A stretch of 64,000 bases of DNA from Catellatospora bangladeshensis (GTDB taxonomy: Bacteria; Actinomycetota; Actinomycetes; Mycobacteriales; Micromonosporaceae), in contig NZ_BONF01000055.1 in the NCBI RefSeq assembly GCF_016862575.1, positions 1 to 64,000 of the forward strand, read 5' to 3'. The notes beneath the pieces were generated by a model. That model was given only the letters and a program-made list of their open reading frames with translations, was not told the DNA's origin and made no database searches. The position numbers and the translations under genes were made by a program. Shown here in pieces: positions 1 through 64,000 of the stretch; position 1 is the stretch's first letter, and every line of letters starts with the position of its first letter.

Positions 1-57
1 GCACCAACCAACCCGAAGCTCGCCACCACGGCCGCGCGTACCCTCGACACTCGCTAG
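1..57 (+). CDS. possible 3' end of a gene entering from the left
   Basis: Frame 1 is open from the window edge for 18 codons and stops at TAG (55-57), reading APTNPKLATTAARTLDTR. The composition is protein-like but the stretch is too short to identify. It could equally be chance in GC-rich DNA. Confidence 0.25.
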   Translation, partial: APTNPKLATTAARTLDTR

Positions 58-115
58 CCCAGCGCGGTGAGCCCGCGAGGCCCGAGACTACGGGCACCGC
101 AAGGACCACGGACGG

Positions 116-391
116 ATGCGGATGACGGTTATCGAGGCTGACCTGTTCACGGACGCAGGCAACAACGCCGTCGTGCGCCTGCCGCACCGCGCGTTTCCCG
201 GCATTCTCATCCAAGGCGACACGTTCGCAAACCTGCGCGTTCAGCTCGCCGAGGCGGCGTCGCTGCTGAGCGAGTCACCGGCAAGCTCCGACGCTCTCGG
301 CCAGCTTCAGTCTGTGATCAACGACTTCGACGAGATCCTGCACCGGTACGAACAGGCACTCGCCTCGCGCGGACTTCGCCGCCCGTACTGA
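116..391 (+). CDS. small DUF6959-like protein
   Basis: A 91-residue soluble protein with no signal peptide or membrane segment. The N-terminal pattern (EADLFTDAGNNAVVRLPHR...FPGILIQGDTF) and the C-terminal ending (LHRYEQALASRGLRRPY) match my memory of the DUF6959 family of actinobacterial proteins of about 90 residues, whose function is unknown. The second half is predicted helical. Two ATG codons (116 and 122) compete; an AAGGA lies a little far upstream, so either is possible. It stands alone. The family call is from recognition, not from a search. Confidence 0.75.
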   Translation: MRMTVIEADLFTDAGNNAVVRLPHRAFPGILIQGDTFANLRVQLAEAASLLSESPASSDALGQLQSVINDFDEILHRYEQALASRGLRRPY

Positions 392-518
392 AGCGCTCCT
401 TCCTACCTCCCTAGCACCTCGCCGGCGTGGTCGGACGTCTGCAGTTGCCCATTTACTCAGCATGGCTGCGGATGCGCGGCCGGGGTGATTCACGGCGTGG
501 CCTGGGTGGCTGCCGGGG

Positions 519-742
519 TCAGACGATCCCCGGATCGACCAGCACCTGCTCGGCGGGCTCGTCCCGCGAGCCGTCGTCGATGCGGAGCAGCGCGGCCAGT
601 TCGGCCAGGGCGGTCCGGAGAGCGACCTCGGCCGGGTCGGCGTGCTCGACGGCCGTCCATGTCACGGCAGCCGCGGCCACGACTACGCGACTGAAAGCAT
701 CTCCAGCTGCTGGTGGCGAACATGTTGTTCCTGATCGCTCAT
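519..742 (-). pseudogene. possible frameshifted small gene
   Basis: On the minus strand an ATG at 742 starts MSDQEQHVRHQQLEMLS and soon meets TAG. In the neighbouring frame a protein-like tail, beginning VVVAAAAVTWTAVEHADPAE and ending EPAEQVLVDPGIV before TGA (521-519), continues from the same point. One inserted or deleted base near 690 would join them into a protein of about 74 residues. The tail alone could instead start at a GTG. No family is recognised and no clear ribosome binding site is seen, so this is tentative. Confidence 0.3.
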
Positions 743-1078
743 GGTCGGCGATCTTGCCAGTGCGGTATCGCGCTGTCTACACCCGCCGACCGACGGGCCG
801 GCCATGAGCGTAGGGCCAACCGTGGCCGTTCCCAGACGCCACACGTGGCCACCGACATGACCATGCGTTCGACGCCTGGGCGGCGGTCGGCGAGTCCTTG
901 AACGGACAGGCCCAAGAACCCGGTCGAGCTGCTCGCCTGCGAGGGCCGGCCTCGGGATACGCGGTGGAAGCCTAGGTTCATGATCGGGCACACTGTCCGC
1001 CGTGGCAGAGACACGTCATCCGATCGGAGCCGTTCGGGTCGGCCTGTCCCTGTGGTCATGGTGAGAGGGCGTGTGGTC
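743..1078. other. intergenic stretch, nothing recognised
   Basis: I see no convincing gene, hairpin or repeat here. Open frames on both strands have arginine/proline-rich translations typical of non-coding frames in GC-rich DNA. The end holds the ribosome binding site GAGAGGG (1063-1069) for the next gene. Confidence 0.4.
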
Positions 1079-1549
1079 GTGGAACTGGCCATCCTGGTCG
1101 GGTTGCAGGCGTCAGGCAAGAGCACGTTCTGCCGGCAGACGCTGGCGGCCAGCCATGTCGTGGTGAGCAAGGACGCCTTCCCCAACGCGCGCCACCGTCA
1201 GCGCCGACAGATGCGGCTGGTCGGCGAGGCCCTGGGCGCCGGACGCAGCGTTGTCGTGGACAACACCAACCCGTCCCCGCAGGAGTGGCAGCCATTGATC
1301 GAGGCCGCGTGCCGGTCTGGCGCGACGGTGGTCGGATACTGGTTTCCGCCGGACCGGGCGGCGGCGTCGGCCCGCAACGCCGCTCGCGACGAGCGCACCC
1401 GCGTCCCGGACGTCGGGCTGTACGCGACCCTCAAGCGACTGCGCCAGCCCCGCCTGGCAGACGGGTTCGATCAGCTCTTCACGGTCAGGTTCGACGGCGT
1501 CGGCGGTTTCTGCGTCGACGCCATGCTCCAGGAGGACCACGTCAGGTGA
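1079..1549 (+). CDS. P-loop kinase, polynucleotide-kinase-like
   Basis: A 156-residue AAA/P-loop ATPase. The protein opens directly with a beta strand and Walker A motif (GLQASGKST, residues 7-15), then a SKD segment, a VVVDNTN strand typical of the second switch of this kinase family, and an arginine-rich lid (RNAARDERTRVPD). Family members phosphorylate 5'-OH ends of nucleic acids or related small substrates. I chose GTG at 1079 because GAGAGGG lies nine bases upstream and the family starts MELxxLVGLQASGKST; ATG 1058 and GTG 1073 are alternatives. Its stop overlaps the start of the Thg1-like gene (GTGA), so the two are co-translated and probably act together in RNA end repair. Confidence 0.8.
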   Translation: MELAILVGLQASGKSTFCRQTLAASHVVVSKDAFPNARHRQRRQMRLVGEALGAGRSVVVDNTNPSPQEWQPLIEAACRSGATVVGYWFPPDRAAASARNAARDERTRVPDVGLYATLKRLRQPRLADGFDQLFTVRFDGVGGFCVDAMLQEDHVR

Positions 1550-2313
1550 ACGCCGACGAATTCGAGGCCGTCCAACGCGCCCGCGAGTACTTCCACGGGC
1601 TGACCGTGCTGCCCGGCGCCTGGACGGTGCTGCGGCTGGACGGCCGGAGCTTCTCCCGCTTCACCGAACAGCGCTTCGACAAGCCGTTCGATCCCCGATT
1701 CTCCGAACTGATGGTCACGACTGCTCAGACCTTGATGACCGAACTGGGCGCCCGGTACGCCTTCACGGAAAGCGACGAGATCTCCGTGCTGCTACACCCC
1801 GGCTTCGACCTGTTCGGCCGCAGTGTGGAGAAACTCGTCTCGATCTCGGCCGGCATCGCCAGCGCCGCGTTCACCCACGCCTTCGGCGAACCGGCTCACT
1901 TCGACTCTCGCCTATGGCTCGGCATCACCGTCGGCGACGTGGTCGACTATTTCTCCTGGCGGCAGGCCGACGCCGCCCGCTGCGCGCTCAACGGGTGGTG
2001 CTACTGGACGCTGCGCAACGCCGGTCAGTCCCGCCAGGAGGCCACCCGCGTGCTGGACGGAACCAGCACCGCAGACAAGAACGAGCTGCTGTTTCGCCAC
2101 GGGATCAACTTCAACGATCTGCCCGCCTGGCAGCGCCGCGGCATCGGAATGTGGTGGGAGGTCTACGACCACCCTGGCTACGACCCTGTCCGCCGCACCG
2201 AGGTCACAGCCGCGCGCCGGCGGATCGCCGTCGAACGCGAACTCCCCATGAAGGACGCCTACCGCAGCCTCATCGAGCAGGTCGCCACCGCTCCGGCTCC
2301 CACCCGCCGGTGA
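1546..2313 (+). CDS. Thg1-like (tRNA-His guanylyltransferase family) protein
   Basis: A 255-residue protein, normal length for the family. Thg1-like proteins add nucleotides 3' to 5', to tRNA-His or to 5'-truncated RNAs. Visible hallmarks: RLDGRSFSRFT near residue 27 with the first catalytic Asp, ESDEIS near residue 68 supplying the second metal-binding Asp/Glu, and the HGINFNDLPAWQRRG segment found in bacterial and archaeal family members instead of the eukaryotic HINNLYN. It starts at GTG overlapping the kinase stop by four bases. In most bacteria G-1 of tRNA-His is genome-encoded, so I infer a repair role rather than essential G-1 addition. The gene ends next to a transposase relic. Confidence 0.88.
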   Translation: MNADEFEAVQRAREYFHGLTVLPGAWTVLRLDGRSFSRFTEQRFDKPFDPRFSELMVTTAQTLMTELGARYAFTESDEISVLLHPGFDLFGRSVEKLVSISAGIASAAFTHAFGEPAHFDSRLWLGITVGDVVDYFSWRQADAARCALNGWCYWTLRNAGQSRQEATRVLDGTSTADKNELLFRHGINFNDLPAWQRRGIGMWWEVYDHPGYDPVRRTEVTAARRRIAVERELPMKDAYRSLIEQVATAPAPTRR

Positions 2314-2408
2314 ACGTTGCACGCTGCTGGTACATGAACTCTCTCTTGTCGTAGCGCGTGGCCAGGGCCGGAGCTGCTTTACGCTTGCTGAGCGCACGAC
2401 GTTGCACT
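2313..2408 (-). pseudogene. C-terminal relic of an IS5-type transposase
   Basis: Reading the minus strand from about 2408 gives a short stretch containing KAAPALATRYDKREFMYQ. The (L/I)ATRYDK motif followed by a YxxA/YQ segment is the usual C-terminal end of IS5-family DDE transposases. No upstream catalytic domain and no inverted terminal repeat are seen, so only a fragment remains. Confidence 0.45.
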
Positions 2409-2506
2409 GTCTGCACAGCTCGCGGAAACGGCCGGTAAGCGTCAACTGCGGCTGCCCCCTTCCACTCGCACGGTGGCCCGGTCCCCTTCTCCCAGAGGCC
2501 GCAGCC

Positions 2507-2538
2507 TTGACATCCCGCTTATGAAAGTCCTAGCTTTC
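2507..2538 (+). promoter_or_regulatory. promoter and operator of the ArsR gene, leaderless
   Basis: TTGACA (2507-2512) is followed after 17 bases by CTAGCT (2530-2535). An inverted repeat GAAAG-6-CTTTC (2523-2538) covers the -10. The GTG start lies eight bases after the -10, so the transcript is probably leaderless. The operator position fits autorepression by the downstream ArsR protein. Confidence 0.55.
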
Positions 2539-2542
2539 GTTA

Positions 2543-2866
2543 GTGGGTACTTTCAAAGCACATGAGGGTTGGGAGGCTTTGGGTGATCCCAGCCGCTTCG
2601 CCATCGTGCAGTGCCTGGCCGAGCGGCCACGAGACGTCGGGGAGCTGGCCGGCCAGCTACCCATCACCCGGCAGGCCGTTTCGCAGCATCTGCGGGTGCT
2701 CAAGGAGGCCGGGCTCGTCTCAGCGGAGCCGGTCGGCACGCGCCGGATCTACCGGCTCAATCCGGTCGGGGTGGCTGCCCTGAGAGATCAGCTCGACACG
2801 TTCTGGCGCCGTGCGCTGGACGGCTTCCAGAACACCGTCGAAGACAAACCAGAGGAGAAGTCATGA
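2543..2866 (+). CDS. ArsR-family transcriptional regulator
   Basis: A 107-residue winged-helix protein. The core runs EALGDPSRFAIVQCLAERPRDVGELAGQL, then a recognition helix TRQAVSQHLRVLKEAGLV and a wing with RRIYRLNP. No ArsR metal-binding CxC motif is present in helix 3, so the signal is unlikely to be arsenic; this subgroup usually controls a neighbouring SRPBCC/AHSA1 gene. It starts at GTG 2543 with no ribosome binding site, consistent with a leaderless mRNA. Its stop overlaps the next ATG (ATGA, 2863-2866), so the pair is coupled. Confidence 0.88.
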   Translation: MGTFKAHEGWEALGDPSRFAIVQCLAERPRDVGELAGQLPITRQAVSQHLRVLKEAGLVSAEPVGTRRIYRLNPVGVAALRDQLDTFWRRALDGFQNTVEDKPEEKS

Positions 2867-3342
2867 CACAGCCAGGTTCTGCGGTGGTGCGTCGCCACGT
2901 CGTGGTCGACGCCTCGATCGAGAAAGCGTTCAGCGTGTTCACCGACCGGTTCGGCGACTTCAAACCACGAGAGCACAGCCTGCTGGGCGCGCCGATCGTC
3001 GAGACCGTGTTCGAACCCCGAGTGGGCGGGAACATCGTCGACCGCGCCGAAGACGGCAGTGAATGCCGCTGGGCGCGCATCCTCGCCTACGACCCGCCGC
3101 ACCGGGTCGTGTTCAGCTGGGACATCGGCCCCACCTGGCAGGTCGAACCCGATCCCGCACTCACCAGCGAAGTCGAGGTGACCTTCACCGCCGAGACCGC
3201 GGACCGGACCCGCGTCGACCTCGAACACCGCAACATCGACCGGCACGGCCCAGGGTGGGAGTCGCTCCGCGACGGCGTCGAGCACGAGGAGGGCTGGCCG
3301 CTGTACCTGGACCGGTACACCGCATTGTTCGACAAGGCATAA
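2863..3342 (+). CDS. SRPBCC / AHSA1-type protein
   Basis: A 159-residue protein with the START-like SRPBCC fold: N-terminal strand RRHVVVDASIEKAFSVFTDRFGDF, central strands ECRWARILAYDPPHRVVFSWDI, and the terminal helix GWPLYLDRYTALFD. Members bind hydrophobic ligands or act as co-chaperone-like domains; the ligand here is unknown. It is the second gene of the ArsR unit with an ATGA overlap and AGAGGAGAAG upstream. The ArsR-AHSA1 pairing is common in actinobacteria and suggests ligand-linked self-regulation. Confidence 0.85.
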   Translation: MTQPGSAVVRRHVVVDASIEKAFSVFTDRFGDFKPREHSLLGAPIVETVFEPRVGGNIVDRAEDGSECRWARILAYDPPHRVVFSWDIGPTWQVEPDPALTSEVEVTFTAETADRTRVDLEHRNIDRHGPGWESLRDGVEHEEGWPLYLDRYTALFDKA

Positions 3343-3419
3343 GCCCCGGCAGCGGACGAACGCCCGCGATGGTGGCGCGGCCGGGACTCCTGACCGCGCC
3401 AACGATCCGGAACCTCTTG

Positions 3420-3453
3420 GCCACTGGCTGCACCACGCGGTGCGGCCAGTGGC
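3420..3453. terminator. hairpin terminator after the ArsR unit
   Basis: GCCACTGG pairs with CCAGTGGC and, inside, GCACC pairs with GGTGC around the loop ACGC. The structure is long and nearly perfect without a T-run, as is usual in actinomycetes. The rest of the gap to 3719 holds no recognisable gene. Confidence 0.6.
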
Positions 3454-3719
3454 TTCTGGCCCGCCGGCCCTGGCACGCTCCACTTGTCATGCGCGGGAGA
3501 GCGCCTCGACGACCGGCTCGACACGACCGCAGGCGATCGCGGCGACGCTGATCCCACCGACCCGCGCCGACCTCTGACCAAAGGCGAATCAGCTTCAGCC
3601 GACCACGGCGTCGGCGTAACCGCCGTTTCCGGTTGCCGACACCCGCCCAATGACGCAAAAAGGACATCTGATGCGGCAAACGGGTTACGATGCGTGTTGT
3701 CGATCAACGGGGGCGCATC

Positions 3720-4139
3720 ATGGGTTCGACAAGACGAACATTGCTGACCGGTGTGGGCGCGGCAGCCGCAGGGGGCCTGGCAGGCGCGAACTCCGCCGCC
3801 GCAGCGGGTTCAGCCGCAACTGCGGCCGATCCCGTCACACCCGCGGCCGATCCCGTCGCGCTCGGGCCGGCCGCCGACATCCCGGTCGGCGGGGGCAAGG
3901 TCTACGGCACCGCGATGGTCGTGGTCACCCAGCCCTCCGCAGGTGACTTCAAGGCGTTCACCTCCATCTGCACACATTGGGGCTGCCAGGTCGCCGCCGT
4001 GGAGAACGACCAGATCATCTGCCGCTGCCACGGCAGCCGCTTCTCGGCGACCGACGGCTCTGTCCTCGCGGGCCCGGCCACGCTGCCGCTCGGCTCGACA
4101 GCCGTGGCCGTCAAGGACGGGCAGATCATCCTCGGCTGA
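3720..4139 (+). CDS. exported Rieske [2Fe-2S] protein
   Basis: A 139-residue protein. It begins with a TAT-type signal (MGSTRRTLLTGVGAAAAGGLAGA) followed by an Ala/Pro-rich linker, then a Rieske domain with both cluster motifs: CTHWGC (Cys and His) and CRCHGS (Cys and His), and the closing segment LPLGSTAVAVKDGQIILG. Such small stand-alone proteins carry electrons outside the membrane; the partner is not encoded here. I start at ATG 3720 because GGGGGC lies six bases upstream and the twin-arginine motif then sits at the N-terminus. A frame extends upstream to 3690 but without better signals. Confidence 0.85.
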   Translation: MGSTRRTLLTGVGAAAAGGLAGANSAAAAGSAATAADPVTPAADPVALGPAADIPVGGGKVYGTAMVVVTQPSAGDFKAFTSICTHWGCQVAAVENDQIICRCHGSRFSATDGSVLAGPATLPLGSTAVAVKDGQIILG

Positions 4140-4161
4140 GCACGCCACTCCACCGGCGTGC
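4140..4161. terminator. short hairpin after the Rieske gene
   Basis: GCACGCC and GGCGTGC form a perfect 7-bp stem with an 8-base loop, starting right after the stop codon. The remaining bases to 4422 contain no recognised gene. Confidence 0.45.
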
Positions 4162-4422
4162 GAGCAACCGGTGCGCGGTATGCGTGCTGTCCATCGGCTG
4201 GGCACAATGGCGCCGCGATCCGCCGCTGACCGGCCAATACGGAGCCTGCTCAGATGTGGTTGGAGGGTGGCGGCTGGGACCGGGCTGAGGCGCCGCAGAC
4301 GCCCGGTGAAGGCAGCCGTTCGGCGAGGCGAGCCGCGAGCCGTCGTCTGAGGGCGTGGCCCGGCCTGGCAGAACGGCGACACCGACCACGATGCCGGCCG
4401 AGCCGGGTGGCAATGGACGGAG

Positions 4423-7400
4423 ATGGTGGTGGCGACTTCCAGCGACGTACCGGGTTCGGGGCGAGCCGGCGCTGTCGCGCAGGTCCTCGGCGCCGAAGGC
4501 GAGGTGGCCGGGGCCGGATTCCTGGTCGGCCCCGGCCTGCTGGTCACCTGCGCGCATGTGGTGGTGGCTGCCGGGGGCGGCCCGGATGGCCGGCTGTGGC
4601 TGGCCTTCCCCCATCTGGACGGTGCGCCGCGGGTGGCCGGGCAGGTGCTGGCCTCGTCATGGCGGGAGCCGGAGGCCGAGGATGTCGCGCTGGTGCAGCT
4701 GGACAGCGTGCCACCGGACGCCTCGGTGCCGGGACTGGGATCCGCGGCGGGGTGCCGGGGGCGCCGGGTCTGCTCGTTCGGGTTCCCCGCCCAGGCCCCT
4801 CCCGGCGGCCACTTCGGCTCCGGGGTGGTCTGTGACCTGCTTTCCGCCCCGGGTGCCGGTGAGCTCCTGCAGCTGACCGACGCCAACGACCTGACGACCG
4901 GCTTCAGCGGTGGGCCGGTGTTCGATGAGGTCACCGGTCTGGTGATCGGAATGATCACCTCGATCAGCCGGGCGGATGCCCACCTGCGGGGCACGGGCAT
5001 CGCCTATGCCACACCGACCCAGACCCTGCGACGGGTATGGCCCGAACTGGCCGAGCAGGAGGTCTGCCCCTACCGGGGTCTGGAGCCGTTCACCGCCGAG
5101 CACACCGGTTGGTTCCACGGCCGGACGAGCGCGGTGGAGCACGTGCTGGACGCGCTGGCCGGGACGCGGCGCGCGCTGCTGCTGCTCGGGCCCTCCGGTG
5201 CGGGCAAGTCGTCGCTGATGCAAGCCGGCGTGCTGCCCGCCCTGGCCACCGGTGCGCTGCCCGGCAGCGACCGGTGGATACCCGTGCTGGCCCGCCCGGG
5301 GCAGGACCTGCCGGCCGGACTCGAACGCGCCGGGCTGCCGGGGGCCGAGGACGGGTCGATCGCCGCGGCGGTCGAGCGCAGGCTGGCCGACGAGCCGGCC
5401 GGTGCGCGCCTGCTGCTGATCATCGACCAGTTCGAGGAGCTGCTGACCGCACCGGCCGCCGGGGACGCCGCCGCGTCTCGCGACGTGCTTGACCAGCTCC
5501 TGGCGGCGCTCGACTCGACCGCCCCGCTGAGCCTGGTGCTGGTGATGCGCGACGACTTCTACCCGCAGCTGGCCGCACAGGCGCCGGAGCTGCTGCAGGC
5601 GCTGACACCGGGCCTGGTCAACGTGCCGGCCACGCTGAGCACTCAGGATCTGCACGACATCGTCACCAAACCGGCGGCGGCGGTGGGACTGCGCTGCCAG
5701 GACGGGCTCGTGGAACGCATCATCACCGACATGCTGGCCGCAGGCCCCGACGCCTCCGGCCACCACGCGCCGATCACCATGCTGCCGCTGCTGGAACTTA
5801 CGCTGCAGCAGCTGTGGCAGCGCCGGCACGACGGTTACCTGACCCATGACGCATACCAGCGCATCGGCGGCGTCACCGGCAGCCTGGCCACCTGGTGCGA
5901 CACCGCGATCAACCAGCTGAGCCCGGCGCAGCGGCCTGCTGCGCAGCGGATCCTCACCGCGCTGGTCCGCCCGGCCGACGAAGCCCACCACATCCCCGGC
6001 GTCCGGCAGCAGTGCACCCTGGACGTGCTACGCGAACTGGCCGACGCGGACGACCCCGCCTCCGCCGACCGGACCGCCAACCAGGCAGACGAGGTGCTGG
6101 CCATTCTGACCAGCCAGCGGATCGTCACCACCCACGCCGTCCCCGCCACGGGGCAGCCCCTCGACGCCCCCGCGCTCCCGGTCGCCGAACTGGTCCATGA
6201 CACCCTGATCCGCGACTGGCACACCCTCCGCGACTGGGTCAGCAAGGACCACGACTTCCACGACTGGCTGCGCCGCGTCGACGAGAAGCGCATCCGCTGG
6301 GCGCACCGCCAGCAGCCCGACGACCTGTTACACGGCACCGACCTGGCTGAAGGCCTCGACTGGTCCAAGCAGCGCCACCTGCCCCGCGACATCGGGGTCT
6401 TCCTGACGGCGAGCCATCAACGCCAGCAGGCCGGACACCGGCGTGCCAGGCGCCTGAACGTCATCCTGGCCAGCCTGCTCATCGTCACCCTCACCACCAC
6501 CGGAGTGGCCGGGTGGCTGCGGCAGACCGCGGTCGCCGCAAAACAGGCCGCTGTCGCCGCGAAGCAGGCCGCGGACGGCGCGAAGCGCGAGGCTCAGTCC
6601 CGCCAGCTCGCCGCACAATCCACCACGCTCATCGACGCCAACTCCGATCTGGCCTCGCTGCTGGCCGTGCTGGCCTACCGGACCAATCCCACCACGGAAG
6701 CCATCGCCAGCCTGTACGGCGCCGCAGCGCTGCCTCTCCGGCGCCGCTTGAGCCATAGCAGCAGCGTGTGGTCGGTGGCATTCAGCCCGGACCAGAACAC
6801 CCTGGCCACCGGCAGTGCCGACCGCACGGTGCGGCTGTGGGACCCGGCCACCGGGCAGGCCCGCATCACCCTGACCGGCCACACCGGCGGGGTGCTGTCG
6901 GTGGCGTTCAGCCCGGACGGGCGCACCCTGGCCACGGCCAGCGACGACAAGACGGTGCGGCTGTGGGATGTGGCAACCCGGCGACCCCGCGCCACACTGA
7001 CCGGCCATACCGGCGGGGTGCTGTCGGTGGCGTTCAGCCGGGACGGGCGCACCCTGGCCACGGCGAGCGACGACAAGACGGTGCGGCTGTGGGACCCGGC
7101 CACCGGGAAGATCCGCATGACCCTGAACGGCCATACCAGCGACGTGCTGTCGGTGGCGTTCAGCCCCGACGGGCGCACCCTGGCCACGGCCGGCGACGAC
7201 AAGACCGTGCGGCTGTGGGACCCCGCCACCGGGCAGAACCGCCGCGCCCCACTGACCGGCCACAGCGGTCGCGTGTGGTCAGTGGCGTTCAGCCCCGACG
7301 GGCAGACCCTGGCCACCGGAAGCGGTGACCACACGGTGCGGCTGTGGAACCTGGCTGCCGGGCAGACCCGTGCCACCCTGACCGGCCACACCAGCGAGGT

Positions 7401-9480
7401 GCTGTCGGTGGCGTTCAGCCCGGACGGGCAGACCCTGGCCACCGGCAGCCACGACAAGACGGTGCGGCTGTGGGACCTGGCCACCGGGCAGACCCGCACC
7501 ACCCTGACCGGCCACACCGCACTCGTGTGGTCGGTGGCGTTCCAGCGGGACGGGCACACCCTGGCGACCGGCAGCGACGATGCCACGGTGCGGTTGTGGG
7601 ACCCGGCCACCGGGCAGGCCCGTACCTCCCTGTCCGGTCACACCGGTCCGGTGTGGGCGGTGACGTTCAGCCCGGACGGGCAGACCCTGGCGACCGGCGG
7701 CGAGGACGGGACGGCGCGGTTGTGGAACCCGGCCAGTGGGCAGACCCTCATCATCCTGACCGGCCATACCGGCCCCGTGAGGTCGGTGGCGTTCAGCCCC
7801 GACGGGCAGACCCTGGCCACCGGCGGCGACGACAAAGTGGTGTTGTGGAGTGTGACCTCCGGAGGAGAGCTCGATCCTGTGGCCGATCACAACCGCGGCG
7901 TGAGGTCGGTGGCGTTCAGCCCGGACGGGCGCACTCTGGCCGGCGGGGGCGAGGACGGAACGGTGCGGCTGTGGGACCTGGCCACCAGGCAGGCCCGCGC
8001 CACCCTGAGCGGCCACACCGGCGACGTGTTGTCGGTGGCGTTCAGCCCCGACGGGCAGACCCTGGCCACCGGCAGCGACGACAAGACGGTGCGGCTGTGG
8101 GACCCGGCCACCGGCCAGGCCCGCACCACCCTGACCGGCCATGCCAGCGGCGTCAGGTCGGTGGCGTTCAGCCCCGACGGGCGTACCCTGGCCACGGCCA
8201 GCGACGACGGCACCGTGCGGTTGCGGGACCCGGCCACCGGGCAGACCCGCACCACCCTGCCCGGCCAGACCGGCACGATGGGGGCCGTGGCGTTCGGCCC
8301 GGACGGGCGCACCTTCGCCACGGCCAGCTCCGGAACGGTGCGGCTGTGGGACCCGGCCACGGGACAGGCCCGCACTCCCCTGACCGGCCACACCGGCTGG
8401 GTGAACGCGGTGGCGTTCAGCCCCGACGGGCACACCCTGGCCACCGGCAGCTCCGACGACACCGTGCGGTTGTGGAACCCGGCCACCGAGCGTGGCACGC
8501 TGACCGGCCACACCGGCCCCGTGTGGTCGGTGGCGTTCAGCCCGGACGGGCACACCCTGGCCACGGGCGGCGAAGACGGGACGGCGCGGTTGTGGGACCC
8601 GGCCGGCGGGAAGACCCGTACCACGCTGACCGGCCACACCGGCCCCGTGTGGTCGGTGGCGTTCAGCCCGGACGGGCGCACCCTCGCCACGGCCGGCTCC
8701 GACGGGACGGCGCGGTTGTGGGACCCGGCCACCGGGCAGGCCCGCCGCGGCCCCCTGACCGGCCACACCGGCCCCGTGCGGGCGGTGGCGTTCAGCCCGG
8801 ACGGGCGCACCCTCGCCACGGCCGGCTCCGACGGGACGGTCCGGTTGTGGGACCCGGCCACCGGGCAGACCCGCGCCCCCCTCGGCGAAACCGACCCGGT
8901 GTCCTCGGTGGCGTTCAGCCCGGACGGGCGCACCCTGGCCACCGGCGGTTACGACGGCATGGTGCAGCTGTGGGACCTGTCCAGCGAGCAGATCCGCGCC
9001 ACCCTCGGCCAGACCGACCTGGTGTCGTCGGTGGCGTTCAGCCCGGACGGCCGGACCCTGGCCACGGCCAGTTCCGACGGTACGGTCCGGTTGTGGGACC
9101 CGGCCACCGGGCACACCCGCACCACGCTGACCGGTCACACCGGCTGGGTGAACGCGGTGGCCTTCAGCCCGGACGGGCGCACCCTGGCCACGGCCAGCGA
9201 CGACGGCACGGTGCGGTTGTGGGACCTGGCCACCCAGCAGGCCCGCACCACCCTGACGGGCCACAGCAGCGGCGTGCGGTCGGTGGCGTTCAGCCCGGAC
9301 GGGCGCACCCTGGCCACCGGCGGCTACGACGGCAAGGCGCGGTTCTGGAGCATCCCCTCGCAGGACCCGGTCGCCGCCATCGACAAGATCTGCTCAGCCG
9401 TCGGCCGGGACCTCACCCCGCTGGAGAGGTCCGCGTACCTGCCGGCAGATCAGCTGCTCGCGGTCGTCTGCCCCGCCTGA
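4423..9480 (+). CDS. trypsin-nSTAND1-WD40 protein
   Basis: A 1685-residue protein. Residues 1-190 form a trypsin-like peptidase: LLVTCAHVV (His45), EDVALVQLD (Asp87), GFSGGPVF (Ser162). After the linker CPYRGLEPFTAEHTGWFHGR comes an nSTAND1 NTPase with Walker A GPSGAGKSS (about 256-264) and Walker B LLLIIDQFEEL (about 330-340). A hydrophobic segment (about 678-695) and a short AAKQ-rich coiled coil precede 21 WD40 repeats (about 782-1644), enough for three seven-bladed propellers. A cysteine-containing tail (ICSAVGRDLTPLER) closes the protein, as in relatives. STAND proteins are signal-triggered oligomerising switches; here the peptidase is the likely effector and the propellers the sensor. 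All three peptidase residues and both nucleotide motifs are intact. Its stop faces the protease-nuclease gene across a strong hairpin. Confidence 0.92.
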   Translation: MVVATSSDVPGSGRAGAVAQVLGAEGEVAGAGFLVGPGLLVTCAHVVVAAGGGPDGRLWLAFPHLDGAPRVAGQVLASSWREPEAEDVALVQLDSVPPDASVPGLGSAAGCRGRRVCSFGFPAQAPPGGHFGSGVVCDLLSAPGAGELLQLTDANDLTTGFSGGPVFDEVTGLVIGMITSISRADAHLRGTGIAYATPTQTLRRVWPELAEQEVCPYRGLEPFTAEHTGWFHGRTSAVEHVLDALAGTRRALLLLGPSGAGKSSLMQAGVLPALATGALPGSDRWIPVLARPGQDLPAGLERAGLPGAEDGSIAAAVERRLADEPAGARLLLIIDQFEELLTAPAAGDAAASRDVLDQLLAALDSTAPLSLVLVMRDDFYPQLAAQAPELLQALTPGLVNVPATLSTQDLHDIVTKPAAAVGLRCQDGLVERIITDMLAAGPDASGHHAPITMLPLLELTLQQLWQRRHDGYLTHDAYQRIGGVTGSLATWCDTAINQLSPAQRPAAQRILTALVRPADEAHHIPGVRQQCTLDVLRELADADDPASADRTANQADEVLAILTSQRIVTTHAVPATGQPLDAPALPVAELVHDTLIRDWHTLRDWVSKDHDFHDWLRRVDEKRIRWAHRQQPDDLLHGTDLAEGLDWSKQRHLPRDIGVFLTASHQRQQAGHRRARRLNVILASLLIVTLTTTGVAGWLRQTAVAAKQAAVAAKQAADGAKREAQSRQLAAQSTTLIDANSDLASLLAVLAYRTNPTTEAIASLYGAAALPLRRRLSHSSSVWSVAFSPDQNTLATGSADRTVRLWDPATGQARITLTGHTGGVLSVAFSPDGRTLATASDDKTVRLWDVATRRPRATLTGHTGGVLSVAFSRDGRTLATASDDKTVRLWDPATGKIRMTLNGHTSDVLSVAFSPDGRTLATAGDDKTVRLWDPATGQNRRAPLTGHSGRVWSVAFSPDGQTLATGSGDHTVRLWNLAAGQTRATLTGHTSEVLSVAFSPDGQTLATGSHDKTVRLWDLATGQTRTTLTGHTALVWSVAFQRDGHTLATGSDDATVRLWDPATGQARTSLSGHTGPVWAVTFSPDGQTLATGGEDGTARLWNPASGQTLIILTGHTGPVRSVAFSPDGQTLATGGDDKVVLWSVTSGGELDPVADHNRGVRSVAFSPDGRTLAGGGEDGTVRLWDLATRQARATLSGHTGDVLSVAFSPDGQTLATGSDDKTVRLWDPATGQARTTLTGHASGVRSVAFSPDGRTLATASDDGTVRLRDPATGQTRTTLPGQTGTMGAVAFGPDGRTFATASSGTVRLWDPATGQARTPLTGHTGWVNAVAFSPDGHTLATGSSDDTVRLWNPATERGTLTGHTGPVWSVAFSPDGHTLATGGEDGTARLWDPAGGKTRTTLTGHTGPVWSVAFSPDGRTLATAGSDGTARLWDPATGQARRGPLTGHTGPVRAVAFSPDGRTLATAGSDGTVRLWDPATGQTRAPLGETDPVSSVAFSPDGRTLATGGYDGMVQLWDLSSEQIRATLGQTDLVSSVAFSPDGRTLATASSDGTVRLWDPATGHTRTTLTGHTGWVNAVAFSPDGRTLATASDDGTVRLWDLATQQARTTLTGHSSGVRSVAFSPDGRTLATGGYDGKARFWSIPSQDPVAAIDKICSAVGRDLTPLERSAYLPADQLLAVVCPA
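6766..9354 (+). repeat. 21-unit WD40 repeat array
   Basis: About 21 units of roughly 120-126 bases encode VxSVAFSPDGxTLATxSxDxTVRLWD. Many units are almost identical even at silent positions, which points to recent duplication or homogenisation. Unit 12 ends RLRD instead of RLWD, and units 9 and 13 are shorter. The array is a likely site of copy-number change. Confidence 0.85.
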
Positions 9481-9500
9481 ATCCGCCCGCACGCGGATGC

Positions 9501-9538
9501 GCGGACACCGCGACCCGATCAGTGGTCGCGGTGTCCGC
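9501..9538. terminator. bidirectional terminator between convergent genes
   Basis: GCGGACACCGCGACC and GGTCGCGGTGTCCGC form a perfect 15-bp stem with an 8-base loop. It lies between the ends of the STAND gene and the convergent protease-nuclease gene. Confidence 0.75.
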
Positions 9539-9562
9539 GGTCGGTGGTCCAGCGGCGCGGGT

Positions 9563-11485
9563 TCACGCCAGCCGGATGTCCTCAAGCCGCCTCAGCTCGT
9601 GCAGCGGCATCGCGCCCGGCACGGTCTCCTCGCGGGCGAGCGGATCGGCGTTCTTGAGCTTGCCGAACCGCAGCCCGGTCAGCTCCTCGATCCGCGCGAT
9701 CGGGACCTGGTATGTCTTGAACTGGCCGAACACGAACTCGATGTCGGTGATCAGGTCGGCTTGGCTCACGGTGTAGGCGGTGGCGGTCAGCTTGCCGGTC
9801 TCGGCGTGCACCATGACGGCGACCTTCCAGAACGCCCGGGGCAGCTGCACGCCGCGATACTCCGGGTCCTCCTCGCTGAACACCGGGCCGGTGTACACGC
9901 ACGCGCGGAAGTCGAGCGTGTCGGCGTGCCCGAGCAGGTAGTCCTCCAGCTCCAGCCACAGGTGCTGGTTGAACTCGATGTGCTGCGGCGTGGCGTTGGT
10001 GAAGAAGAACGTGTCCTTCTCCGCGCGCTTCGCGTCCTCCAGGCTGCCCCAGGCGGGGTCCAGGCGGCGGACCAGATGTCCCCGGTCGAGGTCGTTGCCC
10101 GCGTAGAGGGCGTTGCCGACCTGCAGTGAGGCGTCCAGCCGCGGGTCGAAGCTCCAGCGGTCCTGCCCCCGCTTCAGCATGCGGCTGAGTGAGCCGTCGA
10201 TGTTCGAGGCAGTGAAGATCGCAAACTTGCGCTCGGTGTGCATAGCGATGGAGAAGTGCTGGTACTTGAGCAGGTGCCGGGCGGAGCCGGGGGCGTCGGC
10301 ATCCACGACGGCGGCGACCTCGGCCAGCGCCGCGGACAGCTCGGGCAGCGGCGTCTTGAGGTTGGCCGCGGTGCCCAGGAACGTCTCGTCGAAGCCCGGA
10401 CGGTCCTGCAGCGAGGCCGCCGACACCCGCGCCTCGGGCTCCGGCTTGAGCGTCTGGGCGAGGCTGACCGACTGCGGTCTCACGGCCCGTTTCGCCGTAC
10501 CGTCCAGCTTCTGCAGATGGCGGCGGAGTTCGGCAACGGTCACCGCGTAGTTGGCGTCCAGGTATTCGCCGGCGAAGTGCAGGCCCAGCGCGCCGCCGGT
10601 CTCGACGTCGATGACCACAGATCCGGAGCTGCCCCCGAGCGTCGTGCAGTCGTGCGTGAAGACCTTACGGTCGACCTTGCCCATCACCTCGCCCGGCGCC
10701 AGGCGCTTGACGTCGTAGATGCCGCCGAACAGCCGGGTCTGGTCCAGCAGGCTGTTGCGCGGATCCTCCGCCGGATATCCGATGACGGCCACCACCTGGC
10801 CCGGCTGCGGCTCGCCTTCATAGAGCGGCACCGGCGGCGGCAGCAGGCGGCCCTTGGGCGCCTCCAGCTCGATGAACGCCAGGTCCGGGGCGTCGGCGCC
10901 CTGATCGGCCACGTAGAGCACGCGCTTGACCCGCACCTCGAACGGCCGCACGCCCGCGTACTCCTCTTTGAAGTCCAGCCGCGCGGTCAAGGGCTGCCCG
11001 ATCGGGCTCGCCCGGAACACGAACTCGCCGCCGCGAGGCCGTACCAGTTCCGCGACCACGTGCCGGTTGGTCACGGCTATGCCGGGCGCGATCATCCAGG
11101 CGGTTCCCGCGTACGGCACCGACAGGCCGGTCACCTCCAGCCGCCCGACCGAGCGGATGGCCGCGTCCAGGCGCGACTTGGCGGGATACAGCCGCGAGCG
11201 CCAGATCTTCGCCTGCGGCAGTTCGAACGTGTCGTTGCGGACGAGCAGGGTGGGCCGGCCGAGCCGCTGAACGATGGCCTCCACCCGGGACTCTCGGCTC
11301 AGGGCCTCACGTACGGCGCGCTCGGCCGTGATCGGGTCCCGTGTCTCGGCGAGCAGGCTGACGTCGTGCCGGGCATGTCCGTTGGGCAGACCGGACAGCT
11401 GGCTCTCCATCTCGGGCAGCAGCTCGGCGATCTCGGATACCAGACGCTCGTCCTTCATGATCGATTCGCTTTGGAAGCGGCGCAT
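9563..11485 (-). CDS. trypsin-like peptidase fused to NUC endonuclease
   Basis: A 640-residue protein without signal peptide. Residues about 1-110 are helical and unassigned. A trypsin-like domain follows: GIAVTNRHVV (His142), DAPDLAFIEL (Asp), TTLGGSSGSVV (Ser). The C-terminal part is a DNA/RNA non-specific endonuclease domain with the family motif LDRGHL (His470, general base) and the metal-ligand segment FFFTNATPQHIEFNQHLW (Asn). Such NUC domains cut nucleic acids with little sequence preference. The start at 11485 is fixed by GGGGGA six bases before ATG; a longer open frame upstream has no support. One polypeptide carrying protease and nuclease suggests either two killing activities or a nuclease released by self-cleavage. 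It is divergent from the next operon with a shared 207-bp promoter region. Confidence 0.9.
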   Translation of the reverse strand: MRRFQSESIMKDERLVSEIAELLPEMESQLSGLPNGHARHDVSLLAETRDPITAERAVREALSRESRVEAIVQRLGRPTLLVRNDTFELPQAKIWRSRLYPAKSRLDAAIRSVGRLEVTGLSVPYAGTAWMIAPGIAVTNRHVVAELVRPRGGEFVFRASPIGQPLTARLDFKEEYAGVRPFEVRVKRVLYVADQGADAPDLAFIELEAPKGRLLPPPVPLYEGEPQPGQVVAVIGYPAEDPRNSLLDQTRLFGGIYDVKRLAPGEVMGKVDRKVFTHDCTTLGGSSGSVVIDVETGGALGLHFAGEYLDANYAVTVAELRRHLQKLDGTAKRAVRPQSVSLAQTLKPEPEARVSAASLQDRPGFDETFLGTAANLKTPLPELSAALAEVAAVVDADAPGSARHLLKYQHFSIAMHTERKFAIFTASNIDGSLSRMLKRGQDRWSFDPRLDASLQVGNALYAGNDLDRGHLVRRLDPAWGSLEDAKRAEKDTFFFTNATPQHIEFNQHLWLELEDYLLGHADTLDFRACVYTGPVFSEEDPEYRGVQLPRAFWKVAVMVHAETGKLTATAYTVSQADLITDIEFVFGQFKTYQVPIARIEELTGLRFGKLKNADPLAREETVPGAMPLHELRRLEDIRLA

Positions 11486-11519
11486 TTCCCATCCCCCTAT
11501 CAATGCCACATTGAGGGTA

Positions 11520-11538
11520 ATACGACCAATCTTCGTAT
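11520..11538. promoter_or_regulatory. inverted repeat in the divergent promoter region
   Basis: ATACGA and TCGTAT are separated by seven bases in an AT-richer patch between the protease-nuclease gene and the divergent operon. The position fits an operator acting on both directions. The regulator is unknown. Confidence 0.4.
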
Positions 11539-11692
11539 GGGACCCGATTAGGACGGCCCCGTCGCCGCACCGTACCGGCGGCAGGGCTGACCCCCGATCA
11601 GCCGCCTCCGTGTCGTTTCCGCAGGTCAGAGGCCAGATGTTGGTATGGTTCAGGCGACGTGGTCGCGTCGCCGCAGGCAAAGGATGCGCGTT

Positions 11693-12799
11693 ATGCCTTT
11701 CGAATTCTTCACCGAACCTGTCGACGAATCCGGTGCCGTGAGAGGCCAGGTCTGCTTGGCGACCGGCGACGGCAACCAGCCCTTGATCGCCTACACCACG
11801 GACTCCGGCGCCGTGATGCTCGCCGAGCGGGTGGACGGCGAATGGTTGTTGAGCAGTGTGCCGGGCGGCGCGGCGACCCACGACGCCTACCGTGTCTCGC
11901 TCGCGCTCGACGGGGGCGGCGAACCACACATCGCCTTCGTGAACGCCGATTCCGACCACCTGGTCTACGGGGTCCGACGGGCGACCTGGCAGTTCGAGGA
12001 CGTCCCGACGAAGGCCGGGCTTTTCCCAGGCCCCGTGCGGTTTCCGGCGTTGAGGCTCTACCGCGGATTCTTCGAAGATCCGGCGCACGACGGCGAAGCA
12101 TTCCAGTGGGCGCCGCATCTGTGTTATCAGGCCGGCCTGTCGCTGTGGCACGCGAGTAAGCAGAGGCGGCGCGCCACGCCGCAGAACCCGCCGACGTGGA
12201 AGAAGAACGTCGTGCCGGTCGAGGAGGCCGACGGCACGGAGAAGGGCTGGTTCGCCACGCTTGACTTCGACCACGAGGACAATCTGCGGATCGCCGCCTT
12301 CGACGATCTGCCGGGCGGCAACAGACGGCGGCTGCGCCTGTCGACTCTCCTAAGGGACTTCGAGGACGGACCGGACGAGACGGAGACGATCGAGGCCGTC
12401 GGCGGCGACATCGTGGGCGAGTACCCGGCGATAGCGCACTCGATCACCGGCGAGGCAATCGTCACGTACTACGAACGCAAGGAGCGCGCGATCAAGGTCT
12501 TCATGTTCGGCAACGGCCCGGGCCTGCCGGCCCTGGGGACTGTGGCGAGCGACCTGGACGGCGTCAACGTGCAGCCCTCACCGGCCATCAGTTTCAACAA
12601 CGGATTCTGCGTCGCGTACGGCTCCGGCGGAAAGCTGCGGCTGGCCACCCGGGTCGGCAGCGCCGGTCTCGCCATCCAGGACGTGGCCGACGGCGGCGAC
12701 TGGGCCAGCCTGGACATCGACATCGATGGCAATGCGCACATCGCGCACGTGGCGGAGGGCAGACTGATGTACGCCTTCGCCTCGCGCAGCGAAGGCTGA
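11693..12799 (+). CDS. predicted beta-propeller protein, first gene of a three-gene unit
   Basis: A 368-residue protein that I cannot place in a named family. The sequence is built of repeated strands such as VCLATGDGNQPLIAYTT, VSLALDGGGEPHIAFVNADS and SLDIDIDGNAHIAHVAEGRL, a pattern of about 45-60 residues that recalls BNR/sialidase-like propellers. No signal peptide or membrane segment is seen. I start at ATG 11693 because AAAGG is nine bases upstream; ATG 11684 overlaps that site. The stop is two bases before the next start, so it is in one operon with the two giant proteins that follow, and probably acts with them. Confidence 0.65.
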   Translation: MPFEFFTEPVDESGAVRGQVCLATGDGNQPLIAYTTDSGAVMLAERVDGEWLLSSVPGGAATHDAYRVSLALDGGGEPHIAFVNADSDHLVYGVRRATWQFEDVPTKAGLFPGPVRFPALRLYRGFFEDPAHDGEAFQWAPHLCYQAGLSLWHASKQRRRATPQNPPTWKKNVVPVEEADGTEKGWFATLDFDHEDNLRIAAFDDLPGGNRRRLRLSTLLRDFEDGPDETETIEAVGGDIVGEYPAIAHSITGEAIVTYYERKERAIKVFMFGNGPGLPALGTVASDLDGVNVQPSPAISFNNGFCVAYGSGGKLRLATRVGSAGLAIQDVADGGDWASLDIDIDGNAHIAHVAEGRLMYAFASRSEG

Positions 12800-12801
12800 C
12801 C

Positions 12802-15468
12802 GTGACGTCGGCCTACCTGCTGGTCCGCAGCCGAGACCTGGTCGTGCTGGCCGTGCGCTGGGACGGGTGCGAGGTGCACCCCGGCACACCCGTGCCGACG
12901 CTGGTGGCCACCGCGCAGGCGGCCTCGGTGACGCTGACCTTCCCACCGCAGGCGATCCTGGAGCAGGCGACGGACCTGACCGGCTTCTTCACGCCCGGCA
13001 AGGTGCACAGCGACTCTAGACTGGCCGGCGTCAGCGAACTCGCCTTCCGCATCGCCCCGGGCAACGCCGTCGAGCTGACCGTCGCCGGCCTGCTGGCAGC
13101 ACTGGCCGACGTCACCGAACAGTCGGTGGTGGAGCTGCCGTGGGGGCTGAAGCTGCGGCCGCACCCGCAGGCCGGTCCCGGCATGGTGTCCGAACACCCC
13201 GCCGAGCCGGTGGCCGGGCCCGGACCGGACACGGTCGGCCTGTGGCAGGCGAGGCTGCGCGCCCTGCAGGGCAGCCGGACGGACGCCCGCCTGAAGGTCA
13301 CCCCGCTGGAGTTCACCCAGAGCAGCGGCATGCCGGCAAGACCGCTGTTCCAGACGGTGCCGCTGGACGGGCAGCGCTCGTTCATCACCATGCAAAGCGC
13401 CGAGTCGCTGCCGCGAGTGTCCCGACTGGAACTGAGCGCGCTGGGCGGATCGCTGACCGCCGAGGCGACCTGGACGGCCGGTTCGTGGAGCCACGACATG
13501 GTGCTGGGCCGCGACCACCGGGTGGAGGTGACCAACCAGGGCCGGTTCTGGCCGTTCGGCCACCGCGCCGTGTTCCAGGTCTTCACCAATCGCGCGTTCC
13601 TGCCCGTGGTGTCTCCCACCCGGCACGGAACAGCCGCCGCGCTGCAAGCGCGTCACGTGCTGGTGATCCTCGAACCGCTGCGCACCGGGCTGCGCACCCG
13701 GACGTTTCCCTTCGACGAAGTCGAGATCCTGGGACAGTCCTTCCTCATCGACAGCGTGCCGCCGCAGGACCTGTCACTGCCGTTCATCCCCAGGCGCGGC
13801 GGTGCGCCGTTGCGGATCCCCGTCCGCTGCCGCTCGGGCGGCAAGGACCTGCACTTCTCCATCCCCATGATCTTCGTCGGTCTGCCGAGCACGGAACCGG
13901 GTGCGGCCGCGCTGTCGGCCTGGCGTCCACTCGCCACGGTCGGCATGGCAGGTGTCGAGCTCGACATGCTGGGCGCTGGCGGGCTTCCGGGCGACATCCA
14001 CGAGGTCCACTCGCTGACGCTGGACGGCAAGGCCCAGGGAGCAGGGTTCCGCCCCGACCTTGAGAAGTTCGCGGTGGTGCTGCCCGCGCTGCGATCCCTG
14101 CTCCCCGGGGCGGGGCACGAGGCAGCGCGAACGGTGACGTACGCTCCCGAGCTGCGCGCCGGCCAGGCCGTCCCCAAGGTGCCGCTGCGCTTCGACGCCC
14201 CTGTCCTGGTCAACTTCACGGGCAACACCGACCGGTCCGGTGCGCTGGTGGCGCCCAGGTTCGACGCGGACGGCATCTCCCGCGACCTCGGCCCGGTCGC
14301 CAGCAGCGTGCTGCCGGACCAGCCGAATCTGGGCACGGCGCTGGGCGAGGCGTTCCGCGGGGCGACGTTGTTCGGCTTTCCGCTCGCCTCCCTCATCGAC
14401 ACCGGCACCAACCCGAAACCCGCCCCGCCGACGATCCTGCAGCGGCGGGTGGGGCAGGCGGTCTCCGTCCAGATGCGCTGGGCGGACCTGAAACTGGTGC
14501 CGCACGGGCCGTTCCGGCCCAAGCCGGGCGGGCCACCACCACAGCTGGACCTGGTCGTGGGCGCCGGCCCCGTCCCGCCCGGCGCGCCGGAGCCACCCAA
14601 CACCTGCACCCTGTCGAACTTCACCCTGGCCCTGCCGCCCAGCTCACCGCTGATCACGCTCACCTTCGACAGGGTGCGGTTCACCCAGCGGCCGGGCGAG
14701 CCGATGAAGCTGGAACTCACGGGGTTCGGCATCGAGTTCGGTGGCGAACTCAAGCTGCTGCAGGAACTGCAGAAACGGGTCATGTCCGTGCTCGGCGGGC
14801 ATGGCCCGACGGTCAGCGTCTCGTCGTCTGAGATCGTCGTCGGCTACCAGCTGCGCCTGCCGGACGCACCGGCCGGGATGTTCGTCATGCGCAACATCGC
14901 CGTCCTGGCCGCGGTGCATGTGCCGTTCGCGCAGAACCCGGTGCGGGTCGTGGTCGGGTTCGCCAGCCGGGAGCAGCCTTTCGCCCTTACCGTCAGCGGA
15001 TTCGGCGGCGGCGGATACGTTGCGGTCGAGATCGTCGGCGACACCCCGTCGAAACTCGAGCTGTCGATGGAGTTCGGCGCGATGATCGCGCTTGACTTCG
15101 TCGTCGCCCAGGCGGAGGTGCATGCCCTGGGCGGCGTACGGTTCGTGCACCGCGCGGACGGCTCGACGGCGCTGGAGGCGTTCATCCGCATCGGCGGCTC
15201 CGTACGGCTGCTGGGGCTGGTCACGGTCTCGGTGGACCTGCGCGTGAACCTCACGTTCTCCGACCCGCCGCCGAGGCTCACCGGCCGGGCCTCGCTCGTC
15301 ATCGAGCTGGACCTGACCCTCTACTCGGAGACCGTGACCGTCGACAGCGGACAGTTCGAACTGATCGGCGGTGCCGCCCCGGCAGCGCCGCCGGATGAGG
15401 CTCTGCCGGCCGAGGACGACGCGGCCCGGCAGAAGGCATGGGAAAACTACTGGGAGGCGTTCGCGTGA
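12802..15468 (+). CDS. large unrecognised beta-rich protein (888 residues)
   Basis: I do not recognise this protein with confidence. It has no signal peptide, no membrane segment and few cysteines. The first 600 residues look like successive beta domains (TLTFPPQAIL, SRLELSALGGSLTAEATW, VRCRSGGKDLHFSIPMIF). The last third is a run of amphipathic strands (LELTGFGIEFGGELKLL, PFALTVSGFGGGGYVAVEIV, KLELSMEFGAMIALDFVV, LRVNLTFSDPPPRLTGRASL) that resembles what I remember of DUF6603-type actinobacterial proteins. The tail is acidic and helical (ARQKAWENYWEAFA). Start is GTG 12802 with AAGG upstream. Its stop overlaps the next GTG (GTGA). A structural or scaffold role is possible but not shown. Confidence 0.7.
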   Translation: MTSAYLLVRSRDLVVLAVRWDGCEVHPGTPVPTLVATAQAASVTLTFPPQAILEQATDLTGFFTPGKVHSDSRLAGVSELAFRIAPGNAVELTVAGLLAALADVTEQSVVELPWGLKLRPHPQAGPGMVSEHPAEPVAGPGPDTVGLWQARLRALQGSRTDARLKVTPLEFTQSSGMPARPLFQTVPLDGQRSFITMQSAESLPRVSRLELSALGGSLTAEATWTAGSWSHDMVLGRDHRVEVTNQGRFWPFGHRAVFQVFTNRAFLPVVSPTRHGTAAALQARHVLVILEPLRTGLRTRTFPFDEVEILGQSFLIDSVPPQDLSLPFIPRRGGAPLRIPVRCRSGGKDLHFSIPMIFVGLPSTEPGAAALSAWRPLATVGMAGVELDMLGAGGLPGDIHEVHSLTLDGKAQGAGFRPDLEKFAVVLPALRSLLPGAGHEAARTVTYAPELRAGQAVPKVPLRFDAPVLVNFTGNTDRSGALVAPRFDADGISRDLGPVASSVLPDQPNLGTALGEAFRGATLFGFPLASLIDTGTNPKPAPPTILQRRVGQAVSVQMRWADLKLVPHGPFRPKPGGPPPQLDLVVGAGPVPPGAPEPPNTCTLSNFTLALPPSSPLITLTFDRVRFTQRPGEPMKLELTGFGIEFGGELKLLQELQKRVMSVLGGHGPTVSVSSSEIVVGYQLRLPDAPAGMFVMRNIAVLAAVHVPFAQNPVRVVVGFASREQPFALTVSGFGGGGYVAVEIVGDTPSKLELSMEFGAMIALDFVVAQAEVHALGGVRFVHRADGSTALEAFIRIGGSVRLLGLVTVSVDLRVNLTFSDPPPRLTGRASLVIELDLTLYSETVTVDSGQFELIGGAAPAAPPDEALPAEDDAARQKAWENYWEAFA

Positions 15469-18400
15469 GCCAGCTGCTGTGGGTCGCGGTTCCTGGCGGC
15501 GTCAAGTCGGGCAGCGCGCTGCTGCGGGTCCTCATCGTGCCGAAGCTCGACGGTGGTCCGCTGTCCGCGCACGGCATGGCGTCGTGGCCGCCCAGCCAGC
15601 TGCGAGAGGGCACGGTGCGGGTCGAGGTGTTCGCCCCCGGCACGGGCGCGGACACACTCCCGGCGCTGACCCGCGACCTGACCCCGGCGATCGGGTTCCA
15701 GAGCGGGCTGTGGGAGAAGCTGACCGACGGCTTGACGGTCGAGAGCGGCGGGGATACCCCGGCGCCGCCCGCGCCCGCCTCGCTGACCGTCTACCCGACC
15801 TCGCGCGATGCGCAGGCGATCGCCAGCACGCTCAAAGGCGCGTCCCAGACCCCGATCACCATCGAGCAGGGACACCAGAGCGCGGCGTACGCGAGCAGGG
15901 TTCGCACGCTGCTCGACACACACTGGGCCGGCACGGACCATCCGATCGACAGCCAACCCGCGGCCACCTCGCCGCCCGGCCCACCGGGCCCGCCGGCGGC
16001 TGCGCAACCGGCGGGTTTCCACAGAACCCTGTCGCTGCTGCGGGAGCACCCGGCAGTGCTGCGGGCACTGGGGCTCATCCTGGAACTCACCCTCGACGCG
16101 AACGAGCTGTCCGCCCTGGCCGGAGGGACGATCCGGGTCCGGTGGCCGGGTCATGCCGCCCCGCTGCCCGCGGTCGTCTCGCCCAGGACCGGATTCGGCG
16201 CGCAGTTCCTGCCGGCGTCGACGGCGAACGTGGACGCCGGAATGGTCACGCTGGACCGGCGGGACGCCGCCGGGTCCCTTCGATGGGACGTCGCGACCGT
16301 CGACATAGATGTATCGGCGCAGCGGCTGCGCGAGGCCGCGGTGGCCATGACCGCCCGGCCCGGCGAGCCGGCCACGCTGCCCGCCGTGCGCTCGGGCGGG
16401 TTCCAGCTGGTGTTTCGCGGGCGGGGCCAGGAGATGGCCGAGCGGCTCAACCGCGCGACCCGCATGCTGCCTGACGTGCTCGCCGAGGACCTCACCGCTG
16501 ACGACCTGCTCCTCGGTTACCGCATCGACCTGCTGCCGCAGCTGGGCGGCACCGACTGGTTCTCCCTGCAGCGGCGTGAGGCCGTCTACCGGGTGCACGA
16601 CCGGCTCGCCGACGGGGGGATCAGCGAAGAGTTCACCGTCGTGGCATCACCGCAGCAGGTCGAGGAAGGCCACATCAAGACGAACGCGGCGATCCACGAC
16701 GACAGCGGCTTGCACGCCGACGAGATCGTCGCCGCCTGGAGGGGCTGGAGTCTGGCGACGCCCCCGCCGCCTTTCGATCTGGGGCCGCGCGCCACACCGC
16801 CGCCGCGACCCGGCATGAACCTCAGCATGTCGTTCAAAGCCGCGCCGAAGACGCTGCCCCGGCTGCGCTTCGGCAGGCACTACGCGCTGCGGGCGAGAGT
16901 GGCCGACATCGCCGGCGGCGGTCTCGAACCGGGTGATCCCACACCGAGCCGTTACCAGACGCCGGCGATCTTCTACGGCCGGTACGAGCCGATGCTCGCC
17001 CCCGTCGTGGCCCTGCTCGACGGTGTCGCGCCGACGGAGCTCGGCCCGGGCGAAAGCGTCGAGCACGTCGTGGTGCGCAGCGATCCGGCCGGAGGGCTGG
17101 ACATCGCCCAGTACAGCGCTCAGTTCGGTTACCGCCTCGACGACAAGCGGCAGTTGCTGCCGCCGTCGACGACTCTCACGATCGCCGAACAGCACGGCAG
17201 GTTCGACCAGACACAGCCCCACCTGACATGGGATTGGGCCCGGCGAGCGATGCGAGGCGAGCTGCCCGACCCGGCGGCCGGCGGTATCGCCGTCGTCGAC
17301 CTCGGGCCGGACGCCCCGGCCGTGCCGGCGATGACCTGGCAGGGTGAATGGCCTGCGCTTACGGCGAAGAAGGTGCACCTCACCTCCATGCCGCCCGGAC
17401 GGCCGCAGGCGGCGTGGCAGGCCGACGGCCGGCTGCTGGTCCGTGTCGCCCCGGCCGAGCGGATCACTCTGCAACTGTCGACATTTCCGCTGGAGGGAAT
17501 CATCGACGACTTCGCCCTGCAGGCTGACCTGCCGGGCGTGTCGATGGAGACGGCCAGGCAGGGCCGGCACCCGATGCTCTCCCCCGCCCGGACGGTGACG
17601 TTCGTGCACGCGGTCCAGCGCCCGCTGCGGGCGCCCGACACGGTGCTGAAGGCGCATCGCGAGCAAGGCCAGACCTTCGTCACGCTCCACCCGAACTCGC
17701 CGCTGCTGGATCCGAAGAGCACCGCTCAGCTGGACATCACCGCGAGCTGGGACGACGTGTCCGATGCACCGGTGACCAGCCTCAGCCTGGGCACCGACGA
17801 CTCCCCGCAGCCGCAGACGCTTTTCCGGCACGAGTTCGGCGACACGCGCCATCGGACGGTCAACTACACGCTGAGCGCGGTCAGCCGGTTCCGGGAGTAC
17901 TTCCGCGGCTCGGACCCGGCCTCCTTCACCCGTGTCAGCAAGCCACCACCGGTGGTCGTGCTCAGCTCGCGCAGGCCCGCGCCGCCCATCATGCTGTCCG
18001 CGACGCCGGCTTTCGAGTGGGCGACGACCGGCAACCTGGACACCCCGGGGGCGGTGTTCACGAGAAAGCGCATGAGCACCCGGGTGCGGCTCACGTTGCA
18101 GCCACCCTGGCACACCACCGGCGTCGGTGAGATGGTCGGCGTCATCGTGCGGCCCGACGGCGACGAGTCCAGCGCGTTGGATGACTTCGTGACGCTGGTC
18201 GGGCACGATCCGCTCTACCCGTCGTTCGGGTTCCTCCATGGCGGCCCGTTCGCCGATGACATCGTCAGTGGCAGTGGTGGGCGACGGACCCTGCGCATCG
18301 CCGAGGCCGGAGTGGACGCGGTCGTCAAACCGCACGCGCCCGTCTTCCACAGCGGCGAGCAGAGCTGGCTGTGCGACGTGGGTTTCACGGCGGCCTTCGA

Positions 18401-18923
18401 CCACACACTCGTCCAGCTCGCCGTCGCCCGCTACCAGCCCAACAGCCTTGACGGCCTGTGGCTGTCGGAGGTGGCCCGGACGGACCTGGTGCCTGTCATG
18501 CCCGAGCGGACCCTCACCGTGACCCGCGAGGCGGACAAGTACACGGTCAGGCTCAGCGGCCCGGTCTCGTCGGCCACGGCCCTCAACCGCGTCGACTTGA
18601 TCATCGAGCGATGCCGCCGCCCCGCCGGCATGCCTGCCGAGCAGGTGGATCTGGTCGAAGTGGGCGACGTGGTCAGTGGTGTCGCGGCCTGGACGAAGCT
18701 CGTCTCGTTTCCGGCCAAGCCCGCCGGCCTGTCTCCCAACCTGCATTGGTCTTCACAGGTGTCCCTGCCCAACGGGCCGGGCGAGTTCCGGCTGCGGATC
18801 CGCGAGGTGGAGCTGCTGCCCAACACGATCGCGCAGCCGGGCGTCACGCTGAAAACCGGCACCGCCGGCGAAGTCAGGGAGCGGACCGTCTTCACCGATA
18901 CCGTTGCGCTGCCCCATCTCTAA
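15465..18923 (+). CDS. large unrecognised beta-rich protein (1152 residues)
   Basis: Third gene of the unit, starting at GTG 15465 that overlaps the previous stop, with GGGAGG eight bases upstream; an upstream ATG at 15438 is less well supported. The N-terminus reads VSQLLWVAVPGGVKSGSALL then RVLIVPKLDGGPLSAHGMASWPPSQL. Many Ig-like strand patterns follow (LRFGRHYALRARVADIAGGGL, VRLTLQPPWHTTGVGEMVGV). There is no signal peptide, membrane segment or known catalytic motif. The phrase RVLIVPKLDG and the size suggest a conserved but unnamed actinobacterial family. Strict coupling with the 888-residue protein implies a fixed stoichiometry or complex. It could be a structural element of a particle, or a substrate protected from the proteases nearby; both are guesses. 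Confidence 0.7.
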   Translation: MSQLLWVAVPGGVKSGSALLRVLIVPKLDGGPLSAHGMASWPPSQLREGTVRVEVFAPGTGADTLPALTRDLTPAIGFQSGLWEKLTDGLTVESGGDTPAPPAPASLTVYPTSRDAQAIASTLKGASQTPITIEQGHQSAAYASRVRTLLDTHWAGTDHPIDSQPAATSPPGPPGPPAAAQPAGFHRTLSLLREHPAVLRALGLILELTLDANELSALAGGTIRVRWPGHAAPLPAVVSPRTGFGAQFLPASTANVDAGMVTLDRRDAAGSLRWDVATVDIDVSAQRLREAAVAMTARPGEPATLPAVRSGGFQLVFRGRGQEMAERLNRATRMLPDVLAEDLTADDLLLGYRIDLLPQLGGTDWFSLQRREAVYRVHDRLADGGISEEFTVVASPQQVEEGHIKTNAAIHDDSGLHADEIVAAWRGWSLATPPPPFDLGPRATPPPRPGMNLSMSFKAAPKTLPRLRFGRHYALRARVADIAGGGLEPGDPTPSRYQTPAIFYGRYEPMLAPVVALLDGVAPTELGPGESVEHVVVRSDPAGGLDIAQYSAQFGYRLDDKRQLLPPSTTLTIAEQHGRFDQTQPHLTWDWARRAMRGELPDPAAGGIAVVDLGPDAPAVPAMTWQGEWPALTAKKVHLTSMPPGRPQAAWQADGRLLVRVAPAERITLQLSTFPLEGIIDDFALQADLPGVSMETARQGRHPMLSPARTVTFVHAVQRPLRAPDTVLKAHREQGQTFVTLHPNSPLLDPKSTAQLDITASWDDVSDAPVTSLSLGTDDSPQPQTLFRHEFGDTRHRTVNYTLSAVSRFREYFRGSDPASFTRVSKPPPVVVLSSRRPAPPIMLSATPAFEWATTGNLDTPGAVFTRKRMSTRVRLTLQPPWHTTGVGEMVGVIVRPDGDESSALDDFVTLVGHDPLYPSFGFLHGGPFADDIVSGSGGRRTLRIAEAGVDAVVKPHAPVFHSGEQSWLCDVGFTAAFDHTLVQLAVARYQPNSLDGLWLSEVARTDLVPVMPERTLTVTREADKYTVRLSGPVSSATALNRVDLIIERCRRPAGMPAEQVDLVEVGDVVSGVAAWTKLVSFPAKPAGLSPNLHWSSQVSLPNGPGEFRLRIREVELLPNTIAQPGVTLKTGTAGEVRERTVFTDTVALPHL

Positions 18924-19004
18924 GCGGATGCGGCATTTGCGGCAGCTGCCGGTGTCCGCGATGACAGCATGAATGTGGACTTGATCTGACACGGGGAGAA
19001 CCCA

Positions 19005-20768
19005 ATGACAGGCGATCGGCAGGCAAGAGGAACCCACGGCCCGGATGAGGCGCAGCACGGTGGCGGCCCTGGGCGCCGGGAGCTGATCATGATCGGCGCT
19101 CCCGACGCCGCGCTCCGCATCACGCCGACCAGGGCGATGTCGCTTTCCGGCGCGCCGCTCGGCGTATTGGAATCGGTCGCCGCCTCGCCGGAGGTGACGA
19201 TCCAGCCCCTGTTCGGCGTGTCCGAGGAACGGATCCTGTCCGGCAGACCGGCAGATGCGGCCGAAACGGTCGAGAGCGCGTCGCTCGCACCGGTCATGGC
19301 GCGCTTCTACAAGGTCGACGCGCCCGACGAGCAGCTCGACGAGCTCGCTGCGCGGTTGCGGGACAGTCCCGCGGTGGAGGCCGCCTACGTGAAGCCGGCC
19401 GCTGACCTGGCCACACTGGCACCGGAAAGGACAGCCGCGCGGCTCAACGACATGATGCCGTCCGGTCCGGACGCGCCACCGGTGACGCCCGATTTCACCG
19501 CCCAGCAGGGATACCTGAACGCGGCGCCGGCCGGGGTGGACGCCCGCTGGGCTTGGACCCAGCCGGGTGGCCGGGGCGCCGGTGTGCGGTTGATCGACTG
19601 CGAGTGGGGCTGGCGGTTCACCCACGAGGACCTCACCCAGAACCAGGGCGGGGTGGTCGCCGGGACCGCGGATCCGGTCCCGGACAGCCGCTCGACCAAC
19701 CACGGCACCGCCGTGATCGGCGAGATCGGCGGCGACGTCAGCAGCGTCGGGGTCACCGGGATCTCGCCGGACGCCGTCATCAGCGCCTCGGCGTTCTCCG
19801 TGCCGACCGCTGATGCGATCAAGGCCGCCGCCGACCGGCTCGGCGCGGGCGACATCCTGCTGCTCGAGATCCATCGCGGCGGCCCCAGACATCCCGGCGG
19901 CGACACCCAGCTCGGATTCATCGCCGTCGAGTGGTGGCCTGACGACTACACCGCGATCCGCTACGCCGTTTCGCGCGGGATCGTCGTCGTCGAGGCGGCC
20001 GGCAACGGCTTCCAGAACCTCGACGACCCGATCTACGACATTCCGCAGGCCGGCTTTCCCGACTGGTGGCGCAATCCCTTCCGGCGAGCCGAGCTGGACT
20101 CCGGTGCGGTCGTCGTCGGCGCCGGCGCACCGCCGTCGGGCAACTTCGGCCCGGACCGTTCCCGGCTCGACTTCTCGAACTTCGGCGCCTGTGTCGACGC
20201 GCAGGGCTGGGGCCGTGAGGTCGTCAGCACCGGATACGGCGACCTGCAGAGCGGCCCGACCGTCGACGTCTGGTACACCGAGCAGTTCAGCGGCACGTCC
20301 AGCGCGTCGCCGATCGTCGCGGGCGCGCTCGCGTGCGTGCAGGGCGTACTGCGCGCACAGGGCAGGGTGCCGCTGGCCCCGGCGCGGGCCCGCGAGTTGT
20401 TGCGGGCCACAGGCTCCCCGCAGCAGGACTCGCCGCAACGGCCGGCCACGCAGCGGATCGGCAACCGTCCAGACCTGCGCCAGCTGATCCCGGCCGCGCT
20501 GGAGACGGCGAGCTGGACCGGTGTCCAGTTCAGCGGGCAGCTCGCGGCGAACGTGACGCAAAGCTGGTTCACGTTCGATTGGCCGGCGCATTGGCACGTG
20601 CTGTGGTCGGTGGTGCCGACCAGCCCTCGCCCCGGCGCCCCGCAGCTGCGGTATCGCACGCGGGTCGAGCGAGCGAGCGACGTGCACGCCACGTACTGGA
20701 TCGAGATCACAAACCTGGTTGACACACCGGTGGACTTCGAGGCCCGCTTCGTCGTCCTCGGCTGGTGA
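19005..20768 (+). CDS. S8 subtilase with C-terminal WHVLW domain
   Basis: A 587-residue serine peptidase. Residues about 95-130 (MARFYKVDAPDEQLDELAAR...VEAAYVKPA) look like an I9-type propeptide/chaperone domain. The catalytic triad is visible: VRLIDCEWGW (Asp198), NHGTAVIGEIGG (His233), FSGTSSASPIVAGA (Ser432). The motif after Asp is C-E-W-G instead of the usual S/T-G. Residues about 503-587 form a separate domain (VQFSGQLAAN...WFTFDWPAHWHVLWSVVPT...VDFEARFVVL) that matches the next gene product along its full length. There is no Sec or TAT signal despite the secreted-type fold. RBS GGGGAGAA precedes ATG 19005. The gap from the giant gene is only 81 bases. Confidence 0.9.
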   Translation: MTGDRQARGTHGPDEAQHGGGPGRRELIMIGAPDAALRITPTRAMSLSGAPLGVLESVAASPEVTIQPLFGVSEERILSGRPADAAETVESASLAPVMARFYKVDAPDEQLDELAARLRDSPAVEAAYVKPAADLATLAPERTAARLNDMMPSGPDAPPVTPDFTAQQGYLNAAPAGVDARWAWTQPGGRGAGVRLIDCEWGWRFTHEDLTQNQGGVVAGTADPVPDSRSTNHGTAVIGEIGGDVSSVGVTGISPDAVISASAFSVPTADAIKAAADRLGAGDILLLEIHRGGPRHPGGDTQLGFIAVEWWPDDYTAIRYAVSRGIVVVEAAGNGFQNLDDPIYDIPQAGFPDWWRNPFRRAELDSGAVVVGAGAPPSGNFGPDRSRLDFSNFGACVDAQGWGREVVSTGYGDLQSGPTVDVWYTEQFSGTSSASPIVAGALACVQGVLRAQGRVPLAPARARELLRATGSPQQDSPQRPATQRIGNRPDLRQLIPAALETASWTGVQFSGQLAANVTQSWFTFDWPAHWHVLWSVVPTSPRPGAPQLRYRTRVERASDVHATYWIEITNLVDTPVDFEARFVVLGW

Positions 20769-20790
20769 CCCTGCCCGGAGGAGACTCACG

Positions 20791-21045
20791 ATGCGTATCG
20801 GAACCCAGTTCACCGGATCGCTCGCCGCCGGCGAGAGCGGCAGCTGGTTCACCCACTCCTGGCCACCGGAGTGGCATGTGCTGTGGCACGTCATGCCGAT
20901 CACCCCGGCGCCGGGCGCGCCGGAGGTCGAGTGGGACGTCGAGGTCGAACGGGCCGACGCCGCCAAGGTGACGTACTGGTTCACCATCCGCAACCTCAGC
21001 AATGCGCCCATGGACTTCGAGGCTCGCTACGCCGTCATGAACTGA
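20791..21045 (+). CDS. free-standing copy of the WHVLW domain
   Basis: An 84-residue protein (MRIGTQFTGSLAAGESGSWF..., ending PMDFEARYAVMN). It aligns without gaps to the C-terminal domain of the preceding subtilase: Q-F-x-G-x-L-A-A, WFTxxWPxxWHVLWxVxP, PGAPxxxxxxxVERAxxxxxTYWxxIxNLxxxPxDFEARxxV. The composition suggests a compact beta sandwich with exposed tryptophans. I know no name for this domain. GGAGGAG precedes ATG 20791, 22 bases after the subtilase stop. It may be an inhibitor, a pseudo-substrate or a decoy that binds what the peptidase domain binds. Confidence 0.8.
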   Translation: MRIGTQFTGSLAAGESGSWFTHSWPPEWHVLWHVMPITPAPGAPEVEWDVEVERADAAKVTYWFTIRNLSNAPMDFEARYAVMN

Positions 21046-21058
21046 GGAGGGGCAATCC

Positions 21059-21289
21059 GTGAAGAAGAGCATCACCAGCCACGACCGGCCGGTCGACGGC
21101 GGTCCCGCACCCGTCGACGGCCTGACCGGCTCCAGGGGGCCCGGCACGGGCACGCCGGCCAATGACGGCGGTTCGCCGCCGGCCTGGCTGGTGGACGGGA
21201 TCGCGGCGGCGGGCGGCCTGACATCCACGTCGTCGTCACAGCGCGGTGGCGGCGCGGCTCGCGACGCCGGAGGTCCGCCGAGGCTCTAG
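21059..21289 (+). CDS. short disordered protein
   Basis: A 76-residue protein rich in Gly, Ser and Pro, predicted disordered (DGGPAPVDGLTGSRGPGTGT, SSSQRGGGAARDAGGPPRL) around one short apolar stretch (PAWLVDGIAAAGGLT). It starts at GTG 21059 with a strong GAGGAGGGG seven bases upstream and lies 13 bases after the WHVLW gene, which supports translation. No family is recognised. It could be a linker peptide, a protease substrate or a small regulatory peptide of the island. Confidence 0.55.
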   Translation: MKKSITSHDRPVDGGPAPVDGLTGSRGPGTGTPANDGGSPPAWLVDGIAAAGGLTSTSSSQRGGGAARDAGGPPRL

Positions 21290-21330
21290 CCGCGTGAAGG
21301 GCACACCACGAGACAGGAAAGGACTGCCGC

Positions 21331-22551
21331 ATGCCAGCCTCACGTGAACCCATGGCCATCCCACCCGAGGCCTTTGCCGCGGCCGCCTCGCTTCGGGCAG
21401 CGTTCAGCGCACGGCTGCCCGCGGACGCGCGGATCGGTATAGGTGCGAAACAGACTGCCGGCGAGTATCAGGACAGGCTCGCCATCGTCGTGTTCGTGCC
21501 ACGGAAGCTGCCGCTGGAAGAGCTGGCGCAAGATGAGGCCGTGCCGCCCTCCTGGCGTGAGGGCGGTCATGATTTCGAGACCGACGTGGTGGAGAGCAAT
21601 CCGGTGCCGATGGCCGTGCTCAACGACAACACCTTCTACAACCCGGTGATGGGTGGCATCGAGGTGGCCATCGAGGAGACGGACGGCGTTGCCGTTCATA
21701 CCCGGACGGGCACCATGGGCTGTGTGGTTCAGCGCCGCTCGGACGGAAGCCGCGCCGGCCTCACGTGCCACCACGTCGCGATGCCGGGATTCGATGTCTG
21801 GCAGCCGACAACCGGCCTGGGATCCGGCGCGACCGCGGCGTCCGTCATCGGCAAGAGCGTGACCGGGGACCCCGACCTGGACTGCGCCCTGATCGAGTTC
21901 AACGGGGTACGGGGCACGGACTGCCGGGTCCGTGATGTCGGTCCGGTGAAAGGGTCGTCGTCATCGGTTTTCGTCAATCAGCCCGTCATCAAGCGAGGAC
22001 GGACGACGGGGCTCACCACCGGTCTGGTCGCTGCCGTGATTCCCAACCCCAACGTCTACAACGTTGCTGAGATCTACATCGTCCCGGACCCGGGCGGCTT
22101 TCCCTTCTGCTGGTTCGGCGACTCGGGCTCGGTCGTACTCAACGTGTCGCACGAGGTCTGCGGGTTGCTGTTCGCGATGGACCAGGCGACGACCGACGCG
22201 AGTGGTGAGCCGATCTTCAGCACGGGATGGGCGCGGGCGATCCAGCCGGTGCTCGACGTTCTGGGCGCCGAGATCGCGGTGAGCCCACCCGACATCGTGC
22301 AGATCGCTCCCAACACGGCATGGGGGGTGCTCGCCAACGGCGGCTACGCCCAAGTCGACGGCTGGGGCTTCGACGCGGGCTCGACGGTGCTCTTCGGCGG
22401 CGTGCCCGCCGTGTCGGTCATCCCGGCCTCGCCACGCAGGCTGATCGTCATGCCGCCGGTGCAGTTCCCCGGCCAGACCGTCGACGTGACGGTCGTCAAC
22501 AGCTTGGGGGAGGCTTCGATTCCGAGCCCAGCCGGCAAGTTCACCTACTGA
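21331..22551 (+). CDS. trypsin-like peptidase with TIG/IPT domain
   Basis: A 406-residue protein without signal peptide. The peptidase part has LTCHHVAM (His148), DLDCALIEF (Asp184) and WFGDSGSVV (Ser265). The first 120 residues (GIGAKQTAGEYQDRLAIVVFVPRKL) resemble the N-terminal domain of Nal1-like or bacterial hypothetical trypsins. Residues about 325-406 are an IPT/TIG immunoglobulin-like domain (VQIAPNTAWGVLANGGYAQV...VDVTVVNSLGEASIP). GGAAAGGA precedes ATG 21331. The gene closes the run of short intergenic spaces that begins at 18923, so it probably shares a transcript with the subtilase. Confidence 0.88.
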   Translation: MPASREPMAIPPEAFAAAASLRAAFSARLPADARIGIGAKQTAGEYQDRLAIVVFVPRKLPLEELAQDEAVPPSWREGGHDFETDVVESNPVPMAVLNDNTFYNPVMGGIEVAIEETDGVAVHTRTGTMGCVVQRRSDGSRAGLTCHHVAMPGFDVWQPTTGLGSGATAASVIGKSVTGDPDLDCALIEFNGVRGTDCRVRDVGPVKGSSSSVFVNQPVIKRGRTTGLTTGLVAAVIPNPNVYNVAEIYIVPDPGGFPFCWFGDSGSVVLNVSHEVCGLLFAMDQATTDASGEPIFSTGWARAIQPVLDVLGAEIAVSPPDIVQIAPNTAWGVLANGGYAQVDGWGFDAGSTVLFGGVPAVSVIPASPRRLIVMPPVQFPGQTVDVTVVNSLGEASIPSPAGKFTY

Positions 22552-22660
22552 TCGCCGGGATCTGCGCCTCGTCGACCCCTCACCGACGGCTGCCGATGAC
22601 AGTGGCACTGTTGTCGGGCTTTGTCCTGTTCCCTGTGGCATCCGGTGGGATCATGGGGCT

Positions 22661-23464
22661 GTGGATGTCCGTACCCGAAACCATGTCACCTTCACGGGGC
22701 CTGCGGACGCTCCGGTGGTGATGCTCGCCCATGGCTTCGGTTGCGATCAGAACATGTGGCGCCGGATCGTGCCCTCGCTGGCCGTCGACCATCGAGTGGT
22801 GTTGTTCGATCACGTGGGGTCCGGGCGTTCGGACCCGGCGGCCTGGGACGCCGACCGGTACGCGTCCCTGTCCGGCTACGCCGAAGACGTCCTGGAGATC
22901 TGCCGCGAGCTGGCCCTGCCGCCGGTCACGTTCGTGGGGCACTCGGTCGCCTCGATGATCGGCGTGCTGGCCGCCAACCGCGAACCCGACCGGTTCGCAG
23001 CACTGGCGCTGATCACGCCGTCGCCGTGTTACATCGACGACGGCACCTACCGCGGCGGGTTCAGCCGAGCCGACATCGATGAGCTGCTGGAGTCGCTGGA
23101 CAGCAACTACCTCGGCTGGTCCGCGACGATGGCACCGGTGATCATGGGCAATCCGGACCGGCCGGAACTGGGCGAGGATCTCACCAACAGCTTCTGCCGG
23201 ACCGACCCGGCCATGGCCTCGGTCTTCGCCCGCGCGACGTTCCTGTCCGACAACCGCGCGGACCTCGCGGCCGTCAGCGTGCCGACGCTGATCCTGCAGT
23301 GCTCCCACGATGCGATCGCACCACCGGAGGTGGGCTCCTACGTCCGGCAGCACATTCGGGGCAGCCGCCTGGTGACCCTGGCGGCGACCGGTCACTGTCC
23401 CCAGCTGAGCGCCCCGGAGGCGACGGCTGCGGCGCTGCGCGAGTTCCTGGAAGAAGTCCGATGA
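22661..23464 (+). CDS. rsbQ: RsbQ-like alpha/beta hydrolase
   Basis: A 267-residue hydrolase closely resembling Bacillus RsbQ. The triad is Ser95 (GHSVASMIG), Asp217 (CSHDAIAP) and His245 (GHCPQLSAPE), each two or fewer positions from the Bacillus numbers (96, 219, 247). Other RsbQ signatures are LITPSPCYIDDGTYRGGF, NYLGWSATMAPVIMGNPDRPEL and FCRTDPAMASVFARATFLSDNR. RsbQ binds an unknown small hydrophobic ligand and is needed to switch on the phosphatase RsbP in energy stress; D14/KAI2 hormone receptors of plants belong to the same group. The next gene is an RsbP-like phosphatase, so function is well supported. GTG 22661 has only a modest RBS. Confidence 0.9.
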   Translation: MDVRTRNHVTFTGPADAPVVMLAHGFGCDQNMWRRIVPSLAVDHRVVLFDHVGSGRSDPAAWDADRYASLSGYAEDVLEICRELALPPVTFVGHSVASMIGVLAANREPDRFAALALITPSPCYIDDGTYRGGFSRADIDELLESLDSNYLGWSATMAPVIMGNPDRPELGEDLTNSFCRTDPAMASVFARATFLSDNRADLAAVSVPTLILQCSHDAIAPPEVGSYVRQHIRGSRLVTLAATGHCPQLSAPEATAAALREFLEEVR

Positions 23465-23518
23465 CGTCGCGGCAGCCGGAGGGACCGACGAGAGCGGCGC
23501 GGATGTGACATCACCGCG

Positions 23519-24697
23519 ATGCTAGAAGACAGCGCAGACGACCTGTATGAGAACGCTCCGTGCGGCAATCTGTCGACCCTGCTCGACGGGACCATCGCCA
23601 GGATCAACCGGACGTTGCTGGGCTGGCTGGGCTACGGCCGGGACGAAGTCGTCGGCCGGCTCCGGTTCAGCGACCTGCTCACCGTCGGTGGGAAGATCTA
23701 TTACGAGACGCATTACGCACCGCTGCTGAGCCTGCAGGGCGAGGTGGGCGGAGTCGCCCTGGACCTGCGCGCCAAGGACGGCCGCAAACTGCCGGTGCTG
23801 GTCACCTCGGCGGTGAAGACCGGCGACGACGGCCGGCCCCTGCTGATCCGGACCACCGTGTACGACGCCCGCGACCGGCGCGCCTACGAAGAGGAACTCC
23901 TGCGCGCCCGCCGCGCCGCGGAGGCCGCGGAACGCGCCGCCCACGAGGATCGGCAGCGCCTGCAGAAGCTGGTCGAAGGCCTCCAGCGCAGCCTGCTTCC
24001 GCAGCAGCTCCCTGTCCCGCCGGCGATGGACGTCGCCGCCCACTACCAGGCGGCGTCAGCCGATGAGGTAGGCGGGGACTTCTACGACCTGTTCCCCCTC
24101 GGCGGCGACCGCTGGGGGTTCTTCCTCGGCGACGTGTGCGGCAAAGGCGTCGAAGCCGCCGCGGTCACGGCGCTGGCACGCTACACGCTGCGCGCCGCGA
24201 CGGTCTACGACCCCGACCCGGCGCAGGTGCTGAGCAACCTCAACACCGTCCTGTATCAGGAATACCTGTCCGATGACCACCGCTTCTGCACCGTCGTGTT
24301 CGGCATCCTGGGCCCGGCGACCACCGAAGGCCGCTGCCTGACCGTCACCGGCGGCGGTCATCCCCCGGCCCTGCTGCTGACCGCGGCGGGCACCGCCGAG
24401 TATGTGCCCACCAGCGGAGGCCCGCTGGTGGGCATGCTGCCCGGCCTGCAGTTCACCACCCACACGTATCTGCTGCGTCCAGCCGACACGCTCATCGTCT
24501 ACACGGACGGCCTCACCGACGCCCGCATCGACGACGCCAATGGCCGTTACAGCCACGAAGCGCTGCTCGAGTTCGCGGCCTCGATCGCTCCCGCTTCGGC
24601 GACGGCGGCCGTCGCGTCCCTGGCCGGCCTGCTCGCCGGATTCGGCGCCGGCCTCGACGACGACGCCGCCGTCATGGCCCTGACTGTCACGCCATGA
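23519..24697 (+). CDS. rsbP: RsbP-like PAS-SpoIIE/PP2C phosphatase
   Basis: A 392-residue protein, close to Bacillus RsbP (about 400). Residues 1-115 are a PAS domain (LLDGTIARINRTLLGWLGYGRDEVVGR...), residues about 120-160 a coiled coil rich in Arg/Ala/Glu, and residues about 175-390 a PPM/SpoIIE phosphatase with metal motifs DEVGGDFYD and GDVCGKGVEAA, GGGHPPALL, YTDGLTDAR and DDDAAVMAL. Such enzymes dephosphorylate anti-anti-sigma factors. It follows rsbQ after 54 bases. No anti-sigma or anti-anti-sigma gene is nearby, so the target lies elsewhere or differs. Its location inside the protease island suggests it reports stress to that system, an inference. Confidence 0.9.
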   Translation: MLEDSADDLYENAPCGNLSTLLDGTIARINRTLLGWLGYGRDEVVGRLRFSDLLTVGGKIYYETHYAPLLSLQGEVGGVALDLRAKDGRKLPVLVTSAVKTGDDGRPLLIRTTVYDARDRRAYEEELLRARRAAEAAERAAHEDRQRLQKLVEGLQRSLLPQQLPVPPAMDVAAHYQAASADEVGGDFYDLFPLGGDRWGFFLGDVCGKGVEAAAVTALARYTLRAATVYDPDPAQVLSNLNTVLYQEYLSDDHRFCTVVFGILGPATTEGRCLTVTGGGHPPALLLTAAGTAEYVPTSGGPLVGMLPGLQFTTHTYLLRPADTLIVYTDGLTDARIDDANGRYSHEALLEFAASIAPASATAAVASLAGLLAGFGAGLDDDAAVMALTVTP

Positions 24698-25208
24698 CCG
24701 CCGCTGTCAGCAATGGGCGGTCCATGTCCGACTCCTGTTCCGGCGCTCGAGGATGCGGATTTCGGATTGCGGCTTCGCTCCTGCGCTAGTCCGATACGCT
24801 TTTCCTGGCGGAGTCGAGGCGCCGGCTCGGCTTCCGGGGTTCAGCAGGCGAACAGGTGGAGCTCCCATGGGCGAGGCAGTCTTCCCGGATTAGGGTCCGC
24901 GCCGGGCAGCCGACCGCAGCCGGCGCGCATCACATCACCCTTTACCCGTCCGTCGCGGCGCAAAGGCCGATCGGCCCCGCGACGCCGATTCAGCAACTCT
25001 TCGACCTCCGGCTTCGCGCTGTCCCAGGCGGCTTCGGGCTGCACTCCGCCGGTGACCGCGGTGCAGGTCGCGCTGGCCGCCATGGCAGTTCGCGCTCGCC
25101 GGCGCGCCGGTGAAGCCCCTCCCGCAGCGGTCGGTCGGCGTCACCGCACCGGCGGCGCACCATGCCGCGTGCCCCGACCTCAATGTTCCGACGCACCGAG
25201 GAGGACAC
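24698..25208 (+). other. 511-bp gap before the papain-family gene
   Basis: No convincing gene is seen. A small minus-strand frame (25083-24841, starting MAASATCTAVTGGVQPEAAW) is faintly protein-like but lacks a good RBS and turns arginine-rich. The middle part (about 24750-24900) is less GC-rich than its surroundings and may hold the promoter of the peptidase gene. GAGGAGG at its right end is that gene's RBS. Confidence 0.35.
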
Positions 25209-26042
25209 ATGCCACGCACGACGAAGAAGAACGCCGAGAGTGCCAACCACGCCGTCGCCGTCGGGGAGCGCATCTGCAACCTCGTTCCGTCCAGGGGGAT
25301 CACCACCGACTGGACACTCGGCGACGCGATGGCGGTCGGCGCGCTGACGGCCGTGCCCCTGCCCAGCAGCGTCGACCTGCGCGCGCCGTGGTGGGAGGTC
25401 GGCGACCAGGGTGGCACGGGATCCTGCGTGGGCTGGGCCACCGGCGACGGGCTGATGCGCTTCCACCTGGTGAAAGCGGGCCTGATGCGCAAGGACCAGC
25501 ACATCTCGCCGCGCTACGTCTGGATGGGATCGAAGGAGACCGACGAGTTCACCACCCGGCCGGAGTCCTTCATCGAGCGTTCGGGCACCTCGCTCAAGGC
25601 GGCGGTCGACCTGTGCCGCAAACACGGCGTGGTCACGACCGACCTGCTGCCCTTCGCGCTCGAGGACAGCCTCTACGCGGGGCCGGAGAACGCGTTCTGG
25701 GCCGCGGCCGCGCAGCTGCGCGCGACGTCGTACTTCAACATCGGCCTCGACATCGAGCGCTGGAAGGTGGCGGTCGCGCAGGATCAGCCGGTCCTGTGCG
25801 GGCTGGTCGTGGACCGGACCTGGCGCGACGCCACGGAGACCGGCGGCGAGCTGGACGAGTTCGACGTGGGCAGCGCGGGCGGCGGGCACGCCGTGTGCGC
25901 CGTGGGTTACCGCAGCGACGGCAGGATCATCCTGCGCAACAGCTGGGGCACCGGCTGGGGCGACCAGGGCTTCGCCTACGCGTCGCCCGAGTACCTCCAG
26001 GCGGCGTTCTTCCCTGAGGCGTACGTGGTGACGGTCCGGTGA
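25209..26042 (+). CDS. C1 (papain-family) cysteine peptidase
   Basis: A 277-residue peptidase without signal peptide or long propeptide. Key segments: VGDQGGTGSCVGWATGDGL (Cys73, with the Gln of the oxyanion hole upstream), GGGHAVCAVGY (His227) and LRNSWGTGWGDQGF (Asn244). Residues 1-45 form an unusual N-terminus with KKNAESA, a heptad-like motif seen again as KKNVESA in the 116-residue protein encoded at 29493. ATG 25209 follows GAGGAGG; an upstream ATG at 25110 adds a non-conserved stretch. A perfect 16-bp hairpin ends the transcript. It is the fifth peptidase of the island and a fourth catalytic or fold class (trypsin, STAND-trypsin, subtilase, papain). Confidence 0.9.
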   Translation: MPRTTKKNAESANHAVAVGERICNLVPSRGITTDWTLGDAMAVGALTAVPLPSSVDLRAPWWEVGDQGGTGSCVGWATGDGLMRFHLVKAGLMRKDQHISPRYVWMGSKETDEFTTRPESFIERSGTSLKAAVDLCRKHGVVTTDLLPFALEDSLYAGPENAFWAAAAQLRATSYFNIGLDIERWKVAVAQDQPVLCGLVVDRTWRDATETGGELDEFDVGSAGGGHAVCAVGYRSDGRIILRNSWGTGWGDQGFAYASPEYLQAAFFPEAYVVTVR

Positions 26043-26169
26043 CGGACGTCCTGCGCGGGCCGGCCGCCGAGGCGGGGCGGATGAGATCCGCATGTCCTGC
26101 GCCGCGTGCACGATCGTGCGATACCCGGGCGCCGCCGCACGTCTGCCGGGTGAGTCCGGTTGCCCGACC

Positions 26170-26206
26170 CGAGTCCCCGCCGGCACGTCATGCCGGCGGG
26201 GACTCG
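26170..26206. terminator. strong hairpin after the papain-family gene
   Basis: A perfect 16-bp stem (26170-26185 with 26191-26206, arm CGAGTCCCCGCCGGCA) closes on the loop CGTCA. It separates the peptidase gene from the patatin gene. Confidence 0.8.
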
Positions 26207-26287
26207 TCGCGTATACGGTGACCGCTTCGCCCGGCACCGCTGCTCAGACGCCGTACGCAGGCAATATGGCTCTCCTATGCTGATCTC

Positions 26288-29107
26288 ATGGTCGGTGCGG
26301 AGCCGGAGCGGGAGCTGCGCCTGGCGCTCGTCCTCAATGGAGGGGTGAGCCTGGCCGTGTGGATGGCGGGCGTGGCGTACGAGATCGACCTGCTGCGGCG
26401 GGCCTCGGCGCAGGACCGGTCTGCGGTCGCCGACGACGCGGTCGCGCGGCAGTGGTGGATGCTGTGCCACCCGGAACAGGGGACGAGCCGGCGAGTGGTC
26501 GTCGATGTCATCGCGGGCACCAGCGCCGGAGGCATCAACGGCACTCTGCTGGCCGCCGCCGTCGCACGTGGGGCGACCCTGGACCCGGTCGAGTTCGAAG
26601 CGACGTCGGCCAGGTCGAGGCGCTGGATGCGGGAGGTGTGGACCGAGCGGGCGTGCCTGGAGCGGGGCAAGCTCCTGCCCGACGGCCCCGGCCCGCGATC
26701 GGTGCTCGACGGCGACTACTTCTCCGAGACCATCACGTCCGTGCTCACCGAGGTGGACGCGGACGGCGCCGAAGGGCTGCCGGTCACCCTGTTCCTCACC
26801 GCCACCTGCATGGGCCACAGCCAGCGCAGCTACGTCGACTCCTACGGCCAGGCGTTCACCGTCGCCGACCACCGGCGGCTGTACCAGTTCGAGCACGCGC
26901 CGAGGCGGATCGAGTACGTCGCACCCGACGCCGCGGCCGACCTGGACGGCGGGCTCGACGGCTGTTTCCGGCTGTCGGAGCGCAACGACTTCGCCCGGGG
27001 CAACGCCGCGCAGCTGGCCCGTGCCGCGCGCGCGTCGGCGTCGTTCCCGGTGGCGTTCGCGCCCGTGCCGAGCACGCCCGCGCTGTGCGCGCAGCAGGCG
27101 CCGGGAACGCCGCGCCTGGGCGGCGCGGGGCCGCTGCTGGACGGCGGGATCCTGGACAACTCCCCGTTCGGGCCCGTGCTCAAAGCGGTCGCCTACCAGC
27201 CGCTGGACTCCCCTGCCGATCGGCTCGTCGTCTACGTGGTCCCGTCCAACGGCAGTGAGACGGCCGAGGATCCGGCGCCCGGGGCCGAGCCGACACTGCG
27301 CCAGGTCATCGGCTCCACCATGAGCTTTCCCAGGGAGGCGGACTTCCGGCTGGACGTCGACGGCATCGCCGACCTGATGGTGGCCTCGAACGCCGCCTGG
27401 GAGGAGGCCCAGGCGCTGTTCACGACGCTGCTGTCGAACGCGGCCGAGCGGCGGGACTTCTCGCACCTGGCTCGCCGGCTGGTGCCGGTCTACCGCCGCG
27501 GCCGCGCCGCCGGGGGCGTCTGCGAGGCGCAGAGCCTGGCCCGGCCGGGGCCCAGCACGGCGCTGTCGGCGGCGCCCGGGCTGGACCAGGCGGAGGTCGA
27601 GGCGGTGCTGGCGACCTCTCCGCGCTGGATCCCGCCGGACAGCCAGGGGCACGGCGCCCTCGGCGACCCGGCGACCACTCAGCCGTGGCACTGGGGCGTC
27701 ACCGCGGCGCACCGCGCCGTACGGCTGATGCTGTCCAAACTCCGCACCGATCTCGACGGCAGCCCCACGGCCGAACTGCAGGCGGCGGTGGCGGAAGTCG
27801 ATGCGCAGCTGCGGCGGGTGCTGGCCGTCCGCGACGAACTGGAGCGCACGCTGGCCGGGCTGATCCCGCCACGGCAGAGCGGCGCGGCGGCCGTGGCGGT
27901 CGCCGTCAACACGCAGCTGACGCGTCTTCGTATCCCCGAGGTGCTGGGACATGTCGTCACCGCGGCAGCCCTGCGGGTCGCCTCGGTGTACGGCCAGACG
28001 CCGCAGGCCGTGCTGGAGTGCGTGCTGACGGTCGAGGTGCTGGCCTGCAGTCTCAACGCAAGGGTGTCCAGCCCTCGCCCCGCCCCGTTCAAGCTGCTGC
28101 GGCTGGGGCCTGATGTGGAGGTCCCCGTGCTCAGCCACCACGAGGCGGGTGCGCTGGCCGGGCGGCTGGGCGCGTTGAAGCTGTACGGCACCCAGGTGAA
28201 CCATTTCGCCGCGTTCGGCCTGCCGCAGTGGCGCGACTGGGACTGGCTCTGCGGCAGGCTGGACGCGGTGGCACATCTGGGCGCGGCGCTGGACGCATCA
28301 CCCGAGTGGATCAAGAGCACGCAGGCGGCCGTGCTGGCCGCCGAAGGCTCCGACCCCGACGACTACGCCCAACGGATCAAGGCCATGCGCGGTGTGGACA
28401 CCGACAGGCTGCACAAGGCTATGATCGACGATGAGCGTGGCGGTCAGAGCCTGTTCGACCTGGGCCGGCGGCTGATCCAGGTGGCCGCGTCCGCCGCGGG
28501 CGACACTTCCGCCTCAGCGCGCTGGCTGCGGGTCGCCGTCGATCCGTGTTCCCCGGCCGACAAGCCGGGCACCGTCCGGCTGATGCGCTGGCTGACTCAT
28601 CCCGCAAGAGCCAATGCCTGGTCACGGCTGGCGTCCAGGCACGCGGTCCTGCCCGAACCGGCGGTGCCGCGCCTGCTCGATCTGAAGGCGCACGCGATCG
28701 CTCTCGCCACGGCCACTGCCCTGGCGCTGCTCGCCGTCGCCGGTGTCAGCGTCGCCACCGGCACGAGCGTGCGCGGCGCGACGGCAGCCGCCGCGGGAGT
28801 CCTCATCGGCTTCCTCGCGGTCCTGCTCGCCGGCGCCGGCATCCTTCTCCTGCTCACCAGCATCAACTCCGGCCACAGGACACGGTGGACACGGGCAGTC
28901 GGCGGCTTACTGGCAGCAGGTGCCGCGGTCGCCGGGTTGGTGGCGTGGTGCCGGACGGCTCAGGCGCCTGGCTCCCTCACCGCGGCGGCTGCGGCGGGCA
29001 CCGCCGTGATCTTCCTCGGGCTGCTGTCGCTGGGCGGCGCGGCAGGGCTCCACGGGTTGCGCCGCGGAGCCGGCCGGCTCGTCCGCCCGCACAGTCGGAA
29101 AAAGTGA
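26288..29107 (+). CDS. large patatin-like phospholipase with C-terminal membrane segments
   Basis: A 939-residue protein of the long patatin-like group. The catalytic dyad is GTSAGG (Ser79) and LLDGGILDN (Asp285), and LNGGVSLAVWMAGVAYEI supplies the oxyanion loop. A long helical middle part follows. From about residue 805 there are four hydrophobic segments, for example ALATATALALLAVAGVSVAT and TAAAAAGTAVIFLGLLSLGG, then a basic end (RRGAGRLVRPHSRKK). These proteins hydrolyse phospholipids and, here, are probably anchored to the inner membrane; membrane damage is a common output in conflict systems. No clear RBS precedes ATG 26288. A near-perfect hairpin follows the stop. Confidence 0.88.
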   Translation: MVGAEPERELRLALVLNGGVSLAVWMAGVAYEIDLLRRASAQDRSAVADDAVARQWWMLCHPEQGTSRRVVVDVIAGTSAGGINGTLLAAAVARGATLDPVEFEATSARSRRWMREVWTERACLERGKLLPDGPGPRSVLDGDYFSETITSVLTEVDADGAEGLPVTLFLTATCMGHSQRSYVDSYGQAFTVADHRRLYQFEHAPRRIEYVAPDAAADLDGGLDGCFRLSERNDFARGNAAQLARAARASASFPVAFAPVPSTPALCAQQAPGTPRLGGAGPLLDGGILDNSPFGPVLKAVAYQPLDSPADRLVVYVVPSNGSETAEDPAPGAEPTLRQVIGSTMSFPREADFRLDVDGIADLMVASNAAWEEAQALFTTLLSNAAERRDFSHLARRLVPVYRRGRAAGGVCEAQSLARPGPSTALSAAPGLDQAEVEAVLATSPRWIPPDSQGHGALGDPATTQPWHWGVTAAHRAVRLMLSKLRTDLDGSPTAELQAAVAEVDAQLRRVLAVRDELERTLAGLIPPRQSGAAAVAVAVNTQLTRLRIPEVLGHVVTAAALRVASVYGQTPQAVLECVLTVEVLACSLNARVSSPRPAPFKLLRLGPDVEVPVLSHHEAGALAGRLGALKLYGTQVNHFAAFGLPQWRDWDWLCGRLDAVAHLGAALDASPEWIKSTQAAVLAAEGSDPDDYAQRIKAMRGVDTDRLHKAMIDDERGGQSLFDLGRRLIQVAASAAGDTSASARWLRVAVDPCSPADKPGTVRLMRWLTHPARANAWSRLASRHAVLPEPAVPRLLDLKAHAIALATATALALLAVAGVSVATGTSVRGATAAAAGVLIGFLAVLLAGAGILLLLTSINSGHRTRWTRAVGGLLAAGAAVAGLVAWCRTAQAPGSLTAAAAAGTAVIFLGLLSLGGAAGLHGLRRGAGRLVRPHSRKK

Positions 29108-29139
29108 CCGCGCCGCGCGCATTCGTTCCACTGTGTTTG

Positions 29140-29179
29140 TTCCCGGATAGCCGCAAAAAGCGCACCGGCTATCCCGGAA
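29140..29179. terminator. hairpin after the patatin gene
   Basis: A 13-bp stem with one mismatch (TTCCCGGATAGCC with GGCTATCCCGGAA) encloses a 14-base A-rich loop, 32 bases after the stop codon. Confidence 0.65.
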
Positions 29180-29492
29180 ACGCACCCTGAGCTGCTAAAG
29201 TTGAACCCGGGTCAGCGGGCTGATCACCCGGAACACGGCAGGTGAAGGCCATACTTCATCCAGAAAGCAATGCCGACGGAACGCGGAGTTGACCCGCAGC
29301 CGTACACAGTGGCAGACGCTCCCCGCAACGGGGCCCCCAGGATCCGGCGGTCGAAGCGGATCCGCCACCAAGGATCAATGGGCAAAGCGATGCCACGGCC
29401 CTGGCCCACCTGCCGCCACTCCTCCGCGAAAGCGACGCCCGGAGACCGGTATCCGGCAATCCCGTTCAGACACAGCCTCCCGAGGAGGAACC
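29180..29492 (+). other. long structured leader before the 116-residue gene
   Basis: About 310 bases without a gene. CCGGGT (29207-29212 region) and ACCCGG flank an inner CAGC/GCTG helix, and further GC pairs are possible downstream. Segments such as GACCCGCAGCCG recall conserved loops of riboswitches, but I cannot match a known class. It may be a promoter plus untranslated leader. GAGGAGG (29482-29488) at its end is the RBS. Confidence 0.3.
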
Positions 29493-29843
29493 ATGTCTGT
29501 CACCACACGTCAAGACCAGCTGGTCGACCCGACTCCCGCCACGGACAAGAAGAACGTCGAGTCCGCGGTGGTCGAAGGCCGCACGCTCGAGCTTCGAGTG
29601 GGGAACATCAATGGTGTCCAGCACGTCTGGACGCGCCTGACCAAAGCGAAGGCCGGCGACGTCATCTGGATCGAGCGCACCACCGACGGCGGCGCTCACT
29701 GGAAGGCCTTCGGCAAGCGCACCATCACGGCCGGCGGGCGCAACTACACCGACGCCCTGCGGACCGACCCGAGTGACCAGGTGAGAATGCGGGCCCACAC
29801 GGACCTCAAGGACGGCGACGCATACCAGACCGCCCCGTTCTGA
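29493..29843 (+). CDS. 116-residue beta-rich protein with KKNVESA N-terminus
   Basis: I do not recognise a family. The first 30 residues are polar (TPATDKKNVESAVVEG) and share KKN(A/V)ESA with the N-terminus of the papain-family peptidase of the island. The rest is predicted beta: LELRVGNINGVQHVWTRLTK, DVIWIERTTDGGAHWKAFGK with an Asp-box-like TDGGAHW, and SDQVRMRAHTDLKD. There is no signal peptide. ATG 29493 is fixed by GAGGAGG. A perfect 12-bp hairpin follows. A binding or partner protein of the island is possible. Confidence 0.7.
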   Translation: MSVTTRQDQLVDPTPATDKKNVESAVVEGRTLELRVGNINGVQHVWTRLTKAKAGDVIWIERTTDGGAHWKAFGKRTITAGGRNYTDALRTDPSDQVRMRAHTDLKDGDAYQTAPF

Positions 29844-29858
29844 TCACTCGTCACGAAT

Positions 29859-29888
29859 GGTGCCTCACCGCAGTCACGGTGAGGCACC
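29859..29888. terminator. hairpin between the 116-residue gene and the Trypco1 gene
   Basis: GGTGCCTCACCG and CGGTGAGGCACC form a perfect 12-bp stem with a 6-base loop, 16 bases after the stop. It could be a terminator or an attenuator within one transcript. Confidence 0.6.
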
Positions 29889-29925
29889 AGCCCCGGCCAT
29901 ACGTCTCACGAACGGAGGACTCCCC

Positions 29926-30243
29926 ATGGCGAGCGTGGCCCAGATCCAGCTGGAGGGCGGCGGATCGATCCTGGTCGAGGCGCCGGACGTGACGGACGGG
30001 CCGGTGAAGGCGGGCCGGGTGGGCGATGCGATCCGCGAGCTGCCGGTGAGCCTGCAGGCCGCTCTGGTGCCGGTGACCGAGGCGGCCAGGGCGATGCTGG
30101 AGCAGCTGCGTCAGGCGGGACCTGCCGGCATCGACGTGGAGTTCGGGGTCGACCTCGCCATGCAGGCCGGAGCGGTGATCACCAAGAGCGAGACGTCCTG
30201 CCACCTGAAGGTGAGACTGACCTGGCACCCGGGTGATGCCTGA
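29926..30243 (+). CDS. CU044_2847-type protein (trypsin-co-occurring domain 1)
   Basis: A 105-residue protein. The pattern IQLEGGGSILVEAP...VKAGRVGDAIRELPVSLQAALVPVTEAARAMLEQLRQAGPAGIDVEFGVDLAMQAG...CHLKVRLTW is the compact alpha/beta domain called Trypco1, named because it is found next to trypsin-like domains in NTP-dependent conflict systems. Its presence here, with three trypsin-like domains in the same island, is direct contextual support for that kind of system. Its molecular role is unknown; adaptor or activator functions have been proposed. ATG 29926 follows GGAGGA. It is the last recognisable gene of the island. Confidence 0.82.
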   Translation: MASVAQIQLEGGGSILVEAPDVTDGPVKAGRVGDAIRELPVSLQAALVPVTEAARAMLEQLRQAGPAGIDVEFGVDLAMQAGAVITKSETSCHLKVRLTWHPGDA

Positions 30244-30295
30244 CCGCCGCGGCCGCGCATCGAACTCGTCAGGGCGGCCTCAGCTCAGGCCGCAC

Positions 30296-30336
30296 GCGGC
30301 TCCCGGCCGGCGGTGACTCCGCCGGCCGGGAGCCGC
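30296..30336. terminator. bidirectional terminator closing the island
   Basis: A perfect 18-bp stem (30296-30313 with 30319-30336, arm GCGGCTCCCGGCCGGCGG) with loop TGACT lies between the Trypco1 gene and the convergent xylanase gene. Confidence 0.8.
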
Positions 30337-30360
30337 TCCACGTAGGAACGGCTGCGCGGG

Positions 30361-31539
<1,179 letters not shown>

Positions 31540-31653
31540 TCACGGCACGGTGGAGCGCGACGGTGGCGTGTGGGCGTGGTCCGGTCGACAGCCGGGTGCC
31601 AGGTCATGGCCGCGGCCGAGGTCCGCCGATCGTCGACAATCATCGATGCTCGC

Positions 31654-31683
31654 AGTATTGGACCGCCCCACTGAACCTGTCAA
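31654..31683 (-). promoter_or_regulatory. xylanase promoter
   Basis: On the minus strand TTGACA (complement of 31678-31683) is followed after 17-18 bases by CAATACT (complement of 31654-31660). It reads toward the xylanase gene, giving a leader of about 190 bases. It lies in an AT-richer patch. Confidence 0.6.
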
Positions 31684-31684
31684 C

Positions 31685-31698
31685 AACTTCCGGAAGTT
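31685..31698. promoter_or_regulatory. 14-bp palindrome abutting the xylanase promoter
   Basis: AACTTCCGGAAGTT is perfectly palindromic and touches the upstream side of the -35 element. It resembles the GAAA/TTTC-type operators known for xylan-utilisation genes in actinomycetes. The regulator is not encoded nearby. Confidence 0.5.
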
Positions 31699-31844
31699 TT
31701 CGGCGAGCCGAGGTCTCCTCATCTCCGGCCCATGCCCGACAGCCGTTACGTCGGTATCGGATCGCACGTCGCAGCCCGCTGGCACGTGATGCGATCACAC
31801 CAACACCGTGGTCTACAGTGATCGACATATTGCCCCGTGAGATT

Positions 31845-31857
31845 CCGAAAGTTTCGG
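31845..31857. promoter_or_regulatory. operator-like palindrome CCGAAAGTTTCGG
   Basis: A perfect 6-1-6 palindrome, 28 bases before the fructosamine-kinase start. It matches the CGAAAnTTTCG type operators described for actinobacterial xylan genes. It may act on the xylanase from a distance or on the kinase gene. Confidence 0.5.
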
Positions 31858-31885
31858 TTTGCAAGCGGGCAAGGAGGAGCCTGTC

Positions 31886-32764
31886 GTGAGTCACTCGCCG
31901 GCGCTGCTGGAAGCCCTGCTCCGCAGCGGCATGCACGACGTCGTCACCGTCGAGCCGACCACGGGCGGGCAGGCGGCGCTCGCGGGCATCGCCACCCGCC
32001 GGGAGGCACCGCCCGTGTTCGTCAAATCCCTCGCCGAACCGCCCGCCGACGATGTCTTCGTCACGGAGGCCGAAGGACTGGCCGCCCTGCGCGACCTCGG
32101 CGGCGCGGCCACGCCAGACGTGCTCCTGGCGGACCGGGACCTGCTCGTGCTGTCCGTGCTGCGGCCCAGGCCGTGCAGCGAGGCCTTCTGGGAGCAGTTC
32201 GCACACATGCTCGCCCGCCTGCACACGGGCACCGTCCACCATCGTTTCGGATGGCACCGTGACAACTGGCTGGGCCGCCGCCGCCAGGTCAACACCTGGA
32301 ACGACGACGGCTTCGCCTTCTTCGCACAGCACCGGCTGCTCCGGTGGCTGGGGCAGCCCCGGGTCGATGCCGCGCTCGACCGGGCGGACCGGGCGGCACT
32401 GGAACGGCTCTGCCACCGGCTGCCCGACCTGCTGCCGGACCGCCCGGCGTGCCTGACCCACGGCGACCTCTGGGCGCAGAACATCCTGGCCACCGCGGAC
32501 GGACGGCCGGCTCTGATCGACCCGGCCGTGTCCTACATGTGGGCCGAAGTGGATCTGGCCCATGTGTGGACGACTTCGCCTCCGCCCGAGGCGCACCGCT
32601 TCTTCGCGACCTATGCCGAGCTCACGTCACTCGACAGCGACTGGCGCAGCCGGATGCCGATCATCCAGCTCCGGCAGCACCTTGCCGTCCTGGCCCAGTT
32701 CGACGACGACTGGGGCGCGGGCGACCAGATCCGCACCACCCTGGCGCCCTTCCGGCAGCGGTGA
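31886..32764 (+). CDS. fructosamine kinase family protein
   Basis: A 292-residue protein with the aminoglycoside-phosphotransferase/choline-kinase fold. Signatures: VFVKSLAEPPADDVFVTEAEGLAAL (ATP-site Lys and Glu), HMLARLHTG, FGWHRDNWLG, catalytic loop CLTHGDLWAQNIL and metal loop ALIDPAVSYMWAEVDLAH. The family phosphorylates ketosamines on glycated proteins, starting their repair. GTG 31886 is chosen because AAGGAGGAG lies seven bases upstream. It is transcribed away from the xylanase, and the GAAA/TTTC palindrome sits just before it. Confidence 0.85.
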   Translation: MSHSPALLEALLRSGMHDVVTVEPTTGGQAALAGIATRREAPPVFVKSLAEPPADDVFVTEAEGLAALRDLGGAATPDVLLADRDLLVLSVLRPRPCSEAFWEQFAHMLARLHTGTVHHRFGWHRDNWLGRRRQVNTWNDDGFAFFAQHRLLRWLGQPRVDAALDRADRAALERLCHRLPDLLPDRPACLTHGDLWAQNILATADGRPALIDPAVSYMWAEVDLAHVWTTSPPPEAHRFFATYAELTSLDSDWRSRMPIIQLRQHLAVLAQFDDDWGAGDQIRTTLAPFRQR

Positions 32765-32871
32765 GCGGCCGTTCAGCTTGATCCGGGCGAAGTCACGCGC
32801 CGCAGGTGATCAACGCGCGGCGCGATGAACCATGCGAGCTGCTGTCGCCGTACCCGGGCGAGCTGAGACCT

Positions 32872-33438
32872 TCACGAGCCGGCCGCAGGCGCCGGCTTCA
32901 GGCGCTTGCGCTCGACGACGCTTGTCGCCGTCACCACGCACAGCGGCGGCACGTCCTTCGCCACCACGGCGCCCGCGCCGACGACGGAGCCGCGGCCGAT
33001 CGTCACGCCTGGGGTGACCGTGGCCGAGGCGCCGATCCACACGTCGTCCTCGATGACGATCGGCGCGTGCGTGATGAAGTCGTAGCGCTCGTCGACCTCG
33101 ACCGGGTGCCCGGCCGTGCTCAGGGTGACGCCGGGACCGATCAGCACGCGGTCGCCGATGGTGATGCCCCCGTAGTCGAGGAAGAGGCAGCCCTGATTGA
33201 TGAACACCCGTTCCCCGAACGACGCGTGAAGCCCGTAGTCGCAGTAGAACGGCGGCAGGATCGACAGGGAGTCCGGGACGGGCCTGCCGAAGATCTCGGC
33301 CAGCACCGTCCGGCGCGTATCCAGGTCGTCGAACGGCAGCAGGTTCAGGCGTGCGGTAAGGCGCATGACCAGCTGTACGCGCTGGGCGAAGGCTCGGGAC
33401 TCGGGTGTCCCCGTCGGCAGGCGTTGCTCGTTGCGCAC
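32872..33438 (-). CDS. maltose/galactoside O-acetyltransferase family protein
   Basis: A 188-residue protein with the left-handed beta-helix hexapeptide fold (GDRVLIGPGVTLSTAGHPVE, IVIEDDVWIGASATVTPGVTIGRGSVVGAGAVVAKDVPP). The catalytic His lies in STAGHPVE. The N-terminal helix region with PFYCDYGLHASFGERVFINQGCLFLD is typical of the LacA/Maa branch. It transfers acetyl from acetyl-CoA to sugars. The GTG start reads VRNEQRLPTG. It has no evident operon partner. Confidence 0.88.
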   Translation of the reverse strand: MRNEQRLPTGTPESRAFAQRVQLVMRLTARLNLLPFDDLDTRRTVLAEIFGRPVPDSLSILPPFYCDYGLHASFGERVFINQGCLFLDYGGITIGDRVLIGPGVTLSTAGHPVEVDERYDFITHAPIVIEDDVWIGASATVTPGVTIGRGSVVGAGAVVAKDVPPLCVVTATSVVERKRLKPAPAAGS

Positions 33439-33537
33439 CGCACGATTCTGGCACGGCGGCCGGATCTCAGGGACGGCCCGTGACCATGAGACGCGCTCCC
33501 CCGTCGCGCCTCACGCTGAAGGCCGGACGGCTGCGGC

Positions 33538-33831
33538 TCAGACCGTGGTGCGGGCGGCTTCGAGACCCGCGACGATGGCCTCAAGTTGCGGGCGCTTCTC
33601 GGCAGGCGCGACGAACCCCACGAACGGGCCGCCCTCGAACGACAGCGTCACCGAGACGAGCTGCTCCCGTTCGCTGCTGAACAGGCGTACACGGCGGTCG
33701 ATGTCCTGCCATGTCGCGCTTCGGAACGACGACGCCGGCACACGGGTCTTCGAGTGACCGCCGTGCAGCTTCTCGAACCATTCTCCGTCGAGCACGAGCC
33801 GCTCGTTGGACTGACCATCCACAAACAACAT
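33538..33831 (-). CDS. hypothetical protein
   Basis: About 97 residues if started at MLFVDGQSNERL; the frame extends upstream to 33870. It alternates strands (LVSVTLSFEGGPFVGFVAP) and ends with a helix (RPQLEAIVAGLEAARTTV). There is no signal peptide and no recognised family. No clear RBS supports either start. Codon use is like that of neighbours, so I accept it as a gene. Confidence 0.55.
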   Translation of the reverse strand: MLFVDGQSNERLVLDGEWFEKLHGGHSKTRVPASSFRSATWQDIDRRVRLFSSEREQLVSVTLSFEGGPFVGFVAPAEKRPQLEAIVAGLEAARTTV

Positions 33832-33891
33832 CGACGCAGCGTAACCAACGGATCTTCGCCGCACCATCAACCGGTTGGCGGGCGTCCGGCA

Positions 33892-34641
33892 CTAACTCCG
33901 CTGAGCGGCCAGCCACTCGTCGAAGGTGGTGGGCGCTATCTCGGCGTCGGCCCCGGGCAGCAGGGCGTCGCCGGCCATGGTCAGGTCGAAGATGCCGCCG
34001 TGCCACGTCGGCACGAGCCGGATGCTGCGGCCTTGGACGGCGAGCGTACGGCGGGCCATGTCGATGAGGTCCTGGGTCTCGGGCCCGGCGATGTCGCGGT
34101 GGCGGCCCTGCGGGGCGCCGACCGCGATCCGGGCGAGGATGGCGGCGACGTCGGCGGGCGCGATCGGCTGCATGAGCAGCGGCGGCAGCTGAGCGACCCC
34201 GTCGTGTTCGACCCACCCGGCGACCGTCGCGGGAAAGTCGTGGAACTGCGTCGCCGGCACGATCGTGTACGGGATGGGCCCTGCCTCCACGGCGGCTTCC
34301 TGCGCGCGCTTTCCGGCGTGGTGGGCGTTGCCCGGCACGGTGCGCACCCGCGCGATCGACAACACGACGTGATGGCCGACCCCCGCCCGCTGCTCGGCGG
34401 CGAGCAGGTTGGCGGTGGCGGTGGTGAAGAAGCCGACGGCCTCCGCCTCGGTCGGGGCGTTGGTGCTGGTCGTGTCGATGACCGCGGCCACACCGGCCAG
34501 GGCTTCGTCGAGGCCGGTGCCGGCTGTGACGTCCACGCCATGGGTCCGGCTGACGGGCACGACCTCGTGCCGGTCCTGCTGCAACGCTGCGGCGGTCAGG
34601 GATCCGATCCGCCCCGTGGCGCCGACCACGGCTATTCGCAT
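33892..34641 (-). CDS. NAD(P)-binding NmrA/atypical SDR protein
   Basis: A 249-residue Rossmann protein beginning MRIAVVGATGRIGSLTAAAL, the glycine-rich NAD(P) loop of atypical short-chain dehydrogenases. Further segments VAAVIDTTSTNAPT, VGHHVVLSIARV, YTIVPATQFHDFP and DIAGPETQDLIDMARR are typical of NmrA-like or NAD(P)H quinone-reductase-like proteins. The classical YxxxK pair is not evident. AAGGAGA eight bases upstream decides the start at 34641. Function in this locus is unknown. Confidence 0.82.
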   Translation of the reverse strand: MRIAVVGATGRIGSLTAAALQQDRHEVVPVSRTHGVDVTAGTGLDEALAGVAAVIDTTSTNAPTEAEAVGFFTTATANLLAAEQRAGVGHHVVLSIARVRTVPGNAHHAGKRAQEAAVEAGPIPYTIVPATQFHDFPATVAGWVEHDGVAQLPPLLMQPIAPADVAAILARIAVGAPQGRHRDIAGPETQDLIDMARRTLAVQGRSIRLVPTWHGGIFDLTMAGDALLPGADAEIAPTTFDEWLAAQRS

Positions 34642-34702
34642 ACCGGCGTCTCCTTGCACTCATGGTCAGTCAGGCCGAATGCACAGATCGGTCGATCATT
34701 TC

Positions 34703-35584
34703 TCACGTCGGCTTGGGGCGGACCACGAGCACGGGGCATGAGGCGTGGTACAGGATCTGCTGACTGACTGATCCCAGAAGCATGCCGGAGAACCCGCCGC
34801 GCCCACGGGAACCCACAACCACCAGCTGTGCGGTGGCACTCAACTCGACCAGCACCCGTCCAGGGCTACCCTCGACCACTTCCCGCCGGAGCGGGACGTC
34901 CGGGAAGCGCTGCCGGCTTTCGTCCGTCTCGCTCGCGAGAAAGTGGCGCTGATGCTCGGCCCAATCCTGGCCGTCGTGATAGGGGATCGGCGCCAACGGC
35001 ATCATCATGGCCAAGGCCGGCGTCCACGCCCGTACGGCCAGCAGTTCGGCACCGCGCTGCTGCGCCACGGCGAACGCCGCCTCCACCGCCGACCGCGACG
35101 CGGCTGCCTCGTCGACGCCGACGACGACTCCGCCAGCCGGGTGTGCTTCGCCGCGGGCGACGAGCACGGGCGTGAGACTGCGCGAGGTCAGGTGCACCGC
35201 GACCGATCCGAGCAGCAGGCCGGAGAATCCACCGAGACCGCGGTTGCCGATGACGAGCAGCTGCGCGTCGCGGGCTGCGTTCAGCAGCGCCATGGTCGGG
35301 GCGTCCCTGACGTGCCGCGTGGTGGCCGCCACGCCCGGCTCCGTTGCCCTGGCTGCCGCCGCGGCCTCGGCGAGCACACGCTCCGCGTCGTTGCGCGGCC
35401 GCCCCTCGGTCTGGGCAGCGGTTTCGTCGACGTTGTCATTGATGAGCGCCTTGAGGTACGCGTGCACGATGTGCAGTTCGACGCCGCGGCGCGCGGCCTC
35501 GCCGGCGGCCAGCCGCACCGCCGACAGCGCCGAGTCCGATCCGTCCACCCCTACCACGACCGGTGCCGCGTCGTCAGCGTCCAT
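34703..35584 (-). CDS. tandem universal stress protein
   Basis: A 293-residue protein of two UspA domains. Each begins with a VVVGVDG/VVVGVDE strand and ends with the ATP-binding loop GNRGLGGFSGLLLGS or GSRGRGGFSGMLLGS before TPVLVAR or CPVLVVR. Tandem Usp proteins in actinobacteria are often induced in hypoxia or stress and bind ATP. CAAGGGGG precedes ATG. It is followed on the same strand by the atypical SDR gene after 61 bases, which may form a unit. Confidence 0.92.
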   Translation of the reverse strand: MDADDAAPVVVGVDGSDSALSAVRLAAGEAARRGVELHIVHAYLKALINDNVDETAAQTEGRPRNDAERVLAEAAAAARATEPGVAATTRHVRDAPTMALLNAARDAQLLVIGNRGLGGFSGLLLGSVAVHLTSRSLTPVLVARGEAHPAGGVVVGVDEAAASRSAVEAAFAVAQQRGAELLAVRAWTPALAMMMPLAPIPYHDGQDWAEHQRHFLASETDESRQRFPDVPLRREVVEGSPGRVLVELSATAQLVVVGSRGRGGFSGMLLGSVSQQILYHASCPVLVVRPKPT

Positions 35585-35646
35585 GGCACCCCCTTGAGCG
35601 ATCGGCGTGGTCCGGCTGTCCGGCCGGGAAGCTCATCCGGCTTCGG

Positions 35647-35886
35647 TCAGATCCGCTGTCGTGCCCGGCCGGCTGTGGACGGGTTCATGGCGTCCTGGAG
35701 GCTGTCCCGGCTGTCGGCGTCGAGGATGCCTGCCGCTACCGGGCTTCCGCCTGCCGGGTCCGTGAGCGTGGTGTGCGTGGCCTTCTCTGCGCGGCCGATC
35801 CGGTGACGGCGGGCGCGGACGAGAAGGGCTCCGACGGCCACGGCGCCGGTGGCGATGCCGACTGCCAGCGCTTTCTTGCTCGCCAT
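35647..35886 (-). CDS. small single-span membrane protein
   Basis: 79 residues. One N-terminal hydrophobic helix (ALAVGIATGAVAVGALLVRARRHR) is followed by a polar tail (EKATHTTLTDPAGGSPVAAG). GGAGGAA lies five bases before ATG 35886, which decides this short start over a longer frame. No family is recognised. It lies upstream of the stress protein on the same strand. Confidence 0.7.
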   Translation of the reverse strand: MASKKALAVGIATGAVAVGALLVRARRHRIGRAEKATHTTLTDPAGGSPVAAGILDADSRDSLQDAMNPSTAGRARQRI

Positions 35887-36146
35887 CAGGTTCCTCCAAT
35901 GCTCAGCTGCGCGGTCTGGCGGATACGGGCGAGCCGCCCGCGCCTCGGCGCCGACCGCCGGGCGCTGCTGATGACCCGCACGGGCAGGCTCATTACTCGA
36001 TTGTCTGTGATCGGGGGCGCTCGAATCCGCGAATCTGCAAAGGCAGGCCCTGGGTGACCGCATGACGGCAGTGAACGTGCGCACGGAGGCACTGAGGATC
36101 TTGAAGAGATCCAGCTAGGCCGTGGGGCGGCTGGTAGGAACAGGGT

Positions 36147-37109
36147 ATGTTGCTCAACGGCCTGTTGATCATTGCTGGGCTCGTTGCGCTCATCCTGGGT
36201 GCGGAGGTGCTCGTCAAGGCCAGTGCCGGCCTCGCGGCCCGGCTCGGCATCAGCCCGATGATCATCGGACTTACCGTGGTGGCGCTGGGCACCAGTGTGC
36301 CCGAGCTGGCAGTCGGCATCGACGCCGCGCTCAGCGGAAGCCCGGGTCTGGCGATGGGCAACATCATCGGCGCCAGTCTCGTCAACCTGCTGCTCGCGCT
36401 CGGCCTCAGTGCCGCGCTCGTCCCCATCGTGTTCGACAGAGCGACCCTGCGGCTTGATCTTCCCGCGATGGTCGAAGCGGCCCTCCTGCTCTACCTGCTT
36501 TCCTTTGACGGCTCGCTTACCAGACCGGATGGATTGATCTTGTTGCTCGCGGGCGTCACCTACACCTTCGGCAGGATTCACGCTGCACGCCACGACGTGG
36601 CCGGTTCCCGGGGAGACACCCCGAACTCCGCCGCCGAACCCGTACGGCGGCGTGGGCCGCTGCGCCAGCTCCTGTTGATGCTCCTCGGTGTAGCCGTGGT
36701 CGTCGTGGGTGCCGAACTGCTGGTCGAGGGCGCGGCAGCCAGCGCGCGGGCGTTCGGCGTGAGTGAGACGGTCATCGGTCTGACGATCGTGGCGATCGGC
36801 ACCTGCACCCCGGAACTCGTCACCACCGTCATGTCGACCCTGCGCGGGAACCGGGACCTCGCGATCGGGAACCTGCTCGGATCGAGCATCTACAACATCT
36901 GCGCGATACTCGGGCTGACGGTCGTGGTCGCCCCGCACGGCATCGCCGTCCCCAGGGAGATATTCGCCGCCGACCTGACGCTGATGGTGGCCGTGACGCT
37001 GGTGGCGGCGTCGGTGTTCGCCGTCGGCGCCCGGATGTCGCGCACCGCCGGGTGCCTGTTCATCGCGACATACGCCGCCTACCTGACGTGGCTGCTGTCG
37101 CGTGCCTGA
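36147..37109 (+). CDS. calcium/sodium antiporter (CaCA family)
   Basis: A 320-residue membrane protein with about ten segments and the two inverted alpha repeats of the family: GTSVPELAVGIDAAL with GNIIGASLVNLLLALGL, and GTCTPELVTTVMSTL with GNLLGSSIYNICAILGL. The Glu in each (S/T)PEL motif binds the cation. The central cytoplasmic loop is short (AARHDVAGSRGDTPNSAAEPVRRRG). It resembles Escherichia YrbG. AGGAACAGGG precedes ATG 36147. Confidence 0.92.
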   Translation: MLLNGLLIIAGLVALILGAEVLVKASAGLAARLGISPMIIGLTVVALGTSVPELAVGIDAALSGSPGLAMGNIIGASLVNLLLALGLSAALVPIVFDRATLRLDLPAMVEAALLLYLLSFDGSLTRPDGLILLLAGVTYTFGRIHAARHDVAGSRGDTPNSAAEPVRRRGPLRQLLLMLLGVAVVVVGAELLVEGAAASARAFGVSETVIGLTIVAIGTCTPELVTTVMSTLRGNRDLAIGNLLGSSIYNICAILGLTVVVAPHGIAVPREIFAADLTLMVAVTLVAASVFAVGARMSRTAGCLFIATYAAYLTWLLSRA

Positions 37110-37285
37110 GGACCGGCAGCGCCCCCGCCGGCGTTCGATACGCACTGGGACATCGAGGCCCACGGGACACGAGGCTTCAGAGAGAAACCCCTGCTCAGGA
37201 CGTGAGACAGACTGCGTTCGGGGTGTTTATCGGGCAGATACCGGGTACGGCATCCGCGATATGGCACCTACGGGGGTGGAGAGAT

Positions 37286-37948
37286 ATGAGCGCCAACTAC
37301 GATACGGGACCCGTTCACGGCGGGAAGGTCGGTGACCAACCGCCGGCGGAGACGATCGAGACGTACCGCGTCGGCGAGCAGCGCGAGTTGGTGGTCACCC
37401 GCGAACGTGACCGCTTCGGCGGGATGAAGTTCGGCTCGGCCTTCTTCGGCTGGCTGACCGCCATGGGTACGGCGGTGCTGCTGACGGCGCTGCTGGCGGC
37501 GGCCGGAACGGCGATCGGGCTCGCGGCCGCGGACAACGGCGTGGTGCAGGACGCCACGACCGCGGTCACCGACACCGCCGCGTCGATCGGGATAGCCGGG
37601 ATCGTCGCACTGCTGGTGATCTTGTTCGTGTCGTACTTCTGCGGAGGCTACGTGGCCGGCCGGATGGCCCGCTTCGACGGCGCGAAGCAGGGTGTCGCGG
37701 TGTGGCTGTGGTCGATCCTCATCGCGGTCGTGGTGGCGGCGGCCGGCGCGCTGCTCGGAGACCAGTACGACGTCCTGTCGCGGCTCAACGGCTTCCCGCG
37801 GCTGCCGGTCAACGAGGGCGACCTCACCGCGGCCGGGATCGTGACGGCGATCGTGCTGGCGGGTGTGGCGTTGCTCGGCGCGGTCCTCGGCGGGCGCGCC
37901 GGAATGCGCTACCACCGCCGGATCGACCAGGCCGGGCTAAGCCGCTGA
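37286..37948 (+). CDS. four-span membrane protein
   Basis: A 220-residue protein. A polar N-terminal tail (residues 1-50) precedes four hydrophobic segments: AFFGWLTAMGTAVLLTALLA, GIAGIVALLVILFVSYFCGG, GVAVWLWSILIAVVVAAAGA and VTAIVLAGVALLGAVLGGRA. The YFCGGYVAGRMAR loop recalls TIGR04086/YrzE-like proteins. GTGGAGAG precedes ATG 37286. A perfect 15-bp hairpin follows the stop. Function unknown. Confidence 0.8.
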   Translation: MSANYDTGPVHGGKVGDQPPAETIETYRVGEQRELVVTRERDRFGGMKFGSAFFGWLTAMGTAVLLTALLAAAGTAIGLAAADNGVVQDATTAVTDTAASIGIAGIVALLVILFVSYFCGGYVAGRMARFDGAKQGVAVWLWSILIAVVVAAAGALLGDQYDVLSRLNGFPRLPVNEGDLTAAGIVTAIVLAGVALLGAVLGGRAGMRYHRRIDQAGLSR

Positions 37949-37971
37949 CCGTGCGGGTGGCTGATGCCGCC

Positions 37972-38010
37972 GTCGATGTGATGGGGCCAGGCCGACCCCA
38001 TCACATCGAC
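37972..38010. terminator. hairpin after the four-span protein gene
   Basis: GTCGATGTGATGGGG and CCCCATCACATCGAC form a perfect 15-bp stem with a 9-base loop, 23 bases after the stop. Confidence 0.78.
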
Positions 38011-38115
38011 CTGTTCAAGCGCATCTCCGATGGGGCGGTTCCTCTGCGACTGACGAACGACGACCCCCGGGCGACAACAACTCCTGTCGATATCTCACCG
38101 TGCTAATGTTCGCCG

Positions 38116-38598
38116 GTGTCCACAGGGCAGAAGCCTTTCCTGGCGCGGCCGATGGCCGTACTCGGCGCTGCGCTGGGGCTCGCTTCGCTGATCGGCGACT
38201 GGGCCGAGGTCGAACTGATCGACGGCACGACCGCCTCTGTTGCGACGATCTTCTCCGAGAGCCTGTGCGGCATCACCTACACGTTGGCACTGGCGGCGAT
38301 GCTGACAATGGTGGCGGTCGTGGTCTTCGGCCCGCCCCGGCAAAGAAGCCGAAGCCTTCGGACAGCCGGGTTCGTCCTCACCGGGATATCGCTGGTGGTA
38401 CTCGCTGCCATCGCCTATCTCGTGGACATCTACCCGTACAGGGTCAAGGGCTACTCGTTCGACCTGCGCCTGACGATGGGCTGGGGACTCTTCGCCGCCT
38501 TCGGCGCGTGGTGCGCACTCGGGATCGCGCTGCTGCACTACTCTCCGGCAGTTCGCCGTCCGCCCGGGACGTCCACGGAAGGAGCCGCAGCCGAATAG
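38116..38598 (+). CDS. small membrane protein
   Basis: A 160-residue protein with four predicted hydrophobic segments (AVLGAALGLASLIGDW, TLALAAMLTMVAVVVFG, AGFVLTGISLVVLAAIAYLV, GWGLFAAFGAWCALGIALLH). The start is GTG 38116. No RBS is visible and TAATGT lies eight bases upstream, so the mRNA may be leaderless. No family is recognised. Confidence 0.7.
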   Translation: MSTGQKPFLARPMAVLGAALGLASLIGDWAEVELIDGTTASVATIFSESLCGITYTLALAAMLTMVAVVVFGPPRQRSRSLRTAGFVLTGISLVVLAAIAYLVDIYPYRVKGYSFDLRLTMGWGLFAAFGAWCALGIALLHYSPAVRRPPGTSTEGAAAE

Positions 38599-38640
38599 CT
38601 GCGGCAACCGGGCGAGTCCTGTGGGCGCTTGAGGTCCGCC

Positions 38641-39456
38641 TCAGCCCTTTCCCTCGTTGAGGCGCTGCAGTTGCCAGTCGTGCACCTCGCCGACCCACTC
38701 CCAGCCGGGCTTGGCCGAGGAGCCGATCCGCGGGTCGTCGAAGGAACGGCCCTCACGCAGGGCGAGCACGTACGCCCGGTCCTGCTCGATCCTCGCCCGA
38801 ACCTGATCACCCACCCCCACGGCTCCGTGGCCGGGGATGACGACATCGACATCGTGCGCCACACGGTCGAGCAGCCGCAGCGCGGCGAGGTAGTCCTCGA
38901 TCGGATCAGCGGTGCTCAGGTCGAGCATCGGGACCAGGACGTCGGAAAGCATGTCGCCGGCGACGAGCACCCGGCGCTCTTCGATGAACAGCGCCGCGTG
39001 TCCGGCTGCATGTGCTCGATGCTCGATGATCCTCACCGACGGGCCGTCCCATGGGATCTGCGCCGTCCCCACGGGCAGGGCCGTGATGAGGCCGTACAGG
39101 TCGAGCGAGACCTGATCGGCGATCCCCGCCGGTTCCAGGTGAGCGGTGATCGCGGCTTTGGCGCCGGGTGCGGACAGCTCGTCGCGGACGGCGGCCGCAC
39201 AGGCGGCGGTGCCGTAGCGGGGGGCGGCGCCGAGGTCGGGGTGCCAGAGCACGTGGTCCCAGTCCGGGTGGGTGGCGAAGGCCGCCACGACGGCCTGGCC
39301 CGACTCGGACAGGTCGCCGGCGAGGCAGGCCAGCTCGCGGTCCAGAATTCCGGCGTCGATGAGCAGCACACCGGCGCGGCCCTGCACGACGGTGGCGTTG
39401 CTCTGTACGAACTCGCTCTCATGGACCAGCACGCCGTCCGCGACCTGTCTCAACAT
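38641..39456 (-). CDS. metallo-beta-lactamase fold hydrolase
   Basis: A 271-residue MBL-fold protein. The metal motif reads THPDWDH: the first His, Asp and last His of HxHxDH are present but the middle His is Asp, seen in some subfamilies. Later ligands are in RAHAAGHAALF, LVAGDML and VIPGHGAVG. Substrate unknown. GGAGA lies seven bases before ATG 39456, and the start overlaps the end of the DHFR-like gene by seven bases, so the two are translated together under the control region of the HxlR gene. Confidence 0.85.
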   Translation of the reverse strand: MLRQVADGVLVHESEFVQSNATVVQGRAGVLLIDAGILDRELACLAGDLSESGQAVVAAFATHPDWDHVLWHPDLGAAPRYGTAACAAAVRDELSAPGAKAAITAHLEPAGIADQVSLDLYGLITALPVGTAQIPWDGPSVRIIEHRAHAAGHAALFIEERRVLVAGDMLSDVLVPMLDLSTADPIEDYLAALRLLDRVAHDVDVVIPGHGAVGVGDQVRARIEQDRAYVLALREGRSFDDPRIGSSAKPGWEWVGEVHDWQLQRLNEGKG

Positions 39457-40046
39457 GAGCTTGTCTCCTTCGCATCCTGGACGGCGTAGCGGTGCATGGT
39501 GACGCCGGACCGGAACATCCGTTGTTCGAGCAGGTCGAGGTCGGTCGGCAGGTCGTAGTCGTCGAACAGCGGCCTGCCGAAGCCGAGGATCGCCGGGTGG
39601 GTGAACAGCAGCAGCTCGTCGAGCAGCCGTGCCCGCAGCAACTGCGTGGCGAGGGTTGCCCCGCCTACGCTGATCGTGCCGTCGGTCCCGGCGCGCAGGG
39701 CGGCGAGCTGCTCGATCGCGTCGTCTCCGCCGATGGTCGTGGTGTTGTGGGCGGCGCTGCGCCGGGTGCGTGAGACGAGCACCTTGGGTTTGGCGGTCCA
39801 GAGCTGCCCGTACTCGCGCATGTACTCCGGCAGCGACGCGTCCTCGTGCGCCCGCGGCCAGTGCTGCTCCATGGCCTCGTAGACGACCCGGCCGTGGACC
39901 ATGAGGGCCAGTGCGCGCATGCGCTCGTTCGCCTCGCGGTGCAGGTCTTCGTCGATACGCAGCCACTCGCCGGCGCCGTTGTCGCCGGGAACCTGCTCGA
40001 TGCGCAGGTCGAGGGACACGTTCATCGAGTAGACGAAGCGGCCCAA
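39450..40046 (-). CDS. dihydrofolate reductase / RibD C-terminal family protein
   Basis: A 198-residue protein with the reductase fold: MNVSLDLRIEQ, LMVHGRVVYEAMEQHWP, PKVLVSRTRRSA, ISVGGATLATQLLRARLLDELLLFTHPAILG and GRPLFDD. Family members reduce small substrates with NADPH and are frequent next to HxlR regulators. The start is TTG 40046 with GGGGGAGAGG upstream; ATG 40025 is an alternative. It is the first gene of a two-gene unit with the MBL hydrolase. Confidence 0.85.
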   Translation of the reverse strand: MGRFVYSMNVSLDLRIEQVPGDNGAGEWLRIDEDLHREANERMRALALMVHGRVVYEAMEQHWPRAHEDASLPEYMREYGQLWTAKPKVLVSRTRRSAAHNTTTIGGDDAIEQLAALRAGTDGTISVGGATLATQLLRARLLDELLLFTHPAILGFGRPLFDDYDLPTDLDLLEQRMFRSGVTMHRYAVQDAKETSSC

Positions 40047-40058
40047 CCTCTCCCCCAG

Positions 40059-40092
40059 CCACTAGTGGTTGCGTTTTGCAATCACTATAGTG
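40059..40092. promoter_or_regulatory. divergent promoter with three overlapping palindromes
   Basis: CCACTAGTGG (40059-40068) and CACTATAGTG (40083-40092) are perfect palindromes flanking TTGC-GTTTT-GCAA; together they also give a 9-bp inverted repeat AGTGGTTGC/GCAATCACT with one mismatch. The cluster fills the 75 bp between the TTG start of the DHFR-like gene and the HxlR start. It is the obvious HxlR operator. Confidence 0.7.
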
Positions 40093-40121
40093 AGGGCGGC
40101 ATACCTGTCAAGGAGGAGCCG

Positions 40122-40604
40122 GTGGAACCACGGTCGGGCTGTCCGGTGAACGCAGCCGTCGAGGTGCTCGGAGATCGCTGGTCGCTGCTCGTGCTCCGCG
40201 ACGTCATCTTCGGCGACCGCCGCTACTTCCGGGCGCTGCTCACCGGGTCGGCGGAAGGCATCGCGTCGAACATCCTCGCCGACCGGCTCGTGCGGCTCGT
40301 CGATGCGGGGATCCTCACCCGCGGCACCGCCGCGCGCGGGCAGCGCGCCCGCTACAGCCTCACCGAAGCCGGCATTCAGACTCTTCCGATCATCTGCGCG
40401 CTCGGCGACTGGGGCCTCGACTGGCGCTCGGGCAGCGACGAGCTGCGCGGCCGGCAACGGCTCATCCGCGATCAGGGCCCGGCCTTCATCGCCGACCTCA
40501 TGGACGAGCTTCGAGTCCGTCACCTCGACGCCCCACCGAGACCACACGACGGCCCGAGTCCGTTCGAGCGGCTCGATGCCGCCCGCGACACACCGGCTGG
40601 GTAG
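40122..40604 (+). CDS. HxlR-family transcriptional regulator
   Basis: A 160-residue winged-helix protein with the HxlR hallmarks: SGCPVNAAVEVLGDRWSLLVLRD (Cys near the N-terminus, possible redox or electrophile sensor), FRALLTGSAEGIASNILADRLVRLVDAGILTR and the wing RARYSLTEAG. A C-terminal helical extension of about 50 residues is longer than in minimal members. GTG 40122 follows AGGAGG. It is divergent from the reductase/MBL pair and most likely controls it and itself through the palindromes between them. Confidence 0.9.
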   Translation: MEPRSGCPVNAAVEVLGDRWSLLVLRDVIFGDRRYFRALLTGSAEGIASNILADRLVRLVDAGILTRGTAARGQRARYSLTEAGIQTLPIICALGDWGLDWRSGSDELRGRQRLIRDQGPAFIADLMDELRVRHLDAPPRPHDGPSPFERLDAARDTPAG

Positions 40605-40635
40605 CCTGACGCTGATCGACGAGGAGCGTGCGACG

Positions 40636-41691
40636 GTGTTACCGGCCACACGGGAACTGCTGGACCGCTACCGCACCGCATCACCTGCGGTGACGTGGCG
40701 ATGGGAGTCGGCGGTCGTCGAGGTGATCCTGCGGCACGGGTCCACCTCCGACGCACGGGCGCTGCTCGCCACGTTCCTGGACGATCCCGAGGCGCGCCGG
40801 CGTCTGGTGCCGGTGTTCGCCCGGCACGGAGATCCGTCGACGGCCGGGCAGCTGGTGGCGGCCTGCCTGGATGGCGGACGCCTGCGCGCGGGTGTGCCGG
40901 CCGAGGTGCTGCACGCCGTCGGCTTCCTGGGTTACGAGCCCGCCGAGCGGACGCTGTGGGAACACGTCGAAGGCCCGTACGACGAGGCGATGAACGCGTG
41001 TCTGGGACTGCTGCACCTGCCGTGTCGTGGCCTGCGGACCGACATCGCCGGGGCGCTGGAGCGGCACTTCGGCGCGAACCTGTTCCCGGAGTTCCTGCCG
41101 GTGCTGGCGGCGAAGACAGGCGACCCGTCCTGGCTGGGCAGGCTCGTCGAGTGGGGCGAAGGCGGCGCCTCGACAGACTGCAACGGTGGGCTGATCCTCG
41201 GCATCGCGCTGCACGGCGGCCGTGCCCGCCCGGCGTTCACGCAGCTGCTGTGGAACCCCTTGTGGGAGGCCCACGGTCCAGGCACCGGCTCCGACTACTG
41301 GGCCTACGCAGGAGCCCGCGTGCTGGGCCTGAGCATGGCGGAGCTGTACGCCGAACTGGGCGCCCGCCTGCAATCCGATGCGGATATCGACGACAAGCGG
41401 CACTGCCTCAGCGTGTTCACCGCGCTTCTGGGCTACTGGGCGGGCCGACCCTGGCTCGGCCTGCGCAGCGCGCCTGATCCGGCCGAGACCAGCGACGCGC
41501 TGCGGGACCTGCTGTTCGCCTGGTCGACGCCGAACCGGGACGACTCGCTGATCGGCCTGGCGGGCCAGGTCCTCGACTCCGGCGACCGCGATCTCGCCCG
41601 CCTGCACGAGCTGGAGAACGAACTCCACATCCGCGCGGTGCACGAGGTCGAGATCCGGTCGCTGGCACATCGATACGAGAACGAGCGGTAG
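40636..41691 (+). CDS. HEAT-like helical repeat protein
   Basis: A 351-residue helical protein. Repeats of paired helices are suggested by SDARALLATFLDDPEARRRL, PSTAGQLVAACLDGGRLRAG and AERTLWEHVEGPYDEAMNACL, so an HEAT/armadillo-like scaffold is likely, but no named family is recognised. No signal peptide is present. GTG 40636 is chosen for GAGGAG nine bases upstream. It follows HxlR after 31 bases and may be in its transcript. Confidence 0.65.
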   Translation: MLPATRELLDRYRTASPAVTWRWESAVVEVILRHGSTSDARALLATFLDDPEARRRLVPVFARHGDPSTAGQLVAACLDGGRLRAGVPAEVLHAVGFLGYEPAERTLWEHVEGPYDEAMNACLGLLHLPCRGLRTDIAGALERHFGANLFPEFLPVLAAKTGDPSWLGRLVEWGEGGASTDCNGGLILGIALHGGRARPAFTQLLWNPLWEAHGPGTGSDYWAYAGARVLGLSMAELYAELGARLQSDADIDDKRHCLSVFTALLGYWAGRPWLGLRSAPDPAETSDALRDLLFAWSTPNRDDSLIGLAGQVLDSGDRDLARLHELENELHIRAVHEVEIRSLAHRYENER

Positions 41692-41738
41692 CAGCCCGCA
41701 CCGACCCTTGCGATACGGGTGGCGGCCGGGACGGCGTG

Positions 41739-42053
41739 TCACGCCACGGCGAGCCGGTCCACCAGCAGCTGCACTCTCCGCCCGGCGTCCTCGGGCAGCA
41801 GGCGGCCCGCGCGGCTCAGGGTCGCCAGGCCGTGCAATGACGCCCAGAACACCTCGGTGAACAGCCCCGGGTCGACGCCGTCCCCGGCGACCCCCCGCAG
41901 GCTTTCCATCATCATCGCGGCCTTCACCCTGCTGGTCGCCGCGCTCGCCTGATATACCGCCGCAGCTCGATCCCCGTCGGGGAGCGCCGGATCCGCCCCG
42001 GCCGGCTCGCGCAGTGCCGCCGCTGTATCGCGGCGGCACTGCGGGTGCGCTCA
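41739..42053 (-). pseudogene. C-terminal remnant of a TetR-family regulator
   Basis: The minus frame reads DTAAALREPAGADPALPDGD, then SRVKAAMMMESLRGVAGDGV, then EVFWASLHGLATLSRAGRLL to the stop. The W-x-x-x-HGLATL element is the signature of the WHG-type TetR C-terminal domain. The frame meets TGA at about 42053 and no DNA-binding half is present, so only the ligand-domain end remains. A terminator hairpin for the neighbouring gene lies inside it. Confidence 0.6.
42011..42042. terminator. hairpin after the GH54 gene
   Basis: GCAGTGCCGCCG and CGGCGGCACTGC form a perfect 12-bp stem with an 8-base loop, 32 bases beyond the stop of the minus-strand GH54 gene. Confidence 0.7.
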
Positions 42054-42073
42054 GGGCCGAGGCCCGGTCAGGT

Positions 42074-43591
42074 TCACCGGTAGCCCGCCGCGACGATGTT
42101 CGCCTGGACGGCGTTCTCGGTGGCATCGGACGGGTAGCCCGACACCATGGCGCCCTCGTAGAACGTTCCTGCGCTGGCGTTGGCACCGCCATCGGGCTTG
42201 CAGCAGTCTCCGCCGCTGCCGAGCACGATGGCCCCCTGCTTCTTCATGGGGCTGTATCCGCCGGGAAGCGCGCCGTCCCACAGCGTGTACAGGCTGCCGG
42301 ACTGGGCGTTGCTGCCCTTGATGGCGAATCGCGAGACGCCGTTGTTCTTCAGCGTCGCCGTGACGAACTTGCTGGTGAACGCCCGCTGGTTGGGGTTCCA
42401 GGTGCTGCTGCCCCCGGGGAACAGGCCCCATTCGAGATCGGCCTGCACCCAGGGTCCGGAACCCGAGCAGCCGCCGAACCAGCAGCTCGTGCCGAAGTAG
42501 ATCGCGTCCATGGCACCGGCCGCGTCGGCTTTGCGGGTGGTCTCGCTGTTGCCGTAGTCGAAGCAGCAGCCGCTGTTGACGTGCGTGCCGCGGGTGACCA
42601 TGTACATGCCCTCGGGTGCGCTGCCCGTCGGGACGCCCGTCAGGTGGCCGTCGCGCCAGTAGCTGTTGCCGGGGTTGATGTACAGCGAGTACGCCTTGCT
42701 GCCGCCGACCGTCAGCGACTCGGTGGTCGCCACGGCCGGCCGGCTCTGCGGTGATCCGGGGACCACGCTCGAACCCTGGTACCACAGGTCGTTGCCGCGC
42801 CCGGACTGGTCGAACAGCACCGTGATGACGCACGTGGTGCCGGCGCAGAACGAGTCCTGGGCCGCGGCGTCGGCCGTTCCGCCGGTGGTCAGCACGCCGA
42901 TGTTGCGCGTGGTGCTGTCGGAGGAACGCCTGACCTGGTACAGGTTCCCGGTGTACGAGCGGTACAGGGCCCGGGTGGTGCTGTGCGCGGCGACGCACGG
43001 CGTGCCGCCCGCGGCGTAGATGTCGCAGGGACCGCCCCCGGGGGGTGGGGTCGAGGTCGGGGTCGGGCTCGGCGAGCCCGGCACCGATTGCGCCCACTGC
43101 TGGTTGGCGCCGCCGTGACAGGCCCAGAGCAGGACCTTCGTGCCGTTGGCGGTCGCCGCGGCGTTGGCGTCCAGGCAGAGGCCCGACTGGACACCGGTGA
43201 TGGTGCCGTTCGCGTTGAGGTTCCACTGCTGGTTGTTCTGGCCGTTGCAGTCCCAGATGATGGCCTGCGTGCCGTTGGTCGTGCCCCTTCCGGAGGCGTC
43301 CAGGCACTTGTTGCCGTAGACCATGAGCTGGCCGGACGCGGTGAGCGTCCAGGCCTGGCCGGTGGCGCCGTTGCAGTCCCACAACTGGGTCTGCAGGCCG
43401 TTGCTGGTGCCGGAGTTCGGCACCTCCAGGCACCGGCCGGACTGCCCGCCCACGATTCGCGTGGGCGGGCCGACCGTCGCGGCCAGTGCCACCTCGGCCT
43501 GCACGGCGACGGTGAGGCCCGCGGCGGCCAGGGCCAGGGACATGGTGGCGGCGGCCGCCCAGCGGGAGCGGCTTTTCTTCGGGATGTCCAT
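42074..43591 (-). CDS. secreted GH54 alpha-L-arabinofuranosidase with N-terminal CBM13
   Basis: A 505-residue enzyme. A signal peptide (SLALAAAGLTVAVQAEVALA) is followed by a ricin-type CBM13 (residues about 45-165, with [24 protein letters not shown] and QxW motifs), a Pro/Thr linker and a GH54 catalytic domain starting CDIYAAGGTPCVAAHSTTRA. The LEWGLFPGG segment carries the likely nucleophile Glu, and the C-terminal SGYPSDATENAV the likely acid/base Asp. Fungal GH54 enzymes carry a C-terminal CBM42; here a CBM13 takes that role at the other end. It removes arabinose side chains from arabinoxylan or arabinan. GAGG precedes ATG. Confidence 0.9.
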   Translation of the reverse strand: MDIPKKSRSRWAAAATMSLALAAAGLTVAVQAEVALAATVGPPTRIVGGQSGRCLEVPNSGTSNGLQTQLWDCNGATGQAWTLTASGQLMVYGNKCLDASGRGTTNGTQAIIWDCNGQNNQQWNLNANGTITGVQSGLCLDANAAATANGTKVLLWACHGGANQQWAQSVPGSPSPTPTSTPPPGGGPCDIYAAGGTPCVAAHSTTRALYRSYTGNLYQVRRSSDSTTRNIGVLTTGGTADAAAQDSFCAGTTCVITVLFDQSGRGNDLWYQGSSVVPGSPQSRPAVATTESLTVGGSKAYSLYINPGNSYWRDGHLTGVPTGSAPEGMYMVTRGTHVNSGCCFDYGNSETTRKADAAGAMDAIYFGTSCWFGGCSGSGPWVQADLEWGLFPGGSSTWNPNQRAFTSKFVTATLKNNGVSRFAIKGSNAQSGSLYTLWDGALPGGYSPMKKQGAIVLGSGGDCCKPDGGANASAGTFYEGAMVSGYPSDATENAVQANIVAAGYR

Positions 43592-43642
43592 CGGGCTACC
43601 TCACAGAGCTCGGTGTGCGGATCGCGGCGGGTCCGGCCCCGG

Positions 43643-45748
43643 TCACGGCAGGGTCCACTTCTGGTTGGCGCCGCCGTTGCAGGTCCACAGGGCCACGATC
43701 GTGCCGTCGGCCGAGTTGTTACCGGACACGTCCAGGCACTTGCCCGACTGCGGGTTACGCAGCGACCCGTCGGACTGCGCGGCCCAGTTCTGCGCCGCGC
43801 CGCCCGTGCACGTCCACAACTGGATCTTCGTGCCGTTCGCCGTCCCGCCGCCGCTGACGTCCAGGCACTTGCCCAGCGCCCGCAGCGTCGAACCCGACAC
43901 CGTCCATGTCTGCCCGGCAGCCCCGTTACACGTGAACAGCTGGATCTGCGTGCCGTCGGCCGACGAACCGTTGCGCACGTCCAGGCACTTGCCCGCCAGC
44001 CCCTTGATCGGACCGGTGCCGGTGGTGGCGGTGCCCTTGACCAGTACGAACTCGTCCACGTCGAAGAGGAAGCCGCTCGGCCCGGTGAAGGTCAGGTACA
44101 GGTTCTGCGTGCTCGACGGAACGCCCGACAGGCTGGTGGTCACGTTCTGGAAGTTCGTCCAGCTGCCCGTGTTGGGCACGGTGACGCTGCCCAGCACGGT
44201 CCCGGTGACCGAGCCGGTCCGGACCTGGATCGTGCCACCGGCGCCCGCGGATGCCACCCGCGCCCGGAACGAGGTGCTGCCGGTCAGGTCGAGACCGTTG
44301 TACGCCGCCCAGTCCCCGGACTCGATGTTCCCCAGGACCTGGCCGCCGTTGGCACCCGACTTGGCCAGCGCCGAGACCCCGCCGGCCGAGGAGAACGACT
44401 CGGCCTGCCGGGTGATGTCGCCGGTGGGCGGGGTGCCGCCGAGGTCCTTGATCCGGATGTTGCGGTAGGAGACGTCGTCACCCGTGCCGTGGTTCTGGAT
44501 GCCGATGTATCCGGCCATCGACCGGGCCGCGTTGGTGTTGGTGTAATCGTTGATCTTCGCACCGTTCAGGAAGACCTGCAGCCGCTCGCCTTCGACGAGC
44601 AGCTCGAAGGTGTTCCACTCCCCCGGCGGGTTGAGTGCCGCGTCGCGGGCGGCGAGGTCGGCCGACTGCAGGCCGTAGATCGCGCCGGTGGTCTTGTCGG
44701 CGGAGTCGGTCGCGTCGATCTGGACCTCGTACCCGTTGTCCAGCGCCCCCTGCGGGGTGCTGCCGGCGGGGAACCCGATGACGACCCCCGAGTTGTCGTC
44801 GCCCGGCACCCGCCAGTCCAGCTTCAGTGAGTAATTGACGTACTCGCGAGTGGTGTACCAGAGCATGCCCATGCCGCCCGACGAGGTGAGGGTGGCGTCG
44901 GAGTTGCCGAAGCTGCCCGGCCCGGTCTGCGACCAGCCCGTGGTCGAGCCGTTGTAGAGGGCGGTGTAGCCGGTCTCCGGGCGGCAGTCGGCCTTGGCGC
45001 GGCCGGCCGCGTAGCGGATGCCGCCCAGCAGGTGGCTGCGGAACGCCGTCTCGGAGTACGCCGACTGCGAGTGCCCGCCGCCGGTGTAGAAGGCCCGCCC
45101 GCCGCTGTAGGTCTTGCACCAGGCGTGCGGGTGGTCGGCGCCCATGGAGCCGCCCGAGTAGGAGGACTCGTCGACAGTGGCCAGCACCCGCGCGGTGGAG
45201 CGGGCGTTGGTCTGGTAGTTGTACCACTCCTCGGTGCGCGTCCAGGTCTGCGGCAGGTGCGCGGTGGCCGGGTGCGCCCGGTTCTCGACCTTGATGTTGG
45301 CCTGCTGGATCGCCGGGTGGGAGGCGAAGTAGGCCCCGACGAGGTTGCCGTAGAACGGCCAGCTGTACTCGGTGTCGGCGGCGGCGTGCACGCCGACGAA
45401 GCCGCCGCCGGAGCCGATGTAGGACTCGAACGCGCTCTGCTGGCTGGAGTTGAGGACGTCGCCGGTGGTGTTGAGGAAGACGACCGCCTCGTACTGGGCG
45501 AGGTTGCCGGTGGTGAAGGCGGCGGCGTCCTCGGTGGCGGTGACGGTGAAGCTGTTCGCCGCGCCGAGCGCCTGGATCGCCGAGATGCCGGCGGCGATCG
45601 AGTCGTGCCGGAAGCCGGCGGTCTTGGAGAAGACGAGCACGTCGTAGGGCGCGTCAGCGGCGCCGGCCGGGCCGGCCGGAGCGATCGCGGCGACGGCGGC
45701 GAGGACAGCGGTGGCCGCGCCGAGTGTCGGTCGCAGGAGTCTGTGCAT
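43643..45748 (-). CDS. secreted ThuA-DUF1080-CBM6-CBM13 protein
   Basis: A 701-residue protein. Signal peptide (ATAVLAAVAAIAPAGPAGAA), then ThuA (DVLVFSKTAGFRHDSIAAGI, GGFVGVHAAADTEY, ADHPHAWCK), then a DUF1080/3-keto-disaccharide hydrolase domain (FTALYNGSTTGW-like start, GEWNTFELLVEGERLQVFLN, MAGYIGIQNHG), a CBM6 (QAESFSSAGG...SGDWAAYNGLDLTG) and a C-terminal ricin-type CBM13 of three QxW repeats. ThuA and DUF1080 domains take part in breakdown of 3-keto sugars. AAGGAGA precedes ATG 45748; a longer frame upstream is not used. Its last 120 residues are almost identical to those of the next upstream gene product. Confidence 0.9.
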   Translation of the reverse strand: MHRLLRPTLGAATAVLAAVAAIAPAGPAGAADAPYDVLVFSKTAGFRHDSIAAGISAIQALGAANSFTVTATEDAAAFTTGNLAQYEAVVFLNTTGDVLNSSQQSAFESYIGSGGGFVGVHAAADTEYSWPFYGNLVGAYFASHPAIQQANIKVENRAHPATAHLPQTWTRTEEWYNYQTNARSTARVLATVDESSYSGGSMGADHPHAWCKTYSGGRAFYTGGGHSQSAYSETAFRSHLLGGIRYAAGRAKADCRPETGYTALYNGSTTGWSQTGPGSFGNSDATLTSSGGMGMLWYTTREYVNYSLKLDWRVPGDDNSGVVIGFPAGSTPQGALDNGYEVQIDATDSADKTTGAIYGLQSADLAARDAALNPPGEWNTFELLVEGERLQVFLNGAKINDYTNTNAARSMAGYIGIQNHGTGDDVSYRNIRIKDLGGTPPTGDITRQAESFSSAGGVSALAKSGANGGQVLGNIESGDWAAYNGLDLTGSTSFRARVASAGAGGTIQVRTGSVTGTVLGSVTVPNTGSWTNFQNVTTSLSGVPSSTQNLYLTFTGPSGFLFDVDEFVLVKGTATTGTGPIKGLAGKCLDVRNGSSADGTQIQLFTCNGAAGQTWTVSGSTLRALGKCLDVSGGGTANGTKIQLWTCTGGAAQNWAAQSDGSLRNPQSGKCLDVSGNNSADGTIVALWTCNGGANQKWTLP

Positions 45749-46200
45749 GGGAACTCTCCTTGGGATGAGAGGCGCGACGGGCCCCTCACCTGCGCTCGTA
45801 CGCCGGTGAGGGGCCCGTCGCGTCAGGGCAGGGTCCACTTCTGGTTGGCGCCGCCGTTGCAGGTCCACAGGGCCACGATCGTGCCGTCGGCCGAGTTGTT
45901 GCCGGACACGTCCAGGCACTTGGCCGACTGCGGGTTGCGAAGCGTCTGATCCGATGCCTGGTAGGTCCAGTTCTGCGCCGCGCCGCCGTTGCACGTCCAC
46001 AGCTGGATCTTCGTGCCGTTCGCCGTCCCGCCGCCGTTGACGTCCAGGCACTTGCCCAGCGCCCGCAGCGTCGAACCCGAAACGGTCCACGTCTGCCCGG
46101 CAGCCCCGCTGCACGCGTAGATCTGGACCTGCGTGCCGTCAGCCGACGAACCGTTGCGCACGTCCAGGCACTTGCCCGCCAAACCCTTGATCGGACCCGT
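43643..46200 (-). repeat. duplicated ricin-module coding segment (two copies)
   Basis: The 3' ends of the ThuA gene (about 43643-44010) and of the PQQ-dehydrogenase gene (about 45823-46195) encode CBM13 modules that are nearly identical, with long runs of unchanged bases including silent positions (for example the first 70 bases from each stop). They are direct repeats about 2.2 kb apart. Confidence 0.8.
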
Positions 46201-48693
46201 CCCGGTGGGGGCGGTACCGGTGGCCAGGGTGAACGAGTCGATGTCGTACAGGAACCCGGTGCCGGACCCGGCGAAGGTCAGGTACAGGGTGGTGGTGCCG
46301 GTCGGCGGGCTGCTGATCGTGCCGTTGACCGTGGTGAAGGTGTCCCACGAGCCGGTGACCGGCACGGTCGCCGAGCCGAGCACGGTGCCGGTGGCCGAGC
46401 CGGCCCGGATCTGGAGCGTGCCGCCGCTGCCCGCGGAGGAGACGCGGGCGCTGAACCCGGTCACGTTGTTGATCCGGTACGGCTGGAACGCGATCCAGTC
46501 GCCGTTGTGGATGTCACCGACGGTCTTGCCGCCCTCGGCGGCGCTCTTGTCGAACGTGGCGATGCCGGACGAGGTCTTGAAGTGCTCGGCCTGGCGCTTG
46601 CGCGGCTGCAGGGTGTGCTGGGTGTGCGTGGTCAGGCCGCCCGCGTCGGTGTACTCGGCGTCGAAGACCCCGAAGATGTTGGCCGCGTCGTCGTGCTCGC
46701 CGTCGACGGGGACCGCGATCGTGCCGGTGCACCCGGTCTGGGAGGTGATCTGGTGACCGTGGCTGTCGTGACCGAGCACGTAGGTCATCTTGACCCTGCT
46801 GCAGTCGATCGAGGCGTCCTCCGGGTCGGTCGCCGTGATGCTGAACGACACGGTGTCGCCGAAGCCGAACAGCTGCCCGTTGGCGGGGCTGTTGATGGTC
46901 ACGGTCGGCGCGGTGTTGCCGACGCCGATCTGCACGCTCGCCGAACCGGTGGCGCCCTGCGGGTCCCGGACCGTCAGCGTGACGTTGTACGTGCCGTTGG
47001 CGGTGTAGGTCTTGCTCGGGTTGGCGGCCGTGGAGGTGGTGCCGTCGCCGAAGGCCCAGGAGTAGGTCAGCGCCCCGCCTTCGGGGTCCGACGATCCCGA
47101 CGAGGAGAAGTTGACCGTCAGCGGGGCGGTGCCGGAGGTGCGGTCGGCGCTCGCCACGGCGGTCGGGGCCCGGTTGCCGCTGCCCACGTAGTCGAAGCGG
47201 TACAGGGCCGAGTTGACGTCGCCGTTGTAGTAGCCGGTGCCGTAGTCGAGCACGTACAGCGCGCCGTCGGGCCCGAAGGCCATGTCCATGACCTGCTTGC
47301 CGATCCAGGGGAACGTCTCGATGGCGCCCCGGCTGCCGTCGGAGTTGACGTGGATCGGCTTGATCCAGCCCCGGCCGAACTCACCGGCGAAGAACTGGCC
47401 GTCGAAGCCCTGGGGGAACTTGGTGCTGGAGGACGAGGAAGCGTCGTACCGGTAGACCGGGCCGCCCATCGGAGACTCCGAGCCGCTGCCGAACTCCGAC
47501 GGGCTGCCGGAGTCGCCGGCGTAGCGGATCCAGGCCGTCTTGGCGGCGGGCAGGGTGGGCAGGCCGGTGTTGCGGAACGAGTTGTTGGCCGGGCCGCCGC
47601 CGCAGTTGTACTTCGAGCCGGCGGTGTTGGACGCGAAGTCCCACTCGGCGTAGGTCTCGTTGGAGGTGTTGGTGCCGGTGCAGTACGGCCAGCCGTAGAA
47701 GCCCGGTCCGGTGACCCGGTTGAACTCGACCTGCCCGCTGGGGCCCCGGCTGCTGGTGCTGCCGGCGTCCGGGCCGTAGTCGCCGACGTAGACCACGCCG
47801 GTGGCCTTGTCGACGCTGATCCGGAACGGGTTGCGGAATCCCATCGCGTAGATCTCGGGACGGGTCCGGCTGTCGGAGTCGACGAACATGTTGCCGTCCG
47901 GGATCGAGTACGACCCGTTGGCGTTGACCTTGATACGCAGGACCTTGCCGCGCAGGTCGTTGGTGTTGGCCGCGGAGCGCTGCGCGTCGTAGGCGGGATT
48001 GCGGTTGGTCCGCTCGTCGAGCGGGGAATAGCCGGCCGACTCGAACGGGTTGGTGTCGTCGCCGGTGGACAGGTACAGGTTGCCGGCGGCGTCGAAGTCG
48101 ATGTCGCCGCCGGTGTGACAGCACATGCCCCGGTCCGCGGCGACGTCCAGGATGTCGACCTTGCTCGCCTGGTTGACGGTGAAGTCGGAGTTGAGCGTGA
48201 ACCGGGAGAGCCGGTTGACGCCCTGCCAGGCCGACCAGTTGCTGCCGGTGGACGGCGCGTCGCCGCTCGGCGTCGACAGCGGTGGCGCGTAGTACAGGTA
48301 GATGTGGCGGTTCGTGGCGAAGTTCGGGTCGACCCCGACGCCGTGCAGGCCCTCCTCGTCATGGGTGTAGACCGGGATGTTCCCGACGACGGAGGTGTTG
48401 CCGGCCGCGTCGGTGCGGCGCAGCGTGCCGTTGCGTGCCGTGTGCAGGACCGACCGGTCCGGCAGCACGGCCAGCGTCATCGGCTCACCCACCTCGGACA
48501 CGCCTTTGGCGAGGGTGACCTGCTGGTAGTCGGTGCTGACGATGGTGTGCGCCTGCGCCGGCGCCGGGCCGCCTAGACCGGCGGGTCCCGCGGTGAGAAT
48601 TGCCGTCGCGCCGGTCGCGGTCAGCAGCAACGCTGAGCCTGCGGAGAACCATCGTCTGGTGCGGTGCGGGGGGAGGCCGTCCCTGATGGACAT
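45823..48693 (-). CDS. secreted PQQ-type sugar dehydrogenase with PKD, CBM6 and CBM13
   Basis: A 956-residue protein. Signal peptide (SAGSALLLTATGATAILTAG), then a soluble glucose/sorbosone dehydrogenase six-bladed propeller (THDEEGLHGVGVDPNFATNR, LYLSTGDDTNPF, GKVLRIKVNANGS, PEIYAMGFRNPFRISVD, PGFYGWPYC), a PKD domain (ADRTSGTAPLTVNFSSSGSS, YSWAFGDGTTS), a region with TINSPANGQLFGFGDTVSF, a CBM6 (QAEHFKTSSG...GDWIAFQPY) and a CBM13. It oxidises sugars outside the cell with PQQ. GGAAGGG precedes ATG 48693. It is divergent from the GH43 gene across a 641-bp control region and may be co-transcribed with the ThuA gene 74 bases downstream. Confidence 0.9.
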   Translation of the reverse strand: MSIRDGLPPHRTRRWFSAGSALLLTATGATAILTAGPAGLGGPAPAQAHTIVSTDYQQVTLAKGVSEVGEPMTLAVLPDRSVLHTARNGTLRRTDAAGNTSVVGNIPVYTHDEEGLHGVGVDPNFATNRHIYLYYAPPLSTPSGDAPSTGSNWSAWQGVNRLSRFTLNSDFTVNQASKVDILDVAADRGMCCHTGGDIDFDAAGNLYLSTGDDTNPFESAGYSPLDERTNRNPAYDAQRSAANTNDLRGKVLRIKVNANGSYSIPDGNMFVDSDSRTRPEIYAMGFRNPFRISVDKATGVVYVGDYGPDAGSTSSRGPSGQVEFNRVTGPGFYGWPYCTGTNTSNETYAEWDFASNTAGSKYNCGGGPANNSFRNTGLPTLPAAKTAWIRYAGDSGSPSEFGSGSESPMGGPVYRYDASSSSSTKFPQGFDGQFFAGEFGRGWIKPIHVNSDGSRGAIETFPWIGKQVMDMAFGPDGALYVLDYGTGYYNGDVNSALYRFDYVGSGNRAPTAVASADRTSGTAPLTVNFSSSGSSDPEGGALTYSWAFGDGTTSTAANPSKTYTANGTYNVTLTVRDPQGATGSASVQIGVGNTAPTVTINSPANGQLFGFGDTVSFSITATDPEDASIDCSRVKMTYVLGHDSHGHQITSQTGCTGTIAVPVDGEHDDAANIFGVFDAEYTDAGGLTTHTQHTLQPRKRQAEHFKTSSGIATFDKSAAEGGKTVGDIHNGDWIAFQPYRINNVTGFSARVSSAGSGGTLQIRAGSATGTVLGSATVPVTGSWDTFTTVNGTISSPPTGTTTLYLTFAGSGTGFLYDIDSFTLATGTAPTGTGPIKGLAGKCLDVRNGSSADGTQVQIYACSGAAGQTWTVSGSTLRALGKCLDVNGGGTANGTKIQLWTCNGGAAQNWTYQASDQTLRNPQSAKCLDVSGNNSADGTIVALWTCNGGANQKWTLP

Positions 48694-48762
48694 GAAGACC
48701 CTTCCTGACAAGTGATGGCCAGGCGGGCGCGAACCATCGCGCCAATGCCGTGGGGGGTGCTG

Positions 48763-48787
48763 CCTGTCAGGCGCCGCACCTGACAGG
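48763..48787. promoter_or_regulatory. 9-bp inverted repeat upstream of the PQQ-dehydrogenase gene
   Basis: CCTGTCAGG and CCTGACAGG are separated by seven bases, about 70 bases before the dehydrogenase start. It may be an operator or a leader hairpin. Confidence 0.4.
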
Positions 48788-48910
48788 TGGCGGCCTCTGA
48801 CGGCGGATGGAGCCATCACAGATCGCCAGTCGATGGGTCCCGCGCCGCCGGTACGCCTCGACGAAACTTGCCGATCCTGCCGATCCCGAGTCACGTGTCG
48901 CCGGGAGGCG

Positions 48911-48924
48911 ACGTCATATGACGT
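48911..48924. promoter_or_regulatory. GntR-type palindrome in the GH43/PQQ-dehydrogenase control region
   Basis: ACGTCATATGACGT is a perfect 14-bp palindrome whose half ATGACGT matches the sites at 54291, 60196, 62536 and 63591. It is the most divergent of the five, since the two half sites are arranged outward-in. Confidence 0.5.
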
Positions 48925-48948
48925 GTTATCAGGTAGTCGGCTCGGTCG

Positions 48949-48964
48949 ATGTTATCGCTAACAT
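48949..48964. promoter_or_regulatory. LacI-type operator
   Basis: ATGTTA-TCGC-TAACAT is a perfect palindrome with the central CG of LacI-family operators. It overlaps the spacer of a possible minus-strand promoter (TTGACA at the complement of 48971-48976), so it would repress the PQQ-dehydrogenase gene. Confidence 0.6.
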
Positions 48965-49068
48965 GACGGTTGTCAACCCACCCGCAGGCATCGATCTCTG
49001 CTGGTTGATCGCCTTCCATGTGGACGGTCTACCTGACCTGCGCACACACGAAACCTTTTCGTCACATC

Positions 49069-49095
49069 TTGACTCAAGCTCTGTTATCGGTCACA
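49069..49095 (+). promoter_or_regulatory. possible GH43 promoter with degenerate LacI-type site
   Basis: TTGACT (49069-49074) reads toward the GH43 gene. TGTTATCGGTCACA (49082-49095) inside the spacer matches the operator at 48949 in the left half and centre and is imperfect in the right half. Confidence 0.4.
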
Positions 49096-49334
49096 TTCGA
49101 CTGACCGCGGGATGGCCGGCACCATCCTCCGCATCGGCTGGCAGGGCACCGATCGCGCACGTCAGCGCGGCCGGGCCAGGTGTGCGGCGTGCTCAGACGT
49201 CATACAGAGCACTACTCGTTTCTGCACGCAAGTCGACTCCGGCGCGGTTCCCTGCTCGACGCGGTGGCCGGGTGCCGCCGGGCGCGCCCGGGCATCGCGT
49301 CGCAGCAGGTCGACGACTTCCCGAAGGAGACCTC

Positions 49335-51173
49335 GTGGCACCACCACTGACGCGGCAGACCGGCCGGACCGTCCGACGGATCGCCGTCGTCGCCGCCGGC
49401 CTGCTGCTCGCGCTCACGCTCACTCCGGTCAGCGCCGGCGCGGACAACCCGATCGTGCAGACGATCTACACCGCCGATCCCGCCCCGCTGGTCCACAACG
49501 GCCGGGTGTACCTGTACACCGGCCACGACGAGGACGGCTCGACCTACTTCACGATGAAGGAGTGGCGGGTCTACTCCTCGGCCGACATGGTCAACTGGAC
49601 CGACCACGGCGTGCCGATGAGCCTGTCCACCTTCAGCTGGGCCAGCGCCGACGCCTGGGCCGGCCACGTGGCCTACCGCAACGGCAAGTTCTACTGGTAC
49701 GTCCCCGTGAAGAACCGGGCGACCGGCGGCATGGCCATCGGCGTCGGCGTGTCCAGCAGCCCCACCGGCCCGTTCACCGACGCCCTCGGGCGGCCGCTGG
49801 TGGAGAACGGCGAGATCGACCCTAACGTTCTCATCGACGACGACGGGCAGGCCTACCTGTACTGGGGCAACCCCCGCCTGTGGTACGTCCGGCTGAACGC
49901 CGACATGATCTCGTTCTCGGGCAGCCCGACCCAGATCCCGCTGACCACCGCCGGCTTCGGCACCCGCACCGGCAACACCAGCCGCCCGACCCTGTACGAG
50001 GAGGGTCCCTGGGTCTACAAGCGCAACGGCCTGTACTACAACGTGTTCGCGGCCGAATGCTGCTCGGAGTTCATCGGCTACTCCACCGCTCCGGGCCCGA
50101 CCGGACCCTGGACCTACCGGGGAACCGTCATGCCGCGGCAGGGCGCCAGCTTCACCAACCACCCGGGCGTCATCGACTTCAACGGCGGTTCGTACTTCTT
50201 CTACCACAACGGCGCCCTGCCCGGCGGCGGCGGTTACACCCGGTCGGTGGCCGTGGAGAAGTTCTCCTACAACAGCAACGGCACCATCCCGACGATCAAC
50301 ATGACGAGCTCCGGCGCGCCGCAGATCGGCACGCTGAACCCGTACGTGCGCCAGGAGGCCGAGACGATCGCGTGGGAGACGGGCGTCGAGACCGAACCCG
50401 CCAGCGAGGGCACCCTCAACATCGGCTGGATCGACAACGGCGATTACATCAAGGTCAAGGGGGTCGCCTTCGGCACCGGCGCGACGTCCTTCACCGCACG
50501 GGTCGCCTCGGCGGGCGCGGGCGGCAACATCGAGCTGCGGCTGGACAGCCTGACCGGCCCCGTCGCGGGCACCTGCGGGGTGGGCGGCACGGGCGGCTAC
50601 CAGACCTGGGCGACGGTCACGTGCGGCGTCTCGGGGACGACCGGCACCCGTGACCTGTATCTGCGGTTCACCGGCAGCGGCGGCGGCCTGTTCAACGTGA
50701 ACTGGTGGCAGTTCGGCGGCGGCGTCTCCGGCGGCAACCAGCTGGCCAACGCCGACATGGAGGCCGGCACGACCGGCTGGGCCGTGTTCGGCAGCGGCAC
50801 GCTGGCATCGAACACGTCGGTCGTGCACGGCGGCAGCAGGTCGCTGGCCATCACCGGCCGCACCGCCTCCTGGAACGGCATCCGCCAGGACGTCACCGCC
50901 AAGCTCGTCAACGGCAAGAACTACACGACGAGCGTCTGGGTACGCACCCAGAGCGGCACCCCGTCGGCGAAGGTCACCCTGGCCCTGACCGCCAACGGCT
51001 CGACCTCTTACGTGCAGCTCACCCCCGCCGCGACGGTGAACTCCGGCGGCTGGACCCAGCTGACCGGCACCGCGACCGTCTCCTGGACCGGGACGTTGTC
51101 GGGCGCGAGCCTCTACGTGGAGACGGCGGCCGGGACCGACGGCTACTACCTCGACGACGCCTCGTTCCAGTAA
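49335..51173 (+). CDS. secreted GH43 arabinofuranosidase/xylosidase with CBM6 and CBM4/9-like module
   Basis: A 612-residue enzyme. Signal peptide (RIAVVAAGLLLALTLTPVSAGA), then a five-bladed GH43 propeller: IVQTIYTADPAPLVHNGRVY with the base Asp in ADPAP, PNVLIDDDGQAYLYWGN with the pKa-modulating Asp, and YEEGPWVYKRNGLYY with the acid Glu. A CBM6 (RQEAETIAWETG...IDNGDYIKVKGV) and a C-terminal carbohydrate-binding module (NADMEAGTTGWAVFGSGTL...YYLDDASF) follow. The arrangement matches XynD-type arabinoxylan arabinofuranohydrolases. GTG 49335 follows AAGGAGA. GH95 starts 105 bases later, so both may share a transcript. Confidence 0.92.
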   Translation: MAPPLTRQTGRTVRRIAVVAAGLLLALTLTPVSAGADNPIVQTIYTADPAPLVHNGRVYLYTGHDEDGSTYFTMKEWRVYSSADMVNWTDHGVPMSLSTFSWASADAWAGHVAYRNGKFYWYVPVKNRATGGMAIGVGVSSSPTGPFTDALGRPLVENGEIDPNVLIDDDGQAYLYWGNPRLWYVRLNADMISFSGSPTQIPLTTAGFGTRTGNTSRPTLYEEGPWVYKRNGLYYNVFAAECCSEFIGYSTAPGPTGPWTYRGTVMPRQGASFTNHPGVIDFNGGSYFFYHNGALPGGGGYTRSVAVEKFSYNSNGTIPTINMTSSGAPQIGTLNPYVRQEAETIAWETGVETEPASEGTLNIGWIDNGDYIKVKGVAFGTGATSFTARVASAGAGGNIELRLDSLTGPVAGTCGVGGTGGYQTWATVTCGVSGTTGTRDLYLRFTGSGGGLFNVNWWQFGGGVSGGNQLANADMEAGTTGWAVFGSGTLASNTSVVHGGSRSLAITGRTASWNGIRQDVTAKLVNGKNYTTSVWVRTQSGTPSAKVTLALTANGSTSYVQLTPAATVNSGGWTQLTGTATVSWTGTLSGASLYVETAAGTDGYYLDDASFQ

Positions 51174-51278
51174 GGCCCACCCAGGCCGGTGGCCGGCCGC
51201 GCGCCGGCCGCCGGCCGTTCCTGTTCTGACGTACCAGCCCATCGACCATTCAGCTGTTCGCTCCGAGGGAGTTGAGCG

Positions 51279-54272
51279 ATGTCGGATCTGACACGCAGAC
51301 AAGTGATCAAGACCGGTGCCGTGGGCGCCGGAGCGCTGCTCATGCCGTTGCCGTGGACCGCCGAGGCGCAGGCCGGTGCGGCGGCGCCCGCCGAGGTGCT
51401 CGCGGTCGGCGACCTGGCACTCTGGTACAACCAGTCCGCCGGCACCGACTGGCTGCGGGCCCTGCCCATCGGCAACGGCCGCCTGGGCGCGATGGTGTTC
51501 GGCAACGTCGACACCGAGCGGCTCCAGCTCAACGAGGACACGGTGTGGGCAGGCGGCCCGCACGACCCGAGCAACACCGCGGGGGCAGCGGCGCTGGCGG
51601 AGATCCGGCGGCTGGTGTTCGCCAACCAGTGGAGCCAGGCGCAGGACCTGATCAATCAGCGCATGCTCGGCAGGCCGGTCGGGCAGCTCGCCTACCAGCC
51701 GGTCGGCAACCTGCGGCTCACCTTCCCCACGTCCGGCAGCGCCTCGCAGTATCAGCGCCGGCTGGATCTGACCACCGCCACCACCTCGGTCAGCTACGTG
51801 ATGAACGGCGTGCGGTATCAGCGCGACGTCTTCGCCAGCGTGCCCGATCAGGTGATCGTCATGCGGCTGACCGCCGACCGGGCCGGGGCGGTGACGTTCA
51901 CCGCGGTGTTCGACAGCCCGCAGCGGACGACCGTGTCCAGTCCGGACAGCACCACCATCGCCATGGACGGCACCTCCGGCAGCATGGAGGGCGTGACCGG
52001 GGCCGTCCGGTTCCTGTCGCTGGCCGCTGTCAGCGCGACCGGCGGCACGGTCTCCAGTTCCGGCGGCACGCTGCGGGTCACCGGCGCCACCAGCGTCACC
52101 CTGCTGGTCTCGATCGGGTCGAGCTACGTCAGCTACCGCGACGTGAGCGGCGACTACCAGGGCATCGCCCGCCGCCATCTCAGCGCGGCGCGCAACCTGT
52201 CCTACGACCAGCTGCTCTCCCGGCACGTCGCCGACTATCAGGCGCTGTTCAACAGGACGACCCTCGACCTCGGCCGGACCTCCGCGGCCGACCAGCCGAC
52301 AGACGTCCGGATCAGCCAGCACGCCTCGGTCAGCGATCCGCAGTTCTCCGCGCTGCTGTTCCAGTACGGCCGGTATCTGCTCATCGCCTCGTCCCGGCCC
52401 GGCACGCAACCGGCCAACCTGCAGGGCATCTGGAACGACCAGATGGCACCGCCGTGGGACTCGAAGTACACGCTCAACGCGAACCTGCCGATGAACTACT
52501 GGCCGGCCGACACGACGAACCTGCCCGAGTGCCACGAGCCGGTGTTCGCGATGATCAGGGATCTGGCGGTCACCGGGGCCCGGACCGCCCAGGTGCAGTA
52601 CGGGGCGAGCGGCTGGGTCACCCATCACAACACCGACGCCTGGCGGGCCACCTCCGTGGTCGACGGCGCCCTGTGGGGCATGTGGCAGACCGGCGGCGCG
52701 TGGCTGGCGACCATGATCTGGGACCACTACCGGTTCACCGGCGACGTCGAGTTCCTGCGCACCAACTACCCGGCTATGAAGGGCGCGGCGCAGTTCTTCC
52801 TCAGCACGCTGGTCACCGAACCGAGTCTGGGCTACCTGGTGACCAACCCGTCGAACTCCCCCGAGCTGGCCCACCACGCGAACGTCAGCGTCTGCGCCGG
52901 GCCGACCATGGACAACCAGATCCTGCGGGACCTGTTCGACGGGTGCGCCGCCGCCAGCGAGGTGCTCGGGGTGGACTCCGACTTCCGGACGCAGGTCCGC
53001 GCGGCCCGCCAGCGCCTGGCGCCGATGAAGGTGGGCTCGCGCGGCAACATCCAGGAGTGGCTGGCCGACTGGGTCGAGACCGAGCCGAACCACCGGCACA
53101 TCTCCCACCTGTACGGGCTGCATCCGAGCAACCAGATCACCAAGCGGGCGACGCCCACGCTGTTCGAGGCCGCACGGCGGACCCTGGAGCTGCGCGGCGA
53201 CGACGGCACGGGGTGGTCGCTGGCCTGGAAGATCAATTTCTGGGCGCGGATGGAGGACGGCGCCCGCGCCTACAAGCTGATCAGGGATCTGGTCACGACG
53301 TCCCGGCTGGCACCCAACATGTTCGACCTGCATCCGCCGTTCCAGATCGACGGCAACTTCGGGGCGACGTCCGGCATCGCCGAGATGCTGCTGCACAGCC
53401 ACAACGGTGAGCTGCACCTGCTGCCGGCGCTGCCCTCGGCGTGGTCGGGCGGCCGGGTGACCGGGCTGCGCGGCCGGGGCGGGTACACCGTCAGCCTGAC
53501 CTGGAACTCGGGCCAGCTCGGCGAGGCGCTCATCCGGGCCGACCGCGACGGCGTGGTGCAGGTGCGCGCGCGGCTGTTCACCGCCGGGCACACGGTGGTC
53601 GACGTCGCCGACGGCACCCAAGTGTCGCCGGTCAGGGTCGAGGCGGACTGCGTAAGGATCACCGTCCGGGCGGGCCACACCTATCGGGCGCAGCCGACGG
53701 GACAGACGACGCCGACCCTGGAACAGCTCTTCTCCAATGCCAGCACGACCAACGACACGAACACCGGCGCCGGTGACTTCGACGGCAACGGGGCGACCCT
53801 GTCCGCCCAGGCCCTCGCGCAGGTGGGCGTGACCCCGGGCGCGACCCTGAGCCGGGAGGGGATCACCTTCCGCTGGCCGAACGTGCAGCCCGGCGGAGCG
53901 GACAACGCGATCGCCTCGGGCCAGTCCGTCGCCATCAGCGGCACGGGCAGCAAACTCGGGTTCCTGGCCGCCGGCACCTACGGCGCCGTGTCCGGGACCG
54001 CCACCGTGGTCTATGCCGACGGCACCCGCCAGTCGTTCACCCTCGGCGTGCCCGACTGGTACGGCGGGCCGAAGAGCGGCGCGACCGCGGCGATCGCCAT
54101 GGCCTACCAGAACCGGCCCGGCAACCGCCGCGAGAACACGGCCGCCACCATCTACTACGCCGGGGTCTCGCTGGCGGCGAAACCGGTCGTGCGGGTCGAG
54201 CTGCCCAACATCAGTTCACGGCCCGCCTCCGGGGTGCCGACGATGCACATCTTCGCCATGGCGATCGGCTGA
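51279..54272 (+). CDS. TAT-exported GH95 alpha-L-fucosidase
   Basis: A 997-residue enzyme. The N-terminus has a twin-arginine signal (LTRRQVIKTGAVGAGALL). The GH95 N-terminal domain begins LWYNQSAGTDWLRALPIGNG. In the (alpha/alpha)6 domain the catalytic residues are visible: TLNANLPMNYWP (the two Asn), NPSNSPE (acid Glu) and FQIDGNFGATSGIAEML (Asp). Residues about 810-997 are a separate beta module (GDFDGNGATLSAQALAQVG ... PTMHIFAMAIG) seen attached to other actinobacterial glycosidases. GH95 enzymes release L-fucose from alpha-1,2 linkages; some act on L-galactose. GAGGGAG precedes ATG. The fucose-type oxidation genes downstream support the assignment. Confidence 0.93.
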   Translation: MSDLTRRQVIKTGAVGAGALLMPLPWTAEAQAGAAAPAEVLAVGDLALWYNQSAGTDWLRALPIGNGRLGAMVFGNVDTERLQLNEDTVWAGGPHDPSNTAGAAALAEIRRLVFANQWSQAQDLINQRMLGRPVGQLAYQPVGNLRLTFPTSGSASQYQRRLDLTTATTSVSYVMNGVRYQRDVFASVPDQVIVMRLTADRAGAVTFTAVFDSPQRTTVSSPDSTTIAMDGTSGSMEGVTGAVRFLSLAAVSATGGTVSSSGGTLRVTGATSVTLLVSIGSSYVSYRDVSGDYQGIARRHLSAARNLSYDQLLSRHVADYQALFNRTTLDLGRTSAADQPTDVRISQHASVSDPQFSALLFQYGRYLLIASSRPGTQPANLQGIWNDQMAPPWDSKYTLNANLPMNYWPADTTNLPECHEPVFAMIRDLAVTGARTAQVQYGASGWVTHHNTDAWRATSVVDGALWGMWQTGGAWLATMIWDHYRFTGDVEFLRTNYPAMKGAAQFFLSTLVTEPSLGYLVTNPSNSPELAHHANVSVCAGPTMDNQILRDLFDGCAAASEVLGVDSDFRTQVRAARQRLAPMKVGSRGNIQEWLADWVETEPNHRHISHLYGLHPSNQITKRATPTLFEAARRTLELRGDDGTGWSLAWKINFWARMEDGARAYKLIRDLVTTSRLAPNMFDLHPPFQIDGNFGATSGIAEMLLHSHNGELHLLPALPSAWSGGRVTGLRGRGGYTVSLTWNSGQLGEALIRADRDGVVQVRARLFTAGHTVVDVADGTQVSPVRVEADCVRITVRAGHTYRAQPTGQTTPTLEQLFSNASTTNDTNTGAGDFDGNGATLSAQALAQVGVTPGATLSREGITFRWPNVQPGGADNAIASGQSVAISGTGSKLGFLAAGTYGAVSGTATVVYADGTRQSFTLGVPDWYGGPKSGATAAIAMAYQNRPGNRRENTAATIYYAGVSLAAKPVVRVELPNISSRPASGVPTMHIFAMAIG

Positions 54273-54290
54273 CGCGACAGTCGCAATTGC

Positions 54291-54302
54291 TATGACGTCA
54301 TA
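54291..54302. promoter_or_regulatory. GntR-type palindrome before the GH141-like gene
   Basis: TATGACGTCATA is a perfect 12-bp palindrome, 104 bases before the GTG start. It is identical to the site at 62536-62547. Confidence 0.65.
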
Positions 54303-54309
54303 CGTGTGA

Positions 54310-56805
<2,496 letters not shown>

Positions 56806-56951
56806 TCAGGCAGGAAACGACGGCGAAGCCGTCAGGGCAGGGCCGGCGCCGTGCGCGCCGGCCCTGCCCGTGTTCGCCGTGACCTTCATCTGTGCCAGGT
56901 GTGCGCTGCTCGCCGCGAGGGCCGGCCGTCATGCCGACGCGGCCCGGGTGT

Positions 56952-57926
56952 TCACCCCGTCGCCTGCCACAGGCCGGTAGGCACCGTGCTGCGCATCGCC
57001 GCTGCCGCGGCCGCGACGTGCGCGGCCGATCCCATGCCGGTGACGACGGAGGTCACCGCCGGGTGCCGGAGGGGGAACTGCAGGGCCGCGACGGGCAGCG
57101 TGACGTTCTGCGCCTGGCAGGTCTCGGCCAGCCGGCGAGCCTGCTGAAGCACCGGGTCGGGCGCGGGTGCGTAGTTGAAGTGCGCGCCGTCGGCCGGCCA
57201 CGGCCTGGCGAGGACGCCGGAGTTGAAGGGCGCCGCGGCGACCACGGCCACTCCCCTGCGGGCGCACTCGTCGAGCAGCTGCTCGCCCGACCGGTCGAGC
57301 AGCGTGTACCGGCCGGCCAGCATGACGACGTCGAGGTCGGTCTCACGCACCATGCGCAGGGGCGCCTGCCACTGGTTCATGCCCACGCCGACCGCGCCGA
57401 TCACCCCCTGGTCGCGTAGCCTGATCAGGGCGGGAATGGCGTGGCTGACGGCTTCGTCGACGGCGTCGTCCGGGTCGTGGACGTAGACGATGTCGATGCG
57501 GTCGACGCCCAGCCGGACGAGGCTCTCCTCCAGGCTCCGGCTGACTCCGTCGGCGCTGAAGTCCCATACCCGGATCAGGTCGTCGGGGACGGCGAAGCCG
57601 CCGGCGGCCAGATCGGAGCCGGTCGGCGCGGGGTGGGGCCGCAGCAGCCGGCCGACCTTGGTGGACAGGACGTACGCGTCGCGGGGCCGTTCGCGCAGCG
57701 CGTCGCCCAGCCGCAGCTCCGACAGGCCGAGCCCGTAGTGGGGCGCCGTGTCGAACACGCGTATGCCCGCGTCCCAGGCGGCGCCGACGGCTCGCGCGGC
57801 GTCGAGGTCGGTCCTGGGGTAGCCCAGGTTGCCGATCCCGGAGGCGCCGAACCCGAGCGTCGTCACGGTCAGGCCGGTGCGGCCGAGCGGCCGGGTGGGC
57901 ATGGCTGCCGGAGCTTGTGGAAACAC
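56952..57926 (-). CDS. aldo/keto reductase, probable L-fucose dehydrogenase
   Basis: A 324-residue AKR with the tetrad visible: RVFDTAPHYG (Asp, Tyr), LSTKVGR (Lys) and IVYVHDPDD (His). FGASGIGNLGYPRTDLDAA and LGRTGLTVTTLGFG are typical of the D-threo-aldose/L-fucose 1-dehydrogenase branch. It would oxidise L-fucose to the lactone with NAD(P). It starts at GTG 57926 after GGGAG; ATG 57902 is possible. It is the last gene of a four-gene minus-strand operon with mutarotase, SDR and alcohol dehydrogenase, 15 bases after the mutarotase. Confidence 0.88.
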   Translation of the reverse strand: MFPQAPAAMPTRPLGRTGLTVTTLGFGASGIGNLGYPRTDLDAARAVGAAWDAGIRVFDTAPHYGLGLSELRLGDALRERPRDAYVLSTKVGRLLRPHPAPTGSDLAAGGFAVPDDLIRVWDFSADGVSRSLEESLVRLGVDRIDIVYVHDPDDAVDEAVSHAIPALIRLRDQGVIGAVGVGMNQWQAPLRMVRETDLDVVMLAGRYTLLDRSGEQLLDECARRGVAVVAAAPFNSGVLARPWPADGAHFNYAPAPDPVLQQARRLAETCQAQNVTLPVAALQFPLRHPAVTSVVTGMGSAAHVAAAAAAMRSTVPTGLWQATG

Positions 57927-57941
57927 GGCGACTCCCGTCGG

Positions 57942-58280
57942 TCAGGTGGGATCAGTGGTCGCGGTCGGTGCGGCCGGGTCAGGCAGACGCCACACCAGCG
58001 GCAGCGGCCCGCGCTGGGACACGGCCATGTCGAGCAGCGGGTGGATGATCTGGTGCCAGCGTTCGGTCAGCTCCAGCCGGGCCATCGACGCCTCCATGCC
58101 GTCCCAGTCGTCGCACACGATCGTGTGGAACAGGTCGAGCCCGTCCCGCCAGATGTGCCACGAATGGACCCCGCTCTCGCGCAGCGCCTGCTCGTGTTCG
58201 GGCGACAGCTTGGCGTGGATGCGTTCGTACTCCGCCTCCAGGCCGGGCTTGAGACGGGTGTGCAGTCCGATCACCTGCAT
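57942..58280 (-). CDS. L-rhamnose/L-fucose mutarotase
   Basis: A 112-residue protein of the RhaM (DUF718) family: HTRLKPGLEAEYERIHAKLSPE, SWHIWRDGLDLFHTIVCDD and LLDMAVSQRGPLPLVW. Conserved His, Tyr and Trp residues are present. It interconverts the alpha and beta anomers so the sugar dehydrogenase gets its substrate. In fucose loci, RhaM-like proteins act as fucose mutarotases. GAGGAGCC precedes ATG 58280. Confidence 0.9.
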   Translation of the reverse strand: MQVIGLHTRLKPGLEAEYERIHAKLSPEHEQALRESGVHSWHIWRDGLDLFHTIVCDDWDGMEASMARLELTERWHQIIHPLLDMAVSQRGPLPLVWRLPDPAAPTATTDPT

Positions 58281-58332
58281 GGTGGCTCCTCGATGGTGGT
58301 GGGCCGGTCAGGGTGGGCGATGGCGGGCGCGG

Positions 58333-59100
58333 TCACCGGCCGAGCCAGCCGCCGTCGACGGGCACGAGTGCGCCGTGCACGTAGTCCGAGGCCGCCGACG
58401 CGAGGAAGACGGCCACACCCGCGAGGTCGGCCGGGGTGCCCCACCGTCCGGCCGGGATGCGGTCGACGATGGCGGCGTTGCGCACCGGGTCGTCGCGCAG
58501 CGCCTGGTTGTTGTCGGTCGCGATGTAGCCGGGCACGATGGCGTTGACGTTGACGCCGTGGACGGCCCATTCGTTGGCCAGTGCCTTGGTCAGCCCCGCG
58601 ACGCCCGACTTGGCGGCGGTGTATCCGGGCACCGTGATCCCGCCCTGGAAGCTGAGTAGCGACGCCGTGAAAATGATCTTCCCGGTGCGCCTGGTGAGCA
58701 TGGCCCGGCCGACCTCGCGGGCCAGGATGAACTGGGCGGTGAGGTCGACCGCGAGCACGTGGTCCCAGTCCTCGTCGCTGTGCTCGGCGGCGGGTGCGCG
58801 GGCGATGGTGCCGGCGTTGTTGACCAGGATGTCGACGGGACGTTGCCGCCCGGTGAGCTCGGCGGCCAGCGCCGCGACCGCCTCACGGCGGGAGAAGTCG
58901 GCCGCTCGCACCTCACAGCTGCGGCCATGGGCCGTCACCCGGCGGACCACCTCGCTGCCTTCGGGCTCCAGCTGTGCGCTGACCGCGATGATGTCGGCTC
59001 CGGCGGCGGCGAGCGCGTCGGCGATGGCCAGGCCGATGCCGCGGCGGGCGCCGGTGACGACGGCGAGCTTGCCGGTGAGGTCGAACATCGCGGCGCTCAC
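58333..59100 (-). CDS. SDR-family dehydrogenase, probable deoxy-ketonate dehydrogenase
   Basis: A 255-residue classical SDR: VVTGARRGIGLAIADAL (NAD loop), LVNNAGTIARAP, the catalytic TASLLSFQGGITVPGYTAAK (Ser, Tyr, Lys) and PGYIATDNNQALRDDP. This end is typical of 2-deoxy-D-gluconate/2-keto-3-deoxy-L-fuconate dehydrogenases. I start at GTG 59100, which overlaps the previous stop (GTGA); ATG 59088 is equally good. In the fucose pathway it would oxidise 2-keto-3-deoxy-L-fuconate. Confidence 0.88.
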   Translation of the reverse strand: MSAAMFDLTGKLAVVTGARRGIGLAIADALAAAGADIIAVSAQLEPEGSEVVRRVTAHGRSCEVRAADFSRREAVAALAAELTGRQRPVDILVNNAGTIARAPAAEHSDEDWDHVLAVDLTAQFILAREVGRAMLTRRTGKIIFTASLLSFQGGITVPGYTAAKSGVAGLTKALANEWAVHGVNVNAIVPGYIATDNNQALRDDPVRNAAIVDRIPAGRWGTPADLAGVAVFLASAASDYVHGALVPVDGGWLGR

Positions 59101-60122
59101 CGGCGGACCGCGCAGTCGAGCAGCACCTTCATCACGCCGGCCCCCGATTCGAGGGCGGCGAACGCTTCGCCCGCGCGGTGCAGCGGCTCCACATGGGTGA
59201 TCAGGTCGGCGGCCGGGATCCGGCCGGCGGCGACGAGGTCGACGGCGGTCGACATGTCGTCGCGGCTGTAGAGGCGGGCGCCGAGCATCGTCAGCTCCCG
59301 CCAGAAGAAGCGGTGCAGGTCGATCTCTCGCGGGGTGGCGTGGATCGCCACCATCACCAGCCGCCCGCGTGGTGCCAGCACGTGCACGGCCGCGGTGGCT
59401 CCGGCGGCCGCGCCGGACACTTCGAACGCGACCGCGGCGCCCTCGCCGCCGGTCCAGTCCTCGACGAGCGCGGCCGTGTCGGCGCCCGTGGGATCCGCGG
59501 CCGGGAAGCCGAGCCTGTCGGCCAGGGCTCGGCGCTGCGGGCTCGGCTCCAGCACCATGACGTGGGCTCCGGCGTGCCGGGCGACCACCCCGATGAGCAG
59601 ACCGACGGGACCGCCGCCGACCACGACGGCGTGCTCGCCGGCGGTCAGGCCGCTGCGCCGGACGTCGTGGACGGCGACGGCGGTGGGTTCGGCGAGCGCG
59701 CCGTGGGCGAGGTCGAGGGTCTCGGGCAGGCGGACCAGCGCCTGGGCGGGCACGTTCCAGCGCTGCTGCATGGAACCGGCGCTGTCGATGCCGAGGAAGG
59801 TGAGCCGGGGGCAGACGTGTCCGTGCCCGGCGGCGCAGGTGCGGCAGGCGCCGCACGGCAGGACGGGGAGAACGGTGACCGGGTCCCCGGTGGCCCAGCC
59901 GGCCACCCCCTCGCCGAGGCGGGCCACCGTTCCCGACATCTCGTGGCCGAGGACCGCCGGCGTGGTGACTCGCCGGTCCATGTCGCCGTGCAGGATGTGC
60001 AGGTCGGTGCCGCAGATCCCGGTGAAGGCGACGTCGATCTGCACCTGCCCCGGGCCGGGTGCCGTCTCGGGCACGTCGATGACGCGCAGGCGGCGGTCGC
60101 CTTCGTATACGGCTTGGTGCAT
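59097..60122 (-). CDS. zinc-dependent alcohol/sorbitol dehydrogenase family protein
   Basis: A 341-residue medium-chain dehydrogenase: GICGTDLHILHGD (catalytic zinc Cys), GHEMSGTVARLGEGV (His, Glu), CGACRTCAAGHGHVC (four-Cys structural zinc), VVVGGGPVGLLIGVVARHAG (NAD loop). The family oxidises polyols, sugars or sugar acids. Its step in the fucose-type pathway is uncertain; lactaldehyde, a sugar alcohol or the sugar itself are options. AAGGGAAG precedes ATG 60122. It is the first gene of the operon read from the promoter with the 60196-60209 palindrome. Confidence 0.88.
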   Translation of the reverse strand: MHQAVYEGDRRLRVIDVPETAPGPGQVQIDVAFTGICGTDLHILHGDMDRRVTTPAVLGHEMSGTVARLGEGVAGWATGDPVTVLPVLPCGACRTCAAGHGHVCPRLTFLGIDSAGSMQQRWNVPAQALVRLPETLDLAHGALAEPTAVAVHDVRRSGLTAGEHAVVVGGGPVGLLIGVVARHAGAHVMVLEPSPQRRALADRLGFPAADPTGADTAALVEDWTGGEGAAVAFEVSGAAAGATAAVHVLAPRGRLVMVAIHATPREIDLHRFFWRELTMLGARLYSRDDMSTAVDLVAAGRIPAADLITHVEPLHRAGEAFAALESGAGVMKVLLDCAVRR

Positions 60123-60195
60123 GACTTCCCTTTCGGACCGGTGCTGGGCGGAGGTGGTCACGAGCGGCATTCCGGAACAGGCGGCCCGACCGCAG

Positions 60196-60209
60196 ATATG
60201 ACATCATAT
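60196..60209. promoter_or_regulatory. GntR-type palindrome in a divergent promoter
   Basis: ATATGA-CA-TCATAT is perfect in both 6-base arms and differs from TATGACGTCATA at one base. It lies between the alcohol-dehydrogenase operon and the divergent lactonase gene. Confidence 0.65.
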
Positions 60210-60310
60210 GTTTGGTCCGATGACAATGTCAGCACAGCGGCTCGCACCCGCGGTCACCGCACACGGCCGCCGTCCGGCGTCCGGCACGCTTTCACCCCTG
60301 GGAGCTGAAC

Positions 60311-61201
60311 GTGAACCTCGATCCGATCGCGACGATCATCGACGCGCACCTGCATGTCTGGGATCCCTCGCGCGGCGTCTACCCCTGGCTCGGCGAGCAC
60401 CTGGCACCGGTGAACCGTGCCATGACGCTGCGGGAGGTCATGCCTGAGCTCACCGACCGGGGAGTCGGGGCGGTGGTGCTGGTGCAGTCCGCCGACGCCG
60501 GCTTCGACACCGACCTGATGTTCGAGACGGCGCGGTCTCACCCCGAGGTCGCGGGGGTGGTCGGCTGGGTGCCCCTGGACCTGCCCGCGGAGGCCGCGGG
60601 CAGGCTGGCCCGGCTGCGCGACGAACCGCTGTTCGCCGGGGTGCGCAACCTGATCCACGAGCGCGCGGACCCGGACTGGATCCTGCGCCCCGATGTGGAC
60701 GCCGGCCTGGGCCTGCTGGAGCAGGCCGAGGTGCCGTTCGACTTCGTCGCGGGCGGCCCGCAGGCCCTGGCCACCGCGGCCGAGGTCGCCCGCCGCCACC
60801 CGGGACTGCACCTGATCCTGGATCACCTCGGGGCGCCCCCGCTGGACGCCGACTCCGGCCAGGCGCAGCAGTGGCTGCACGATCTGGAGGTGCTCGCCGG
60901 TCACCCCCGTGTGTACGCCAAGCTGTCCGGGCTGTACCTGGGGCCCGACCCCGCGGGCGATCGCCTGCGCCGAGCCGGTTCCCACATCCGCGCGGCGCTG
61001 CGGCTGTTCGGCTCCGACCGGCTGATGTACGGCGGCGACTGGCCGATCTGCCTGCTGCACGAACCGTACGGGCGCACACTGGACATCGTCCGGCACAGCC
61101 TGCCGGACCTCGACGCCACCGGATGGCACGACATCCTCACCGCCACGGCCACGCGGGTGTACGGCATCGACCTGCGGCGGCCGGCGTCCGCTCGGCCGTG
61201 A
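60311..61201 (+). CDS. amidohydrolase, probable L-fuconolactonase
   Basis: A 296-residue TIM-barrel amidohydrolase of the COG3618 type: TIIDAHLHVWDPSRGVYPWL (metal HxH), FAGVRNLIHERADPDWIL, LHLILDHLGAPP, VYAKLSGLY and RLMYGGDWPICLL (metal Asp). This pattern is that of L-fucono-1,5-lactonase and related sugar-acid lactonases. GTG 60311 follows GGGAG. It is divergent from the dehydrogenase operon and shares its palindrome. Confidence 0.88.
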   Translation: MNLDPIATIIDAHLHVWDPSRGVYPWLGEHLAPVNRAMTLREVMPELTDRGVGAVVLVQSADAGFDTDLMFETARSHPEVAGVVGWVPLDLPAEAAGRLARLRDEPLFAGVRNLIHERADPDWILRPDVDAGLGLLEQAEVPFDFVAGGPQALATAAEVARRHPGLHLILDHLGAPPLDADSGQAQQWLHDLEVLAGHPRVYAKLSGLYLGPDPAGDRLRRAGSHIRAALRLFGSDRLMYGGDWPICLLHEPYGRTLDIVRHSLPDLDATGWHDILTATATRVYGIDLRRPASARP

Positions 61202-61205
61202 CCGT

Positions 61206-61241
61206 GCGGGCCCGGCATCACCGGCCTGGTTCCGGGCCCGC
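61206..61241. terminator. hairpin between convergent lactonase-type genes
   Basis: GCGGGCCCGG and CCGGGCCCGC form a perfect 10-bp stem with a 16-base loop between the two convergent amidohydrolase genes. Confidence 0.6.
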
Positions 61242-61264
61242 CACCGGTTCGCCCGGCGGCACGC

Positions 61265-62137
61265 TCAGCGCGGTTCCAGCGGGCGCGGGCCGGCGGGACG
61301 TACGTCCCCGAGTTCCAGCTGATAGGTGCTGACGGCGGTCTCCGCGAACACGTCGCGGTGCAGGCCGCCGAGCAGCGATGCGATCGCGCGCAGCGATTCG
61401 GGGTACGTCGCGGCCAGCTCGCTCGTCGGCCAGTCCGATCCGAACATGAGCCGCCGGGCGCCGAACACCTCCACGGCGTGGTCCACATACGGCCGGAGGT
61501 CGTCCACCGACCACCGGTCCCAGTGCGCGAGCGTCACCAGGCCGCTGAGCTTGGCCCGTACGTTTGCGCAAGCAGCGACCGGCGCTATGCCGTGCTGCCA
61601 TTCGGCCAGGCCTTCGGCGCCGCCAGTCACCCAGGGTGAGCCCATCTGCTGCAGGACGATGCGCGCACCCGGCATGGCCTCGGCCAGGCGCGCCACCGAA
61701 GGCAGCTGCTCGGCGCGCACCGCGAGTTCGATCGCCAGCCCGCATTCGGCCACCGCGGTCAGCCCCGCGCGCGTCCCGGGCCGATCCAGGAAGCCTTCAT
61801 CCAGCTCGTACACTCGCTCCTGCAACGCGACGAGGTGCTGCCCGCCGGGTTCGGCCCGGTGCTTGTCGATGATGTCGCCGAGATCCGGGTCGGTGAGCGG
61901 CGCCCATCCGACGACGCCGACGGCCCACGGAGTCCAGGCCGCGATCTCCAGGCACCTCGTGGTGTCGGCGGAGGTGCCGGGACCGGCCTCCACGAGCACG
62001 CAGGCGTCGACCTCCGACTCGGCCAGGCTGGCGCGCAGGGCGTCGACATCGTGGTCACGCCGGACACGCGTGTGCCGGGCGGCCGCGGTCCAGAGGCTGT
62101 CCGCAGTCCAGAGCTGCACATGCGCATCGATGATCAC
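61265..62137 (-). CDS. second lactonase-type amidohydrolase
   Basis: A 290-residue protein of the same superfamily: MIIDAHVQLWTADSLW, where the metal HxH of the paralogue becomes HVQ, a notable substitution of the second His. Other motifs are kept: ARIVLQQMGSPW (usual DHLG replaced by QQMG), VRAKLSGLVTLA, RLMFGSDWPTSEL. The losses suggest a changed metal site, another substrate or a non-catalytic role. GTG 62137 fits the family start. It has its own TATGACGTCATA site at 62536. Confidence 0.82.
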   Translation of the reverse strand: MIIDAHVQLWTADSLWTAAARHTRVRRDHDVDALRASLAESEVDACVLVEAGPGTSADTTRCLEIAAWTPWAVGVVGWAPLTDPDLGDIIDKHRAEPGGQHLVALQERVYELDEGFLDRPGTRAGLTAVAECGLAIELAVRAEQLPSVARLAEAMPGARIVLQQMGSPWVTGGAEGLAEWQHGIAPVAACANVRAKLSGLVTLAHWDRWSVDDLRPYVDHAVEVFGARRLMFGSDWPTSELAATYPESLRAIASLLGGLHRDVFAETAVSTYQLELGDVRPAGPRPLEPR

Positions 62138-62363
62138 TGCGGCCGCCGCCCGTCGCCAGCGATGCTCCGCACGGAGCCGGGTCCGGGCCCGGCATCGCCA
62201 AGCCGTGCCCGCCCGGCGAGCCGCGGAACGGCACGCCCATCGCTCACCGCCGGGTCCGGAGCTGACCGGCGCGGGGCAGGGCCGGTCGGATGCTGTTGCT
62301 GCACTGCTGTCCTCCCTGTCGCACGAAGAACGGCGCCGGCCGGTCTTCATGCCGGTCGGGTGG

Positions 62364-62401
62364 GGCGCCGGCCCGCACGCGGCGGGGTGCGGGCCGGCGC
62401 C
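62364..62401. terminator. strong hairpin in the gap before the second amidohydrolase
   Basis: GGCGCCGGCCCGCAC and GTGCGGGCCGGCGCC form a perfect 15-bp stem with an 8-base loop. The 562-bp gap (62138-62699) otherwise holds no recognised gene. As it lies between the 62536 operator and the gene, it may be a leader attenuator rather than a terminator of a lost gene. Confidence 0.5.
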
Positions 62402-62535
62402 GTCTGGTGGTGTCAAGCCACCGCAACCCGCCGAAGGTCGCGGTCGCTCCCCGACGGCGCGTGGCCCAGAACCGTCGAGGACCGGCGCCGTGGAGTAACC
62501 CGAGCGAAACACTCTGATCGCTACCTCATCATACG

Positions 62536-62547
62536 TATGACGTCATA
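62536..62547. promoter_or_regulatory. GntR-type palindrome between gntR and the amidohydrolase
   Basis: TATGACGTCATA, a perfect 12-bp palindrome, identical to 54291-54302. It sits in an AT-richer patch expected for a promoter. Confidence 0.65.
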
Positions 62548-62699
62548 GCAAGACCCGGATATACATCGGTCCGCAAAGGATCCACATCGGCGCACAGACA
62601 CCGGCAACGCCGCCGGCCCTGCACCGGGCGTCGCAACTGCCGCAACGACAAACCAGCCCGCGCAGGCCCGTAGGCTGGCGCGGGCTGCTGGCTACCCGG

Positions 62700-63509
62700 T
62701 CAGCGAGCCGACTGCCGGCGCGATCCCGAGCCGGGGGCGTCCGCGTCGGGTCGCGGCCGTCGCCGGCTCCACGAGCCGGAGATGTGGGCGCGCATCGCCG
62801 TGGCGGCGCCAGTCGCGTCCCTGGCCAGGATCGCGTCATGGATGGCCTGGTGCTCGTCCAGCGTCTGGCGCATCACTGCTTCGTTGTACTCGCCGTGGTA
62901 GCGCATGCTTCCGCGAGCCTTGTCGTGGATGCTGTTGACGATCGCCCGTCCGAGCCGGTTGCGCGACGCGGCCATGACCATGTCGTGGAAGTGCGCGTCC
63001 GCGGCGGCGAACTCGGCCACGTTGTCGATCTTCGACCGCATCAGCTCGAGTGAGGCGCTGATCCGGAGCCTGTCCTCTCCGGTGTACGCGGTCGCCGCGG
63101 CGGCGGCCATGTCCGCCTCGAGCGCGGTGCGCGTGGCCACGAGCTCGTCCAGGAAGGAGAGGTTGGCGTCGTGGGCGATGATGGCGGTCAGCACGACGTC
63201 GTCGAGGAGGTTCCACTGCCGGGGATCGGTGACCTGGGTGCCCCGGCCGTGCTCGATGCGGACCAGGCCCTTCTCCTGCACCACCTTGACGGACTCGCGG
63301 ATCACCGTCCGGCTGACCCCGAACTGGTCGCACAGCTCCGCCTCCGGCGGCAGCGTCGAGCCCGGGGTGAGCACGCCGCGCACGATGTCGCTGACGATCT
63401 GCTGGACCACGTTGATGCCCAGCTTGGTGCCGCGGGCCCGGGGCGGGGCGGCCTCCGCGGCCGGCGCATGGGGTATCGCGAACGGGTCAGCCAGTACCTG
63501 CCGCCTCAA
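62700..63509 (-). CDS. GntR-family regulator with FCD domain
   Basis: A 269-residue regulator. The winged helix (INVVQQIVSDIVRGVLTPGS, LPPEAELCDQFGVSRTVIRE, SVKVVQEKGLVRIEHGRGTQV) is followed by an all-helical FCD domain with metal-binding positions (ADAHFHDMVMAASRN, DEHQAIHDAILARD). FadR/UxuR-type members bind short palindromes with a TNGTNNNACNA-like core and respond to sugar acids. The start is TTG 63509 with GGGAGG five bases upstream. The five TATGACGTCATA-like sites of this region, including one before this gene, fit its regulon. The C-terminus has an Arg-rich extension. Confidence 0.9.
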   Translation of the reverse strand: MRRQVLADPFAIPHAPAAEAAPPRARGTKLGINVVQQIVSDIVRGVLTPGSTLPPEAELCDQFGVSRTVIRESVKVVQEKGLVRIEHGRGTQVTDPRQWNLLDDVVLTAIIAHDANLSFLDELVATRTALEADMAAAAATAYTGEDRLRISASLELMRSKIDNVAEFAAADAHFHDMVMAASRNRLGRAIVNSIHDKARGSMRYHGEYNEAVMRQTLDEHQAIHDAILARDATGAATAMRAHISGSWSRRRPRPDADAPGSGSRRQSAR

Positions 63510-63590
63510 CGTGGCCTCCCGGTGCAGTGATCGCCGGACGCCCAGACCCGGCGACGACGAGTGTACGGTACGCTATTAAGACGTCACAGG

Positions 63591-63602
63591 TGAGATGTCA
63601 TA
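63591..63602. promoter_or_regulatory. GntR-type site before the regulator gene
   Basis: TGAGATGTCATA matches TATGATGTCATA (reverse of the 60196 site) at ten of twelve positions, 82 bases before the regulator start, suggesting autoregulation. The rest of 63510-63763 shows nothing else. Confidence 0.5.
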
Positions 63603-63763
63603 TGTCACTGTTCCGCCTCCGTACCACGACGATTCTTGCACGAATGGTTATCCGCGCGCACCGGGCATGGTCGCAGTAAATGCGGCGGGGCGGGTGCGGC
63701 ACCTCACCACGCCGCCGCACCCGCCCGCAACCAGCCCGCGGCGCAGCCGCGAGCCACCCCCGT

Positions 63764-64000
63764 TCAGCAGGCGGCCGCGAGCAGCCGCTGGCCGGCCCGC
63801 TCCGGGCGTACGCCCGGCCCGTCGAAGGACACCGTGGCCGGCCGCAGCCCGCAGCCGGCGATCGCCTCCTCGTGCAGAGTGATGCCGAGGCCCGGCACAT
63901 CGCCGAGCACGAATGCCCCGTCCTCGATCCGCAGATCGAGGTCGACACCGACGGGTGGCACGAGGACCTGCATCTCGCTGGTGATGTGGTTGGGCACTGA
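63764..64000 (-). CDS. 3' end of an enolase-superfamily acid-sugar dehydratase (partial)
   Basis: The minus frame is open from the window edge and stops at 63764. Visible are PNHITSEMQVLVPPVGVDLD, then RIEDGAFVLGDVPGLGITLHEEAI, the usual last strand-turn and helix of mandelate-racemase-like dehydratases, then a tail ending RPERAGQRLLAAAC. The catalytic barrel lies outside the window. Next to the fucose genes it is probably L-fuconate dehydratase, but the substrate cannot be read from this part. Confidence 0.75.
   Translation of the reverse strand, partial: SVPNHITSEMQVLVPPVGVDLDLRIEDGAFVLGDVPGLGITLHEEAIAGCGLRPATVSFDGPGVRPERAGQRLLAAAC

Follow-up and report, generated by a model that had tools for sequence, protein, structure and literature searches.

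A composite locus in Catellatospora bangladeshensis with a conserved, undescribed gene pair, P2-P3

Gene content of the locus

The interval 4,423-30,243 of the window (the whole 64,000-nucleotide stretch of Catellatospora bangladeshensis DNA that was analysed) contains every gene that a preliminary description had named in it, as judged by open reading frames and by Pfam and NCBIfam checks, and the coding status of these genes is backed by GC3 and conservation. The first gene (4,423 or 4,429 to 9,480, plus strand) encodes a protein of a known conflict type, a trypsin fused to a STAND NTPase (nSTAND1, E 3e-88, among the 25 of 73 Pfam families listed for this protein) with 21 WD40 stretches; its trypsin part is recognised from PADLOC protease models over residues 26-181 and from the sequence itself. 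It is followed on the minus strand by a trypsin-NucA endonuclease gene (trypsin-NUC; 9,563-11,485), whose product has Trypsin_2 (5e-14) and Endonuclease_NS (6e-47) in one protein, an architecture like that of System 3 and LypC, which we discuss below. The open reading frame, at 903 residues, extends 5' of the likely start.

Three plus-strand genes of uncharacterised proteins come next: P1 (11,693-12,799; 368 residues), propeller-like by eye, and two giants of new families, P2 (12,802-15,468; 888 residues) and P3 (15,465-18,923; 1,152 residues). P1 and P2 are spaced by 2 bp and P2 and P3 overlap by 4 bp, so the single operon suggested for the three is plausible. AlphaFold models have a porin-like C-terminal sheet in P2 and three C-terminal Fn3-like domains in P3. 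The resemblance of P2 to outer-membrane beta-barrels is one of fold, with weak Foldseek E values, and the modelled sheet may represent merely a common arrangement.

Downstream, also on the plus strand, lies an S8 subtilase gene (19,089-20,768; Peptidase_S8, 2e-11), whose C-terminal domain is copied in the adjacent 84-residue protein (20,791-21,045), and then an unassigned 76-residue frame with a weak coding score (21,059-21,289). Both small genes are additions to the earlier gene list, as is a 116-residue frame further on (29,493-29,843) that has no assigned family. The trypsin-like S1-TIG protein (21,352-22,551, plus strand) falls below the Pfam cut-off and has PDB matches to NARROW LEAF 1 (NAL1) structures; its C-terminal TIG-like part has no Pfam match of its own, and a Bacillus homologue has one. 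An RsbQ-like alpha/beta hydrolase (22,715-23,464, plus strand; Abhydrolase_1, 5e-26) adjoins an RsbP-like PAS-SpoIIE (PP2C) phosphatase recognised by Pfam (23,519-24,697, plus strand), as expected of an RsbQ-RsbP pair. The interval closes with plus-strand genes for a papain-family peptidase (25,209-26,042; Peptidase_C1, 2e-11), a patatin-like protein (26,288-29,107; TIGR03607, just below cut-off) with hydrophobic segments seen by eye at its C-terminus, and Trypco1 (29,926-30,243; Pfam, E 3e-23). By eye, all five peptidases and the nuclease seem to have intact catalytic motifs.

A block absent from a close relative

A genome of the same genus, G007, lacks positions 11,555-24,716 (13.16 kb, no strand) and has 774 unrelated bp there instead, with the flanks kept at 87-96% identity (blastn). 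The missing block includes the giants, the subtilase, S1-TIG and the RsbQ-RsbP pair; STAND, trypsin-NUC, papain, patatin and Trypco1 are kept, the trypsin-NUC and papain each at 96% identity and the papain and patatin genes in the flank common to both genomes. The block has a GC content of 0.70, close to the 0.72 and 0.71 of its flanks, and a search for direct repeats at its ends gave short chance-level matches only. A papain homologue (28%) lies two genes from P2 in Cytobacillus, a link that would favour loss in G007 rather than gain here. G007 retains the papain but not P2-P3, an observation that speaks against tying peptidases to the scaffold proposed below.

Other units of the interval are also found apart. 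Homologues spanning both trypsin and STAND occur in 5 of 60 relatives, and Trypco1 adjoins trypsin-STAND in four of the five relatives that have both (G003, G005, G008 and G013); the two are 20.4 kb apart in the window and 10.7 kb apart in G007. Both the window and G007 have trypsin-NUC together with STAND; in two other carriers of trypsin-NUC from the same taxonomic order (G151 and G114), blastp found neither STAND nor Trypco1 in the 20 kb covered. A relative of the subtilase (39% over residues 121-472) was found in 1 of 60 genomes. The NAL1-like trypsin also appeared in 1 of 60 relatives (E 1e-8), a rarity that is overstated, as the search missed a copy in G028. The RsbQ-RsbP pair stands alone, elsewhere, in G009, and RsbP-like matches occur in 4 of 10 same-genus genomes.

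The P2-P3 pair across bacteria

Of 79 loci drawn from ten phyla, 73 have P2 adjoining P3, with the two genes overlapping in 19 loci and within 60 bp in a further 41 (60 in all); in each of the six loci where the gap exceeds 300 bp, a WD40 gene lies in between. P2 occurs with P3 in all six intact loci of the relatives (one of which, in G028, is identical with L038), three times with a 290-residue P3-related gene between them. P2 and P3 are the components that recur throughout these loci, and nothing else does. Their distribution is patchy (7 of 61 genomes, including the window's own); P3 has eight matches in plasmid records, all below 60% identity, and none in phage records. Relatives of P3 were found with a three-sequence query, a single-protein scan having found none; a seven-sequence alignment was too diverse to serve as a query.

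Neither P2 nor P3 matches Pfam, NCBIfam, PHROGs or PADLOC. P1 has no match in Pfam, PHROGs or PADLOC and two chance-level matches in NCBIfam, none of the three matches PDB by sequence, and Pfam finds no NTPase in any of them. P2-P3 is well supported as a conserved, undescribed two-gene unit.

The partners of the pair are propellers, lectin or Ig-like domains and PG_binding_1 genes, with peptidases in the window's branch. DUF346 repeats are present in 7 of 36 P2 proteins and a WD40 part is fused in three loci (L037, L046 and L066); Big_3_5, Laminin_G_3, Tachylectin and PG_binding_1 each occur in one P3 of 36, and none of the 36 P2 and 36 P3 proteins scanned is fused to a peptidase. A P1 orthologue (45%) lies upstream of P2 in Streptomyces resistomycificus. 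Tat-type signals were found in 11 of 44 P2 proteins of the other branch and 0 of 27 of the window's branch (11 of 71 overall) by a coarse leader scan, in which P3 scores 1.81, within the control range.

Genes neighbouring the pair

Neighbour counts were made by motif and jackhmmer on called genes, and all the tests were chosen after looking at the data. The PG-binding family accounts for 8 of 155 genes at distance 1 or less (p 0.0002) and 9 of 294 at 2 or less (p 0.003), each compared with 2 of 511 at distances of at least 4. Peptidase-like motifs occur in 11 of 122 genes at distance 1 or less and 14 of 224 within two genes, compared with 8 of 370 far genes (p 0.0017 and 0.013). Three of the 11 near genes (L043, L048, L100) are PG-binding proteins with no peptidase by Pfam, and L089, which has no Pfam family, and its relatives L104 and L109 are S1-like by motif only. 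The excess becomes 8 of 122 (p 0.033) without the first three and 5 of 122 (p 0.32) without all six doubtful genes; the far set holds two S8 peptidases and an astacin (L035, L078), which biases against an excess. In the first motif test (2 genes or less against 4 or more; 224 and 370 genes), S1 stood at 8 against 3 (p 0.024), zinc at 5 against 3 (p 0.16), S8 at 0 against 2 and the PG-binding motif at 1 against 0; the C1 motif (16 near, 10 far) was discarded as too loose. A Pfam tally of 136 neighbours (the 139 listed, minus L083:2698, L088:2393 and L106:13541) was swamped by WD40 models, with 8 WD40 and 6 PG_binding_1 members. The evidence for a general peptidase excess near P2-P3 is weak.

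In the window's branch, four loci have peptidases close by, of changing types. Among the window's tree neighbours, L035 has S8, astacin and, judged by eye, S1 genes, L036 a papain, an astacin-like protein and an M15, and L055 an S1-TIG; the related Sphingomonas locus L044 has no peptidase by eye. The window's S8 protein and the S8 of L035 are not significantly similar (E 0.089). The S1-TIG of the window is 37% identical over its full length to one near P2-P3 in Bacillus sp. B15-48, on the opposite strand relative to the pair. Streptomyces S1-like genes at position +1 have ordinary secretion signals, though their P2 proteins have none. Around the 79 giant loci, over as much as 10 kb of flanking sequence, jackhmmer found one papain and one STAND, the latter three genes away, and no relatives of the window's trypsin-NUC, patatin, Trypco1 or subtilase. 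In one copy on a Rhizobium plasmid, however, P3 is followed after about 0.8 kb by a patatin-like gene. The neighbours of many loci resemble ordinary metabolic or transport genes, as seen without a count.

Interpretation of the locus

These comparisons indicate that the interval combines units found apart elsewhere, like a patchwork, and is not one cell-death machine. What is new is the P2-P3 core; STAND and Trypco1, trypsin-NUC and RsbQP are of known kinds. It is highly probable both that we are dealing with a composite locus and that P2-P3 is a genuine unit. The preliminary description had proposed a single proteolytic conflict or cell-death island; in an NTP-dependent form of this reading, STAND would sense, Trypco1 couple, proteases and nuclease execute, and the giants act as sensors or scaffolds. 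Its assignment of trypsin-STAND and Trypco1 to known conflict types holds, as does the novelty of the giants, and trypsin-NUC is likewise of a described conflict type; the single island and the common function are not supported. In favour of the island, STAND, Trypco1 and trypsin-NucA belong to described conflict systems, and LypABC of Caulobacter brings a trypsin, an NLR and a trypsin-endonuclease protein together in the control of lysis (PMC13236601); STAND and NUC occur together in G007, a papain lies near P2 in Cytobacillus, and one Rhizobium plasmid has a patatin close to P3. Against this, G007 lacks the giants' 13.2 kb, with the subtilase, S1-TIG and RsbQP, and keeps the rest, and jackhmmer found no NUC, patatin or Trypco1 relatives beside the 79 giant loci and STAND once. 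Homologues are scattered without a common neighbourhood for most links, and synteny largely refutes the island, which is now quite improbable. Adjacent insertions can pass for one system, and close-genome comparison separates them.

Our best explanation, a composite locus with a P1-P2-P3 scaffold and interchangeable peptidases, is tentative, somewhat short of an even chance. P2 and P3 would form one beta-rich scaffold, and its target, probably a surface of glycan, wall or protein, would be bound by propeller, lectin, Ig/Fn3 and PG-binding parts that belong to the scaffold proteins themselves or are encoded beside them. The swappable peptidases, here S8 and the NAL1-type S1-TIG, would be its working enzymes. 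Window-branch proteins are without a clear leader, and their scaffold would therefore act in the cytosol or be released through lysis or an unknown route; the Tat-type signal on part of the other branch would place that version outside the membrane. This scaffold-plus-peptidase mechanism, taken by itself, is rather unlikely, and our estimate of it was lowered slightly because of the stricter peptidase count. An extension, in which P1-P2-P3 would be central to an undescribed apparatus that has spread horizontally and is used against neighbouring cells or surfaces, seems unlikely. Its two-protein beta-rich body (porin-like sheet, Fn3 arms) would take its aim from exchangeable propeller or lectin modules, and leaderless peptidases and other hydrolases, likewise exchangeable, would be its weapons.

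Tat-type signals in 11 of 71 P2 proteins, the lectin, Ig-like, Fn3 and PG-binding modules, the PG-binding genes adjoining the pair and the non-significant strict peptidase count would all suit an exported envelope or matrix adhesin, with nearby peptidases as maturation enzymes or accidental neighbours. The P2 of the window's branch, however, has no clear leader, and S1-TIG is kept near P2-P3 in both Bacillus (on the opposite strand) and the window actinomycete; the adhesin is possible but doubtful. A released device in which P2 is a membrane-inserting beta-barrel pore, P3 its receptor-binding part and leaderless hydrolases the cargo is improbable: a folded barrel with an apolar exterior is, on general grounds, an unlikely Tat substrate, the apolar face may be inside, and Foldseek E values are weak. 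The ordinary-looking neighbours could instead point to a role in normal cell life, with P2-P3 as a polymer, storage or lipid-carrier complex and the peptidases unrelated to it. The PG-binding and propeller partners speak against this quite improbable reading, as does the patchy occurrence of the pair, in 7 of 61 genomes.

Whichever holds, P2-P3 is a concrete and testable unknown: two genes, coding for about 2,000 residues in all, that remain side by side in ten phyla and have no match in four family libraries. The pair gathers propeller and lectin-like partners, and peptidases in one branch; if the scaffold reading were true, it would be a new bacterial way of aiming peptidases.

Comparison with known systems

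The proteins of Tc toxins and contractile injection systems are large, rich in beta structure and leaderless, and include lectin or propeller parts. The window proteins are alike in size, beta-richness and the absence of a clear leader, but the window scans have no sheath, tube, Rhs or Tc domains, the Pfam and PHROGs matches of the frames scanned in the interval include no sheath, tube or baseplate, and Tc chains appear among the Foldseek matches listed as weak rows only. The DUF346 or tectonin-like propeller lectins (PF03984) have counterparts in the P2 relatives with these repeats; the window P2, in contrast, lacks DUF346, and P1, the propeller-like partner, is encoded separately and has no Pfam match.

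Conflict systems that join Trypco or trypsin with STAND are described in the available sections of a survey (Kaur et al., 2020; PMC7159879), which do not mention P1-P2-P3. The trypsin-nSTAND1 protein here, and its neighbouring Trypco1 in relatives, resemble that module, which agrees with the earlier view of both as known conflict parts. The vWA-MoxR-VMAP ternary system differs, as none of its three components is among the Pfam families listed for the 19 frames scanned over 980-32,764. System 3, as listed in the same sections, takes in trypsin-STAND, a trypsin-NucA fusion and peptidases of S8 and papain-like type; its description draws mostly on alphaproteobacteria.

In LypABC, as far as the accessible text goes (PMC13236601), a separate trypsin and an NLR ATPase act with LypC, whereas here trypsin, ATPase and WD40 form a single chain and NUC is encoded on the opposite strand; in G151 and G114 it has no STAND nearby. 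LypC itself is alike, with trypsin then endonuclease, its domains reaching residue 662 compared with 640 residues here. By architecture, the trypsin-NucA protein fits both System 3 and LypC.

Gene content of the interval

The genes named in the preliminary description are all real, according to a gene map based on ORF and GC3 analysis, a simple codon-based gene caller and scans of four libraries (Pfam, NCBIfam, PADLOC and PHROGs). ORFs and library scans support a trypsin-nSTAND1-WD40 gene (4429-9480, + strand; the STAND gene), a trypsin-Endonuclease_NS gene (9563-11485, - strand; trypsin-NUC) and an S8 subtilase (19089-20768, +). Between the last two lie three consecutive genes, supported by ORFs and the gene caller: P1 (11693-12799, +), a protein of 368 aa judged propeller-like by eye, and two giants, P2 (12802-15468, +; 888 aa) and P3 (15465-18923, +; 1152 aa). 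None of the four libraries matches P2 or P3. For P1, Pfam, PHROGs and PADLOC give nothing, and NCBIfam gives two matches at chance level. The subtilase is followed by an 84-aa gene (20791-21045, +) that duplicates its C-terminal domain, with no further copies among the loci examined, a 76-aa ORF, a NAL1-like trypsin-TIG gene (21352-22551, +), RsbQ- and RsbP-like genes (22715-24697, +), a papain (25209-26042, +), a patatin (26288-29107, +), a 116-aa protein of no assigned family and Trypco1 (29926-30243, +).

The source genome is 8.8 Mb. Elsewhere in the window, at 1073-2313, a P-loop kinase-like AAA_33 gene overlaps by 4 bp a gene of the Thg1 (tRNA-His guanylyltransferase) family, whose presence in an actinomycete seems unusual.

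The interval is not a single island

The interval had been proposed to be one proteolytic conflict or cell-death island. Comparison with a genome of the same genus, G007, speaks decisively against this: window 11,555-24,716, carrying P1, P2, P3, the subtilase, the small genes, trypsin-TIG, RsbQ and RsbP, is missing there and 774 unrelated bp stand in its place, while the remaining genes are kept in order from STAND to a GH11 xylanase (97%). The STAND gene matches at 95% across its trypsin-STAND part, and the other copies at 96% (trypsin-NUC), 96% (papain), 90% (patatin), 97% (116-aa gene) and 95% (Trypco1). Two genes absent from the window separate papain from patatin in G007. The repeats at the block ends are short and at chance level only.

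Of 10 genomes of the genus, 4 contain an RsbP match (E 1e-60 or better), and RsbQ-RsbP in G009 (91 and 87%) is surrounded by unrelated genes. The subtilase has a match in 1/60 relatives (39% over 352 residues), and papain, among 20 relatives, only in G007. Besides P2 and P3, no gene recurs throughout the loci examined, whether from the relatives or from the wider collection.

Occurrence and spread of the P2-P3 pair

P3 has a match in 6/60 relatives, its own genome not counted. In all six intact loci P2 adjoins P3 on the same strand, with a 290-aa P3-related gene separating them in three; G028:C45, a seventh, carries the two genes in pieces. The proteins have 1376 aa (P2) and 1147 aa (P3) in G028, and equal lengths in Allorhizocola rhizosphaerae (L038). 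A three-sequence P3 alignment, scanned against a species-genome collection, yielded 123 confirmed P3 relatives, and 79 loci were kept. P2 adjoins P3 in 73 of these: the genes overlap in 19, lie within 60 bp in 41 and within 300 bp in 7, and are wider apart in 6, always with a WD40 gene between them. Where P2 was not seen, the sequence starts within ~110 bases of the P3 match in four loci (L057, L060, L084, L097) and a 379-aa piece is present in L082; L093, with P3 lacking P2 on a long contig, is a true exception.

The P3 tree, built by a quick method, carries 11 phylum labels (Actinomycetota, Bacillota, Pseudomonadota, Chloroflexota, Bacteroidota, Chlorobiota, Balneolota, Ignavibacteriota, Cyanobacteriota, Armatimonadota and Myxococcota), and P2 was also seen in ten; several of the entries are metagenome bins. 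Window P3 lies nearest to that of Streptomyces resistomycificus (L035; 52% identical), and after it to two Bacillota (support 80) and a Sphingomonas (98), a grouping which suggests transfer. Four of eight plasmid records with P3 annotate the gene as a hypothetical protein; the other four show no feature there, one having a single listed feature in the whole record. We found no paper in PMC attributable to P2-P3, which is weak evidence because the pair has no name.

Partner modules and peptidases

What recurs at P2-P3 loci is a kind of module rather than a particular gene. A DUF346 propeller is present in 7 of 36 P2 scanned, and 17/73 P2 have an N-terminal extension of at least 250 aa. WD40 occurs at the P2 C-terminus (L046, L066), at the P3 N-terminus (L037) and as the middle gene of the pair in six loci; the one P1 orthologue in the loci examined is that of L035. 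Big_3_5, Laminin_G_3, Tachylectin and PG_binding_1 are each found in 1/36 P3. PG_binding_1-type genes account for 8/155 at distance <=1 from the pair versus 2/511 at >=4 (p 0.0002). Next to P2-P3, the genes at L043:5477-6760, L048:13659-14864, L100:4666-6054, L051:3312-5807 and G008:C1:887513-889951 share a PG_binding_1-type N-terminus and differ in their C-terminal parts, and so resemble an effector family whose front end stays constant. The L051 protein ends in phospholipase D. By eye, others end in a zincin-like stretch, HELTH or HELNH.

Peptidase motifs also appear more often at distance <=1 (11/122 vs 8/370, p 0.0017, in tests devised after inspecting the data). This general excess does not hold up firmly, because PG-binding proteins with no Pfam peptidase make up three of these 11 hits, and another three come from a single Streptomyces group that is S1-like by motif and includes L089, to which Pfam assigns no family; without the former the count is 8/122 (p 0.033), and without all six 5/122 (p 0.32).

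Peptidases do accompany the pair in four loci of the window's branch: S8 and S1-TIG in the window; S8, astacin and (by eye) S1 upstream of P1-P2-P3 in L035; an S1-TIG 37% identical to the window's, on the opposite strand, in L055; and a papain (28%), an astacin-like protein and M15 in L036. The Sphingomonas locus (L044) has none by eye. Within the branch the families vary from locus to locus, as would be expected of exchangeable enzymes. Elsewhere, NAL1-like trypsins lie near P2-P3 in L037, L038, L078 and L094.

Several neighbourhoods deserve separate mention. At L035:1513-5833, upstream of P1-P2-P3 and on one strand with them, are a subtilase and an astacin, both recognised by Pfam, and two genes named by eye, a short I9 inhibitor-like one and an ATP-grasp-like one. 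At L036:4327-5505 the papain-like gene adjoins a 109-aa gene that may encode a chagasin-type cysteine protease inhibitor. By eye, G008 (C1:898158-902787) has a TPR-CHAT-like protein upstream of P2 and, beyond it, a divergent S8-like gene and a sigma factor-like gene. A Rhizobium ruizarguesonis plasmid (L124:14587-17100) has a patatin-like gene ~0.8 kb past P3; the window interval also holds a patatin.

Possible roles of P1-P2-P3

We read P1-P2-P3 as a possible binding scaffold that works with changing peptidases. The pair itself, how widely it occurs, its propeller and PG-binding partners and the peptidases at four loci of one branch are observed; contact, target, location and use are what we infer. 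At least as likely is an exported adhesin whose neighbours are accidental. The boldest reading, a pore or delivery device, is one that the models would allow.

STAND, Trypco1 and trypsin-NUC

A match covers both trypsin and STAND in 5/60 relatives (G003, G005, G007, G008 and G013). Since Trypco1 directly adjoins the STAND gene in four of the five, it probably belongs with it as a partner: it lies upstream in G003 (at 28 bp) and immediately upstream in G013, and is divergent at ~110-145 bp in G005 and G008. Only G007 (10.7 kb) and the window (20.4 kb) have the two far apart. In the STAND protein, the WD40 blades (6752-9342) are ~80% alike at the DNA level and can be aligned to those of G007 and G003 in multiple alternative ways, suggesting that they were recently amplified.

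Trypsin-NUC is whole only in G007 among the 60 relatives, and among 120 genomes of the order it occurs in long open frames in two more (G151 and G114), where blastp of the surrounding 20 kb gives no match to STAND or to Trypco1 in either. The Trypco1-STAND pairing has a counterpart in Kaur et al. (2020; PMC7159879), whose System 3 fits the window's trypsin-NUC. The latter also has the architecture of LypC, a protein studied in Caulobacter (PMC13236601).
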